A DNA stretch of 64,000 bases from Apostichopus japonicus (lineage: Eukaryota > Echinodermata > Holothuroidea > Aspidochirotida > Stichopodidae), in the NCBI RefSeq assembly GCF_037975245.1, contig NC_092569.1, positions 7,744,501 to 7,808,500 of the forward strand, written 5' to 3'. This document shows, piece after piece, positions 1 to 64,000 of this stretch. How positions within the stretch are numbered: position 1 is the stretch's first letter; every line of letters begins with the position of its first letter. The position numbers and the translations under genes are program-made. The notes beneath the pieces were generated by a model. It saw only the letters and a list, made by a program, of their open reading frames with translations, made no database searches and was not told the DNA's origin.

Positions 1-1440
1 GCAGCAAGCTTCTGTATCTTGATATTGACAAATGGCCAATGAAACAGTCATTACCTAGAACATCAGCTCTCAGACTAGCGAATGTATATATGCAAACATT
101 GCTGGGTGGTACAAACCATTTCTTCTGGGATCTAATTTCTCCCTCCCCTCCAAGCAGTTTCTTATAAACCTCTAATTAACTCATTTCCATGCTAAAATCT
201 CTATCCAACACTTTGCCTGTTAAACAATAATGATTGGTATCTAATCATGTGAGCTAGTACATGTACTTCCTCTCTGAAAACGAGTTCCACTTTCCTGAAA
301 ATAGACCCCCCACTCCCCTTATCCAAGCTCACACCAGCCTACACCCTTGTAATGAAGCTTCCTTAACCCATGGAGCTATAAACTGTTTATAGCTCCATGC
401 TTAACCAGAGTCTGTTTTTTTTTAATTTTCTATGTGCTATTTGTACATAGGGTGGCATACTCCTATTAGCGTCTATATCAATCCGCCGCAATTGTTCCCC
501 TTCAGGAAAAGTTCCAATTAGGTGCAGGAGAACAACTTATTTTGCTATGTTATCAATTAGGATGTGCTTTTTTGTGGCTTGGATGTTAAAAAAACATGAA
601 TGGAAGCACATGTGGTTAAAAAATTGGGTAAACTGAGGCAATTTTAGACCAGTTTAGCCCTCCCGGGAGCAGCGTACGAAGATTGTTTACGACTGAGTAA
701 AGAGGTTTGTTTACAAGGGACGAAAAGTTCCGGCTCTCGTAGCAAACAATCTGCACGGTCATGGTACGGAAAATTGATGGTGCCATGAAAGGCCAACTTG
801 TCAGCTATCCAGTGATGGGTAGCGTTAAGCAAATGAAAACTTCTATCTAGACTTAGAGAACACATTACTTTTGTGATTTAGTGTGTAAGTCAATGGGGCT
901 TTTAATGGGCGTATGCCAACATAGAGAACGCACACTTGTGGGGAGGGCGCTCTCCCAAAATACCTGAGGTCCCCATAGAGTATGTTTAAATTTTCACAAA
1001 AGAAGCAACAACAAAAACTTAAAAGGCCTTATTTTCATCTAAAAATGCATGAATAGCATAACATTATTGGGACCTGATAAAGGTCCCCACACAAAATGTT
1101 CAAAATCCCCATAGCGAAGGTGTGCTGTCACATAAATTTACTGTGTAAAGACGATTATTGAACCAAACAAAATCAAGAAACAAAGAAAGAAATTAAAAAA
1201 TAACTGTACGGTATTTATACTAATATCGCCGCTTTCCTTGTCACGTCGTTGAAAGGCTTCTCGCAATCTTGACAACGTGCTTACAATTAATGGTTTTATC
1301 TGTTTTAAGAAGCCAACGAAAGTAGCACGTTAGGGTTTTCGCTACATTGACCGTTTATAATTTCGATTGAACAAGCTTGTTTACCAGAAGGTTTGAAGCA
1401 TTAACCTACTTAAAAATAGAGTATCGTAAAGAAAAGAATA
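1..1440. other. Intergenic sequence without a recognised gene
   Basis: I see no exon-like open frame with recognisable protein similarity in this stretch. It is moderately AT-rich unique-looking sequence. Its only clear structure is the short hairpin insertion at 369-399, listed separately. The open frame on the minus strand at 644-865 has no recognisable motif. Confidence 0.5.
369..399. mobile_element. Ultrashort hairpin insertion, 31 bp, family 1 (copy A)
   Basis: A perfect 15-bp inverted repeat (arm CATGGAGCTATAAAC) surrounds a single central T. It is flanked on both sides by the identical heptamer CTTAACC (362-368 and 400-406). A perfect palindrome plus an exact 7-bp direct repeat is what a transposition target-site duplication looks like. 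A near-identical element lies at 18863-18893 beside a different duplicated heptamer, so the duplication belongs to the target and not to the element. It has no coding capacity. I do not recognise a named family. Confidence 0.8.
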
Positions 1441-1454
1441 AACAGAGCTCAAAT

Positions 1455-2010
1455 GAAGGTATACTTAAAACTTTGAAGATATACTTGACTGAAAATGCTA
1501 ATTTAATTCTCTATACGAGGCTTTCACGTTGATATATTCTAGTGTCTAAATCATATAGATTATTGGATAACTCAATATAATAATCCAAACGGAGATGAGG
1601 TACTTAATGGTTAAAAAGGCAGATTTAAAAATACATATGTAACTAAGGTCAAATGCAATTATTATTAGTATAAACAAATTTACTCTTTTTTGAAGGTATA
1701 CTTAAAGATCATTTCAAAAACGTTGCCGGTATACTTGACTGAAAATGCTAATTTAATTCTCTATACGAGGCTTTCACGTTGATATATTCTAGTGTCTAAA
1801 TCATATAGATTATTGGATAACTCAATATAATAATCCAAACGGAGATGAGGTACTTAATGGTTAAAAAGGCAGATTTAAAAATACATATGTAACTAAGGTC
1901 AAATGCAATTATTATTGGTATAAACAAATTTACTCTTTTTTGAAGGTATATTTAAAGATCATTTCAAAAACGTTGCCGGTATACTTGACTGAAAATGCTA
2001 ATTTAATCCT
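1455..2010. repeat. Tandem repeat, about 243-bp unit, 2.3 copies
   Basis: Units start at about 1455, 1694 and 1942, each with GAAGGTATACTTAAA or a one-base variant. The first two copies (about 239 and 248 bp) are nearly identical through the block containing GATATATTCTAGTGTC. The third is truncated after about 70 bp and runs into a different dispersed repeat. No coding potential is evident. Confidence 0.85.
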
Positions 2011-2200
2011 CTATACGCACCGGATACTCATAGCTAGTACATTAATTACTGACCATGTTCCACAACCGTGCATCAGTAACTATGCGCTGTGTTCGCAACA
2101 CGCTAACCTGTGTTACAGGTGGCACAGTAAGTACTGCAAAGCTGTTACACGTTAAACTACGAGTCCAACAGGTGAAAATTTGCAGTAATTTTAAAAATAT
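2004..2200. repeat. Dispersed repeat, also at 25610-25740 and 28733-28810
   Basis: The block has CGGATACTCATAGC, a run reading GACCATGTTCCACAACCGTG and GTGTTCGCAACACG. Close variants recur at 25620-25715 (GATACTCATAGC, CATGTTCCACCACCGTG, GTTCGCAACACG). The later part (AAGCTGTTACA, then a block ending GGTGAAAAT) recurs at 28765-28805. It is an old interspersed repeat of unknown class. Confidence 0.6.
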
Positions 2201-2279
2201 AAGAGATTCAGGTCACTCCCTAAATCAGTCAGGGAATTTGTTGGGGGGGGGGGGGGTGAATTTAAAACCCTTTGCTCGC

Positions 2280-2459
<180 letters not shown>

Positions 2460-2619
2460 CTTTATGTGGTTACTGGTTGATACAGCCTTATTTTACTTTT
2501 TTCGGCAAACCAAATTTCATTACGGATGCGGTCCGTCTAGCTAATTGTTTGCGAAAAAAAGTAAACACAACTTTCGGTGAAAGTCTGTAATGTTTTTTGG
2601 TGATGTTTAGTACCAAATT

Positions 2620-2905
2620 GTGACACGATTAGACGGACCCGTAGCGAGGAATTTGTCAAGGGAGGGGTGAAGCTTGTAGGCAAACTATCTAAGCGTAGCG
2701 CCACAATGTGTTGACGCGAAGCGTTAAAGAAAATTTTGGCGGAAAGTACCTCCCAGATCGTTGGAAATGGCGCTTCCCAGGCCTTGCATCTAAGCATTTT
2801 CTGTTTTGAAATTACTAGCGATATCATAAAAAAAAAATATGCTGAATAGGGGGTCTCCCCCTTCGCCCCCCCACCCCCCTTGGCTACGCGCCTGCGGTTA
2901 GAAGT
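2620..2905 (+). repeat. hAT-like non-autonomous element fragment with the GCGCCAC module
   Basis: The block starts with a CGTAGCGAGGAATTTGTCA-type terminus and carries the module CTATCTAAGCGTAGCGCCAC at about 2686. It ends in a G/C-rich tract followed by TGGCTACGCGCCTGCGG. The same module plus ending recurs at 20340-20960, in hAT-like elements further right, and in reverse at 17.5 and 18.4 kb. No clean 8-bp target duplication was found here, so the boundaries are approximate. Confidence 0.55.
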
Positions 2906-2917
2906 CTTGTAATAAGT

Positions 2918-3673
2918 GTCATTTACCTCATACAGCATGCGTTGGATGAAGTTTTAGCCACCGCCAAATATGATTTGGATAAATCATTTATAGCCATGGA
3001 AACCCAGTGAACACATATCGATGTGGATCATTTATATGATTGTACGTTCTTACACTCATACACAATGGATGTACAGACATGATAATAATCATGAGTGACA
3101 ACTTGCTATACGGTCACAGGTCACAGAAACGACCACAAAGTGTCATTTACCTTACCCCACTGCAGCAGCATGTGTTGGATGAAGTTTTAGCCACCGCCAA
3201 ATACGATTTGGATAAATAATCTCACGTACTATTTTCTGTTTATAGCCACACACAAAAACTATGCCACCAAATATGGGGGGGGGGGGGGGATAATAAATAC
3301 TTGTAGGAAACAGGCCAAGTGGAAACCCAGTGAACCCATATCGATGTGGATCATATGTATGATTGTACGTTCTTACACTCATACACAAGAGATATACAGA
3401 CATCATGATAATAATCATGAGTGACAACAAGCTATACGGTCACAGGTCTCAAAAACGACCACGAAGTGTCATTTACCTCATACAGCATGTGTTGGATGGA
3501 ATTTTAGCCACGACCAAATATAATTTGGATAAAAAATCTCACGCACTTTTTTCTATTTATAGCCACACAAAAAAAACTATGCCACCATTATTATTATATG
3601 CTATATCCCCCCTAAAATATTGGGGGACATGTCTCCCCCCTGCTCCCCCCCCCCCCCCCATGATCGCCGCCCA
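2918..3673. repeat. Degenerate tandem repeat (about 220-325 bp units), second locus at 20430-20770
   Basis: The block beginning GTCATTTACCT and running through GTTGGATGAAGTTTTAGCCA recurs at about 2918, 3140 and 3466. Between copies lie the shared pieces ATATCGATGTGGATCAT and GATAATAATCATGAGTGACA. A related copy sits at 20430-20770 inside a hAT-like element. The last unit ends in poly-C and a GATCGCCGCCC terminus resembling the right end of the 19732-21087 element, so this array is probably transposon-internal sequence. Confidence 0.65.
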
Positions 3674-3690
3674 AGCATATAGCTGACAGG

Positions 3691-5520
3691 TTCATACTTC
3701 CAATCCTCGGACTTGTATAACTCATTTTCAATGAAGGCTCACAATTTTACATCAAGATTAAATCTCAATACGTGTTTGCTGATGAATTTCGGAAACAAAC
3801 TTCCGAAGCAGATTCAATGTTTCTTATTCTAAATGCACTCTGACCAGGTGGGTTTAATTAATGGAGAAAAGCTGTCGTAATCGAAGGAAAGAAATTTATT
3901 TTCTGTTGCCTTTATGGCGCGAAGTATTTACTGTAAAATCACTGCGACCGCCCATATCAATATGTTCATTACAAATGTCTATGAAAGAATGATATTATTC
4001 AAGTGAATGGACCTAACACAGGCTAGCCACGAAAGTGAAAGTAAGTCCTAGGCCTAATTGTCGTTAACAAAAGAGAGAGATTTGATTGGCGCTTGATCTG
4101 TTGGGCGGAGCTTGTGAATTTTGATTGAAGTTTCTACAATCTACGGACTCGTTAAAAAAATCTGGCGAATTTATTCAGCTCAAAATGTATAACGACAGAT
4201 AACTCAATTAAAATAATGATTATTAATATGAAAATTGCATAGTTATTTTGTTATTTTCACTGAGCTTTTAGGGCAGTTAGCTGGGAAAGGTCGAGTTAAA
4301 CTTTGGCAAACACACATTGAGACTATTAAGTGGCTATGTTGAGTCATAAAATTATGTGATGGTATATTATGACATATGATGGTAAAAAACGTATTTTAAC
4401 TAAAGGTTATCTGGCAAAACAAAAGTCCTGGTCAACAATGGTCTCTCCCTAATCAAAAGGGACAATATTGACCATACTGTTAGCAAGTAAACGGTTTAAT
4501 GTTTGCAATAATCATGAGACGTTACTGTGTTACAGGTGAACAATTTGCAGGTATCGTGCGAGGGAGAGACACCGTACAGATGACCGTTACATTAGGTGAC
4601 TTCTACCTTTGATCAGATTGAGTTCTTACATATTATGATTGACTCTTACACGTGAGCGGTGTATTTACTGTAAGAATCCATTGATTCGTACCCAAGAATT
4701 GCTTCCACTGTAACCAAAAGTAATCAGTTTAATAACCTGTATCTCTTTAGTACTAAAAAATACTGAATGGTTTAGTATAGTAATGGGCATAATTTCTTAT
4801 ACACGGTTTATTAACTCAGACTTCTCACATTTTCTTCTACATATACTTGAGCCAAATTGCTTTTTTATCTTTGATTAGTGCGCTTCACGGTGATGATGTT
4901 GTTGCTTAGCAACGGTAAATGCGTTAAGTGTCTCCTCGAATATCAAAACGCCAAAAATTCGTTCGACCTAAAACCAATTGACTTAAAACGTGTTCTATTG
5001 ACGCAATTTATAAACACAAATTAATTTAGGAATGTGGGTATTTCAGGTTGTTGCAAATGTCAACTCCGAGACTTCAGATGAAACTCAACATTGTGCAATA
5101 TAACGTCGCAATCTTTTTCAACAAGATATCACAATTAGAGATAAATTGTTGGGATATCGAGATTACACGTCAACATTAAGAGATAAAGAGCCTAACACTT
5201 TCAGATAACAACCCGAACTTTGGAGAAAAAGTTTTGCGAGAAAACATGAACATTTTGCAATGATGTGCTGCAATTTTGGATCAAATATAATATGGGTATA
5301 AATTTTGAAATTCTAAGAAACAATAAAATGTAGCACTTAGTTTATAAACTAATCTGTGTTGGCAACGCAACCACGAGATACATCAGATCAAGGGAAGCCG
5401 GTTCAAATTCTGCGCTGTGTCGCCTGCCTCTGAGAAGATATATGACACAAGTATATTAAAAATGAATACAAACACAATGTTCTGTCGTCATTCGCAGGGT
5501 AAATACTATTCATAATAACG
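3691..5520. other. Intergenic sequence, nothing recognised
   Basis: About 1.8 kb of apparently unique AT-rich sequence. I found no splice-bounded open frame with recognisable similarity, no RNA gene and no repeat shared with the rest of the window. Confidence 0.5.
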
Positions 5521-5527
5521 GTAAAAG

Positions 5528-7892
5528 TTTTTTTGTTTTTTTTTCTCCATATGTATTCACGATCACTTAACATGGTACACAAAAAAATTATACATTGCAT
5601 AAACAACAATGGTATGGTCTGTTACATATTCAAGCAACTGCAGTAAGTATCAGTTAATGTAAGTAGACAACAAAAGAAACCATTTGCACTACACACAACT
5701 AAATAAGAGACTTCTACGTAAACAGGTTTGGACAATATGAAAAGGCATTTCTAAGCTCCGGGAAATTCACTTTATTTTTCCGTGCATGGCTGCTTTCGCT
5801 TAAAATAATTTAAACTTTCGACGCTCAAAGCAAATTTAAATTTATAAAAGAAATCATCGATATTTGGCTCGGTGTTGCTTGTCTTGCATACGAAAATATA
5901 ATACTTCAGGTGGATAATTAAGAAGTTGTAAGGGTGACAGTAAACGTTGCCAAAACCAAAAAAGATATCTTGTTTGGAGAAAAAGAATTGTTTATTTAAG
6001 AAACGCATTTCGGCATTAAGGATAAAATTTGCCGTCACGTAGCAATCCCAGAAGAGGTGCTCGATTGACTCTTCGTTAATTTTGCAAAAGGAGCACAGTG
6101 GAGATTCTGACTTCCCCATCAAAAACAAAAGTCTATTAGTACCTAGAATCCTGTGCAGAAATCTAAACTGAAAGAATTGAAGCTTGGCCTCAGAAAGAGT
6201 GCTCCAAGGAACACTAAAAATGCGACGCCAGTCGTGCTCAGTAATGTCGACAAAAGTATTTTGCCACTTTTGAATGGCGGTAGGCGGCCTAGAGATTTTC
6301 TTGATATAGAGTGGGTAACAGAATTGCGAGGCTGAATAAGAATGAGTGCACCTGTCAAACAATGTAGAAGATGGATTAGAAAAATTAACTTTACAACAGC
6401 CAGACCTCCTCCATTCAATTGGAATGGCATTTATTAAGCCCCAATAAGTTGTAAACGGGAAAGCACGCAGCTGGTATTTATTTTCAAAAGCTTTAAAAGA
6501 CAGAGGAGCTCCGTTCTCGTCGAAGAGATCGCCCACAAACAAAATGCCATTTCTATACAAAATACTGTTAAAAACAACATTACCATTAATGCGTAAGAGA
6601 GAGTTATTCCACAAATATTGATCTCCGAAAGAGTCAGTGGGTGGCATATAAGTAATGTCACACCATGCCTCACAAATTTGCTTAATAAAACCATTAGAAA
6701 TGTTTTTGACATCAGATTTCTTACAGTTGCATTTAAAGAATAGTGTTTTACCAAAAGATAATAAGTAGAGATCAAAGAAAATTTTCCACGGTCCATCCAA
6801 ATCATTTGTATAACGGCGAATCCAGGTACACTTCAAACTTTTAACAAAACTCTCAATGTGAGGTACTTTTAAACCCCCCTCACCTAAACAATTTATCATC
6901 GATGAACGTTTAACCTTGTCTGGATTGCCATGCCAAACAAAATCAAAGATGATGTGTTCAACTTCTTTAATGAAGCTTTTTGGCGGATTTGGAAGTATTA
7001 AAAACAGATACACTAGCTGAGAAAGCGCGAGGCTTTTAACAATAGTATTCCTTCCCACTGGGGTTAAGTCTCTAGTAGACCAAATACGTAAACAAGTTTT
7101 TAATCTGAATAATTTAGGAATGAAATTCAGCCGAAATAGATCGTCGCCATTATTAGTAAAGACAATGCCTAAGAAATTTACTGGACCTTGAGTAAGTTTA
7201 ATACCGAAATCATTAGTAAACACTGGACTATGGTGAATAAAAGGGCCCAACGGAAACAAATAAGACTTGCTCAAATTCACGGCAAGACCAGACGAGAGCT
7301 TGAAGTTATTAAGAACACAAAGAATTTCCCTAAGAGACTGTCTGTTATGATCAATGAAAAACACAGTGTCATCCGCGTATTGAAGCAACCTTGTTTCCTT
7401 ACCGGCAATATTAATACCCCTTATAATATTATTACAATTAATTTGTAATGCTAGAATTTCTGCACACAGAATGAAAATGTAAGGGCTTAAGGGGCAGCCT
7501 TGCCTAACACCTCTATTAATTGAAAAGAAGCCTGTAGTGTAACCATTGTTACACACACAAACATTGCTGTTGTTATAAAGAACATGAATCCACTTTTTAA
7601 AGCTATTTCCGAAATTAAAGAAAGTGAGAGTAGAGTGGATAAAGTTCCACTCCAGTCTGTCAAAGGCTTTCTCAAAGTCAATCATAAAAAGAAAACCTGG
7701 TACATTTAGCTCAGAAGTATAATTAATTAGATCTAAAACAAATCTAATATTTTCGCCAATGAATTTTCCTTTAACGAAACCGCTTTGCTGAGGACCGATT
7801 ACTTTAGGAATAACGAGTTTTAATCGTGACGCAAGTGCCTTAGCAACAATTTTGTAATCGGTAAAATTGAATAACGATATGCATATATAAAA
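5528..7892 (-). mobile_element. 5'-truncated LINE (Tx1/L1-like clade)
   Basis: A minus-strand retrotransposon copy. The open RT frame (5772-7880) is followed by about 230 bp of 3' sequence and a T-rich run on the plus strand at 5528-5545, which could be the poly-A tail. The 5' side stops inside the first RT block, at ISLFN just before DYKIVAKAL. The endonuclease domain and any ORF1 are therefore absent, the usual outcome of incomplete target-primed reverse transcription. A TAAAAG hexamer occurs beside both candidate ends (5522-5527 and 7893-7898) and could be a short target duplication. In AT-rich DNA this is weak. Confidence 0.75.
5772..7880 (-). CDS. LINE reverse transcriptase, C-terminal ORF2 portion
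   Basis: The open frame has no internal stop from about 7880 to the stop at 5772-5774. The 637 residues after the ATG at 7685 are only the part after the first in-frame Met; homologous sequence continues upstream (DYKIVAKALASRLKL, then PQQSGFVKGKF). Visible RT blocks are FEKAFDRLEW, GVRQGCPLSPYIF and the catalytic YADD in LLQYADDTVFF about 100 residues in. After these come the L1/Tx1-type thumb segment (TPVGRNTIVKSLALS) and a GEGGLKVPH block. A C-terminal zinc-type motif, CSFCKINEESIEHLFWDC, is close to the end. It would copy LINE RNA at the target site. It lacks the endonuclease, so it is non-autonomous. The uninterrupted frame suggests a fairly recent insertion. Confidence 0.88.
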   Translation of the reverse strand: MSLFNFTDYKIVAKALASRLKLVIPKVIGPQQSGFVKGKFIGENIRFVLDLINYTSELNVPGFLFMIDFEKAFDRLEWNFIHSTLTFFNFGNSFKKWIHVLYNNSNVCVCNNGYTTGFFSINRGVRQGCPLSPYIFILCAEILALQINCNNIIRGINIAGKETRLLQYADDTVFFIDHNRQSLREILCVLNNFKLSSGLAVNLSKSYLFPLGPFIHHSPVFTNDFGIKLTQGPVNFLGIVFTNNGDDLFRLNFIPKLFRLKTCLRIWSTRDLTPVGRNTIVKSLALSQLVYLFLILPNPPKSFIKEVEHIIFDFVWHGNPDKVKRSSMINCLGEGGLKVPHIESFVKSLKCTWIRRYTNDLDGPWKIFFDLYLLSFGKTLFFKCNCKKSDVKNISNGFIKQICEAWCDITYMPPTDSFGDQYLWNNSLLRINGNVVFNSILYRNGILFVGDLFDENGAPLSFKAFENKYQLRAFPFTTYWGLINAIPIEWRRSGCCKVNFSNPSSTLFDRCTHSYSASQFCYPLYIKKISRPPTAIQKWQNTFVDITEHDWRRIFSVPWSTLSEAKLQFFQFRFLHRILGTNRLLFLMGKSESPLCSFCKINEESIEHLFWDCYVTANFILNAEMRFLNKQFFFSKQDIFFGFGNVYCHPYNFLIIHLKYYIFVCKTSNTEPNIDDFFYKFKFALSVESLNYFKRKQPCTEK

Positions 7893-8636
7893 TAAAAGTA
7901 AAGTTAAAACATGGCAATCATCTTAGCCTAACACTGATGGCCTAACTAATTTACTAATTCAGGGGTCACGCCCATTTCATATTGAAGAATGGTCCCTCAG
8001 TCCACGAATGGCGTCGGCTAGTGGGGTACATCATACATTCCTTGGTTTACAGGACCAGGAGAGGGGGCTCCGGCGTTAAAAACACTGTCTAAGGGGACAT
8101 CTACCAGTACGGTCTCTCGATAGAGTGCCAACTACATCATTATGTATCTGTATATACTGTGTATAAATGAATGCAATTCATACTCGCACAGTTCGTTTCC
8201 ACTGCAGGTGTATGGCAGCTCGGAGTGTTTTGGTGAATGGTCACCATACATTGCTAATATTGCCAACACATTCAAACGAACTAAACAAGAGGCAAGGGGT
8301 CAACGATCTCCCACAGTACAGTAATCAAACAATTAAGCAATTAAAGTAAGTATGAAAATATGCGATAATATACACAAAGATAATCAATTAGGGTGAAGCA
8401 ACAATAGTGAAAAAGTATAAGCAAATGTTAATCTAATCACAGATCAATCTGATACAGAGTAAAGCATATGCTACATTCCACCATACCTGATCGGCATGAC
8501 AACAAGTAAACTATAAAGTTTTCAAATAAAGTGAACCTTCCAAGACATAACACTAATATGCAACTGGATGCTAAACATACAACTACCTGCCTATGTTACT
8601 CATTCAACATTATAACACAGTGCTCCATAAATAAAT
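7893..8636. other. Intergenic sequence, nothing recognised
   Basis: About 750 bp between the LINE and the SINE pair. Short open frames at 8142-8349 overlap in two frames and show no domain or splice support. Confidence 0.45.
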
Positions 8637-8770
8637 ATATATATAAATGAAAATCGTAATGAGTTGGAAAATCAAGAACAGTGAAAAAACTTTCAGCCTC
8701 CACCGGGATTCGAACCACGGGCCTCCCGCTCTGTACGCGGACACCCTAACCACTAGGCTATGGACGCTGA
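8637..8770 (-). mobile_element. tRNA-derived SINE, near full-length
   Basis: On the minus strand a tRNA-like head reads TAGCCTAGTGGTTAGGGTG (A-box) and GGTTCGAATCC (B-box) with typical spacing. A body of about 60 bp follows (TGAAAGTTTTTTCACTG, then TTGATTTTCCAACTC), ending in a TATATAAATATATA tail. The T-stem pairs imperfectly (CGTGG against CCCGG) and the sequence continues past the tRNA 3' end without a terminator, so I call a SINE and not a functional tRNA. The position-34 to -36 equivalent reads ACA. Internal pol III promoters are the expected regulation. Confidence 0.75.
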
Positions 8771-8882
8771 TTGTATGTCCAGAGGTTCGAAACCGGTAAG
8801 GAAGATCGTAATTCCACTGTAGGCGTTTGTCACCTATATCGAACAATACTAGTTCTGTTTTTGGTGACATATTTTGCCCTCT

Positions 8883-8953
8883 CGTGGTTCGAATCCCGGT
8901 GGAGGCTGAAAGTTTTTTCACTGTTCTTGATTTTCCAACTCATTACGATTTTC

Positions 8954-8966
<13 letters not shown>
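8883..8966 (+). mobile_element. 5'-truncated SINE copy, inverted relative to 8637-8770
   Basis: It begins inside the B-box (GTGGTTCGAATCCCGG) and matches the body and tail of the 8637-8770 SINE essentially base for base, on the opposite strand. It then passes into a long (TA)n tract. With its neighbour it forms an 80-bp inverted repeat around a spacer of about 160 bp. Confidence 0.75.
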
Positions 8967-10526
<1,560 letters not shown>

Positions 10527-11004
10527 GTAATAATAGCAACAACAGGTAGTATATGTAATTCAACCCATGCACCTTTACTGACTTGGACCACATGTTGCCA
10601 TGGCAACTGACACCTTTTGTTAGAATGTACGTACCTAAGCGTCGCTTGGTACTAGGAGTAAGTTACCTAGCCAGCTGTATCTGGTCAGATGGAGTCTGTA
10701 CAAGTGAAGGGTGACTCATAGGGCTAAATACATGCTACTACTCTAATATTCTAAGAAAACAACAACAAATGGTGTCTTGATTCACAAAATAGGCCATATA
10801 CCAGTATGCCTACTAACAAATTGCTATAACTCTTCAAATATATAGGTTTGCAGTAGTTCGGCTATTCCTATCACCATGGCAACTAGTCAAAGTGTAGCAT
10901 TGCATTATGGGATCTAAACTAGCTCGAATAAGGGAAACTTAGTACAACTAGATAATAATGTGAGTGAATTACAGTAACGGGTAATGCTAGACGTATCCTA
11001 AGAG

Positions 11005-11033
11005 CAGGGAGCTGCTGCTCTAGCAGCTCCCTG
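11005..11033. mobile_element. Ultrashort hairpin insertion, 29 bp, family 2 (copy D)
   Basis: Arms of 12 bp (CAGGGAGCTGCT) are separated by GCTCT. Both flanks are the identical heptamer CTAAGAG (10998-11004 and 11034-11040), a perfect 7-bp target duplication. Related insertions lie at 12693-12727 and 42855-42883. Confidence 0.8.
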
Positions 11034-12692
11034 CTAAGAGTACATAATAAACTAAATAAATATCCCAATGTGGGTTTTTGTTAGACCAATAACCTAAATT
11101 ACTTTCAATACTCTCATAACGATACACACATAAGATGCCAACGGTTGAGGGCATTTTAAGTGCCATAATCAACCCTAAAAACACATTATTAAACACAGGT
11201 AACAATAATAATGATTTCACCTGTAGACTCCCTATATAGCCATTACATGACAAATTCGAATATATACACGTATTAAGTTATGATGTTGTCTAGATCAAGT
11301 ACGTTTGGCCTGGGTGTACGTCAATAGAGAGTAGATTTGCAATTTCTCATTTATTGCACTGGCGAGGCTACAATGTGATAACTCTCGAGAAACTCGTTGG
11401 TGAAAGCTATAAGACATGCCAGATATTGTCTGATTGGATACGCGTACATATTCGATTTAATACGCGTACATATTCGATTTAATACGAGAATATAATATGC
11501 AGTGTTTGTCCCATGTGGCTTGCAATACCCAGCATCATGGATGGTTCATCGTATCATATATAGGCCTAGTACTACGAGAGTTGCGGATGTTACTAATGTC
11601 CTGAATTGAAACCACTAGGTGCAATGTAGTTCTCTTAACAACGGTATCCGGATATGGTGCGTCACAAACGAGTTCGACTTTCTATGTTGTCAAGTAAAAT
11701 TGATATAGGCTGAAAGATTGGCTCGTGGCAATACCGAATGGAAGTTTAATAATGTATGTCATGCGGCTATTTAATTATGGGAAATCCATCAATAGATCTA
11801 TTTGCCTCACTTGGAAACCCAGAAAGCATTGACAACAAAATCAACCCGCAACATTGAAGATGCATACTCATTCAGTGAGCATTATTTCATGTACGGTTCT
11901 CCACAATAAGTCCACAAAGAGGAGCAACTGTGATTGCAAGCCTTCTCAATTCAAGGATGTAGTGGTATAACCATTGACATTCCAAAACTTCCGAAATAAG
12001 AGGACCCCCCCCCCCAGACACACACAAGCAAAGTAACAAAGAAACAGAAACAAAACTTGTATCTCATATTGGCCTCTTCTGGGCAAAAGCAACTCAGAAA
12101 CAGTAATAATGTTATAGATGAGATTCTGTGCAACCAATATCACGTAATCTCTGCTGCTCGAAGATCTCAATCGAATTCAAGATCGATTATTTTTTCATTT
12201 CATTTCATTTTGGGGGGTTGGGGTGGGGGACCGATTGCAGTGAATGGCCAAGAAAAGGTGCGAAATATAAACAAACAATAATGAGTAACAAGCTTTTTCA
12301 TCATTACAGATGCAAACTTTTATCGGCCAGTAAGGGGTGAGGGGAAGTCCACAGAAGCTACAATATAAGAAAAACATAATGTTAGAAAGATTTATCACTC
12401 TAAAATTTATCTGGGTGTATATCAAGTCCTTGTGGGGGTCCAGGTGAAAGAGACACCAGAAGCTGAAGCGGTTTAGATATGTCAAGAACAAAAATACATG
12501 TGACGTTCAGGGGTGCGAAGCCGTCGAAAGTTTTAGCATTTGTAGATATTTCTTGTTCTTTCGTAGCGACATTGAAACCACTAAAACACATGTTCGAAAG
12601 AGAAATTAGGCTTACACTAAAACTTCTCTCTAATGTATCCAGAGTGTTAATAGGGTTTAGGGGAAAAGCCCTCAGGAACTGCATCATTTGAA

Positions 12693-12727
12693 CAGGGAGC
12701 TGCTACTGTTAGAGTAGCAGCTCCCTG
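12693..12727. mobile_element. Ultrashort hairpin insertion, 35 bp, family 2 (copy E)
   Basis: Perfect 15-bp arms (CAGGGAGCTGCTACT) lie around GTTAG. The flanking heptamers ATTTGAA and GTTTGTA agree at five of seven positions, as expected for an older, eroded target duplication. The core is the same as the 11005-11033 copy with three extra base pairs in the stem. Confidence 0.65.
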
Positions 12728-13529
12728 GTTTGTAGATGTTCTTGTTCTCTTGTAGCGACCTTAAACCACTAAACACATGGCTGGTATAGAAAATTACTCT
12801 TAAGAGTCAGGGCCAAAGACCTCGTAACCTGGAGCGTTTGTAAATACATCTTCTCCTATTGAAGTATATTCAAGCACACGCACACACACGTATACACACA
12901 AGATGAGAGAGGAATTCTATTTATGTTTAACTGTTACTTTCATGGGTGAAAGACCACGCTGAATTCGGCTCCAATTTGCGGACCGACTTCGCGTCGATTT
13001 GGGCCCGGCTTCCAAATCCCCCTTCCCTTCCGTATGTATGCTCCTAATTCGGTCTTGTACTTTCGTTCAGGAAAGGTAAGTTATGGAAGCATTTGGGAGG
13101 TGTTTGCAGGTTTACATTTCGGTTAGAGCTATTGTGACTATACAAAAGCATATATAAAGTAATTGAAAGTTTGCTTGTTGACTTAAATGATAATGTAATT
13201 TGTGTCCAATGAAGAATCAAATGAATAGATGACAGACAGCCAGCCGATTTTGAAGAAAAACACCCGAATGACAATCCTGCGGTGACAACACCCTATTGAT
13301 GTCATTCAGCCCTTAGGGAATTTATAATTGCTCGATCCTTGAGAAACTTACGCTCGATTGACTGGCTTTACGCTCGATAAATCAAATCAACATCGATCGG
13401 TTAATTCTTTATACGAAGCGTTTCTGGATTGGGATACCCATAACACATTGAAATCGTCTATGGTTGGCCATAGTGGACAAAAATTGTGATCGGATGTTGC
13501 TGAATTGTTGTCGGAATGATTATATGCAG

Positions 13530-13740
13530 ACATTATATTCCTGCATTAAATCGAATATATGCTGACATTAAATCGAATATATACTAACATAAAATCGTTT
13601 ATATGCCCTCATAAAATCGATTTTTATGTTAGCATTAATTTAGATATATGCCAACATTAATTTGAAGATATGTCTGTGTATGTATTCGAATTGATGCCCA
13701 CATTAAATCCATTTTATGTAGACATATGAAACTGCCTCCT
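13530..13740. repeat. Degenerate minisatellite, about 22-25-bp unit
   Basis: Repeated variants of GACATTAAATCGAATATATGC (for example at 13540, 13565, 13590 and 13640) drift progressively. The shared core is CATTAAATCGA or CATAAAATCGA followed by TATATG. Confidence 0.6.
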
Positions 13741-14207
13741 GGTTTTGGCTCAGACTCAACGTCTGCATTAAATAGAACATATGTCGGAATAAATTTGTTA
13801 ACATTATTTAGATCTTAGAGAGCTAGATGATCTTAGCATAGCATAGCTAGAACCATGTGACCATAGTTGTGGCACTCATTTATCATAAACTATTAGAACA
13901 AGTAAAATGTGAATAATTACGAATGTTAGAACCACATAGCACTTTCTATTGAGAAGAGTTTATGAATGCAACATTAGGTAACTGTGGAGAGAAAATGATC
14001 TCATGTCATAATTGAGCCCTCAATATTTTGTTTTTCTTTATAATATTACATATGCACAAAGCGAAATAATATTACTACAAAATATAACTACTAAATACAG
14101 AGAACAATGACAACTAAGAATTCATCCCCAAATTCCAAATTTGCAGGGATATATCTACAAGAACAATTGGAAAGAAAGCTATTGGAAATGGGGTACACCC
14201 CTCAGTC

Positions 14208-14325
14208 CGACAAGTTTTCAGTCCGACAAGTTTTCAGTCCGAAAATAAAATACACGTTTTCAGTCCGAAAATGAAATACACGTTTTCAGTCCGAAAATGA
14301 AATACACGTTTTCAGTTGGAGAATG
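14208..14325 (-). repeat. Minisatellite of CGGACTGAAAACGTG units (minus orientation)
   Basis: On the plus strand TTTTCAGTCCGAAAATGAAAT repeats about four times with a 28-bp period (units of TTTTCAGTCCGAAAAT plus GAAATACACG). The same unit in the opposite orientation makes up 16600-16895. Confidence 0.75.
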
Positions 14326-14812
14326 AAAGCATGCAGTTTTAATGCCATAATACCACCAATAAACGGTGACAGCCCGAACTGATAGTAAAGAAATCGATTG
14401 AATTTTTCGTATTATGTCTCACATCGCCGGCCCCTTAACAACTATAAGTTACAAACATATGTAATCTGTTCTTTGCTCCTTAATCCGCTTCCTGTATAGT
14501 CATGGTTTATTTGGTACTAATGCCATCAATGCAATTTACACTTGCCTAGCGTCATACTTTCATTGTGTTACATTTTGTACTTTTCATTCGACTGCCAAGT
14601 ATTGCTGACGAAGGTCTCAATATATTTTCTAAAACTTTACTCCTTATTTGTCAATTATGTTTTCCCCTTCATACCAAAGTTAAGTGTACCACTGCCCTTG
14701 GAAGTCACCCCCCCCCCCCCCATCCATAAACTGAACCTTCAGACTCACACATAGACTCGTAGACCTGACGTCAAACTAGGTAAATTGTTATTTTTACAAT
14801 TGGACACATTCT

Positions 14813-14842
14813 ACTAGGAGCAGGGATACTAGGAGCAGGGAT
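14813..14842. repeat. 15-bp tandem duplication TACTAGGAGCAGGGA
   Basis: Two adjacent copies of TACTAGGAGCAGGGA, followed by a short ATT-repeat. The AGCAGGGA string resembles the arm and left flank of the family-2 hairpins, but no complementary arm is present. Confidence 0.6.
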
Positions 14843-14849
14843 ATTATTA

Positions 14850-16435
14850 TTATTATTATTATACGGTGAAGGGTGGGGCGTGAACGTTTGAAAATGTGAT
14901 CATAAAGACCTCTAAATGCAATGATTATAAAGCAAACATTTAACTGATGTAATTTTGGACACTCCCTCACCCCTTCTCGGCCTCGTGCACCCCCTCACCC
15001 CTTCTCCCCTCTTACACCTCTCACCCCCTTCTCACCCTCTTATATCCCCCTCGCCCTCGAACTCGATAATCTTGTTCATATACGATACTTTTTTTCTACA
15101 TCTTCTACAATACGTATAAGCAATAATACAACCGTCATCTTGTATGCAATTCAGAAAAGGCTATAAGAAAGCCCTGTCGTTAAACACTGGCAAGCAATAA
15201 TTGATTCATTTACTAACGTAACGTTAAGTTTGACTTGACAAGACTCTTCGACCGAGGAGCCGAGGATTATGGTTCATTTCGTCTTATATGTTTACAAGAG
15301 GAACAATTAAAATTCAGTAATCGCACAAAATGAACTAAACTCGGGCTATGATTTTTTTTATGAGGTAGTAATAATCTTGAAGCGAGCGACTTTTTTTTTG
15401 TAATATTGTAGAATTTTGAAGCCGTGGTTGCTTCTATCAAGATTGATAATTTGTACACAATGATCAGTTTAAAGAAACACATGACGATAAGAAACCCTTT
15501 GTTGTTCCTTTTAATTGTCTTTTATGGTGTTTAGAGATTTGTACTCTCAGTAAGATGTATCTATCGAGACAGAAATGTTCATATTGGCCATTCAAGTGAT
15601 TCAACAGGCAATATATAAACTCAACATAATACGGTATAAACGGGGAAGTTTTCTGCTGTCTCTTTAGATTATTACAATTTTTTTATTATTATTATTATCA
15701 TCACAAGCATTGTAAATATACTTTGATGAAAATATATCTATTCTTGGAATTTTCTTATAAATTTTCCATATTGATATTTTTTATCGTCATATGGCTTTAT
15801 GACTGCTTTGCATATATGCATATTATTAATAAAAATGAGCAAGGTTCAGTATGGCCTATATACGGTATACAAAGCCAATTTTGAAGGAAAATGTAGAGAG
15901 ATCTTTTAGAAATAAACCGTCTTTTTTGATGATTAGTTTTGAAAGTGTCTAAATGGTTTGTATCATATGACTAATTATTTCAGTTTTGAATATAATATTT
16001 CCGCGTAGACGTGTGTATTCCAGAAAGAAAAAGAAAGAAGTAGGTATTAAAATATTATTAAAAGTTATCGCGTCCTCATACTTGTAACGAACATAATTTA
16101 TTATGTGCAAATAAAGATTTATTTTCAATATTGTATCCCGTCACTGAACATTTATGTTAATTATATCGTTTTCAATGTTACCTACATAAAAAGAACAGCG
16201 AATCAAATTTTATGAGATGCAGGTAAACATTTACAGATTTACAGATATAAATCGAACGTAACGTATACATGCGCATGTAGGGAATGGTTACCCCCGCCCC
16301 CGCCCCCCTCCGTGCACGGACTCCCATGGGGTTTATGCGAGACCTGGATATGAGTATAAAAATTAATTAGCAAACAGCATACTGCCTTGAGGGAAAACAC
16401 TTTCTTCACCTTTTCCTCAGCTTATTCTATCCGAA
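14850..16435. other. Intergenic sequence, nothing recognised
   Basis: C/T-rich stretch near 14955-15060 (CACCCCTTCTC-type repeats), otherwise AT-rich sequence. There is no supported exon; the minus-strand frame at 15267-15482 has no recognisable motif. Confidence 0.45.
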
Positions 16436-16437
16436 AC

Positions 16438-16465
16438 AACACACACACACACCCACACACACACG

Positions 16466-16545
<80 letters not shown>
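16438..16545. repeat. Compound (CA)n(TA)n microsatellite
   Basis: ACACAC-type repeats from about 16438 to 16486 pass directly into about 58 bp of TA dinucleotides. Confidence 0.9.
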
Positions 16546-16547
<2 letters not shown>

Positions 16548-16599
16548 AATTTAATAATATATAGGCCTATATATATAATGAACAGTATATATTTAAGCT

Positions 16600-16895
16600 C
16601 CGACTGAGAACGTGGATTTTATGAGAACGTGGATTTTATTTTCGGACTGAGAACGTGTCGGACTGAAAACTCGTTTTTTCGGACTCAAAACGTGCATTTT
16701 ATTTTCGGACTGAAAACGTGTATTTTATTTTCGGACTGAAAACGTGTCGGACTGAAACTCGTTTTTTTTCCGACTGAGAACGTGGATTTTATTTTCGAAC
16801 TGAAAACGTGTCGGGCTGAAAACTCGTTTTTTCGGACTAAAAACGTGTATTTTATTTTCGGACTGAAAACGTGTCGGACTGACAACGTGTACCCT
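16600..16895 (+). repeat. Minisatellite of CGGACTGAAAACGTG units (plus orientation)
   Basis: TTCGGACTGAAAACGTG alternates with TATTTTATTTTCGGACTG and shorter spacers (CTCGTTTTTTC) about ten times. Array architecture varies between units. It abuts the left target duplication of the hAT-like element at 16916. The open frames over it are repeat artefacts. Confidence 0.8.
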
Positions 16896-16915
16896 TGGAA
16901 ATCTACCGCGATGAC

Positions 16916-17112
16916 CATAGGCGTACGAGGCGGGGGGGGGGGGGCAGGGGGCAGACTGCCCCCCAAATTTCCAGAGGACAAGAAATTCGGGCAAAAGTCC
17001 TGAAAAATTCGGGCAGCCTAAGAGGAGAAATATATATATATATTTTATTTTTTTCCTTCTCTTAGGCTGCCCGAATTGTTCAGGACTTTTGCCCGAATTT
17101 CTTTTCCTCTGG

Positions 17113-17177
<65 letters not shown>

Positions 17178-18552
17178 TGCAGTAGCTTGCCCGAATCTTT
17201 TTCAAATTTTTGCCCGACAATTCCATGATTTTCTTTATTTAGCATCATGATGCCCGAATATTTCCGTGTAACACCACCGTAAGCACAGTTCATCTGGGCT
17301 ACCACGCTTTTTGCACGATCATTTTTCTAGTCAATTGTATACCTGGACCAAGGGCGGCGGAACCGTGGAGCACAGGGGGCACGTGCCCCCCACTTTTCCT
17401 CAGGTTAAAAATGTGCCTTTTTTCTACATAAAAATTGAGGTGCCTCAAGTTAGCAAGAGGCCAGGGAACCAGAATGAACACTCGGGAAGGGCCGTTTCCG
17501 GCCATCTGAGGGGTTTGTAAAACCAAAAATTTTTTAGTACGCTCCGCGCCAACCGCTGGTGGCGCTCCGCTCAGATAGTCGTGCATACAACTTTGCAAAT
17601 CCTGGCTAAGCCCGTGACTTTTAATGAATTTCTGTGGGTCAAACTCAAAGCTATTTCGAATGGAAAAGATTTGTTTAGATATTAAAAAGTAAAAAAACTC
17701 TAATTCGGAAGATTCCTACATTAGCAACTAGCATGATTTCACCTCATTTTGTCTCAAAAGAAAACTTGTTCTTTGTTTCCCAATTTGCGCATTGGATATT
17801 GCAGTGCTAGTATGCATATTTTCCTTTTGGGGGGGGGCGTTGATGGAGTGATGTGTTTACACAAATAAGATAATACAATAAGAGTTATAAAGGGTACTAA
17901 ATATAAGGCTGCATCAGTCCAATCGAATATCTGCAAAGTGCCCCTTGATGTCGGTGCCCCCCCCCCAAGATTAAAAGTGCTTCCGCCGCCCTTGACCTGG
18001 ACATCCCCAACATGAGTGTATATAAGAAACGTATTCTTGTTCATGGATGGTGGGGGGGGGGGTGCCTACAAGTCTAGAAGTACAGGTTTATCATATATAC
18101 TTTTTTGTGAGACAAATTGCAGTCTCACCCGACACAGCGACATTATCCCGCCTACGTGTCGTTGAACAATTTATGTTTCTCTGGAGGTAGCTGAATACTG
18201 TATTAAAATAATAAATAAGGTAACTAAATAGGAGCTTAAAAAATATACTGTCCCATTTTTCCCCTTCAAAGTGATGTTACCATTTTTTCTTCTTCTAATT
18301 TACCAAATTTTTGGAGAAGTGTAAATTTCTAAAACGTGAGATTATAAAATAAAGAATGTTTAGATGCAACTTGCAAGGCCTCAGAAGTGCCGTTTCCGGC
18401 AATCTGAGAGGCATTGTGTGCCAAAAAAATTTCTTGTACGCTACGCGCCAACCAATGGTGGCGCTCCGCTTAGATAGTGTCACGGGAACTTTCGAGCACA
18501 AAAAGTTCTGCCCCCCCCCCCCCCCAAACTGAAATGGTCCCGTACGCCTATG
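16916..18552 (-). mobile_element. hAT-like non-autonomous transposon with a nested second element
   Basis: Termini are CATAGGCGTACG and CGTACGCCTATG, flanked by a perfect 8-bp duplication GCGATGAC (16908-16915 and 18553-18560), the hAT hallmark. Length is 1,637 bp, of which 654 bp is a later insertion (17349-17994 plus its duplication), leaving 983 bp. A second copy in opposite orientation lies at 43522-44392. Inside are poly-G/poly-C tracts just within the termini, GCCCGAA repeats, a (TA)n tract and the GCGCCAC module near 18400-18480. No transposase frame is present. Confidence 0.9.
17349..17994. mobile_element. Nested hAT-like MITE, 646 bp
   Basis: Perfect 14-bp inverted termini (CAAGGGCGGCGGAA...TTCCGCCGCCCTTG) are flanked by an exact 8-bp duplication ACCTGGAC (17341-17348 and 17995-18002). 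The sister copy at 43.5-44.4 kb carries a single uninterrupted ACCTGGAC at this point (about 44089-44096, minus strand). That supplies an empty site and proves the nesting order. The interior includes the GCGCCAC module in minus orientation (17500-17590) and no open frame of note. Confidence 0.93.
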
Positions 18553-18862
18553 GCGATGACGTCACAGCCCACCTATATTGGAATCCACTCTGTGTAAGAT
18601 GAAGGGCATACTCAGTAAACGCGTGTTCAATCATGAAGTTGTGAAAAGTCATTACAGTTTGACGTTCAAATAGGACAGCTACTGTGTCTATCTTGCAGCT
18701 ACGGAAGTATAACACAGGCTGGTGATTCCGTGCGTACCGAAAAGGGAAAAAACAATAAGATAATGTTTTATCTTTGATTATGTTTTCGATGTACCACCGG
18801 TGTTATTCATCGATGAAATAAGTCATTGAATTACTAAAAATGACAGTGATAGTTGTTAAGAC

Positions 18863-18893
18863 CATGGAGCTATAAACAGTTTATAGCTCCATG
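18863..18893. mobile_element. Ultrashort hairpin insertion, 31 bp, family 1 (copy B)
   Basis: Same 15-bp arms as the copy at 369-399 (CATGGAGCTATAAAC), with A in place of T as the single centre base. A perfect 7-bp duplication TTAAGAC flanks it (18856-18862 and 18894-18900). Identical arms beside a different duplicated heptamer are direct evidence of mobility. Confidence 0.85.
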
Positions 18894-18900
18894 TTAAGAC

Positions 18901-19723
18901 TTAGAGCTAAGAGCTAGACCTCACATAGATGTGAGTTTAGTAATGGATATGCAACACTTAACAGCGACGGTGTCACCGGTGTGACACGTGTATACTATTC
19001 GAGTGTTAGTTTAGATCCCAAATTTGAGGCCAAAGTTGAAATGGAAGCCACCCGACGTGAAGGTGTAAAGCATAAAATGATGCGGGCTTCTCCCACATTC
19101 ATGGCATGTGTAGCTCTATGGTCGCGTCAGCATGGTAATGCATTGGTAAGGTAATGCATGGTGATACATAAGATATATGCATATATATATATATACTATA
19201 AACAATATACATTAATCCTGTTAGGAGTAGTTATACTGTGCTATAGTAGTGATGCCGGTTGTTTTCTTAATTCTTCCTCTACGTTAGGTTTTATCACGGA
19301 ACAACTATTTTCATATCTATGACTTTGGAATCGAGATTATTGCTGAATTGAATATACAATAAAGATGGTAAGTCAGTGTTCCTTCGATAAGCTTTACCAA
19401 ACGTCAGTTGGAACTTATTAGTAGTGCTGGTAATAGTAGCCTAGGTCTTAGTAAAATATTAGTGACTTAGTCGGACATCTAGTTCAGATAAAGTTAAGTT
19501 ATTAGGCCTAGTCACACAGAGAGAGAGACTGTGAAGATAATCAAAAATCTGTGATACGAAGTGTAGTGTTATGCGTAACCACAGGTTTTGCATATGATTA
19601 CTGTTGTCGTTAGTCTGTTGGTCGCATCGACGATCAGCTGTTCTTCGAGAAAGAAGAGCTTCGTTGATTCTTACTATGCATTACATGCATTCTCCCATTG
19701 ACTTGTCTAACTCAAGAGGCATG
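18901..19723. other. Intergenic sequence, nothing recognised
   Basis: About 820 bp with no supported gene. A short TATATA run lies near 19175-19195. Confidence 0.4.
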
Positions 19724-19731
19724 GGTAACAG

Positions 19732-21087
19732 CAGGGGCGGCGATTTGTTTCAAATATTGGGGGGGGGGGACATTTGCTTTGGTACAGGCGAATTACTATC
19801 TAAGCGGTTGGCGCGAAGCGCACAAGAAAATTTCTGGTTTTGATAGCTCCCAGATCACCGGAAATGGCACTTTTCGGGCTTGAAAATGACCAACCAGATG
19901 TACACTTTTGACTGAGAACCAAGCTTTTCCCAATAGTTTTTTTTTTCCATTCATAACCCTTTTGAAGATTTTCACCAGTCACACTTCATGTTCGACAACA
20001 TCGCATCTCCTGTGGATCATTGCTTTAGTAGGTAATTCTACGTAACGCCCCACAATACCCGTCAGCCCCACTTTTCAAGGTTTTAAGCCCATTATTTGTT
20101 CAGAATTTGAATAATAAATTTACTTTAAAACATACCCATAATGTTGTACAAAATGTCATCTATGGACAACCAATATAGAAATACCTCTTTGAACCCCTAA
20201 TAGACCGGTCAAAATTGCACGAGTAGAGGCAAGTATGATGAAGAATGTTGGTCAAGGAATTTTCGAAAATTCAGACACAGTTAATTTATTGGTTTACAAA
20301 TATTAAAACCTCTTATGTCGGCTAATATAAAACTTCGATATCATAAAATAAAAATAAAAAAATATGCTCGAGGGGGCGGCGGTCTCCACCCTTCGCCCCC
20401 CCCCCCCTGGCTACGCACCTGCGGTTAGAAATCTTGTAAGAAACAGGCCAAATGGAAACCCAGTGAACCCATATCGACGTGGATCATATATATTCGTGTA
20501 CGTATACTTACACTCATACACAAGAGATGTACAGACATTATGATAATAATCATGAGTGACAACATGCTATACGGCCAAAGGTCACAGAAACGACCACGAA
20601 GAGTCATTTACCTCATGCAGCATATGTTGGATGAAGTTTAAGCCACCGCCAAATATGATTTGGATAAATAATCTCTATTATTTTCTATTTATAGCCACAA
20701 AAACAATTATGCCACCAAATATTGGGGGATATTAGTTACTTTTAGATACTACCGTATATTCCCCACCTAAAATATTTGGGGACATGCTTGTAGGCAAACT
20801 ATCTAAGCGTAGCGCCACCATAAATTGGCGCGAAGCGCAAAAGAAAATTTTGGCCGAAAATGCCTCCCAGATCGCTGAAAATGACACTTCCCATGCCTTG
20901 TAAGTTGCATCTAAGCATTTTCTATTTTGAAATTACTAGCGATGTCATAGAAAATACAAACAAATATGCTAAAAAACCTATGCCACCAAATATTGGGGGG
21001 GGGGGGGATAATAGATACTATATCCCCACCTAAAATATTGGGGGCATGTCCCCCCCCGCCCCCCCCCCCCCATGATAGCCGCCCATG
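19732..21087 (+). mobile_element. hAT-like composite transposon, 1,356 bp
   Basis: Terminus CAGGGGCGGC on the left and GCCGCCCATG on the right (one mismatch) are flanked by a perfect 8-bp duplication GGTAACAG (19724-19731 and 21088-21095). Just inside the left end come a poly-G run and the GCGCCAC-type module (19796-19880). A second module copy at 20803-20900 and a block shared with 2.6-3.67 kb show that it has absorbed at least one related element; the TGGCTACGCACCTGCGG end at 20403-20421 is internal. No transposase frame. Confidence 0.85.
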
Positions 21088-21095
21088 GGTAACAG

Positions 21096-23138
21096 CATGT
21101 ATACATGATGAATTTAAGCAGATAAATTGTTGAAACTTTCGATCATTCATTTCTAAATTAATAAAACGTCTTTGGCAAAATTATATTTTTTAAACTTTTT
21201 TCATGGTTCGTCAGATAAGCAACTTAAATGAAGTTCCATTTTTTGAAAATGAACAGTTTTATTTATTTCCATTTTCGAAACTCACGGAATCACTTTAAGG
21301 GACACGCGAAGTTAGCGTACACCAAAATACCGTAGGCTTACATTGTATTTTCTTTTTTACTGCTTGAGCCATTCCTATTACTTTTGCCAACTTTGATGCA
21401 CGTCGCACATCGGCGCTCCCCGGACGAAAGTTCGTACGCGATCCTTAGACCACAGGCGAAATCTCCTGCATGTTGAACGCCCAAAGAGTTTTACGATTGT
21501 GTTTCGTCTAACTTGGGCAGACTCACAGCTACTTGAAAGGGTTAACGAGTGTTGTGCATCCTCCCTAACAAATAAATTGAGATGATGTTTTCAACTAAAG
21601 GTGTGGAATAGTTTGTCTTAAAGATGAGTGATGCATTGTCTGTCGCCGAGGTATACCTAATTACAAGGTAGTCTAAATATATTAATAGATGAGTATATAA
21701 CAAAGTGACCTTATAGATTAGGGCAATTGTATTCAAGTGACAGACGCGTTATGTTACCTTTTATCGTCACAACAAAGCAAAACAAAAATATCTCTAACAA
21801 CTATACTTTATCCTCACTATGAACCCTTCCTCATGCTGAAATGCACTAAATTATTTAAACTTTGTTTTTAAAACAACATTAGAAATACTGAAACTTTAGA
21901 CATAAACTATCGTGCCTTATTTCTTCAAAATAGTGAAACAATTATTTGATGTGAACACAATTGACAATAAATAAGGTATGAAATGCTATAAAACAAATAG
22001 CATTTCATTAATATATACACCACTTACTTTTTGTAAACTGTATAGTAAAACACCCTACTCGAAACATACATGTCGTCTTCTTTTACATTTTTTTTACAAT
22101 TGATGTCCGAGTTATATCACATTAATAGTGCAAGCTGATTATAACAAGTATACACGCAAACGTGTATTGCTCGTGGCGGTTAATTCATCCTAATATGCCA
22201 GTAGTTTGAGAATAATCACGTTGATTTAACTAAGTATTGATTTGCTAAACATTTAAAAAACACCAGTAGCGTTATTTCTGTGAGAATGTTTCTCTAGTGA
22301 AAGATTGACATACAATAGGAAAAGACGGGACTTTTGCTAGAAATGATACAAATTTGATATATGCTTCAGCAATACTTTCTGAACCGTGTCTATAAAAGGG
22401 ATGGATATCGATTTATTTGCAAAACAAGATTTATTCTTCAAAACTATCGCAGTGTACTCGGCAAAACTATTGCAGTATACTGCAGTATACACGGTTCAGG
22501 AAGTGTCTAAGAAACCGTCCAAGTACGGAAATAATAGGAGAACGAAGTCTAAGATTAAACAAATACATAAGCCAAGTAACAACACACACATTCATCCATC
22601 TGCAATCTTGTTGTCCAATCTTGTTCAGTTACTAACAGTAACAATTTTCGCATTTATTGTTTTATTATACAATTCTAATTGATAACTTGTTCATTTTTCT
22701 TGAGAAAATACATTGCTCAATATTTGTCGTGGACAACATACAAGTTTTCCTTCATTTTTAAAATAATTGTGTATACTCTTGACTTCTTTTCTTTCTTCTT
22801 GTCACCGATGACAAATTTGAATCAGTGTTCTTTACTGTTCACAAAAAGGAGGCTTAATTTCATTACATTGTTTATTTATATTATCTTTCCGTGTTGTAAC
22901 CTAATTATTGTTTCAGTCCCCTGCAACATGGGGACTAAAACAGTAAGTTTACTTTCTCTCTTCAGTGATATACGAAAGATAAAAGTGGCGGTATAATTGC
23001 AACCTATATTCAAACTCGAAATAGAGTGATTTCCCTCCCAACCCTCGCTTTATCTATATACCCATGTCTTGTGATGATAATGACTATCACAATAACGGTG
23101 CATAACACATTCAAAGCCTATTGGCATATTTGAGGTGG
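21096..23138. other. Intergenic sequence, nothing recognised
   Basis: AT-rich sequence downstream of the GPCR stop codon. Open frames at 22386-22996 on the plus strand show no domain and no splice support. Two small dyads are visible: GTATACTGCAGTATAC near 22474-22490 and AGTCCCC...GGGGACT near 22915-22935. Confidence 0.45.
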
Positions 23139-24230
23139 TTATGTTCTGCCAACATCAATAGCTGGTGTAACATGCAATGAGTTTTGGGTGATACGCGGCA
23201 CTGTCGAACTAAAAGCGTTAGACTCGTTACGATTGTTCAAAGAAAACAATTTACGCAAACCAGCTTGGAATTTTCTGTACTGAAAAGCGTATATGAATGG
23301 GTTTATCCACATATTGCAAAATGCCAAAGAAACTGATGCCGCGTATTGAGCACTTTGAAAGTCTAATGGTCCACCAAGATGAAATCGAAAAAATATGATT
23401 TGATTTGGAGTCCAGCAGACGATGTAGGTAACGGACACGAGAAACAAAGTTTTAAGAATATTTATCCTAATGCGGATTTGTCGGCTGCTGGAACCTTGAT
23501 TCTGTGTTGTGGGTTGTGACTGCATATTACCGTTATCTTCTATTGCACTAGGGTCCGTTTCTACCTTTGGACGCATTTTCTTCAGAATTGAAAAGTAGAC
23601 AAAAAACATGATACAGATGGGTATGACGTATTTCACCAAGAAAACACCCACACCTATAGTCGCCATTATTGTTGGAGTTCGATAATCTAAAACACATTCA
23701 TCATCTTCAAATCGAAACACGGCAGGCCAGAATAATTCAAAGGTGAAACCAGTAATCCACGGCGCAGTGGCAAGCAGTAAAGCGCTCTTCCATTTTACAC
23801 GAGACCTATAAAACACTGGGTAAATTACTGCCACAAATCTCTCCAGGGTTAACATACATAGGTTGAGCGTCGAACATGTCAAAAGTGCCCAGTATATGTA
23901 ATCCGATTGCCAAAAGTAACAGGAAATAAACGCACGGATAGTGCTACTCCAACCTTTAAAGTCTACCTCGTTTGGCAAGAACTTCAAGAGTATCAGGAAT
24001 ATCGATGAAGTTAGATCAATGAGCGATTGATTGGCGATAAAAAGGTTTGTGATAGACCAAAGAGAGCGTACTCGTACTATTACCAAAAGGACAAGTCCGT
24101 TGGCGAAAATACCAATGATTCCAAAGAGAAGGTAAATGGATAGCAGGAAATTATCCACTGAGAATTTGGAAGATTCTCCCGGGAGGATGGTTGAAACTGG
24201 AAAATCCGTTATGATTGCTAATCCTTCCAT
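23139..24230 (-). CDS. Class A (rhodopsin-like) G-protein-coupled receptor, single exon
   Basis: The intact 363-residue frame encodes a seven-helix plasma-membrane receptor. Landmarks: TM1 with GLVLLVIV after N44; D72 in TM2; C104 before TM3 and C179 in the second extracellular loop, the conserved disulfide pair; E130-R131-F132 in place of DRY; W158 in TM4; P204 in TM5; C272-W273-T274-P275 in TM6; N310-P311-F-I-Y314 in TM7, followed by helix 8 and a Ser/Thr-rich tail. The third intracellular loop (about 217-256) is long and Gln/Ser-rich. This pattern matches peptide/amine-type receptors that signal through heterotrimeric G proteins. The ligand cannot be read from sequence. The ATG at 24228-24230 precedes about 25 extracellular residues, a normal length. 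Intronless GPCRs are common in invertebrate lineage-specific expansions. It is the only intact host-type gene in the window. Confidence 0.93.
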   Translation of the reverse strand: MEGLAIITDFPVSTILPGESSKFSVDNFLLSIYLLFGIIGIFANGLVLLVIVRVRSLWSITNLFIANQSLIDLTSSIFLILLKFLPNEVDFKGWSSTIRAFISCYFWQSDYIYWALLTCSTLNLCMLTLERFVAVIYPVFYRSRVKWKSALLLATAPWITGFTFELFWPAVFRFEDDECVLDYRTPTIMATIGVGVFLVKYVIPICIMFFVYFSILKKMRPKVETDPSAIEDNGNMQSQPTTQNQGSSSRQIRIRINILKTLFLVSVTYIVCWTPNQIIFFRFHLGGPLDFQSAQYAASVSLAFCNMWINPFIYAFQYRKFQAGLRKLFSLNNRNESNAFSSTVPRITQNSLHVTPAIDVGRT

Positions 24231-25600
24231 AATATTTGGGGTCTTTATAGATATGGTCTGGTCTTAGTCAAATCTGTATTTGTATATATGCATACGATAG
24301 GTCCTAGTTCCTGCTGAGCACAAGTTTTAAAAGCGAAACTGGGAATGTTCAAACAGACACAGAAAATGAAGCCTAACCTCGTTTATTAGTGCTTCAATAA
24401 CCGCTTTCAATATGCCGAAATGATTATGCTTAACGTATACCCTAATTGTCCAGTAATTATTGGGTCACGTGCAATAAAATGCATGTCAATGTCGTAAACG
24501 GCGAGAACGACAATAATTTGGTGATCTTATCTTCCTCAAAGTCAGAGGCTGTGATCTCATGTCGATCGGATCGACTTTTCTAACATCAAAGTAATTTTCG
24601 AAACGAGATCTATACGGATACATCGATAGTGCATACAACGATGAAAGTGCCGCGCTCATAAATATTGAACATGTTACTTAAAAACTCAGCGAAGGCTGTA
24701 TTTATCCATTCGTGGTGAAGGACGTGAAATACGTATATTTAACTTCATCATAATATAAAATTCCCTAAAGCGGTTTATATTGACTAATGCGGCCATGAAC
24801 AAAAATTTATAAACCAAGGATATACATACAAGACAAATTTTTAAACAAAAAGTTGACAACGAAATACCAAAAGAAAAATTTAAACGAAAAACAATTTCTT
24901 TTAAACGAAAAAAAAATTAAAACGAAAAAACAAAACAAACAAAAAACAGTTGCATATACCGACCATAGACAATTACGTCACTCAAATTCTACGTTACCGA
25001 TTGGGACCAAATAGCTGCTATTTACTCGTGTTTTAGGCTTAGGGTACATGTACATCAGCACAGTCACTACGAGTCTGCAACTCTATAGCATAACGTATAC
25101 GCGCGCATGGTTGTTGATTATGTATATGTTAATAACGAATATAATAATAACGAATATGTTGATTCAGTACAGGTTTTTGGTAGGGCGACATCAGTCACTC
25201 CCCAGCGGTGCGAAAGGTGCTTTCTTTTCTTGTAGAATATGCACGGGGTTTCTGGACGTCACTCCTCATCAATATTTAATAAGGTAAAACTTATCATTTT
25301 CGAAGGTCAAGTTCTCAGTAATTAAGCAATTAATTTGTCTGGTAATTGTTGAATTTGATGAAGGAAAGATGTTCAATCCAATCATTATAGACAAAAGACA
25401 CAAAAAGGAGTGGAAAGGGAATTTCGGCCGTAATTTCCGAACGCAAGTTAACCACTTTCGAACTGTTTAGAAAAATGCTTTATTTGGCATGAATATCAAC
25501 ATTTCCAATTTTGAAATCTGGTATATTCGCTGACTAAAATCTTTTACCACAAATTAATAACCATTTTTCTTCAAATCATCTTGTAACAAAGTCAAGTTCA
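24231..25600. other. Upstream region of the GPCR, nothing recognised
   Basis: Unique-looking AT-rich sequence with an A-rich stretch at 24840-24960 containing repeated TTTAAACGAAAAA. It would hold the GPCR promoter, but I cannot point to a specific element with confidence. Confidence 0.4.
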
Positions 25601-25609
25601 CACGGCAAA

Positions 25610-26510
25610 TATACACGCCACCCGATACTCATAGCAACTGTAGTACAGTAACTACTGTTCATGTTCCACCACCGTGCACCGTTCCACCACTGTGTTCGCA
25701 ACACGGTAAATCATCGAGTTAAATAAATTTGGAGGCTTCATGTCAATTGGGTGCGCGTACCATGCATGGAGGGTCATGTGATGTGTCCCAGGGTGGTACC
25801 AAACTGATATTTCTCTGTAGCAGTTCGAGAAAAGTGTTAGTGAATTCGTGAAAGATTTTCACGAAGACAGATCGGACATGGGATCTAACGGCGTAAGAAG
25901 GTACTGGTACTTCATGCCTACGAAATAGTACTAATATGCTAACGTTAGACATGCTGGCACAGAACAAGTACAGATACATTGGGCTTGCAGCGGGTAATGT
26001 CGATGTCTGAATTGTATTTCAAGAACGATTTTTTTTGTCGAAAAGGATTGTTGAACTGGAAGGTGTCTTAGATCATGTTAAGTGTGTTTACTAGCTAACT
26101 CTGCAGAATTTAAGAGAAAGTGTTCTCGGTAGACCTGACTTAACTGCACACACATGCAGATAGTGCCTACTGCCTAACAGTAACATAGCCTATGTTTAGT
26201 CTGGATTCGGGCAAGTTATTTACATTTAATGCAGACATCTCTACAATAACTAGCCTAACGTACATTTTCGTGTTGAAATGATTCTGGTTGAATAGGCCTA
26301 TAGTTGATTGCTTGAAGTTGAGGTACAGCTACTGTTTGGTGCTGTGGGGAAATGTTTAGTTCAGTGCAACCACGGAATTCTCCATGGAACAGAGCCTAAT
26401 TCTGCTCGAGGGGAATATAGCTATCACGTTAGGCTACAGGCACGGTTATTGCTAGGTAACGGGTGTCGTCTGCTGCTCTAAGCACGCATACACATTTACG
26501 TACCAGTTGA
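25610..26510. repeat. Dispersed repeat block, diverged paralogue at 51897-52370
   Basis: The segment from GGGTGCGCGTACCATGCATG (25750) to CATTTACGTAC (26503) is matched in order at 51897-52370: GTGGGTGTGCACGTACC, then GTCATGTGACATATCC, then TATTGCTAGGGAACAGCATG and GTCTGCTG. The first 45 bp also recur inverted at 27223-27267. The first 130 bp overlap the repeat seen at 2004-2200. It is an old interspersed element of unknown class. Confidence 0.55.
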
Positions 26511-26569
26511 TGATATCTCTTGGTCATCAACTGGTCAGCATATACTGCAAGATATCGAAAAACGAGTTT

Positions 26570-26770
26570 CTGACAAACTGGCAGGAAGGAATCTGAAAAT
26601 CAATTGCACAAAAACTGAGAAATTTTCAATCACAAGAAAAGGAAATGAAAGTTGGAAGAAGTGTAAATATGTTGGAAGCTTGCTGGGGACCGAAGAAGAC
26701 ATTAACCGAAGAATTGGTGAAACCAACGGTGCTTTCAACACACTGTCAAAACTGCAAAAACATAAGTCGG
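26570..26770 (+). pseudogene. LINE RT fragment, thumb region
   Basis: One frame reads LKINCTKTEKFSI, then WKKCKYVGSLLGTEEDINRR and IGETNGAFNTLSKLQKHKS. This is the region after the RT palm of non-LTR retrotransposons (typically LKIN..KTE, KYLGS, DI.RRI). Upstream the frame is broken. Downstream homology stops at about 26770, and the following part of the same protein is found inverted at 26790-27105. Confidence 0.7.
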
Positions 26771-26789
26771 AACAGTATGTCTCAGTGCT

Positions 26790-27105
26790 TCTCTTAAAGC
26801 AACCTTTGCTGGAGCGTCCTCCTGGAGTCTTGCTACATGACCGAAAAATCTCAATCTTCTATGTGCGACTATCGATGACCAAGGTGTTTGGTTGGTTTCG
26901 TTGTAGAGTTCATCATTTGATAGCCAATTATTATTGGTCCATCTAATGTTCAGAATATTTCGAAGTAGTCTCCTTTGAAAAGTGTCAATTTTGCGATCAA
27001 GATCCTTCGTTGTGCCCCACAGTTCGCAATTGTACAAAAAAATACTCTTTAATAAAGTCTCAAAAATCCTAAGCTTAATGTTCCGGCTTATGTTTTGCTT
27101 TTAAA
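26790..27105 (-). pseudogene. LINE RT C-terminal fragment, inverted against its neighbour
   Basis: The minus strand reads IKLRIFETLLKSIFLYNCEL and WGTTKDLDRKIDTFQRRLLR, then an RRLRFFGHVARLQEDAP block. This is the conserved segment directly following the piece at 26570-26770. The two halves now lie tail to tail, so the distal half was inverted after or during insertion. There is one apparent frame disruption near the 5' side. Confidence 0.7.
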
Positions 27106-27268
27106 AATGCTACAGGCACGGTTATTGCTAGGTAACGGGTGTCGTCTGCTGCTCTAAGCACGCATACACATTTACGTACTAGTTGGGTGAAATGATCATG
27201 CGTAATGGGGAGAGCTATATATTAGTACCACCCTGGAACACATCACATGACCCTCCATGCACGGTACG

Positions 27269-28689
27269 TATGGCAAGCCGTTTTAACATTTACCTCGCAA
27301 TTAGACTTAAGTGGAATACATTTCAGTTAAGTGGAATACATTCTACTTAAATGAAATGGAATTCCACTTAAGTGAAATGTATTCCACTTAAGTGGAATTC
27401 AATTTCACTTAAGTGGAATTCAATTTCACTTAAGTAGAAATGGACATTTCTATTTCACTTAAGTGGAATTGCATTCCACTTAAGTGGAATTGTATTTCAC
27501 TTAAGTGGAATACATTTCCACTTAAGTGGAATTGTATTCCACTTAAGCTAAATAGCCCATCTATTTCACTTAAGTGGAATACAATTCCACTTAAGTGGAA
27601 TGCATTTCCACTTAAGTGAAATACAATTCCACTTAAGTGGAATGCATTTCCACTTAAGTGGAATTATATTCCACTTAAGTGGAATACAATTTCACTTAAG
27701 TGGAATAACATCTTTTGGGCGTCAATTTCACTTAAGTGGAATTCTATTCTGCTTAAGTAAAATACAATTCCACTTAAGTGGAAATGTTGATATGTGGCTT
27801 ACATATAAATACAATTTAGGGTAATGTTCGTCGTAATGCATTCAATTGCTCATCACATATGATGATTTAGTCGATCCTTGGTAATTGTTAAAACGGCTTG
27901 CCATAGGAACAATCAGTATGATGCACAACAGAGGCGACTTACATCTTGTTTTAGTAACATAGGCAGAATTCGTAACTTTTTAGATAGTGAAACTTTTGAC
28001 GAAATAAAAGATTCCATCCAAAACCCCAAATCCACAAAAAGTAAAACGTTTTCTTGCCCTTGTCAATGCGTTTTCGGCTGTAGCTCCAACCACTTATAAT
28101 GTATTTGCCATGGCTTTATTTTGGTAATGGTATTCGTCAGGTACCAGGTCAGGTACGTACGTACACACCCTGCACGGACGTTAAGTGCTAGCTGGATCCC
28201 GATGGACAGCCGATATTCATTGTGCACATATCGACACCACGTACGTACGTACACGTATCGCGGCAAGTTGTTTATAATGGCGCGCAAAGGCATGGGCAAA
28301 GTTTGGCGGTAAATGTACTAGCCAATCACATTCCACTTAAGTGGAATAGACTAGCCAATCACATTCCACTTAAGTGAAATAGACTATCCAATCACATTTC
28401 ACTTAAGTGGAATGCATTTCCACTTAAGTGGAATACAATTCCACTTAAGTGGAATGCAATTCCACTTAAGTGAAATAGAATTTAGCTTAAGTAAAATGCA
28501 GTGACAAGTTGATGAATTCAGCGTAAGTAAAATACAATTAAGCTTAAGTGGAATGGTATTCCACTTAAGTGAAATAGAATTCCACTTAAGTTAAATAGTA
28601 TTCTGCTTAAGTGAAATTGAATTCCACTTAAGTGAAATGTATTCGACTTAAGTCGAATTGCGAGGTAAATGTTAAAACGGCTTGCCATA
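27269..28689. mobile_element. Foldback element with palindromic CTTAAG arrays
   Basis: The ends are inverted repeats of more than 40 bp with one mismatch, beginning TATGGCAAGCCGTTTTAACA. They are flanked by GGTACG on both sides (27263-27268 and 28690-28695). The related sequence at 25750-25760 contains this site once, so a 6-bp target duplication is plausible. Inside, the left arm (27305-27785) holds about 22 and the right arm (28330-28665) about 13 copies of a dyad-symmetric unit TTCCACTTAAGTGGAA with spacers of 3-20 bp. The 520-bp centre has no long open frame. A further copy of the right terminus at 27885-27905 suggests that two elements merged. The architecture resembles the foldback (TU-type) transposons known from sea urchins; that comparison is by structure only. 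Confidence 0.75.
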
Positions 28690-28732
28690 GGTACGCGCGT
28701 ATTTACTGTGTGATAGTTTCTCCAGATTCATT

Positions 28733-29040
28733 TACCTCAATGGTTCATGTTACAGTAATTACTGAAAAGCTGTTACATGAACTACCAGTCCGAACGGTGA
28801 AAATGCGCGGCGGCTGGGTAACGAAGACTACTCCCTAGCCGTACAATACGTGGTCGGCGCCATCTGATCTGTACAGATCAGTGTGCAGATCAGTGGGCGG
28901 CGCTGGTGTGGCAGTAATGAGGGTCCGGGCGTCCGTAGGACACTTATTACTAGGAAATAGTGTCTCATTTGCGTGAATAGTGTCTCAGGGACACTTTCCC
29001 TTGCTTTCTACGCCACCGTGGAAAGTGTCCGGGTTCTCTT
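28733..29040. repeat. Dispersed repeat followed by a GTGTCC/GGACAC-rich block
   Basis: 28733-28810 shares AAGCTGTTACA and a GGTGAAAAT end with 2140-2190. 28862-28890 holds the palindrome CTGATCTGTACAGATCAG. 28925-29035 repeats AATAGTGTCTCA and GGACACTT/GTGTCC motifs that recur at 49775-49950. Confidence 0.5.
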
Positions 29041-29694
29041 CAAAGAGCTTTAACGTGGTTCTGTTGAGTGACAAACATTTCTGGCCCTATCTACGTTCCC
29101 TTATTGCTTAAAAGGAGGTAATTTACTAGCGAAGACCAGGTTGACAATGTATGTATGTATGTATGTATATGTGATCTTCCCGCAAGCAGGAACTCGCGAA
29201 AGAAGCCATGGAGGCTTGTAGACTCGCAAGCTGACCGAAGCCAATCTCTCGGCACACATCCATTTAACGTGTTTCCATTTAACACATCCATTTAACATAA
29301 CAATGTTATATATCGGTCAGCATCACCCTCAAAACTCGGTTAAAGTATAACTAATACTTCGAGTGTCGACTGTTGTGGGAAGAGGCGGCAAAATGTTATT
29401 ATTATCATGGAGACTACACTCCAGAGGGACGCTGTCCGCTCTATTTCGATCGTCGACTGTCAGAAGGCTGCATAATGAATGTTAAACTTATCTTCCGAAC
29501 TAATTAGTCATGTCTGTCTGACTCTGCTGCTTATCAATCGTTACTACCATTAGGGTAGTTGTTTGGAAGGTCGGAATTTCTAAACGTTGGAGAAAGATCA
29601 ACCATGTAGGTCGAAGGTAAATGTATTTTAACCGATACGCGGCGGTGATAGTTCCCCGCCATCCGGAGCATGGAGGTCAAATCCGGGGTCAGAG

Positions 29695-29722
29695 CAGGGA
29701 GTTGTTATGGAAAAACTCCCTG
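29695..29722. mobile_element. Ultrashort hairpin insertion, 28 bp, family 3 (copy G)
   Basis: Nine-bp perfect arms (CAGGGAGTT...AACTCCCTG) surround GTTATGGAAA. An exact 7-bp duplication GTCAGAG flanks it (29688-29694 and 29723-29729). The copy at 43017-43044 is its exact reverse complement over all 28 bp, but lies beside a different duplicated heptamer. Confidence 0.85.
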
Positions 29723-30218
29723 GTCAGAGTCAATATATTTTATTCAGTACGCGGGAAATGTGGAAATCTCCCGCTCTACGTTCTAGGTGTGACATGCGTA
29801 TTTGCATTCTACTGTAAAATGTATACTGCTGTTTACTCAGTGAAGTAAGCCGAATGTGCCGTCTACGTCGTTACATGTCGCAGGCCCAAAATTTCTTAGT
29901 AGCTGCATATATGCACGCACAGTAATTGCATTAATAGTTGAGACCGTTAACTTACTTACCCCGATCTGATATTACAAGATGACTTCTCCTGACCTGGATA
30001 CCGATGACGAGTAGGCCTACATTATCATTGGAAAATATCTTTCGTCAGGACTGTACCCTGAAAAGTCTACGATAAATCTAGAAAGATCGATAAGGGGAAG
30101 ATCGAAGAGTTTTAGACTGACGGGAGATGCCGATCTAGTTTACGTCGGCCCACATGGCAACGAAGATAGGCCCTTGGCCAAAGCCCACAAAATTAAAGCT
30201 TACAAGAAGGGTTTGGCG

Positions 30219-33153
30219 GTAAGTGTATTATTTGTTTATTTGTATAAAACTTTTAGGAATTATTTCCACTGAAGAAAATGATTCCATAGATATGCATATA
30301 ACTTGAACTAAGTGCATTGGCCATTTGGGCCTTGCAGATTATAGGTATATTTTATTATTTGTAATCACCTAAGACTAAGAGTAGAACTGAAAAGTCAAAA
30401 CTTTATTAGTGGTAGAGAATATCGTAATGCATAATTATTCGGCAAGACACGAATAGTATTAGGCTACTATAGGCTAGCCTACTGTAGCCTAGGTGTAGGA
30501 CTTCGAGAGGTAACCCTATTTGCAAATAATTTGCTTTATTCAAATTCAAGCCACTCCGATTGGCAATCTCTGAAATAAAGCCTAGGCCTACTTGGTATAA
30601 TTTTTGTTACTCTGGTAGCTGCCAAAACTCCCAGATCAGCTGTCAGTTACATATCAGCTGTGTATTGTGTACCCATGCTACCATGAGTATACAAGCTTTT
30701 AATTTCAATAATGATTATGTGTTTGGAATTGCTAGGTTAAAAACAAAGAAATCTTCAGGATAGGACTTTTCAGATTTTCTGAAAGATATGTCCTGGGATT
30801 AGTCCCCTTACTAGTTAAAACACAAGGTAGCAAGGGAGAGGGGGGTCCCTGTCTTGTCCATTTGGAGGATCAATTAAATTAATGAGTGTTACTTTATTAT
30901 CTCTTTCTTTTTAGAGGTTTTCCCATATTTTTTTAATTTATTGGTGCCGGGATGTGCACAGACACTGCAGCAGGTCGAATATATGCAATAGGTAATCAGT
31001 TGGCCACCTGACCATCACTTCATTGTCAGAAGGTTAGCTGTGTTGGCTAATAATTTTTAATAAGTTTAATGGGCCTCTTTGCTGGTGATATTTTAATTAT
31101 GCAAACATGTACATGGTTATGGTATGAATATTCATTAAACATTCTTCCACAGTAATTAAGGTTGTTAATATATGCACAAAACAATGTTGCAATTAAATTA
31201 GTGCAGGTTAAACCATGGAGCTATAAACCTGGGATTATACAGTAGCTCCATGGACCAAGTTTATATCATTTATATTAAATTTGCAATGTATTATCACATG
31301 TAGACACTGCTTGGTGATATACTGTAGTATTGCTAGAATAGTGACCAGAATGGACCTAAAAAACTAATATAGGCCTAGTGTAATCTCTTTGACAAATTTG
31401 AGGGTGGGTGAATAAATTTCTATTCAGGAGGATAGCTGGTTGTGGAGAGAAACAATTGAAAAAAGAGCAAATAAAAATGCACAACAATTTGCTTTCGTTT
31501 TTATCCCACATGTTATCATGAACTTATTTGACCAAATGATAGGAGTATTTTGGTATAAGACCCTAATTTGAAAGAAAGGGATCTGAGAAGGTGGCTAAAT
31601 CAATAGAAATATCAGGTTCACTTCAATTTCTGTAAGAGTCCTTGTAGGACACGAGTGACAATTTCACCACCTAAGTATTATTTTCATCTGCATTTCAGCA
31701 GGAGGCACATGTACACCTGATTTTGATGGAATCTGCAATGGAAGTTGTGTAACATGTTTTTTTTCAAATACCTATCCTAGCTCATAGGCCTTACATGTTA
31801 ATGGAATACATATGGACCACCTTATGCGTTCAGCTTATTAATGCTAGGCCTGGGTCGAAAATACTGTTCACAAGCAGCACAGTTATCACTAAATCACTTT
31901 TTTTTTGTCATCTAAAAGCAATATTTGTTTGCATGATTGTAACTGCAAAGTCATTCACCATATCAAGTTATCAACCGATGCTTAAAGTTTGCATCCCTTT
32001 GTTGGCCAGTGCAAGAGTATAAGGAGCATGTGTGGAGATTGTCCAGAGAATGAAAGATCTAGCTCATTCATTTGTTCTTAAAGTTATAATTTACTAAGCA
32101 TATATTAAAGATGATCATGATGGTGGTACATTCAGTAGACTTAATGGCTCGCAGTACTGTCGGGAATTTTCATGTACTGCAGCCATAAACACAAATTTCG
32201 CTAAGAACACATTTTGGTATTTTTTTTTAGCTGCGTATAATTAAAGCAACAGGAAAACCTTTACATAGGACTTCATAATTATCTGATATGAATTTCAAAA
32301 TGAAAAGAAAACTGAATTGTAATATGAAGCAAGAATGACACATGAACATAACAGAGTTCAGTACTTGAATTGTTGTCATAAAGAAGTATCCGAGAAAATG
32401 TCCTAGGTACGTACATTCATATGCAGTTCATAACTAAAGTACCAACAGAGCCATATAGCCTTTTGTCCAAAATTCATCCCCAATGAACCCATATGCTTAT
32501 TTCAACATCTATTTAAGTAAAATTTGCTACTTGGTTAATAACCAAGAAGTCTTTCCTTCCATACTGTAACTCTACAGTGTGAATTTCTGTCATTAATATA
32601 AAAAATTCTGCAAATTCCATTCAAAGATTAATTTGTAACATTTCTAAATGCTTACAATATATAGATACCAAAGTATAGGTTGTACCAATGTATGCTTCCT
32701 ACATCAGTTAGGTGTAACCCTGTCATCTCACTGACAGATTCCAAGGCAATTTTCTGACTAACTATCAATCACTCATCCAGGTACTTATACATCTGTCCCC
32801 CCCCCCCACCCCACATTCAAAGGTGATGAAAATGGTTACCAGGCCTATGATAGTCCCTAGTGACAATTACCATCTAGGTTGTCAGCTAGATCACTGCATG
32901 TGACTTGCATCTCACTTCAGAGATTTCCCATTGGACTTCCATATAACAGCTGGGTTTGACAAGTCAGTAAGTAATAGGTTTGGTAATGAAGAAAAAAATT
33001 GGTAACAGAGTCTTCCAGTGTGAGTTACAATAAAAAATAAAAAAACAATTGAATGTTTAGCACTTTACAAAACTCAGATATAAATCACTTGAACATCAGT
33101 TCGTATGATTAGATTGTGTATGGTTCTGAATGCCATTTTACTTCTTTTTTTAG
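30219..33153 (+). other. Large intron of the integrase pseudogene
   Basis: It has donor GTAAGT at 30219 and acceptor TTTTTTTAG before 33154. Only AT-rich non-coding sequence and the hairpin at 31214 were seen. The missing HHCC zinc-finger region should lie here but I could not identify it. Confidence 0.5.
31214..31252. mobile_element. Ultrashort hairpin insertion, 39 bp, family 1 variant (copy C)
   Basis: Termini CATGGAGCTA...TAGCTCCATG are identical to the outer arms of the copies at 369 and 18863, with a longer, imperfect centre (TAAACCTGGGATTATACAG). The flanking heptamers GTTAAAC and GACCAAG do not match. It is either old or has undergone rearrangement. It lies in the large first intron of the integrase pseudogene. 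Confidence 0.55.
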
Positions 33154-33315
33154 ATGGGTGTGGATATGATTGGACCCCTTCCAGAGACCATCAATGGAAA
33201 TAAGTACATCATATTAACCCTATGTGACTATTTTTCAAAATGGCCAGAGGCTGTTGCTGTACAGAAACAAAACAGCAAAAACTGTTGCAAACTTTCTGTT
33301 TGAAACCATGGCCAG
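33154..33315 (+). pseudogene. Integrase exon 2: first catalytic Asp
   Basis: Follows a T-rich acceptor (TTCTTTTTTTAG). It encodes GVDMIGPLPE, then KYIILTLCDYFSKWPEA, the first half of the RNase-H-like fold. The frame shifts by one base at the A-run 33269-33272. After the shift the expected TVANFLFETMA is read, ending at the donor AG|GTAAAT. Confidence 0.85.
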
Positions 33316-33627
33316 GTAAATATCCATCTACTTTTGTTTCTACTTTACATGGAATTAGTTATGCAGACCTGCATTTGCACTGTTTTAACTGTGACCCAGA
33401 AAGCGGCCAAATGGTTACAGGAATTTATAGAAGTTGTTTCTTAAGTTAATGTCAATGAAATGTTAGTGGGATATGGTCAGTGCTTTTAACTTACTTTTGT
33501 TTTTAAATCAGTGCTGAAATGATTTCCTGATTAAACCATGTAGCCATTCTGCAGATGCCAGTAGTTCATTACATTACTCGTAATCAATACTTTAACAATA
33601 GTTATTTAAATGTTTCCATTTATTTAG

Positions 33628-33918
33628 ATTTGGGTGCATGGAAATTGTCATCTCAGACCAGAGAGGAGAATTTTTTAATGCTCTGAACAAGTCCCTGTTT
33701 GACATGATAGGGGTAGACCACAGAGAATCCTCTAGCTACCACCCACAGACCAATGGGCTTGATGAAAGATTCAACCAAACTCTGCAAAGGTCACTCATCA
33801 ATGTTGTCAATGAAAACCAACATGACTGAGATGAAATGCTGTCTTCAATTCTCATGGGGTACCATACAGCCAAACATGGTTCAATAGGTCTTTCACCTTT
33901 TGCTGTGATGTTTGGAAG
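33628..33918 (+). pseudogene. Integrase exon 3: second Asp and catalytic Glu
   Basis: Joins exon 2 in phase (AG plus A gives Arg). It contains ISDQRGEFF, SSSYHPQTNGLDERFNQTL and, after the TGA at 33827-33829, GYHTAKHGSIGLSPFAVMFG. The last of these is the standard block before the end of the integrase core. Apart from the single stop the frame is clean. Confidence 0.88.
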
Positions 33919-35499
33919 GTTTGTAATAATTTAAACCTGCCATTGCTGAATAGATATTTACATTTGCTAAGGCCATATACAGAGAAAAAGCAATCAGGGA
34001 TAAGAGAGTTTGGACAAATCTTGCATAGCTACACCAGTCCTCTGTACGATAAAATCTAATTTGACACATCCCAGGTCCTGGGAAAAAACGCTAAATAGAG
34101 GACCATCAATAACCCAATTTAAGTTATAATATCTAAACAAATAAATATTAACCCTGTATATGGTACACTCTGCAGCAAGTACAAAATATGAACATTCATT
34201 AAACTGTAAATACATGCCCATTAAATTCAAAAGATACATGCAATTAATGCCACTGACATTGGTTTTGTTTTTCATATACTATATATTTATCATAATTGAC
34301 TGGTATGCAAGTTGGACCTATAACAGCACAGAATATATATAAGGGATTTATATTTGTGCTGGTTTGAGTATGTGATGTGACTCAAATATCTGGTTCAATG
34401 GTCTTAATAGTGAAAATAAAATATATAAAAATTTATTTATTCTTCAGTCAACAAAGTGTTGTGAATAATTGAATGTTAATTTATCTACATATATCCATAG
34501 AGCCATTGCGACCAGTCGTCATGGAAGACTCCATTGTCCAACCAGAAGCTCCTACTACAGACTGCAGCGATGCACAGCGGGAGAGGGTTTTTCAACTCAT
34601 GTCACAGTCGCGGGACATAATCAAAGGTGTTGTGAAAGAAAATATTGGCAAAGCCCAAGAACGGCAAAAAAAGAATTTGGATAATAGGCACCAAAAAAGG
34701 TAATTATATAATGCTATGTTGTACATTGAAGTTGTAATTAAATGAATGGCAACATATGCATTGTATTATGATGTTTACGTATATCTGCTGGATTTTATTT
34801 TATTCAGAGCTTCGAAGTTGGTGCCAGTGTTCTGGTACGGAATGCTAGAAAGGATGCCCGAAGAGGAGGGAAGCTCGAGAACTCTTGGCTAATTGGGCCG
34901 TATGAAGTGAAGGCTGTGAATGAGAAAGTACTGTACACACTTATTAACAGTATCACAGGCATTCCTCAGAAGAAGAAATTCAATTCAATTTTACTTAAAG
35001 AATTTTGCACAAGTAAGATTTCTTTGCAGTTTTTTTTTTGGAGGGGGGGGGGGGTGGGGGGAGGAGGAGGATTGGCATGATTCCTCCAGAATTTCCTTAA
35101 AAATAATCAGCAACTTAATCAGTTCTGAGTATTTGCTGGCTTATGTGAGGGTAAAGTGCTGTAGCTGTCTTCACACAATAAATCAGTTTCGACTTAATGG
35201 CCTAACAAATTAACCATTATTGCCAACAATAATAAAGACGGGAATAAGTTAATTAGAAGAAAACTTCAGTTTCCTGACAATTGTTTTCAGAAATTAAATT
35301 TCATTTGTTTTAGTTTTGAGAAGATAATTTTATGTGATGTCAGTTTGAAACTCTGCAATTTAATGTTCAACTTCTGAAGAGCAGCTTTCCTGGCTTTGAT
35401 AATAATCGTAACCTATTCATTCATGCTGGCGTGTGTGTGCGTGTCTTTGTACCGCCCACATTGTAAAAATCGAAGCTTAGATTGATCCCATAGTTTGTG

Positions 35500-35620
35500 C
35501 AAAAGAGTACATTGTTGAGTACAAGAAGCGTATTGTATTGTTTGAGGTCAAAGGTCATTCGGGTCAAATTGTGAAACCTTGTAAACATGGTATCTTAAAG
35601 GCGATATCGCTCGTAGACTT
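35500..35620 (+). repeat. AGGTCA-rich repeat unit
   Basis: Contains AGGTCAAAGGTCA followed by a GGGTCAAATTGTGAAACCTTG run. Related units occur at 43340-43365, in tandem at 46870-47180 and in tandem at 53085-53500. AGGTCA-A-AGGTCA is a textbook DR1 nuclear-receptor half-site pair. Here it is a property of the repeat, and no regulatory role is shown. Confidence 0.55.
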
Positions 35621-35906
35621 TTTTTTGAGGGCGCTGGCATTATCGAGGTTTCAGCGAGGTTTAATGGGACCCCTATTAATCACGTGATCCGATGGCAAAT
35701 TTAGATCAGTGAATAGCACAGGCAAGCGTATGCGCAACAAGTCCGTACCCATGCACACATACTGTTATAACACAGCATTTCAGTTTACTGTACTGTTTAC
35801 CGCATAGGACTTTCGTCCTCGATAGTTTGTTGTTTGTGTGCCTTTTGAGTAAAGAATACTGTACGATTTTCGTCCAAATACATTCGATTAGAGTATTGTG
35901 ACAATC

Positions 35907-36195
35907 ATGGAGAAAGGATCAGGGCAAGGAGAATCGGGTGAAATAAAACGACCTTATCCTGGTACGAGCTTAGGCCTAGGCTAGGTTTAACTGGAGGAAG
36001 GCCTTTGTTGCATGGACCTGACAAAAACAGCAGTGCAAAGAAACAACAGCGACGAAGAGATGCCACGAAGATCTATCTTCTACGTTCCTACGTAAGCTGG
36101 CAAATGGAGAAAGAACTCTACAAACATGTCCATGATTTGACTTCTGTGAGCAACGTATATTTCGCAGGACATTTGCTTCAGGATCACACAAAAAG
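35907..36195 (+). CDS. KDZ gene, 5' exon(s)
   Basis: ATG at 35907 opens MEKGSGQGESGEIKRPYPG and meets a stop near 35975. A second frame from about 35995 reads HGPDKNSSAKKQQRRRD and ATKIYLLRSYVSWQMEKEL, ending at the donor AAAAAG|GTAATG (36195/36196). The two frames could be joined by a very short intron (GTACGA near 35961) or reflect a frameshift. The RRRDATKIYL...W...K.L pattern is a motif seen at the front of animal transposase-like proteins and fits a DNA-binding or tetramerising start. Confidence 0.65.
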
Positions 36196-39100
36196 GTAAT
36201 GATTTGCTAAGCTAGGCTAAAACTGTATAGGGTAGTTGTCCTAGGTTACATGTATAGCCTATCAGTATTGCGAAGTACAGAATACTGTGAAGTTCGGACA
36301 CCCTAAGAAATACACGATTTCACCATGATAACCTACAAGCAAAAGCCAATATCACTAAACACTACGAAGCTACAGTTATTTCCTCTCCAAAATGACCTGT
36401 GTGCAAGTATGTACGTATATATTTGTCAATAAAATGAAGATATAGGAGTTTTGGGGTATTTTAAGGCTTAGGTGTTCGAACTTCGCAGTGTCTAGTATGC
36501 TATTGTATTTGTAACATACATGATTTGATATGCCTAGGCTATGTAACTAGGCCTATCGTTCATTATTTTTCCAATGGGCCTAGCGTATGCTAACCTTATC
36601 ATACTTCTCCTAGCACAAAATAGCAGTAAGTTGTATTACTGAGTCAGCATCATCACTGTTTGTGAATGCTTGTCATGAAGATACTGTATACAGTTAAAAA
36701 TGAAAGTATCCTTTCTAAAGAAGACTGACTCATATTTATGCAATGGAAAGCTGGGCCTTCTCATCACCAAAACCTAAACTGTTTTTGCCTCAACAAATTG
36801 ATGGAAATATATTTTCTAACCACTAGGCCTAGGTGATCTGTTCATCCCCACCCCCCTCCAGGTTCTAAATTGTTATCAGCTGTGCTTGTTTGAAGAAGAT
36901 ATTCTTGTGAATGAGCATTTGAAAAAAAAGAAAGAAGTTTGAAGCCTCATCTTTGCCCAGTCATAATTAACTAGGCATATATAGAACTAAGGCCTATAGT
37001 AATAAGTATCTGAATTTAGTGTTCAAAGTAACTGCATCCCCTAATTTTGTAATATGCACCAGTGAGGAAGGCCTACTGTGCTGTACAAGTACAACCACAT
37101 GGACCTGCAGTTTTTCCTATAAAGATAATGCATCTACATAAATACTGTAGAATCACTCCTAACTGATTCCTAACTGATTTTCTAAGGTCAGCCACAGCCA
37201 GCATATACGCAATCAAGTTTTAATGGTTCATTTGGGCAACGTGGTGTATATGTTATCTACTGACTCAATCATGTGTACATTTCTGCATTTGGGATTTTTG
37301 AAGGAACCCAACTGCTATGCAAGAACTAAGGTAAATTAGCCTCACAAATTGAGGGAACATATTAGTACATATAGCTACACCTATATAAACCTTTATATTG
37401 CCATGCCTGGATGTAAGAAAGTACCAGTTTTTTTTGTGTAGGCCTGATGCTATAATGTTGTGATAAGTTATCATATTTTTATATATGGGTCCATCCATGC
37501 CAAATCAACAGTGGCCTTCACGCCCACCCTCTCAGAATTGCCTGAAATTGATATGGTGTCTTGCAATATGTCTCAAAGGATGAAATTGGGCAAAAAAAAA
37601 TGGAAAACTTTTTGGTTGCTAGGATACGGCCCCGTCTAGCAACCAAATCCAGATTGCATTTTAAGAGCCCTAAATGATGTGATGTTTAGTGTTCAAAAAT
37701 TATAATCTATTAAATTTGGTGACGGTAACTATCTCTTGTGGAGAGTAATCTAGCGTTATTTTTGGTAGTCTGAAAACTAGCTATGCATGTAAACAGGAAT
37801 TTTTCACAATGGTGGGCTTATGTCATGGAGTAAGCTAGCATCTCAATTCTCACTCATGAAACCAACTGCTCACATAAACAGGAAGTTTACACAGTAGGTA
37901 AATAATGAGTGTACATCAAACTTTGATCAAAAGACTGGACATCTTTTAGTGATATGAAACCAATCAGTTCACTTAGACAGGAAGTTTACATAGTAAATTG
38001 TACATTGACATGTGAGCTCAGGTTGTTGAGCAAGCAGTTGGGCAACACAAAATTATCCTCACAATTTTCTTGAAAGGTACCACGGTTTTAGGATATGTTG
38101 AAGAAGAGTATGAAAGAATATATCATCCTTATCTGGGTTTAAATCATTGTGGGTTAACAATATGTTATTATTGAAATCTGCCAAAGTGTTTGTTTGTTAC
38201 TTTTCTCTTTCATATTTTTTCTTGGGTAGGTATGATAAAAACATGTTTGTTTGTAATGATTTGGTCATTACCAGATTCATTACGCATACAATTAAGCTTG
38301 GGGTGTACAGCAAAATTACTATTTCAGTTATATGATTTACGGACATTTTTTTTGTTTCATTGTATAGGTTTCAAATGCATCTTTTCCGGAAAGATGCTGA
38401 AAGTCAAACAGAGGCATTCTCAGCAGCTGTCACCACAGAAAGATCAGTTGACACTCAGAAAGGAGAAGGTAAATTTATATGTTTATCCTTGCATGAATAA
38501 CAGACTGGAAGAGCGTGCTAATCTTATATCTGATCTGATGTGATCAGAAAAATAATACAATTTCAATCTCATGAAATTCCTAAAGAAAAGAAAAGAATGG
38601 TAGCATATTGCTCATCCACTAAAAAGCGTACATATGTATGAGAATTTATATAAAAGTCAGTGGGCCTGATATTATGAGGATCTTCTTTAGAGGCAAACTT
38701 ACTAGTAACAGGAAATTCAAGAGACACAATAGAGCCTGGAACAGAGAGGACATGGTGAACACAAAGAAAGAAGTTAATGGTGTATTGAACAAAAGGAGTC
38801 AGTGAAAGCAGAGGTATTTAGATAAACTGTGGAGTACAAAGCGAGGATTAAGAAAGGAGAGAGGGGGAATGAACTATGGCAGAATACAGAGATGGAGCAG
38901 GATTAAGTTAGCATAGGCGTAGGAGCCTCATTTGATTTGTGGGGGGCTGAAACGACTTGCCCGAAAAATATAACCAAAATTTCCGCGCGCGATCAACATG
39001 TTGTTGTGCATATCATATAGGCATTCATCGGTTATTACATCACATGCCAATAACATACAATCATTTTGTGTCTTATTAGCCTTCCATATTGGTTAAAATT

Positions 39101-42100
39101 ATTGGGGAATCTGTAAAACAAAAATGATCATAACAATATAAGTTTAAACATTGAAAAACACATTGCAAAATATTCTTCTTGCAGTAGGTGCCCGAAAAAA
39201 TCTCAACTTATTGCCGAATTTTCACCAAAAAAAGTGAAAAACACATTGCAAATTATTTTTCTTTCAGTAGGTGCCCGAAAAATTCTCAGCATATTGCCCG
39301 AATTTTTACCAAAAAATGTGGAAAACACACTGCAAATTATTCTTTTTTCAGTAGGTGCCTGAAAAATTCTCAGCATATTGCCCAAATTTTCACCAAAAAG
39401 TGTGAAAAACACACTGCAAATTATTCTTTTTTTAAGTAGGTGCCCGAAAAATTCTCAGCATATTGCCCGAATTTTCACCGCACATTGCAAATTATTCTTC
39501 TTTCAGTAGGTGCCCAAAAAATTCTCAGCATTTTGCCCGAATTTTCACCAAAAAATGTGAAAAACACACTGAAAATTATCCTTTTTCAGTAGGTGCCCGA
39601 AAAATTCTCAGCATATTGCCCGAATTTTCACCAAAAAATGTGAAAAACACACTGCATATTATTCTTTTTTAAGTAGGTGCCCGAAAAATTCTCAGCATAT
39701 TGCCCGAATTTTCACCAAAAATTTTGGTTGGGGGCTGCAGCCCCCCCCCCCCCCCGCCTCCTACGCCTATGTAAGTTAGTTATGTCCTTCTTGTATATTG
39801 AGCCCATTCAGTTGAATGGTGCTAAGGCATTCCGTCCACTCTCTCTATCTCTGCTGTGGTGTACTATGTCTGAGATGGTTAGTCTACGAATTTAGTTACC
39901 TGTTGGGACATGTCTTACTTTAATGGTATGATTGGGGAACTGAAAGTGTTCCCATACTGGAGTCTCCATTTTCATTGTATTGACCTGTGACTAGAACTGC
40001 TTATTGAGGGTGGTCTTGGTTTCACCAACATACTTGTAACTTCAATATTTTCTACTTCAATGTCCTCTAAACTCAATGACACCATTTAAATTGAAATATC
40101 AGTTTCCAGTGCTGCGAAAGTGTGATAAGTTCTAAACAAAAGTATATTTTTAGTCACAGCCATAGTAGCTATAGCAGGATACTTGCAATCTAGTAACAAA
40201 TGTTTTATGTAATCTTTACAGATACTTCTGATCCAGTTACTTCAACACCTCTCAAGAAGCCATCTGCCATGTTCTGTCCAATGTCACCAGTAGGATTAGA
40301 TATGGAGCAGCATGGGAGAGAAACCTCAGACCATACAAATTCACATTGCCACATTTACATGATCCTGAACAAAAGATATCATACATATGGCAGGGGCACT
40401 TTTCCCATACTTTTATTGACAGGTTGTGCGACATTCACGTTGGATTAGCAGCTATTGATACATCTGCATCACCAGATAGAGATAAATTGCTTTCGTCCAT
40501 TTTGTTCGATAGTAGCTATGACTGTGAATCCGAAGCTTGGCCATCCTCTAAGTCAAGGTGGGCAAGGTTGGGGAAATTCAATCAAGGAGTAACAATCAGA
40601 GAATGGCCAGCTTTGTATTATTGTATATAGGCCTACACACACAGCGGGTGTAAATATCTGTATCGGTTTATTTATACTGGTGTTCATATCCGTTGCCAGG
40701 AGGCAGGAGGGGATATGATTTGAATGTGGGGAGGGTGTGGGGGGTGGGGAAGGGGTCCCCTTTGAAGTGTTCAAACGATGCTACATTTTACATCTATCTT
40801 CTTGAATCACATGTATATTAAACACCCCTATAGACACGACCAATCAGTCCTGTCTCTCACCTCCTCTCATGCACTGGTGTATTTATTTCCTGGCAACATA
40901 ACAGTTAGGCATAGTAAGGGTCAGAGGTCATCACAACTTAAAGAGTTGTGTGAGTCCCTGTGGTCTCTTACATCCTTGTAGCAGTAGGGAGAAGAAGCCT
41001 AATAGATCAGAAACCATGATCATCTTCTGTTGTGTCTTATTTTCCAGCATCCTTGAAACATTATATCCTTCCCCTTTGATTTCTTGATGTCATAAGCTGT
41101 ATTTATGTGGTGCATTATTTAATTCCAGTATTGAGATTGTATATTCTTCTTGTGTATTTGACAGTATCCCAGTGATCTCCATTTTCTGCTCTTGGTTTTC
41201 TTTTCTCTGTATTTCATATCATATCTATCTCTACCCCTAACCTCCATCTCCACATTTTCTTTACTTTCTTCCTCCATCCCTTCATCTGTCTGTCACTCTT
41301 TCTTTTTTGACCTCTTTCCTTCCCTCTGTTTACCGTGTATGTTTTAGTTTGCCGACTCCCCCCCTTACATCTTACCCCCCTAAAAAATGTTCACAAGGTT
41401 GACAAGTCTCCCCATGCTAGTCCCAAGCTATACACCTTTGTTGTGGTGACCGTTCACTATACTTGCGGATCAAATGGAAAGCCCCACCCCCACCCCTTAC
41501 TTCCCAGTGTCATGAATCGGCAAATGGAAGATTATTCGGAGTTGTTCGTGGACGGTTCAATGATCTTATAGTCAGGCATAGGCCTATATGGTTCTCTTTG
41601 TCCTTCATTGTTGTCGAAGTTTGAAATGAATTAATCGTGCTAGAAACTTCCGGGCAATGTTTAATTTTCTGTGGCAAGAAAAAAAAGCTCCCCCCCCCAG
41701 TGTCCCTCCTGGTTGACTAGAGCCTGTACGCCTATATGGTCACACAATAGTATAGATAAGTATGAGCCATGCAGACAGCTTTTTTTTTCTTTTTGAAAAT
41801 TCAATCCAATTTGAGTTATAGTTTCGAGTTGTAATTCGAGTCAGTCGTGATGAGGTGCCCCGTGGTGGGGCTGGGTAACCCACCCCAACCCCGTTGCCGA
41901 CTTTTTGGCATTTCTTTGGGAGCCGTTCGGACCAAGAGGCAGGATAATTAATACTGGAGTACAGTACGCTGGAAAGCAATAAACTGACGTGATTTAGAAA
42001 AAAAGTTTTTTGCCTTGACTGCCGATGTTCAGCAAGTCACTTTTCAATAGAAATAACTATTCATTTATTGTTCATGTACTTATTCCCTTTTTGCCAATCC

Positions 42101-45100
42101 TTTCTAAAGAGGGTGGAGCCGCCCCTTATGGCAACGTATTTTCGTTCCCTTTTCCGTTCAAATTTCGTTATTTTTAATTCGGGTCAAAGGGGTGCAAGGA
42201 CAGGGTTTACGTGCACCGGTTAGGAGGATGGGGTGCAGCTAGAGCAAGTGTTCTGTGATCGCCTAAAGAGCCCGTTGTCAGGAGTCCAAAAATAATTAAA
42301 TATACATATTTATCTATATATGTTTTATGACATAAAATCCTCCTGATATATAACTAACATTTATATACAAAATACAATGTAAGTTGTGACTGTGTCTATA
42401 TGTGTAATTAATACCTAAATTGGCTGAAATACCAATTGTTCACATATGATGGACTTGACCATACGTTTGATACCCAATATTGTAATCACTTCAGTCAATT
42501 TTTTCACTCATTCGCGTCTGTCCTTTTTGTGACACGAGTCAATGTATCAGACATAAACTTCACTATAAGTTTCTTGAGCTGTGAAAGAATGTCGGCTCGC
42601 AACTAAGGTTGCAATATTTCAAATACTTTACTCAGGTTAGTACAAGACTGGCGCATCTGTAAAGGTTTGGAATACACTGGTTTTTTACAGTAAAATAGCA
42701 TTAAGTTACTGTACTTCTATAGGCTAAACTTCTGATATTCGATACAGCATAAAAGCATGCAGAGCTTTCCAAATCAGTGAATCAACTACGAAACCAGGGC
42801 ATCCGAACAGTTCGGACTTCGACTGTTCACCATGTGGGCCTAAAAGAGTAAAAGCAGGGAACCGCTAGAGTAGCAGCTCCCTGGTCAAACTATTACACCT
42901 ATACTGTACAGCCCACTAGTTGTGAAAAGTTATGAACGTAAAAAAAAAACCACAGAGTTTTGTATCACACAACACACACGAAAACGCGACGTAATAATTT
43001 ACCGCATACTACTGACCAGGGAGTTTTTCCATAACAACTCCCTGTACTGACACTGCCACAGACAAGAAACTATGCAGGAATTTCGCCAAGGCCACCGCTT
43101 CAGGTAACCAAACCCGTTTATTGCTTACTAGCCGTAAATACGGGATTGCTGAGAAATTACAAAACAACAGCGACGAACCGGTAGAGGGTAGTATTGATAT
43201 TATTTTTGAATCGGTCGGTGTGAAGGACAGAATTAACGAGGAAATTACGAGCGATCCCACCTTTAATATTGGAAGCTTGGGCAGATCTCGTACTTGGTAA
43301 GATAGTGCATAACATTGAGTAAAAGAAACTGTTTGATTTTGTCGGAGGTCATAAAGGTCATTTGAAGTCAAAAAATGCCAAAGTTACCTCACTCCCCTCT
43401 AACCTGTCCCTACACTAACGCACCTTCCTAAACATAATATTTCAGAAGCTTGGAACGATCGCATCTATGATATGTAATTGTACCACATTTAGTACAGAAG
43501 CCTAATGTTGTGGGCCGAGGTCATAGGCGTACGGGACCATTTCAGTTTGGGGGGGGCAGAGAGTTTTGTGCCCGAAAGTTCCCGTGACACTATCTAAGCG
43601 GAGCGCCACCATCGGTTGGCGCGTAGCGTACAAGAAAATTTTTTGGCAAAAAAAGCCTCTCAGATTGCCGGAAACGGCACATCTGAGGCCTTGCAAGTTG
43701 CATATAAACATTCTTTATTTTATAATCTCACATTTTAGAAATTTACACTTCCCCAATAATTTGGCAAATTAGAAGAAGAAAAAATGGTTACATCACTTTG
43801 AAGAGGAAAAATAGGACAGTATATTTTTTAAGCTCATATTTAGTTACCGTATTTATTATTTTAACACAGTACTCAGCTACCTCCAGAAAAACATACATTG
43901 TTCAACGACACGTAGGCGGGATAATGTCGCTGTGTCGGGTGAGACTGCAATTTGTCTCACAAAACAGTATAAAATGTAACAAAGAATATGATAAACCTGT
44001 ACTTCTAGGTTTGTAGGCACTCCCCCCCCCCCACCATCCATTCCATCAAAACGAAAATGTTTCTTATATACACTCATGTCGGAGATGTCCAGGTATACAG
44101 TTGACTAGTTAGAAAAAAAATTGATCGCGCAAAAAGCGTGGTAGCCCAGGTGAGCTGTGCTTACGGTGGTGTTACACGGAAATATTCGGGCATCATGATG
44201 CTAAATAAAGAAAATCAATGAATTGTCGGGCAAAAATTTGAAAAAGATTTGGTCAAGCTACTGCATATTTATATATATATATATATATATATATAGTTTC
44301 TCCTCTTAGGCTGCCCGAATTTTCAGGACTTTTGCCCGAATTTCTTGTCCTCTGGAAATTTGTTTTTTAAGACTCCCCCCCCCCCAGGCCTATTTTTACA
44401 ATTCATGGTTAAGTAAGTTTCCAGTGTGCTATGATTGTGTTCTTTGCTTTGATTCAACAGAGATCTGTTTGCAACAGTTTTTCTTCAAGTTCCACAAAGC
44501 AGTTGTATGACCAATTGAAGAAACTCAAAAAGTTTGAAGTACAGTAAGTGTTAAATATTTTATTAAAGTGGGATTATATGCACTCCATAATCATGCAGTT
44601 ACTGATACCAACCTCGGTGGTATACATTGGCAGTTACAAGCAAAATTTTGTAGTGCTTAAGCAACTCTCAAAATTCAAGCAGAAACAAATATTGATTAAT
44701 ATTAATGATAAAGGTGCTCTACCTGTTACCTATCATCATCGCTCGGCCAAACGCTTTGAGATGTTTCGCTACTTGTTGCAAACTTTTGTTGTGCTATATA
44801 GTAATGATATGTATACTTTCAATGGTTAAGCACTGCATTTAAAGGAACTTTTTATTGAAAAATGGGATCCAGTCCTTCTGGTCATATCATTGTTTGTAAG
44901 TTTATCGCCCTAAGCCTTGCCTTGTCATGAATTTTACTTTCTGTGATTGAGTGCTTGAACTGTTGGCCCGTCCTGCCAGAAAATTTGAATATAACACTGA
45001 CTTACGTCGAGACGTGACCTTAGTGCTGCACATAGGTCACACTTGATCAGATCTCACCCTAACCTTGCCTTGATACAATACACAGGAATGCGTACAGACT

Positions 45101-48100
45101 TCAATAGGCTATCAACTTGCCATACTGTATATCTGAATGCTCGCATGCTCAAGGAGGATCAGATCCCACACTTGGGGATTCAAGTTGCTATACTCTGAAT
45201 AATCGCATGCTTAAGGAGGATCAAGCAGACCCCACAAATGAGGTGATCAACTTGCTTGTCTGAATGCTCGCATGCTCATGGAGGATCAGATCTGTATTTG
45301 TGGCAATAAACAATATTGCTAGTCTGAATGCTTCACCTTGTTATTACCGAATGCTGCAACATACATTAATTTGAAGTACCCATTCGTAATGATTGCTGAA
45401 ATCATGTTTTCACAGTAATATGTACTTTCTATTTAATTTCTGTAACTTTGAAGCAATGCTTACTATTCATGCGTCCTTTTTTTTTGCAGGCTGAGTTACC
45501 TCAATGACGTTCTTGTCTCTCATGCTGTGGACCATCTCTACCACCTTGTACCACCTTCAATATGATATGTGGTGTAAACATGCATTTTTTCAGCTTGAAT
45601 GTGGTTACTTATTAACTTCTCTATTCAGTCAATAATTTTAAACTTTTATGTATAGGTATAGGTTGGTGCCAAGGGTGATCAGAGCATTTCACCAGGATAT
45701 GAAGGGAGGCTATCCAAGCTGAATATGATGAGGTTGGAGATAATCAGGTGTTTGAGTATAACAACCAGTGGTTAAGACAAGAACTTGATAATTTATGATA
45801 AAAAGGTTTCTTTCTTTCGTGCATATCGTTATTGTTTGTCCCCCCACCCCCACTGATAGACAATTCCAGAAAAAAAAATCCCGCTTAAAGTTTAAGTATG
45901 TTTATATGTGCAAGATAGATTAAAAACAGCAAGCAACAAGAAAAACAAAGCATAAATGCCTTCAGATAGCACTTTTTGGAACCGGCATAAGTGTCCTTAT
46001 ATTAAGCAATATTTAATTCACACATTCCCTCTGTTCAAACCACACTAGATTGGTTTCAATTCAATTCATAACCCCCCCCCCCTCACACACACACTTCCAC
46101 CCCCTCCATATATATCAAAGGGTCTGTTTTTCTCCCCCTGGCAAGGAGGAAAATGTGCACACAATTAGTATACTGAATAGAATTAGTATTTCTATTATCT
46201 TATAATGCATTTAGTAATGGCATTGTAAGGTTGAATCAAGAGCAATGTTCCCAGAGAACTCCAGTCAGAATGATGGTATAAGTAAATCCTGGGATTGTTT
46301 TTGTTGATTGTGAAGTTCAAAGGACTCTAAGGTGACAAAATTCTAACAAAAGTCTCACATAACAAGCATATATTTTACCACACGTAGAAATTAAGTTGTT
46401 CTATTGGTAGTTGTAATCTATAAACTCATGTGTCACATCCAGGACAGTAAATGGCAGTTAGTTCGTCTTTCTTCAGGTAAATGGAATTTTTACATTCACC
46501 ATCTAATTTTTAAAATTCTGTTCTGCTATGCTTTGCTTTGGTCACACGAATAGGTACTAATTAACAGAAAACTGGCTAAAACAAGCAGAACAATTATCTT
46601 TCCAAGATGAGGGAAGCCAGCTCACTTGATATAGCATACATTCATTGTTAGTTCTAAGCATAAACTTAGAGTCGTGACGGTATGGGTTAGAAAAAAATGA
46701 TTTGTCATATTGCGTCATCTCAATATCAATGCTTAATTTGTTTGCTGATTTAATAAACCTATGCGTTAATACTTGTGTGTGCGGTATGACACCTGGCTTC
46801 AAACACGCTATCTCTAGAAGGGAAGCTTGGAAAATATAAGATTTGGCATGTATGTGAATCATATTGATTATATCCTATATTTTTGAGGTGGATGTCAAAG
46901 GGTAAACAGGGTTCAAGTTGTGAAAACCTTGTAAAAATTATAAGTTCAAGAAAGGAAGCTGAACAGATATCATATTTAGTCTGTAAGTATACCACATGGC
47001 TAAAAGAGGCCTTTGTTATTGTGGAGATTAACAGTGGTCAAATTTTGTAAACCTTTAAAACTTGATATCTCAAGATGAGGAAGCTGGAAGAAATCTCATA
47101 TTTACTGTAGTATGTATCACATTGAGTGAGTACAAGCAGGCTATCAGTGGTCATTTGTGTCAGCATCTGTCATTGTGAATATACTGTTTGTCACTTCTTG
47201 CTGTATTACTAAAGATCAAGTGTGTCAGTATGTCCCATTCATATGAAAGGATACTCATGTTGGATCATAGAAACCACAGTCTGGTTTATGCATACATGCT
47301 ACTTGACAGCTGTCCTCATATGCCATTCAAGTATATCAAGGCAAGTAACAACTGGGATATAGTTTCTTTATCTGTGATGCATTATGTAGTTGTTGCAACT
47401 GAATAAGTGTTTTCGTAGAAAAGGTCTTGTATCATGTAAGTTAACTAAAATCTCAATTAAAGATGCAGAAGTAGAACGCACTCATCATACAGTATATCTA
47501 GGTGTTTGTATTGATGACAAACTAAGTTTCACTGGTCATATAAGCAGAATACTTAAACGGGTGTACTTCATAGTCTCAACTCTATCGTATATAGTTCCAT
47601 ATTTTCATGTTGATGTAAGCAAAAGAGTTTTTACTGCCAATATCTTACCACACCTAATATATGCTGTTTCTGCTTGGTATCACTTTTTACTAATTAAAGA
47701 TAATAAGAGAATTTTTTTTTTAAAGTATTGTTCTAGAATTTTTAATATAGATTTTAACTTTCTTATGAGTACTGTAAACAATGCTGCTAAAAATGAGTTC
47801 ATTAGAAGTGTAAATTGCATACAGAGAAATGACAGACATTCTTTGCATACCGAACTTAACTCTCTACTTCGAGAAACTACTAGGTATAATCTGAGAAACA
47901 AAGCAATAACACCAAAATTCAGAATTAATGTGTATAGATAGTATAATTATTTTATTTATCTTGCTGCTATTTTATTTACAAAATGGTAATCTGGATCATT
48001 TATTGTAGACAGCTGCACTTGTACGTTTTGTATATATATATGTGTGTATATGTATGGGTGTATGTGTGTGTATATGTGTGTATATATGTATATGTATGTG

Positions 48101-51100
48101 TATGTATGTGTATTTTTATTTTCAGTGTTGACTGGCCTTGGATGCTCCCCAGTAAAGGATTCAGGTGATTATACTGTTGACTGTGTCAAGACCAAACTTT
48201 TAGTGCAAAGAATATTTATTTAATGTCAAAGGAAAAGGTGGGCCAAATATGTAGACAAAAGCAAGAGAAATGTTAACTGATACTAAGTTGTGTGAATTGT
48301 GTACAAATATGATTTTACTGGCTTCAGCTTGCATTTCCCAATTAGCCCTAATTGATTTTTTTTTCCAACATTTGAACAATAGTCATTGAGATACTTTGAC
48401 TAACACTAAACAATCTGAGTGTAGTAGAACTGGTTCTTACACAGCCTCCTTTCCCAGTATTTATGTTAAGCCTGATACTTAGTGTGACCAGCAGCATGTC
48501 ATTTGAAGGTAGTCTGTATTGGCCACAAAGTTGTATTGTGACATCAAGAAGTACTTTCCTTGAGGTCTTTATAATCTCCAAATTTTTCTCAGACATTTTA
48601 AAAGAACATGCAAAAGGACAGAATGTCCCAGTGAGGTAAATTTCCTACAGGTGGTACAAAAACAGTTTAATAATTTTGACCATAGGTGACCATATTTTAG
48701 TATCTGGCATATTTGAAGCCAATGCAACATAACTTTCAGCTGATTTTTGTTGAAAATAATTGATATAGCTTAGAGGCCTTTATGCCCATTAACAATACAT
48801 CGTAGCAACAAACGTTTTTGGTGTTTATCAATACCAGTTGTGCATGGTGAGATATTCGTTTGGAAATACCTTCTAATGAATAATGCACTGCCTGACTGCA
48901 GGCAATATATCATGATTCGATGGTTGACATGTCATGAACACACGAAAACACCCTACACAAACCCTCTGCTCCTATACCATATGATTTTATTTTGCTTCCA
49001 AAGTACCATTTCCAACCAGCTGGCATTGCCCAATCTTAAAATATATCACATGAAAAGGAATTCCCAAGTATTTTCACCATAGTTAACATTCACAGCCTGT
49101 CGATAATTGGATTAACAATAGTCTACCTTTAATTGATTGCCTGACCAACAAATACTGCTAGGCTACAACTGTGGACGCCAAAGCATGGTTTACTTTGATT
49201 TATGTAACCTTTTTTCCCATGTGAATGTCATTTTGTCTTGAGATCCCCAAGATTTCAAAAGTTACTAGATGTGAGGCTATCTGTTATTGTCAATGGTTGT
49301 CAAGCATTAGTATTTAAAGTAGAAGGGAAATTGGATGATTTTTATAAAACAAAGTATTTGAAACAGCTTGTACTAAAAATAAAGAAACAGATACAGTTGT
49401 TCTATGTCACAATAGACGTAGGATGTTGCACGAGTCTTGCAGCACCTTTGTCATTGTTTAGAAATGTATTTATCTTATGCAGCAGAGAAAATGAAGGAGA
49501 ATTAAATTTGCAATAAATTTTAAATTAAATTGATATTTCCATTCATTTGTGTCTGTCCAAATAGTATCATGCAAGAAATCATTAATGACCATATATTTCA
49601 GCCGTTCATCATGTAGCGAAATTGGTCTAAAGTTCCTCTATAAATCCTGCCATTAAGAAATGCAATTAAGAAGAAAAGGCATACTCCAAAGAAGCCTTGC
49701 TGTCCTGATGTTTTTGCACTACGTTTCCATACAGAAGAGCTTGTAGGATACATTTATCCGTGCTATTCTCTCATCCTGTCCGCGCGGACAGAAAATCACC
49801 ACACACGGACGTTTTTTCCTAGTTAATAGTGTCCGTCCGGACAGATAATACTGTCCGCCGGACACAATTCCCCCCCGAGAAAGTTGTCCTACGGACACAA
49901 TTCCCGTGGAATAGTGCCCGTGAGACGCCCGGACACTATTCCCTGTCACACTGGCAGAACCCGTAGCCGACTCACTGTGGCAGCGGTTATTTTACACTGC
50001 ATGCGAGATTCAGATGGTAGTCTAGCTTTTAATTGAAACATTCTTCACGGACTGGTAAGTATGTGCAAGTCTCAAATAGATACAAAGCAGATACACAAAA
50101 TGGGACCTAATGTGTGGAAGGGGGAACCTAGATCAGCCTTAAGGGTAGTTCCACTTCCAAATTAGGCCTTAATATAGTAATATAGTTTACCAGCATAATG
50201 ACTCGGCAGTGTTACTACATTACTACTACTATGATGGTCAGAATTTAACACAAGTCCCACTAGGTTATTAAAGTCGTGCAGTCTCTATGCCAGGTACCTA
50301 AAGTTTTTCCATAACAAAAGTAAACTTATAGTAGTATTTAACCCGAATCTAGGTCTAGTGCCATTCCGCCATAGCCTAGGTACATTCCGCCATACCTTTC
50401 CGCCATAGGATTCGAGCATTTCCCCTATGGCACCGCCTAGGGCGGAAACGTACATTTTGTACCGGTGAAACTTACCTTAAATCGCATGGAAGGAGAGGTA
50501 CACCATGTTCAAAGGTTGGTTGAAGTAATTGAATTAAAATAAAAATTGACAGATTCTAGTTGTTGATTTAGAAATAAGAAGACCTATTTGGGGACAGACG
50601 GGCCTTAATCGGTAGTGTGAAGTGGAGCAATATACAGTGCATGTGTTGAACATTGAGCAATGCTTGAATCATAAATTGTCCTAACAAAGCTTACAATTAG
50701 CTAGATTATTCCTTACCTCATAATTCTGGGAATTTCTTGTTCCCTAGCCCATCTTTACCCCATCTGAATAATCCGTTCCTAATTGTTATTCCTAACCTAC
50801 ATAGGCTACTAACGTTACCCCTATCCACAGATACAGTACGTGTACTCTTAACGCCATCATAGAAAAAGTGCTTTACCGCCATGGTGTTAACAAGGCGGAA
50901 AGGCATGCCCTTTTCTAAGTGGTAAGTACCCCTTTTGACCCTAATTCCTAAAGGCGTATGTAGTTGAAGAAACCATAGATATTTTTGTGACATTTAGGTT
51001 AGGCGCCTAAACGGTCACTAAACTGACAGACAGGCGTTCCTGGTGTTATACAATTTACACAGTAATTTATATAGGCCTATGTACGAGAAGGTGAATCTAA

Positions 51101-54100
51101 GCAATGTAGCACCAAATTGTCCACCCTTGCCCTTAAGTCTCGGGGAAAAAACAGGTACTTTATGCAATTGTTAATACCTTTGCCACTGAAAAATATAACC
51201 TTTTGGTTTGAACTGAGCAGTCAACTATATATACTAAATGCATGAGAAACAACTATGGAACACTCGTATGTAATATGAAGGGGTAAAATTAAATGCAATT
51301 AAGGCAGAGGAAATAGGATTTTTTTCTTGTGAGTTTAGTGCTAGATTGACGAGAAGCGATTCTCCTTCTCGCATATAGGCATAAATATTTATATTAACCT
51401 ACTGTGGAAATTGTATAATGCTAGGAAACAAAAATGGCCACTATTTGTGATAAACCTAACTGAAAGAATGTCAAAGACATTAAAGGTGTGTCTTACATAG
51501 CACATTTGTTTTGTTTTTTGCAAATGCCAATAATTCAGTCAATGTGGTGCAGTTTTCAACACAAATCCTCAGAATACTACCACAGACCTAGGTGTCATTG
51601 AAGTATCGCTGTGTACAGTGTTTAATTCTTTGTACATTATCTAGTCTAATATTATTTAGTCTAACTTGCTAAGCCTAGGATAGGTCTTCCGTGCATTATA
51701 AGATGAAATTTGCCCCTTAAGAAATGTCTGCTCTAGCTAGTTATCAAAGGGGTGATAAACTTCAGCTCCTCAATCTGTATGCAACTAAAATAATGTCATT
51801 ACTAATTTGTTTACAGTATGTGTGATCATCACATTTGGTGATTACAATTACTTGCTGGTAACCAATTTGAAAAACAAGGAGAAACCTGTTAGCCAGTGGG
51901 TGTGCACGTACCCTGCATGGAGAGTCATGTGACATATCCTATGGCGGCACATAGTTGTTATTTCCCAATATCCGACGGTGCAGTAATTGTAATGTACTTC
52001 AGTACAGTATAAGCCCACAAGAAGGGTAAGAAATGACATTTCAACATCACATTGGTCCATGTACAACTATACTGCCAAGCTTCTTTTCATAAACAGTTTG
52101 TTCCCTACTGCTGTATGATATTAGGCTTAGGTCAATGCTCTTCTATTACCACTATTTGAGAAATCTAACTGTTCCATGTTTGTCATGGCATCCTAGCTAG
52201 CAGTACTTAGTTGGAAAATGTTAGCTTTGCACCAATGGAAGATGCCTGAGTAGCCTTATCATATTCATCAATAGTTTAGGTAGTATATTAGACTAGATGT
52301 TCATAACTATTGCTAGGGAACAGCATGTTGTCTGCTGTGGAAACCTGCCTGTATACACCATTATGTACTATATGGATTTCACAAAGGGCAATGTTTATAG
52401 CAGCGCTAGTTTGGGTGTTTGTGACTTCCCCATTGATGTGATGGTTCTGTTCAGGTATATATATTAAATACTTGGATTCTGGGTAACCCTGTACTGTTGG
52501 ATATTAAATGTTCAGTTAAACAGCTAGAGAAGAAGCAGAAAATTATCATAAACATAACTGACCAATGATGTGAAAGTGTCTGTTGATAGATTTATGACAC
52601 CAAAGTTGACAGAATTTAGTGAATGATACTGTTTTTCATATTTTATCAAATGAGGAATGTTGGGAGGGGGTAAATGGAGGAGCTGGTGAGGCATTACTAA
52701 TCATTTGAATAATCTATTTTAGATCATTTTCCCACTAAAATCCCTTTTTTTTTAAATATTACACTTTCTCAATTGTTGAATAAGTTTGATACGGTAACTG
52801 ATGTGCTTTTATTTGCACAATGGATCTTTTATCCATCCAATTTGATAAACAAGACAAACGTATCACATGGTCTCAGAACGTAAGACCTTTCAGAGACAGC
52901 TCACTTTTGTGGATATTGCAAGGATATTGCCCAGGAATTTATAAGCACAGAGCAGGGCAGATTATGTTCCACAGTCCACTATATATAGGATTAAACCGTT
53001 GAAATCTATGTTTTTAGTTTAATTAGTTAAAGGGCAGATGGCATCAATTTCAGTTCTAGTCAAGTTCTATTAGCGTCTGGCAAGAAGTGAAGCTTGGAGA
53101 AATCACATATATGCGATATGAAGGTGTACCACCAAATTGAGTACCAGACGCCTATTATTTCTGTGAATTGTAGTGAAGATCAGAGGTCAATTGGGTCAGT
53201 GGTTGCATTGTGAAAACATTGTAAACATGATACCTCAAGGGACGATTTGACAAATCTTTAATTTGGTATGCAGGTGGACCACATAGAGCACTGTTTTTCA
53301 TTGTGTGGAGGTCAGACTGGGTCAGATTGTAAAAACTTTGTTACTTTAATATATCACAAGAAGGAAACTTGGAGGCATATCTCATGTTTAATAGTGTAGG
53401 GAAGGTGCTCCATACTGAGTACAAGGACCTTTTGCTCTTAATGGAGATCACAGGTCATTTGGGTCAAGAGGGGTCAAAATATGACCTCATGTGTACACAA
53501 TATCTTAAAACCAGAAACAACCTCTGTTAATCATGGTTGTTAAAATTGTAAAGACTTCAAATGTAATGTATTCTTTTTCTTGAAGGTTTCATGGACTTTA
53601 TCTTTCCTGTGATGCATGTTTTGGTTTAAGTACTTAAAAAAAAACTGAACACAGTACCTGTAGTACTAATAGGCTTTCACCAACTTATTGTATGAGCCCA
53701 TTGCTGGTCATCATTTTTCACAGAGTATCATGCCTCCGAAGCCACCAATGAAAATCAAAAATTAAAGTTTTTCCATACAAAAGTAAATGACGACCTGACC
53801 CAGACGGGGCCACGTTTGAGTACACAAGATGTTGTCAACAGAACGAGAGGAGTGGCCTTTGACTAGGACATACCCTGAGAGCAGTTTATTTGCTGGGGAG
53901 ACATACCCATATCCACCTGCTCCGAGGAGCTCCATCAAGGTGATCCAAGCCCTCTCCAGTACTCAGTATTCGTACTGTGTCAGCATCATCACAATCATCT
54001 GATGGCTGGAGAAACAGGAAGAGAGAAGCTGCAAATGCTTGGCAGGCACTTTTTTCCAAGCTTTCCAATGCTTCCATTGAGTCAGTTTTCCCAAGCTCCA

Positions 54101-57100
54101 ACATGTGTGATTCCTGCAACACTGTAACTTCAGAACCAGTAATGTGTGAGTGTGCTGTTGAAAGTCACAGAGAGAATGCACAGTTCCACCATTTAGTACA
54201 ATTTAAGGTAAACTCCATTTTTGTGTTCAGAGAGCATATTTTACACCTGCCCTCTAGATTGAGGTAGCCAATGCTCTAGTTGAAGATTACCAAACAACAC
54301 ACAAGTAACTTCAAAACCAATTATGATATTCACACAAAGTAAAAAAAAATAATGAGAATATGTGACCCTGTTCTTTAGCGCCATGTTTAGGGGTTGGCAC
54401 TGCGATGCCAATTTCTGAAATTGGATCACAGTAAAGTAGATTGTCTTGGTCTGTGCGCTGTGATCTGTAAGTACTTACACATGTATGTCCTGTCAAGTAC
54501 GGGTTATCATTATTTCATGCCCAAACTTATAACCTTATGAATATATTATTTGAACTGTGACTAATTTTTCTGCATTGGCATTTGGCTCTAAGAGATTGCT
54601 GTTCTGAAAGAGATATTGAAACAGTAGTATACATTGGTATTTGCTGCAAATTTCACAACATGGTTTAGTCTTGATTGCTATTACTGAATGATCCCAAGGT
54701 GGGATTGACAGTATGGTTTCACTAACAGTAGTTCCTCCTAGCTTTTAGTTTCTGAATAAGAACTTACAGTATATGCCAATTTCTAGTGTTTTTGTATGGT
54801 TACATTTCTAGGGTACTGTAATGTGTAGTGGCATGGATGCAGTGGCGTAGCCAGGATTTTTTTCAGTGGGGGGGTGCTAGGGGGGCTGAACATTTCCTGG
54901 GGGGGCTTGACCATATTTTGTTACTATCTAAGCAGAGCGCCACCATGAGTTGGCGCGCAGCGTACAGAAAATTTTTAGCTAAAAAGGCCTCCTAGATCGT
55001 TGGAAATGACACTTCCCAGGCCTTCTAAGCTGCTCTAAAGTTTTCTCAACATCCTTTATTTTGAGATCCCATGTTTTGATATGGTCATCAAATACTTTTG
55101 TGAAATAGAAAAAAAAAACAATCTTGTAAGTTACTTTGAAATATTATGACATGTCTTTTGTGAGTTTGACACCGGCATTGACATTTTTCGACAAATCTGC
55201 AAATTGCGTGTGGAAAATAAAGAAAGATTGATTGGGCTTTCAGCCAAGTAACATACTGAAATGACCCAACTATATGTCAAACTGACATCAAAGATTGCGC
55301 CTGAAATACTATTAGGGTGATAGACTGATGTGGCGGAGCTAGGGGTATTGGTCAGGAGGGCGAGAATGGCCTGTAGGGGCGCTTTCGATACTATTTAAGC
55401 GGAGTGCCACAACAGGTTGGCACAGAGCGTACAGAATTTTTTTGAGTACAGATATTCCCTAGATCGCCGGAAATGACCCTTTCCAGGCCTTGCTAATTTG
55501 CAGATAAACGAAGAATAAATATGTGTCATCACCATTTGTGACAAGTCGGAAGTTTATATGGGTGTTGAAAGTACATGCGCTTCATCACAATCCCTGTGGT
55601 ATCTTTGTGAGTGCTCATGTTTTCGAAAAAATAGATCAAAAATCCCGAACAGTTCTTGGAATGAGTTTCGTACAACAGAAGTAAGTGCCGATAAATTAAA
55701 TACCCCCGTACGTTAGAGTATTTTGTCAGTAAACTACACCAACAAAATGTGACAAATGTCAATAGGTAGATGAGTGTGCAAAAAGTCAATAATCGCGAAT
55801 AAGTAAAAAGTGCTAACAAGCTGAAAAGGGCGCCAGCAGTCCATTTGAGTTCGTCAGTGGGGGGGGGGGGCATCCGCCCCTGACTGTTTGAAGGCTCCGC
55901 CACTGTTGGCTGGATGGCGACAAGCTTTCATGGGGAGGCTGTCGCCCCCCCCCCCCCCCACTGCATGGATGAATTAAAACAGTACACTCAATGAAGCTAC
56001 AAATTCTGATTCTCACTTCACCTATTACAGTGTGAGCTTTGTGAATTATGAATGTAATGCATTTTGTCACACTGTGTGTTCCACAGTTAAAAAACCATGA
56101 TGTTATATGAAGTTACTAAAGATTAAACTGCAGGTAATTAGGACAATTGATTTTCATGCTTGTATCGATCATAACCTTATATAATACCACTCTGTACTCT
56201 ACTAGGCTGAGCTTCATGTAACGCAATAACATGCAGCAGAGGGGTTGGGGAGAGGGGCAATGAAGAGATCTATTCGCTACTGGTTGATCATTTCTGGTAA
56301 ATTTGGATAAATAACGACTAACTGTGTTAATTTAATCAGAAAAAGTTTAGTGTAACCTACTTCAATACATGCAAGTCTCGTAGAAGGCTGCCTGTAGATT
56401 GCAATGATATCCAACCTATTCATCTAAAATCATGTATAGGAAGAGGAATATGACACCCACACCTGGTACACTGGGCCTTGCATTTTTGATGGAGTCAAAA
56501 TGTCTGCTTGGGGGCCTACAAATCTGGTGCCCTATATTCAGATAAGAATGTATAATGGGCATGGCAGACAGAGACATTACTCTAAGATACGATATATTAA
56601 AAAGACATGTTATTTAAAGCAACAGTCTGTGCGAGGCAACCTCTCTTGCTCAAGACACCTCCCATCTGCACCTCCCCCCTCCCCCTTACTTAAAAAAAAC
56701 ATGTAAAATGAATCTTACACATATGGAGCTTTCATAAACTTTCTACACCTCCCTTGTAATACACTGAGAATTTATGGCACTCTGCAAAGTTGGGTTAGTA
56801 CAAAAAATTTCAAGATCCTTTATTAAAACTACCTTCTGGAGAGATTAAAAATGACCCTGCTGCACAGTGTTATGAAAATCTTCAAGAAATGAAAATCGCT
56901 TTTATTTGAAAACTTTTTCGACCTTTAAGTGATGAGCATATCATGTTGTCCAGCTATCTTTCTGCTTTTTATGTTTATTTGCTCACAGAATGAATACCGC
57001 TCAACTTTCAATTTCTGCAGAGAGCTCAATGCCTCACAACACAGTTGTAACAAGAAATATTTGAAGTCAATGAGGTTATTTGACAAACATGGTAAGAATT

Positions 57101-60100
57101 ACACACCATAGTGGAATACATACACTGTATAATATCATGCTGTGATATGCTTCTATGTGCCATTCAACTGATAATAGCAAGTTGCATTTTTGTGTTGAAG
57201 GATATGGGTTTGTGACTCTTTAATGTGTGGGATAACCACACGAGGGAGTAATTTATTATCATCATACTTGGTGGTGGATTTAGTGCAATGTTTCACCATA
57301 TTAACCACGCCATACCACATTTGGTCACATGTTGAAGTTTTCTACAGTAGTTGCAAAAATGTGGCAACCGAAAGTCAGAATTTCTCTAAAATGGGTATGA
57401 TGATACTGCATGGGTTAATATACACATGCTATTCACATACAATTGTTTCATATTAATAAAGGGTTTAGCTTAGATATATTTAGGATAAAAGTGTCTGTAG
57501 AGTTTTTGTATAAATTTTTCCTAAGAAGCAAACAAATTATGAAATTATTCTCTATTTGAAGATTGCATGGAAACTATAACCATTGCGATCTCCTTCGTGT
57601 TTGTTGAGTCTCCTCTTCAGTGTGTATAGGCCTAGTTGTAATCTATATGTGCCTCTTTGCTCTTGTGTATTGGAATCAGAATTCACTGTCGATTGAAATT
57701 GATGATGTTCTTATGCAGCCTTTAATAATAATGCCATGAGTCATTACAATTTCTCAAGAAAGGGAACCATGATAATTACTTGGTATGATTTTGCCTTCAT
57801 CGCTCTCCCTTGCATTAAGGAAATAGATATCAGACACAGGGGTTTGGTGATCTGTTGATTAAAGGCATTGAAGACACGCCTGAAACCGCTGCCATCTGAA
57901 AAAGTTAACTTTCTGTTGCTTGCAAGTGATGTTTTTCTTGTGTCGCTACAAAATGCAGACAGTAATGAAACGTGATACCTTGTTATCTTTTATCTAGACT
58001 TGAGATGTCCATCGCTGCTAATACACTGTGTTGTGGGTATTGACCGTAGCTGCATGTAATGACTGTGCACAAGTGTCTAATTACCGACAGTAGCAAACTC
58101 TGTGTGTATTTTCTGGGATAGATGGTGGTGCCTAACACTTCTGTTACACCTCATTCGAAACTAGGTCAGAATACCGGCATGAGATGTTTCTTTGTGTGCA
58201 ATCTTCAATGCCTTTAAGCATGCCTCCCTTTTCTTTTTAATCATTACAGGAATGGCTTTTTCTGTTCAAATGACTTCTTGCCATTGCACAAATGATACAG
58301 AGAGTCTTGTGAGATGTGGTTATTGGCCATCCAGTCCAAGGAATCCAATTTGTGCAATAAGTATCTGCTTGCTAACATGGATTGCAACAATGGAGATGCA
58401 ATCTTAATTCTCTTAAGTCTGTATGCCAATCATTGAAGTGGCTACATGGAATAGCAGATAACGATGTGAGTATGAAGTAAACTTTGAAGCTTGTTGTGTC
58501 CTCCTATTGTAGATCTGGGTCTTGAAATAATTAGAAATTTTTGTTGGTAAGAATTTTAGGTTATCGAATCAGAATTCAACATGTCGTAATACTGACTGCA
58601 CATTGATGTTCACAGGAAACAATACGATATTTTTTTATCAGTGAGTAACCATTTTAAGTTAGCACACATAGAGGACTACACCGCATCTAACAAATGTCTT
58701 ATTTAATACTTTAGATGGCTCGCTTTCTTTCTCAAGTTGCTTTTTAAAATAAAAAGGTGTTTTTTACACAGTTTAAACAGCCACAAGGAAATACAAATCT
58801 TAGGTTTGATTTTCATGGATATTCTGGTATGATGTAACATGCAGGCATTGATGTAGGAGTTTTTTGACCAACAGGTATGTGCTGCTTGCTTTACAGTCAT
58901 TAAGTGAGCACATCTCCTATATCTTCATTTACAAGCAAAAATTGTATCCGACTAACATTTGGAATTTTCAGATATCCTACGTTTATCCCACCTTAACAGA
59001 TGAGACCTTTGAGGAATTCCGTCACTTTTACTTTTTGATCAGCCACCTACAAAGAGAGGGTCTCGATATAGATGATGGAACAGCTTGTCCCACTTGTCCA
59101 AAGGTAACGTGAAACCTAAATTTAATCATACAAATTACTTACACTTGCATTCAATTTATACAAAGGTTTGCAACTGGTAAGTTATAATAGCATTACAGGA
59201 ATCCTTCAACCATTGGCAGCACAGGGGATGACGATGCCTTACCTGATATAAGGAAAGGAGTAGAGAGAAATGTTTGCAAATATTTAAATAGATTTAATAT
59301 TAAACTATAAGCATCATTCTGTATCTTTAGCATTCACTTGCCCCCCTATTATTTATAAATTATTGGATTCTCAGCTGTCAATCTTGGGCAAAAATGTTGC
59401 TTTAAATTTGCTACAGCTCAAATAAATGCAAATGTTAGGGTATTCTGCTTCCCTATAATGTTTGAAGTTATGATTATTGCCTAGAATGTTCCTGTCGTAC
59501 AAATTTCAATGTCTCTACAGTGGACTTTTAATTTGGAATATTAATTGCATGCTCTAAACATTTGTGACAGCTCATTCAAAGATATTTCATGCTAACACCA
59601 GGAGAACCAATGCTGAAGTCCATCACTAATTGTCCTTCACAAATTGGAGAATACTTCTTAACATATCACAGGGTGTCTTAAAGCAGCATTTTGCGTCCTT
59701 TTCTATGATTTTTCTCAACCTCACTGACTCCACTATGCCACAACGACATACATAACTAGCTTATCTACATCTTTCTTCAAATGGTGGCATAAAAGTCGAA
59801 AAATTTACTACTTTCAACTTTGTTTTTCTCGAAGATATTTTCCGTTGGGATCCCAATAAACCTTGCCCATAATATGAATATTTAAACCCTAGGAACGTTA
59901 TTGAACAATACAAAATACAACACCATACTTAATTTGTGCACAGTCTATATGGCAATTCAACTCCTTGGTTGTACCAACGCAACGTTTTGAATCTATTTTT
60001 AGCAATGGCTCATAACTAAACCTGCATCTCTGATTGGTTGCATTCAAACTAGTGGCATTGGGGGAACTGTGTGCGTTTAATTTTAAACTTAATTAATGCT

Positions 60101-62669
60101 TGCCAATTAAGTTGTTGGCAGAGAAAAACTTTGCTAATATCTTTGTTTGCTGTTTTGAGATTGATATATGTTAAAACCAAAAAGGAAGATGGCGAGGGGA
60201 GGGGGGGGGGGGGAGTGTTTATCTAACTAAACAGAGGTAATGCCCTTAAATGGCTATAATTGTTATCTTTGCATTCCTACACTTGCAATCTACTTAACAA
60301 GTATGTCTCTGAGTTTTGCACAGTTGGTGCACTCAAGTCTATCTTCTTTTGTGTTCTCTTGTTTTCAGTTGTTTCAAAATTAATGAACTTCTTGAGTTAT
60401 TATTCAAGTACATTCATTTTAGCCACATTTGAAATGTGCAATCTCCTTTGATGTACATTGTGTTGTATTTTGTGTCATATTTCTAGGATTTTAGTAACTT
60501 CCAGGCAGCCAATGCAATTCGCTCAAAGAACAAATCCGCAAACTTGTCATCAAAGGGTGTATTCGGCTGTGCATGTAGACGTCGTATTCCTCGTCTTTTC
60601 TTAAGCATGCTCCATGATGAGCGGTGAGTATATCAAGTTGTGCTATGATTGTAACTCAAGTTCTGTCAAAAGTGTATAATTTACTCTGAGTGAGAAATTT
60701 AATTCAGATGTAAAAAAAATAAATAAGTTATAATACAATCAAATTAAGATATAATCAGCTAGCTACATTTGTTGATAAGGAAGTTATATCATTATTTTAG
60801 CATCCATGGTACAAGGAACAGGGTGGTGTGCTGCTTCAGTCAATTTTTGTAAAGAACCTTGTACTAGCTCTGCAGTACCCTAGTAGCCATATTTGGTAAT
60901 GTACTGAAATAGTTATACTTCCATGGGCAAGTTTGAGGGTATAGCTTAGGATCTTTAAACCACTTGGGCCGAATATGCCAATTTGATGTGGTTGGGAATG
61001 GCCGATAGATTTAAAGCCTGTAAAATGTTTGTCATAGTGCAGATGCTCTGTAAACATATCTTTGACTCTTTCAAGATCCTCTGCCATATTTTAGGCCTAA
61101 TTTATGTGTCACAACTATTAAATGTTGAGCATTAATAGAGAATACCAAGATATCCAATGATAGACAGGCCACAGCTACTGTTATTTCTCACATAATCTCA
61201 TTCCATAAGTTATTGTATCTTTAACAAAGGAATATAAATTACTGAAATATCCTTTCATGTGCTCTGTGATGTAAGTGAAGTTCAAGTGATGTAAACCAAA
61301 ACTTCAAATCTATTTGGCACATTTGCATGTCAAACTCAACTTGCAAGAGCTCTTTGACTATCAGGAATGAAATTTAGTTTGCATACTTCAGAAACTAGTG
61401 CATTGTTTGTAGTAACTCCTGAAGGTTTCATCACATGAACACAATGAGATATGCTGGTGGTTGTCAACTTGTCGTGAGCATTCCTGAATGAAGTCCTGAA
61501 CTGCTGTTCTTTGCCCTCTTTTTATTTGTAGACTATGCCTTTCTTCAGACCCAACTACTATATCCTTTTAGAGATGTTAACATCTTTTCTTAGTGATGAT
61601 ATGATGCATCAGAGGTGCAAAGCACACTCAGTATCCACAATCGAATTAATGCATTCATTGATCTTGTCATCCTAGAAGCCTGCACATGTATCGAAAAGTG
61701 TATGCCCTCCCTACGATGCATGTCAAATTGTATGTAATTGGTTTCTGTAGTATTTACACACCATATATTACTGTTTATGTGGTGTAACTTGGCCATTGTG
61801 GTTGCATGGATATCAAACTGCTGTATATTTAGTATGTCTGAGAAATTGGTGTAGCAAAAATTGCTTCTGATCATGTTCTTTTATTTACTCATCCTGAGCA
61901 TGAAAAAGTAAGGGATAATTCTAGTGAACACTTTAAAGCATTTTCTGATGAAAGATTTTGATACATTAATTGTCCTCATAGTTCTTATTTCTCTTTCTAA
62001 CTGAGTGAATTAAACTTGTCCCCTTTTGATGTTTTCTGCTTGTACAAATCTAGTTTTAAATATCACCAGTTTCTCACTAACAGCACCATTTGTTTGAGCG
62101 CATCTATTAGGTGAATGATGTAATGAGTGTTAATTGGCAAAACAATCGACTTGCAGTTAGCACTTCCATTTCATAACATAATCACTCTCACAAGTACACG
62201 CACAGTTGATTCCCTATTATATATTATGAACGTACACATTGTGAACGTAGGTATACAGCCTACCATGATCACTTGGTCATACATAGCTAATCACTCAGCT
62301 GGTATCTGCAGATTTAGATTAAATCAGTTCTTGAATATCTGCTTTATTGGCCTAAATTTAGCACCCTATATTGCAAAAGCAGTCTTGTATTAATTAATGG
62401 TCTTGCCATGGTATGAAATGAGCTCTGTACTTTCCACGGTAATTCTGAATAAGGATCATTCTAAGCCTTGAACTAACAACAAGTCCTAAGGGGGCACAAG
62501 AATTGAAAGGTATATTAGCAGCTTTTTCCATGTTAACACTTTTAGGTAATTATTTTCCTTTTACAGGTATGCATACCCGGCACTACTGTTAAAGAAGTTG
62601 GTTAGTGGCAGTACATTACACTATCATGTCATTTATGATATTGCGTGCAAATTTGAAGGACACATTAAG
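35907..62669 (+). CDS. KDZ-type (Kyakuja-Dileera-Zisupton) transposase gene, intron-rich, 3' end outside the window
   Basis: Exons are spread over about 27 kb and the gene continues past the right edge. In order: a short start exon, an ATKIYLLRSY exon, an FRKDAESQTE exon, a DTSDPVTSTPLKK exon, a coil-like exon, a cysteine-cluster exon, a WPSSPRNP exon, a CPTCPK exon, an RSKN...GVFGCACRR exon and an IYDIAC exon. This series follows the N-terminal region and start of the catalytic core of KDZ transposases, which carry CxC-type cysteine clusters before a DDE/RNase-H-like core. YDIAC holds the second catalytic Asp. The exon with the first Asp (usually before FQA.N..RSK) was not found in 59104-60486, and the Glu lies beyond the window. 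Several junctions agree in phase (36195/38368, 38468/40222, 44543/45490, 54207/56989, 57091/58250, 60623/62567), which supports real splicing. Frame breaks in the 40.2-, 45.5-, 53.9- and 58.4-kb exons leave it open whether the gene is intact. It is either a degenerating transposon or a host gene derived from one. Confidence 0.8.
36196..38367 (+). other. KDZ gene intron, nothing recognised inside
   Basis: GT..AG intron of about 2.2 kb. Small internal duplication: an AACAGGAAGTTTACA(C/T)AGTA block at about 37878 and 37975. No ORF of note. Confidence 0.5.
38368..38468 (+). CDS. KDZ gene exon: FRKDAESQTE segment
   Basis: Acceptor TTGTATAG precedes 38368. AG from the 36195 exon plus G completes Arg, then FQMHLFRKDAESQTEAFSAA. 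It ends GGAGAAG|GTAAAT. Phase is consistent on both sides with the exons at 36195 and 40222. The Ser/Thr/Gln-rich composition suggests a linker. Confidence 0.65.
38912..39771. mobile_element. hAT-like non-autonomous transposon, 860 bp, in a KDZ intron
   Basis: Perfect termini CATAGGCGTAGGAG...CTCCTACGCCTATG are flanked by an exact 8-bp duplication TAAGTTAG (38904-38911 and 39772-39779). The first nine bases match the element at 16916, so the two are one superfamily branch. The interior is dominated by a minisatellite. A poly-C tract sits just inside the right end. No transposase frame. Confidence 0.93.
39181..39730. repeat. Minisatellite inside the hAT element, about 83-bp unit, 7 copies
   Basis: Units start AGTAGGTGCCCGAAAAATTC at about 39184, 39269, 39350, 39436, 39506, 39588 and 39674. 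Each carries two GCCCGAA(A/T) motifs. GCCCGAA(T) motifs also occur in the hAT-like copies at 16.9-17.3 and 44.2-44.3 kb. Confidence 0.85.
40222..40560 (+). CDS. KDZ gene exon: DTSDPVTSTPLKK segment, 3' boundary uncertain
   Basis: Acceptor TCTTTACAG; the G left over from 38468 completes Asp, then TSDPVTSTPLKKPSAMFCPM. In this frame a stop follows at about 40446. A GTAGGA donor at about 40290 would leave phase 0, matching the exon at 44461. A different open frame covers 40232-40558, reading TLPHLHDPEQKISYIWQGHF and ending at AAG|GTGGGC. Either there are two alternative readings or the exon is frameshifted. Confidence 0.5.
42855..42883. mobile_element. Ultrashort hairpin insertion, 29 bp, family 2 (copy F)
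   Basis: Arms CAGGGAACCGCT and AGCAGCTCCCTG (two mismatches) lie around AGAGT. Flanking heptamers GTAAAAG and GTCAAAC agree at five of seven positions. An older member of the 11005-type family, 160 bp from another hairpin insertion (43017). Confidence 0.6.
43017..43044. mobile_element. Ultrashort hairpin insertion, 28 bp, family 3 (copy H)
   Basis: Exact reverse complement of the copy at 29695-29722 (arms CAGGGAGTT/AACTCCCTG). It is flanked by a perfect 7-bp duplication TACTGAC (43010-43016 and 43045-43051). It sits directly at the 5' side of an open reading frame (43052-43306). Confidence 0.85.
43052..43306 (+). CDS. Orphan exon-like open frame, unknown function
   Basis: The plus strand reads TATDKKLCRNFAKATASGNQ, TRLLLTSRKYGIAEKLQNNS and DEPVEGSIDIIFESVGVKD, running to SLGRSRT. 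It ends at a good donor (CTTG|GTAAGA at 43306/43307). Composition is protein-like and non-repetitive, unlike the surrounding introns. It lies within the KDZ gene span, but its phase (two bases left) would create TGA if joined to 44461, so it may belong to another transcript. I recognise no domain. The opposite strand also has an open frame, which weakens the call. Confidence 0.35.
43522..44392 (+). mobile_element. hAT-like element, second copy of the 16916-18552 family
   Basis: It starts CATAGGCGTACGGGACC and tracks the 16916-18552 element in reverse orientation. Shared parts are the GCGCCAC module (43588-43700), the block with GATAATGTCGCTGTG (about 43919), a site equivalent to the nested insertion but empty (about 44089-44096), and GCCCGAA repeats with a short TA tract. 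The right terminus is eroded (CCCCAGGCCTAT) and no 8-bp duplication is evident. Confidence 0.8.
44461..44543 (+). CDS. KDZ gene exon: coil-like STKQLYDQLKKLKKFEV
   Basis: Acceptor GATTCAACAG and donor GTACA|GTAAGT. The frame reads RSVCNSFSSSSTKQLYDQLK then KLKKFEV, with CA left over. CA plus G at 45490 gives Gln, so the junction is in phase. Basic and heptad-like. Confidence 0.55.
45108..45330. repeat. Minisatellite, about 75-bp unit, 3-4 copies
   Basis: TCTGAATGCTCGCATGCTCA followed by (A/T)GGAGGATCAGATC recurs at about 45132, 45195 (diverged) and 45260, with a partial unit at 45320. Located in a KDZ-gene intron. Confidence 0.7.
45490..45565 (+). CDS. KDZ gene exon: LSYLNDVLVSHAVDHLYHL
   Basis: It continues in phase from 44543. 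After LSYLNDVLVSHAVDHLYHLV it reads PPSI and then a TGA at about 45563. No strong donor precedes the stop, so this is either a terminal exon of a truncated product or a disabled exon. The next block at 45667 (after TATAG) is uncertain. Confidence 0.45.
46870..47180. repeat. Degenerate tandem repeat of the AGGTCA family
   Basis: Two to three units of about 110 bp with TGTGAAAACCTTGTAAA, a GAAGCTG block and CATATTTA.T...GTAT.CCACAT. The same unit in a longer array is at 53085-53500. Confidence 0.6.
47390..47950 (+). pseudogene. LINE 3' end: RT C-terminal remnant (CR1/Jockey-like)
   Basis: A 183-residue open frame. Landmarks are TVYLGVCIDDKLSFTGHI (the YLGV.ID..L....HI block after the RT palm), KRVFTANILPHLIYAVSAWY and NKAITPKFRINVYR near the stop, a typical order for the end of non-LTR ORF2. 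Everything upstream of the thumb is missing (5' truncation). A GTAT-rich tract at 48025-48112 could derive from its tail. It lies in a KDZ intron, same strand. Confidence 0.75.
48025..48112. repeat. GTATAT/GTGTAT microsatellite
   Basis: Imperfect TATGTGTG/TATATGTA repeats just downstream of the LINE remnant. The small open frame across it is an artefact. Confidence 0.8.
48170..49740. other. KDZ intron sequence, nothing recognised
   Basis: No supported exon. An open frame at 49238-49516 has protein-like composition but no recognisable motif and no clear splice borders. Confidence 0.4.
49775..49950. repeat. Cluster of GTCCG/CGGAC dyads
   Basis: Contains CTGTCCGCGCGGACAG (a perfect 16-bp palindrome), GTCCGTCCGGAC, GTCCGCCGGAC and several AATAGTGTCC/GGACACAATTCC motifs within 175 bp. 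The GTGTCC/GGACAC theme is shared with 28925-29035. Confidence 0.65.
50365..50450. repeat. Triple TTCCGCCATA motif with inverted partner
   Basis: CCGCCATA occurs three times in about 40 bp (50367-50408), followed by CTATGGC and GGGCGGAA in inverse orientation and another CCGCCATGG at 50876. CCGCCAT is the core recognised by YY1-type zinc-finger proteins; whether it acts here is unknown. Confidence 0.5.
50460..51890. other. KDZ intron sequence, nothing recognised
   Basis: Unique-looking sequence. No exon, RNA gene or clear repeat seen. Confidence 0.4.
51897..52370. repeat. Diverged paralogue of the 25.7-26.5 kb repeat
   Basis: Shares, in order, GTGGGTGTGCACGTACC, GCATGGAGAGTCATGTGACA, then TTGCTAGGGAACAGCATG and TGTCTGCTG with 25750-26480. 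Lacks the LINE and foldback insertions present there. Confidence 0.55.
53085..53500. repeat. Tandem repeat of the AGGTCA family, about 110-bp unit, 3-4 copies
   Basis: Each unit has AG(A/G)GTCA followed by GGGTCA, then TTGTGAAAAC.TTGTAAAC, then ATGATACCTCA and GAAGCTTGGA..AATC. Related single units at 35500 and 43340. Confidence 0.65.
53829..54207 (+). CDS. KDZ gene exon: N-terminal cysteine cluster (CxC-like)
   Basis: Two overlapping frames carry the signal. Frame 1 runs from an ATG near 53829 (EREEWPLTRTYPESSLFAGE, TYPYPPAPRSSIK). Frame 2, from about 53945, runs to the donor TTTAAG|GTAAAC and reads NRKREAANAWQALFSKL, then SNMCDSCNTVTSEPVMCECA and FHHLVQFK. The run R.REA.AW....L, then CxxC, CxC and FH..V.FK is the characteristic layout of the cysteine cluster that precedes KDZ cores. 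The switch between frames implies a one-base shift or a tiny intron near 53945-53965. Confidence 0.75.
54840..55963 (+). mobile_element. hAT-like transposon, 1,124 bp, in a KDZ intron
   Basis: The left end CAGTGGCGTAGCC and right end ...CCCCACTG are flanked by a perfect 8-bp duplication CATGGATG (54832-54839 and 55964-55971). The GCGCCAC module is present twice (about 54925 and 55395). A second inverted pair, GTGGCGGAGC (55330) and GCTCCGCCAC (55896), marks a nested related element without a recognisable duplication. No transposase frame. Confidence 0.88.
56989..57091 (+). CDS. KDZ gene exon joining the cysteine cluster to the WP segment
   Basis: Acceptor TTTGCTCACAG, donor CATG|GTAAGA. It starts in phase 0 after 54207 (K then NEYRSTFNFC) and ends LKSMRLFDKHG with one base left. 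That base pairs with the 58250 exon to give Gly. Recognition rests on position and phase; the F..C.......H.C pattern fits the family. Confidence 0.65.
58250..58404 (+). CDS. KDZ gene exon: C.C...RCGYWPSSPRNP segment
   Basis: Acceptor CATTACAG. The frame reads GMAFSVQMTSCHCTNDTESL, then VRCGYWPSSPRNPICA and ISICLLTWIATMEMQS, then TAA at 58405. The C.C......L.R.GYWP.SP..P run is highly characteristic of KDZ transposases. The family would continue here, so the TAA is either a lesion or lies beyond an unrecognised donor. GTATCT at 58361 is a candidate, though out of phase with the next exon. Confidence 0.75.
58972..59103 (+). CDS. KDZ gene exon: FEEFRHF...CPTCPK
   Basis: Acceptor GAATTTTCAG, donor CCAAAG|GTAACG, both ends phase 0. 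It reads SYVYPTLTDETFEEFRHFYF, LISHLQREGLDIDDG and ACPTCPK. The FEEFR.F.....L......CP.CP pattern precedes the first catalytic Asp in KDZ proteins, with CPTCP as the last zinc-type knuckle. Confidence 0.82.
59104..60486 (+). other. KDZ intron; expected first-Asp exon not seen
   Basis: The family has an exon with the first catalytic Asp between the CPTCPK and RSKN blocks. I looked for a DxNF-like segment in all plus-strand frames here and did not find one. A poly-G run lies near 60200. The two flanking exons join in phase without it. Confidence 0.5.
60487..60623 (+). CDS. KDZ gene exon: RSKN...GVFGCACRRRIP
   Basis: Acceptor TTTCTAG, donor GAGCG|GTGAGT. It reads DFSNFQAANAIRSKNKSANL, SSKGVFGCACRRRIPRLFLS and MLHDER. 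FQA.N..RSK......GVFGCACR...P..F..L..GER is the diagnostic KDZ block between the first and second catalytic Asp. It joins in phase to 62567 (CG plus G gives Arg, then YAYP). Confidence 0.9.
62567..62669 (+). CDS. KDZ gene exon: YAYPALLLKKL...IYDIACKFE
   Basis: Acceptor TTTTACAG, donor ATTAAG|GTGCGT. It reads YAYPALLLKKLVSGSTLHYH, then VIYDIACKFEGHIK. The Asp of YDIAC is the second acidic catalytic residue of the KDZ RNase-H-like core. Ends at phase 0; the following exons, including the catalytic Glu, lie outside the window. Confidence 0.9.
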
Positions 62670-64000
62670 GTGCGTACCTCTAACACCTGTATGTGGAACA
62701 CAATATGCCCAATACGTAATGTATTTTCCTTACCATTGGAAACAGATTCACAATGTAGAGTTAATCTAGGTTTCAGAGTGATTTCTAAATCATATTCCTT
62801 GAATTCGTTTTGGCACATTGTTGTATTAATTGAATTTTATATTAGGAGGAAAATATGCGTCACATTCTTAGCTCATACTAGTATCTGACGTAGACATCGC
62901 CCAACTTCAGATCCATCTATCTGAAAATATCTGTCTATAGATCTGTCTGACCGTCGGTCTGCCCATCTGTCCGTCTATCTACCATGTCTGTACGTCTGTC
63001 TATCCGTCTGTCAATAACTACATATTGAATGCTACTATTCCTACATTCAGTCTTGAAAATTTATCACAGTGATCACCACAATAGGGGCATTACTAGTGCT
63101 CAGGAAGCTTAGATCAAAGTTCATTTACAGTAAGAGTCATCAGCCATTTTGTGTAAACACAAAATATGCTTCTCCTCCCACAGTTGCAAAAGATGACAGT
63201 TGGTTACAGTTATCATAGGCTATGCAGTGGCCTACATGGGATGTTCAAGAACTAACATCGTGTTTGCCTACATTTATCACTAAGCAGTCTAAAATAACTA
63301 AGGAGTTTGAAATGATGATAGCTCTCTGAGGTGTAGGAGTAAGCATGTAGCCAACAGCCATATGCCCCCAGTCTGTATCAAGTATACATCAGCATGCATG
63401 AGTGAGAATTAAATGGCCTTTGCATAATTTTAACTTTATCTGAAACACCAATGACTGGAACCTGATTAGAGCACATTAAAGTGCATGCAGTGCAAACCTT
63501 CTTTGCCAACTCATGTCTCGTAACCATATGACATTTCTTGGTACTGAGCCTTTAAATGGTAAGTGGGACCTCATTGCTGATCCACAGCACAAACTACTGT
63601 AAAAGGGTACATTTTGTTGACCTTATATGTGGTTATTTCCTTTTCAATAATGTGACACCCATTTCTTATACAGATTAGCTAGGTTATTACAGTGGAAATG
63701 TTACAGAACAAAAAGATTAGTTTTGAATCAAAATGGAAAAAATGTTATGAAAAAGTATTTAAGTACCTTTTACCAATCTAAGATATTAAATGCTTTTACT
63801 ACAACTATCTCCTTTTTGGCAACTTGGTAACAGTAAGTGATTGCTGTGTTTATTGGTCATTGCATGAAAACTACAGCCCCCTTTCTACCATAGCCTTGCA
63901 AATCCATCTTCCCTAAATACTTATCACCTCATAGTAAGATATTATGCACTGTTGGTGCTCTTGTTACTGTAGTACATGATACATGACCACAAAGCTGTCT
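62670..64000 (+). other. KDZ intron to window end, with a CTGT-type microsatellite
   Basis: 62935-63015 consists of (T)CTGTC(T/C)(A/G)TC-type repeats. The rest is AT-rich sequence without a recognised exon. The next KDZ exon should lie beyond 64000. Confidence 0.5.

Follow-up and report, generated by a model that had tools for sequence, protein, structure and literature searches.

The question raised by this locus is what a set of very short hairpins with matched flanks represents: units that a transposase moves around the genome, as an earlier note on the sequence had proposed, or the remains of something longer. The window (the whole stretch of 64,000 nucleotides analyzed here, C9:7744501-7808500 of a 671.6-Mb assembly in 35 contigs) holds eight hairpins of 28-39 nt, all present at the positions previously given for them, and five of the eight are flanked by perfect 7-bp duplications (CTTAACC, CTAAGAG, TTAAGAC, GTCAGAG and TACTGAC). 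The imperfect copies had also been described correctly: two (at 12693 and 42855) match at 5/7 and the third (at 31214) has no clear duplication. Only the span of 10998-43051 assigned to the eight was too narrow, as it omits the copy at 369. The features are listed below in window coordinates; the word scar anticipates the interpretation argued for later, and no strand is assigned to the features as a whole.

362..406: scar; CTTAACC, hairpin 369-399, CTTAACC. Read on the minus strand, the hairpin is CATGGAGCTATAAACAG and then 14 nt of the other arm
10998..11040: scar; CTAAGAG, hairpin 11005-11033 (CAGGGAGCTGCT type), CTAAGAG
12686..12734: scar; hairpin 12693-12727, flank match 5/7. Read on the minus strand, the hairpin is CAGGGAGCTGCTACTCTAAC and then 15 nt of the other arm
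18856..18900: scar; TTAAGAC, hairpin 18863-18893 (CATGGAGCTATAAACAG + TTTATAGCTCCATG), TTAAGAC
29688..29729: scar; GTCAGAG, hairpin 29695-29722 (CAGGGAGTTGTTATGGAA + AAACTCCCTG), GTCAGAG
31207..31259: probable scar; hairpin 31214-31252, flank match 3/7
42848..42890: decayed scar; hairpin 42855-42883, flank match 5/7. Read on the minus strand, the hairpin is CAGGGAGCTGCTACTCTA, with the other arm mutated
43010..43051: scar; TACTGAC, hairpin 43017-43044, TACTGAC

The join of hairpin 369-399 recurs identically at L087, L096 and L097, and hairpins 43017-43044 and 29695-29722 carry the same join on opposite strands. At 31214 the left flank (GTTAAAC) agrees with the target motif given below and the right flank does not repeat it; this hairpin is probably the scar of another subfamily, or one with extra loop bases. 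Two other repeats were observed in the window: an element of ~1.1 kb at 8954-10254 with ends CAGGGTTGGC.., apparently lying within (AT)n, with (AT)n on both sides, and arrays of a 21-bp unit around the palindrome CCACTTAAGTGG at 27298-28680.

Duplications and target sites across the genome

The pattern CATGGAG..CTCCATG occurs 1,774 times genome-wide and CAGGGAG..CTCCCTG 3,069 times, compared with 58 and 55 occurrences of the respective reversed patterns. The huge copy number predicted from the window is thus borne out (~4,800 exact matches in 672 Mb). The window is not, however, the typical sample it was taken for: it is a local hairpin cluster. The genome counts predict ~0.46 exact hairpins for a stretch of 64 kb and the window has 7, ~15 times the mean density.

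Matched 7-mers at other genomic hairpins, the test that the earlier note had set in advance, were found in both samples read. Among 44 CATGGAG hairpins on C1 (those fetched of 50 places listed there, out of the 1,774), the 7-bp flank repeat is perfect in 28 and has at most one mismatch in 39, and perfect duplications of 4, 5, 6, 8, 9 or 10 bp are absent from all 44. When flanks were paired across different loci as a control, a 7-bp match was seen in 0.26% of pairs, or 2.1% with one mismatch. For the CAGGGAG hairpins (n = 18) the duplication is perfect in eight and within one mismatch in 13; these 18 form the head of the match list, from which five further copies of one repeated locus (the first copy was kept) and C1:2135133, which is not hairpin-like, were left out. 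The flanks mark L096/L097, L104/L105, L108/L109 and L167/L168 as likely duplicate loci and, because some sampled loci thus appear to be mutual duplicates, the counts overstate the number of independent events. At 44 sites (39 of the C1 loci and five from the window) the duplicated target tends to match GTNNRAC; T is favored at the third position preceding the duplication and A at the third position following it. The shared termini and constant 7-bp duplication had therefore been correctly recognized, and one type of enzyme is likely to lie behind all the window hairpins.

Arm limits and joins

Almost every arm that was read leaves the element sequence at nt 17-20. This limit was read in detail in 36 CATGGAGCTATAAACAG arms from 38 loci (no arm came from three loci with CTG for CAG, two came from one locus, and neither L039 nor the array L057 was included), 18 of the 38 having been picked mostly for their absence from the CATGGAG hairpin list. 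Nucleotide 18 is A in 36/36 arms, and nucleotide 19 is T in 16, A in nine, G in six and C in five. In 19/36 arms a second copy of the duplication, differing at no more than one position, follows within 0-14 nt, and six of these arms (L048, L055, L056, L115, L116 and L118) keep it only 0-3 nt past the 17-mer. The second duplication is absent within 14 nt in the other 17, seven of which represent two scars carried within copies of two repeats (L044, L117 and L127; L056, L121, L129 and L130).

The tail length in the window families appears to be 18 nt, or 20 nt for CAGGGAGCTGCTACTCTAAC, compared with 17 in Drosophila. Among 100 arms listed for the CAGGGAGCTGCTACTCTAAC family there are four flush 20+20 joins, which tails of 21-23 nt could also produce by pairing at a palindrome. 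Hairpin 31214-31252 and L089 have their first 23 nt in common (CATGGAGCTATAAACCTGGGATT), exceeding the 18-20 nt limit, and perhaps constitute another subfamily. A constant sum of duplication and stagger of 25 (8+17, 7+18) was considered and dropped, as the CAGGGAGCTG family suggests 7+20.

For the CAGGGAGTTGTTATGGAA arm, the other arm follows within 22 nt and closes the hairpin in 1,229 of 1,690 copies and does not in 461. Of 100 such joins listed, 65 fall at two positions, the only ones among 13 that offer 2-nt terminal (AA) microhomology; the remainder comprise 14 at 1-nt positions, three at 0-nt positions and 18 that are not clean. The hairpin loops thus look like end-joining junctions at microhomologies.

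P elements in the same genome

The RNase H domain of P transposase has at least 45 matching stretches in the genome, and two families with intact elements could be delimited. The first is represented by L035, where an element of 7,016 bp is bounded by perfect inverted repeats of 31 bp (CAGAGCCGTATATAGAGAGAGTTTGGCCAAC) and flanked by an 8-bp duplication (TTGAATGC). Its 781-aa open reading frame (L011) contains the TNP RNase H domain (PF21787) and the GTP-binding insertion (PF21788), and its best solved relative is the Drosophila P transposase 6P5A (E = 6e-38). The 17-mer of the L035 end occurs 521 times genome-wide, and the first 100 of these places include 30 inward pairs, separated by a median of 4,234 bp (range 676-5,719); a perfect 8-bp duplication is present in 10/10 of the further pairs whose flanks were read. 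The same ends form 240 hairpins genome-wide, compared with none in the reversed control. Among ten of these hairpins that were read, the 8-bp duplication is perfect in six, 7/8 in one, 6/8 in one and absent in two, and the 50 listed of the 240 measure 22-34 nt (34 being 17+17), although the pattern allowed 42. Of 21 unpaired arms at 20 loci, in seven the element sequence carries on (with mismatches in two) and the other 14 leave the element at nt 17-20: 13 at nt 17-18, which are often inseparable because nt 18 could derive from the other arm or the duplication, and one at nt 20, where the duplication overlaps. Eight of the 14 departing arms have a perfect 8-bp duplication within 14 nt. Indirectly, the L035-type scars would thus agree with an internal cut ~17 nt from the end on one strand.

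L071 represents the second family; it spans 8,180 bp, encloses a match to P transposase (PF21787, L005) and has ends CACTGATCTACACTAACTGGATAGG.. and the 8-bp duplication ACTGCGCG. Its ends form 190 hairpins compared with two in the control (a count of the hairpin pattern alone), among them C6:12324332 (34 nt, 17+17 with one substitution) and, in a subfamily with two extra nucleotides, C6:3587222 (38 nt, 19+19). Several of those listed extend to 39-45 nt, which we read as probable inserted bases.

Empty and scarred versions of one site are preserved in a dispersed repeat. At window 43594, window 18473 (minus strand) and L066, GACACTAT is followed directly by CTAAGCGG, and at L064 and L039 the order is GACACTAT, scar, GACACTAT, CTAAGCGG; a separate empty-site search for the scarred dispersed repeat gave no matches. 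This repeat (..ACTATCTAAGCGGAGCGCCACCA..) is a recurrent target of the 8-bp P family, and its copies include those at window positions 43594 (+), 18473 (-), 2689, 20803 and 54928, and L064, L039, L175 and L181. Among the 30 element-sized pairs there are also three tandem couples of 8-bp-family elements exactly 8 bp apart (C2:24174629/24174638, C2:30236372/30236381 and C3:9800744/9800753), and double scars 7 or 8 bp apart lie at C1:3254298/3254330 and C2:19065868/19065898; in both arrangements insertion appears to have recurred, with later copies entering duplications made by earlier ones. Elsewhere, C16:5351356-6081533 (L023-L027, L031) carries a cluster of related P-transposase-like stretches within 0.7 Mb, ~84-95% alike and possibly a domesticated tandem family.

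For the 7-bp families, longer intact elements sharing the hairpin termini, which the earlier note had proposed looking for, did not appear in the part of the genome searched. This part took in the first 100 listed arms in each of four families (of 783, 381, 407 and 1,690 arms) and ten 7-10-kb stretches with P transposase matches, and it yielded no intact element with CATGGAG or CAGGGAG ends. Inward pairs were read by eye for these four window families (by script for the L035-type ends), leaving out pairs of 48, 58 and 77 bp. The P transposase loci L036, L037, L038, L069, L070, L072, L073 and L074 gave no clear element ends, and L072, a weak donor candidate that matches 9/17 end positions, was not taken. 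Three apparent elements were rejected: C2:23817227 (1,059 bp) and C4:14203788 (5,468 bp) each consist of separate scars, and C1:4962001-4967468 has a closed hairpin at either end. C4:14203788-14209255 and C1:4962001-4967468 belong to different 7-bp families and have an equal outer length of 5,468 bp, which may be chance. With no donor found in the part searched, 7-bp donors are either gone or few.

Origin of the hairpins

Because eroded arms persist, element sequence stops at nt 17-20 and the joins fall at microhomologies, we regard the hairpins as the remains of longer elements that have departed: each would be the excision scar of a P-superfamily DNA transposon rather than a mobile unit, a reading to which we assign a probability of roughly 0.88. 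The scar anatomy, the duplication lengths, the arm limits, the join spectrum and the P transposase genes can all be read directly from the DNA, as can the intact P elements accompanied by apparent scars of the same kind. In the proposed mechanism, a P-superfamily element would insert and duplicate 7 bp (8 bp in the two other families of this genome), and its transposase would later cut the outer element end on one strand and ~17-20 nt inside on the other. Both flanks would then keep a 3' single-stranded tail made up of the outermost element nucleotides. Such near-identical tails could pair only at short self-complementary stretches and would be joined by end joining, mostly at microhomologies, to give the duplication, the left tail, a variable part of the right tail in inverted orientation and the duplication again. 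Since no intact 7-bp donor turned up, we infer the P-type transposase for the donors of the window scars, together with the strand chemistry. A more tentative proposal, which we hold at somewhat below even odds, is that the window scars come from P-like families with 7-bp duplications and an inner cut shifted to 18-20 nt, which made thousands of jumps and have since vanished, or nearly so, and which would then be known from their scars alone.

The alternative put forward in the earlier note, that the hairpins are ultra-short MITE-like units mobilized in trans by one transposase, with a 7-bp duplication per insertion, would account for identical hairpins at many loci, with termini in common and differing duplications where these were read. 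It fails, however, to fit the eroded arms that keep the duplication; in the six arms with only 0-3 nt past the 17-mer, insertion by two ends is hardly possible. The loops resemble microhomology joins, and the common joins are the ones that microhomology predicts. Scars of the donor whose ends are known stop at nt 17-20 of a 31-bp end, and P derivatives in Drosophila are described as needing 138 and 216 bp of end sequence (PMC1562414). A MITE has two ends with enough subterminal sequence and inserts as a unit; here there are ~20 nt per end, and one-arm copies with an intact duplication. We thus consider mobility of the hairpins themselves highly improbable.

We consider it very unlikely that the source was a different cut-and-paste superfamily, such as hAT, Mutator or one not yet described, in which excision also leaves long pieces of the ends behind and insertion duplicates 7 bp. 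Such an origin would be compatible with the failure to find an intact 7-bp donor or its transposase in the part searched; against it, the 17-20-nt arms lie near the 17-nt stagger that, in the account given in PMC7776569, distinguishes P elements, the target motif is Galileo-like, and similar scars are seen for two P families of this genome. A lack of any transposon history, the hairpins being simply inverted repeats or RNA hairpins whose flanks match by chance or local duplication, would suit the small size and mostly good pairing of the hairpins. This explanation is scarcely credible, contradicted as it is by perfect duplications at 7 bp only (n = 44, compared with 0.26% in the mispaired control) and by one-arm copies that keep the duplication. 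Programmed somatic elimination was also set aside for those scars that occur in repeat copies or duplicated loci (L121, L129, L130; L123, L124) or in a tandem array (L057); being common to such copies, or built into the array, these scars are inherited.

Two loci within the scar families stand apart. At L057 (C2:31519100-31519900) a scar hairpin and its duplication have been amplified to a tandem array of ~35-bp units, evidently an excision scar turned satellite. At L156 (C4:14209188-14209267) a single GTATGAC duplication pair encloses a CATGGAGGTAAAAACAGA arm followed by a closed CAGGGAGCTGCTAGCAGCTCCCTG hairpin, a composite scar that would fit use of one site by both end types.

Relation to known P elements and significance

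P transposase is described as making staggered cuts, one strand being severed at the very end of the element and the other 17 nt further in, which produces long tails, and this stagger as one feature that sets P elements apart (PMC7776569). The closest parallel to the scars is provided by the excision junctions of P{wa} in Drosophila melanogaster, reported to consist of two duplication copies enclosing as much as 17 nt from either element end, with blunt, microhomology and insertion classes like those seen here (PMC2895639). The P{wa} junctions, as presented there, were laboratory-induced and have 8-bp duplications and 17 nt, whereas the window families comprise thousands of natural cases with 7-bp duplications and 18-20 nt. 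Galileo, a P-superfamily element of Drosophila, likewise makes 7-bp duplications, with 8 bp in three copies (PMC4168063, PMC3573991), and its palindromic GT..AC target, with consensus GTANTAC, resembles GTNNRAC (PMC4168063). It differs in its long inverted ends and surviving copies as these sources describe them, and scars do not feature in the accounts consulted; the likeness noted here is one of duplication and target (PMC4168063, PMC3573991). Zebrafish Pdre2/THAP9 is a deuterostome P-type transposase system in which the ends also start with CA; the ends of 13 bp, the 8-bp duplication and the at least 50 homologous sequences given for it are differences, and the account consulted offers no catalogue of scars (PMC10983969). 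The P-derived MITEs of Anopheles are similar in being short P-related copies, with the 8-bp duplication length of P, but are reported to retain P ends of somewhat less than 100 bp plus internal sequence, whereas the hairpins here keep ~20 nt per end and nothing of the inside (PMC1562414).

The mechanism of the excision junction is therefore already known from Drosophila; the natural abundance, the 7-bp duplications, the tails of 18-20 nt and donors that were not found appear to be new. No natural genome-wide catalogue of P excision scars was found among the titles and abstract openings of the open-licence papers listed by the literature searches.

Scars this short may escape standard repeat annotation. 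If the excision reading is correct, past jumps can be counted from the scars, beyond the copies that survive, and the cut position of the missing transposases can be read from the scar tails. The hairpins would also amount to thousands of natural end-joining junctions from the germline of a non-model organism, their spectrum preserved over evolutionary time, and the long stagger of P transposase, to judge from the scars, may reach into echinoderms as well.
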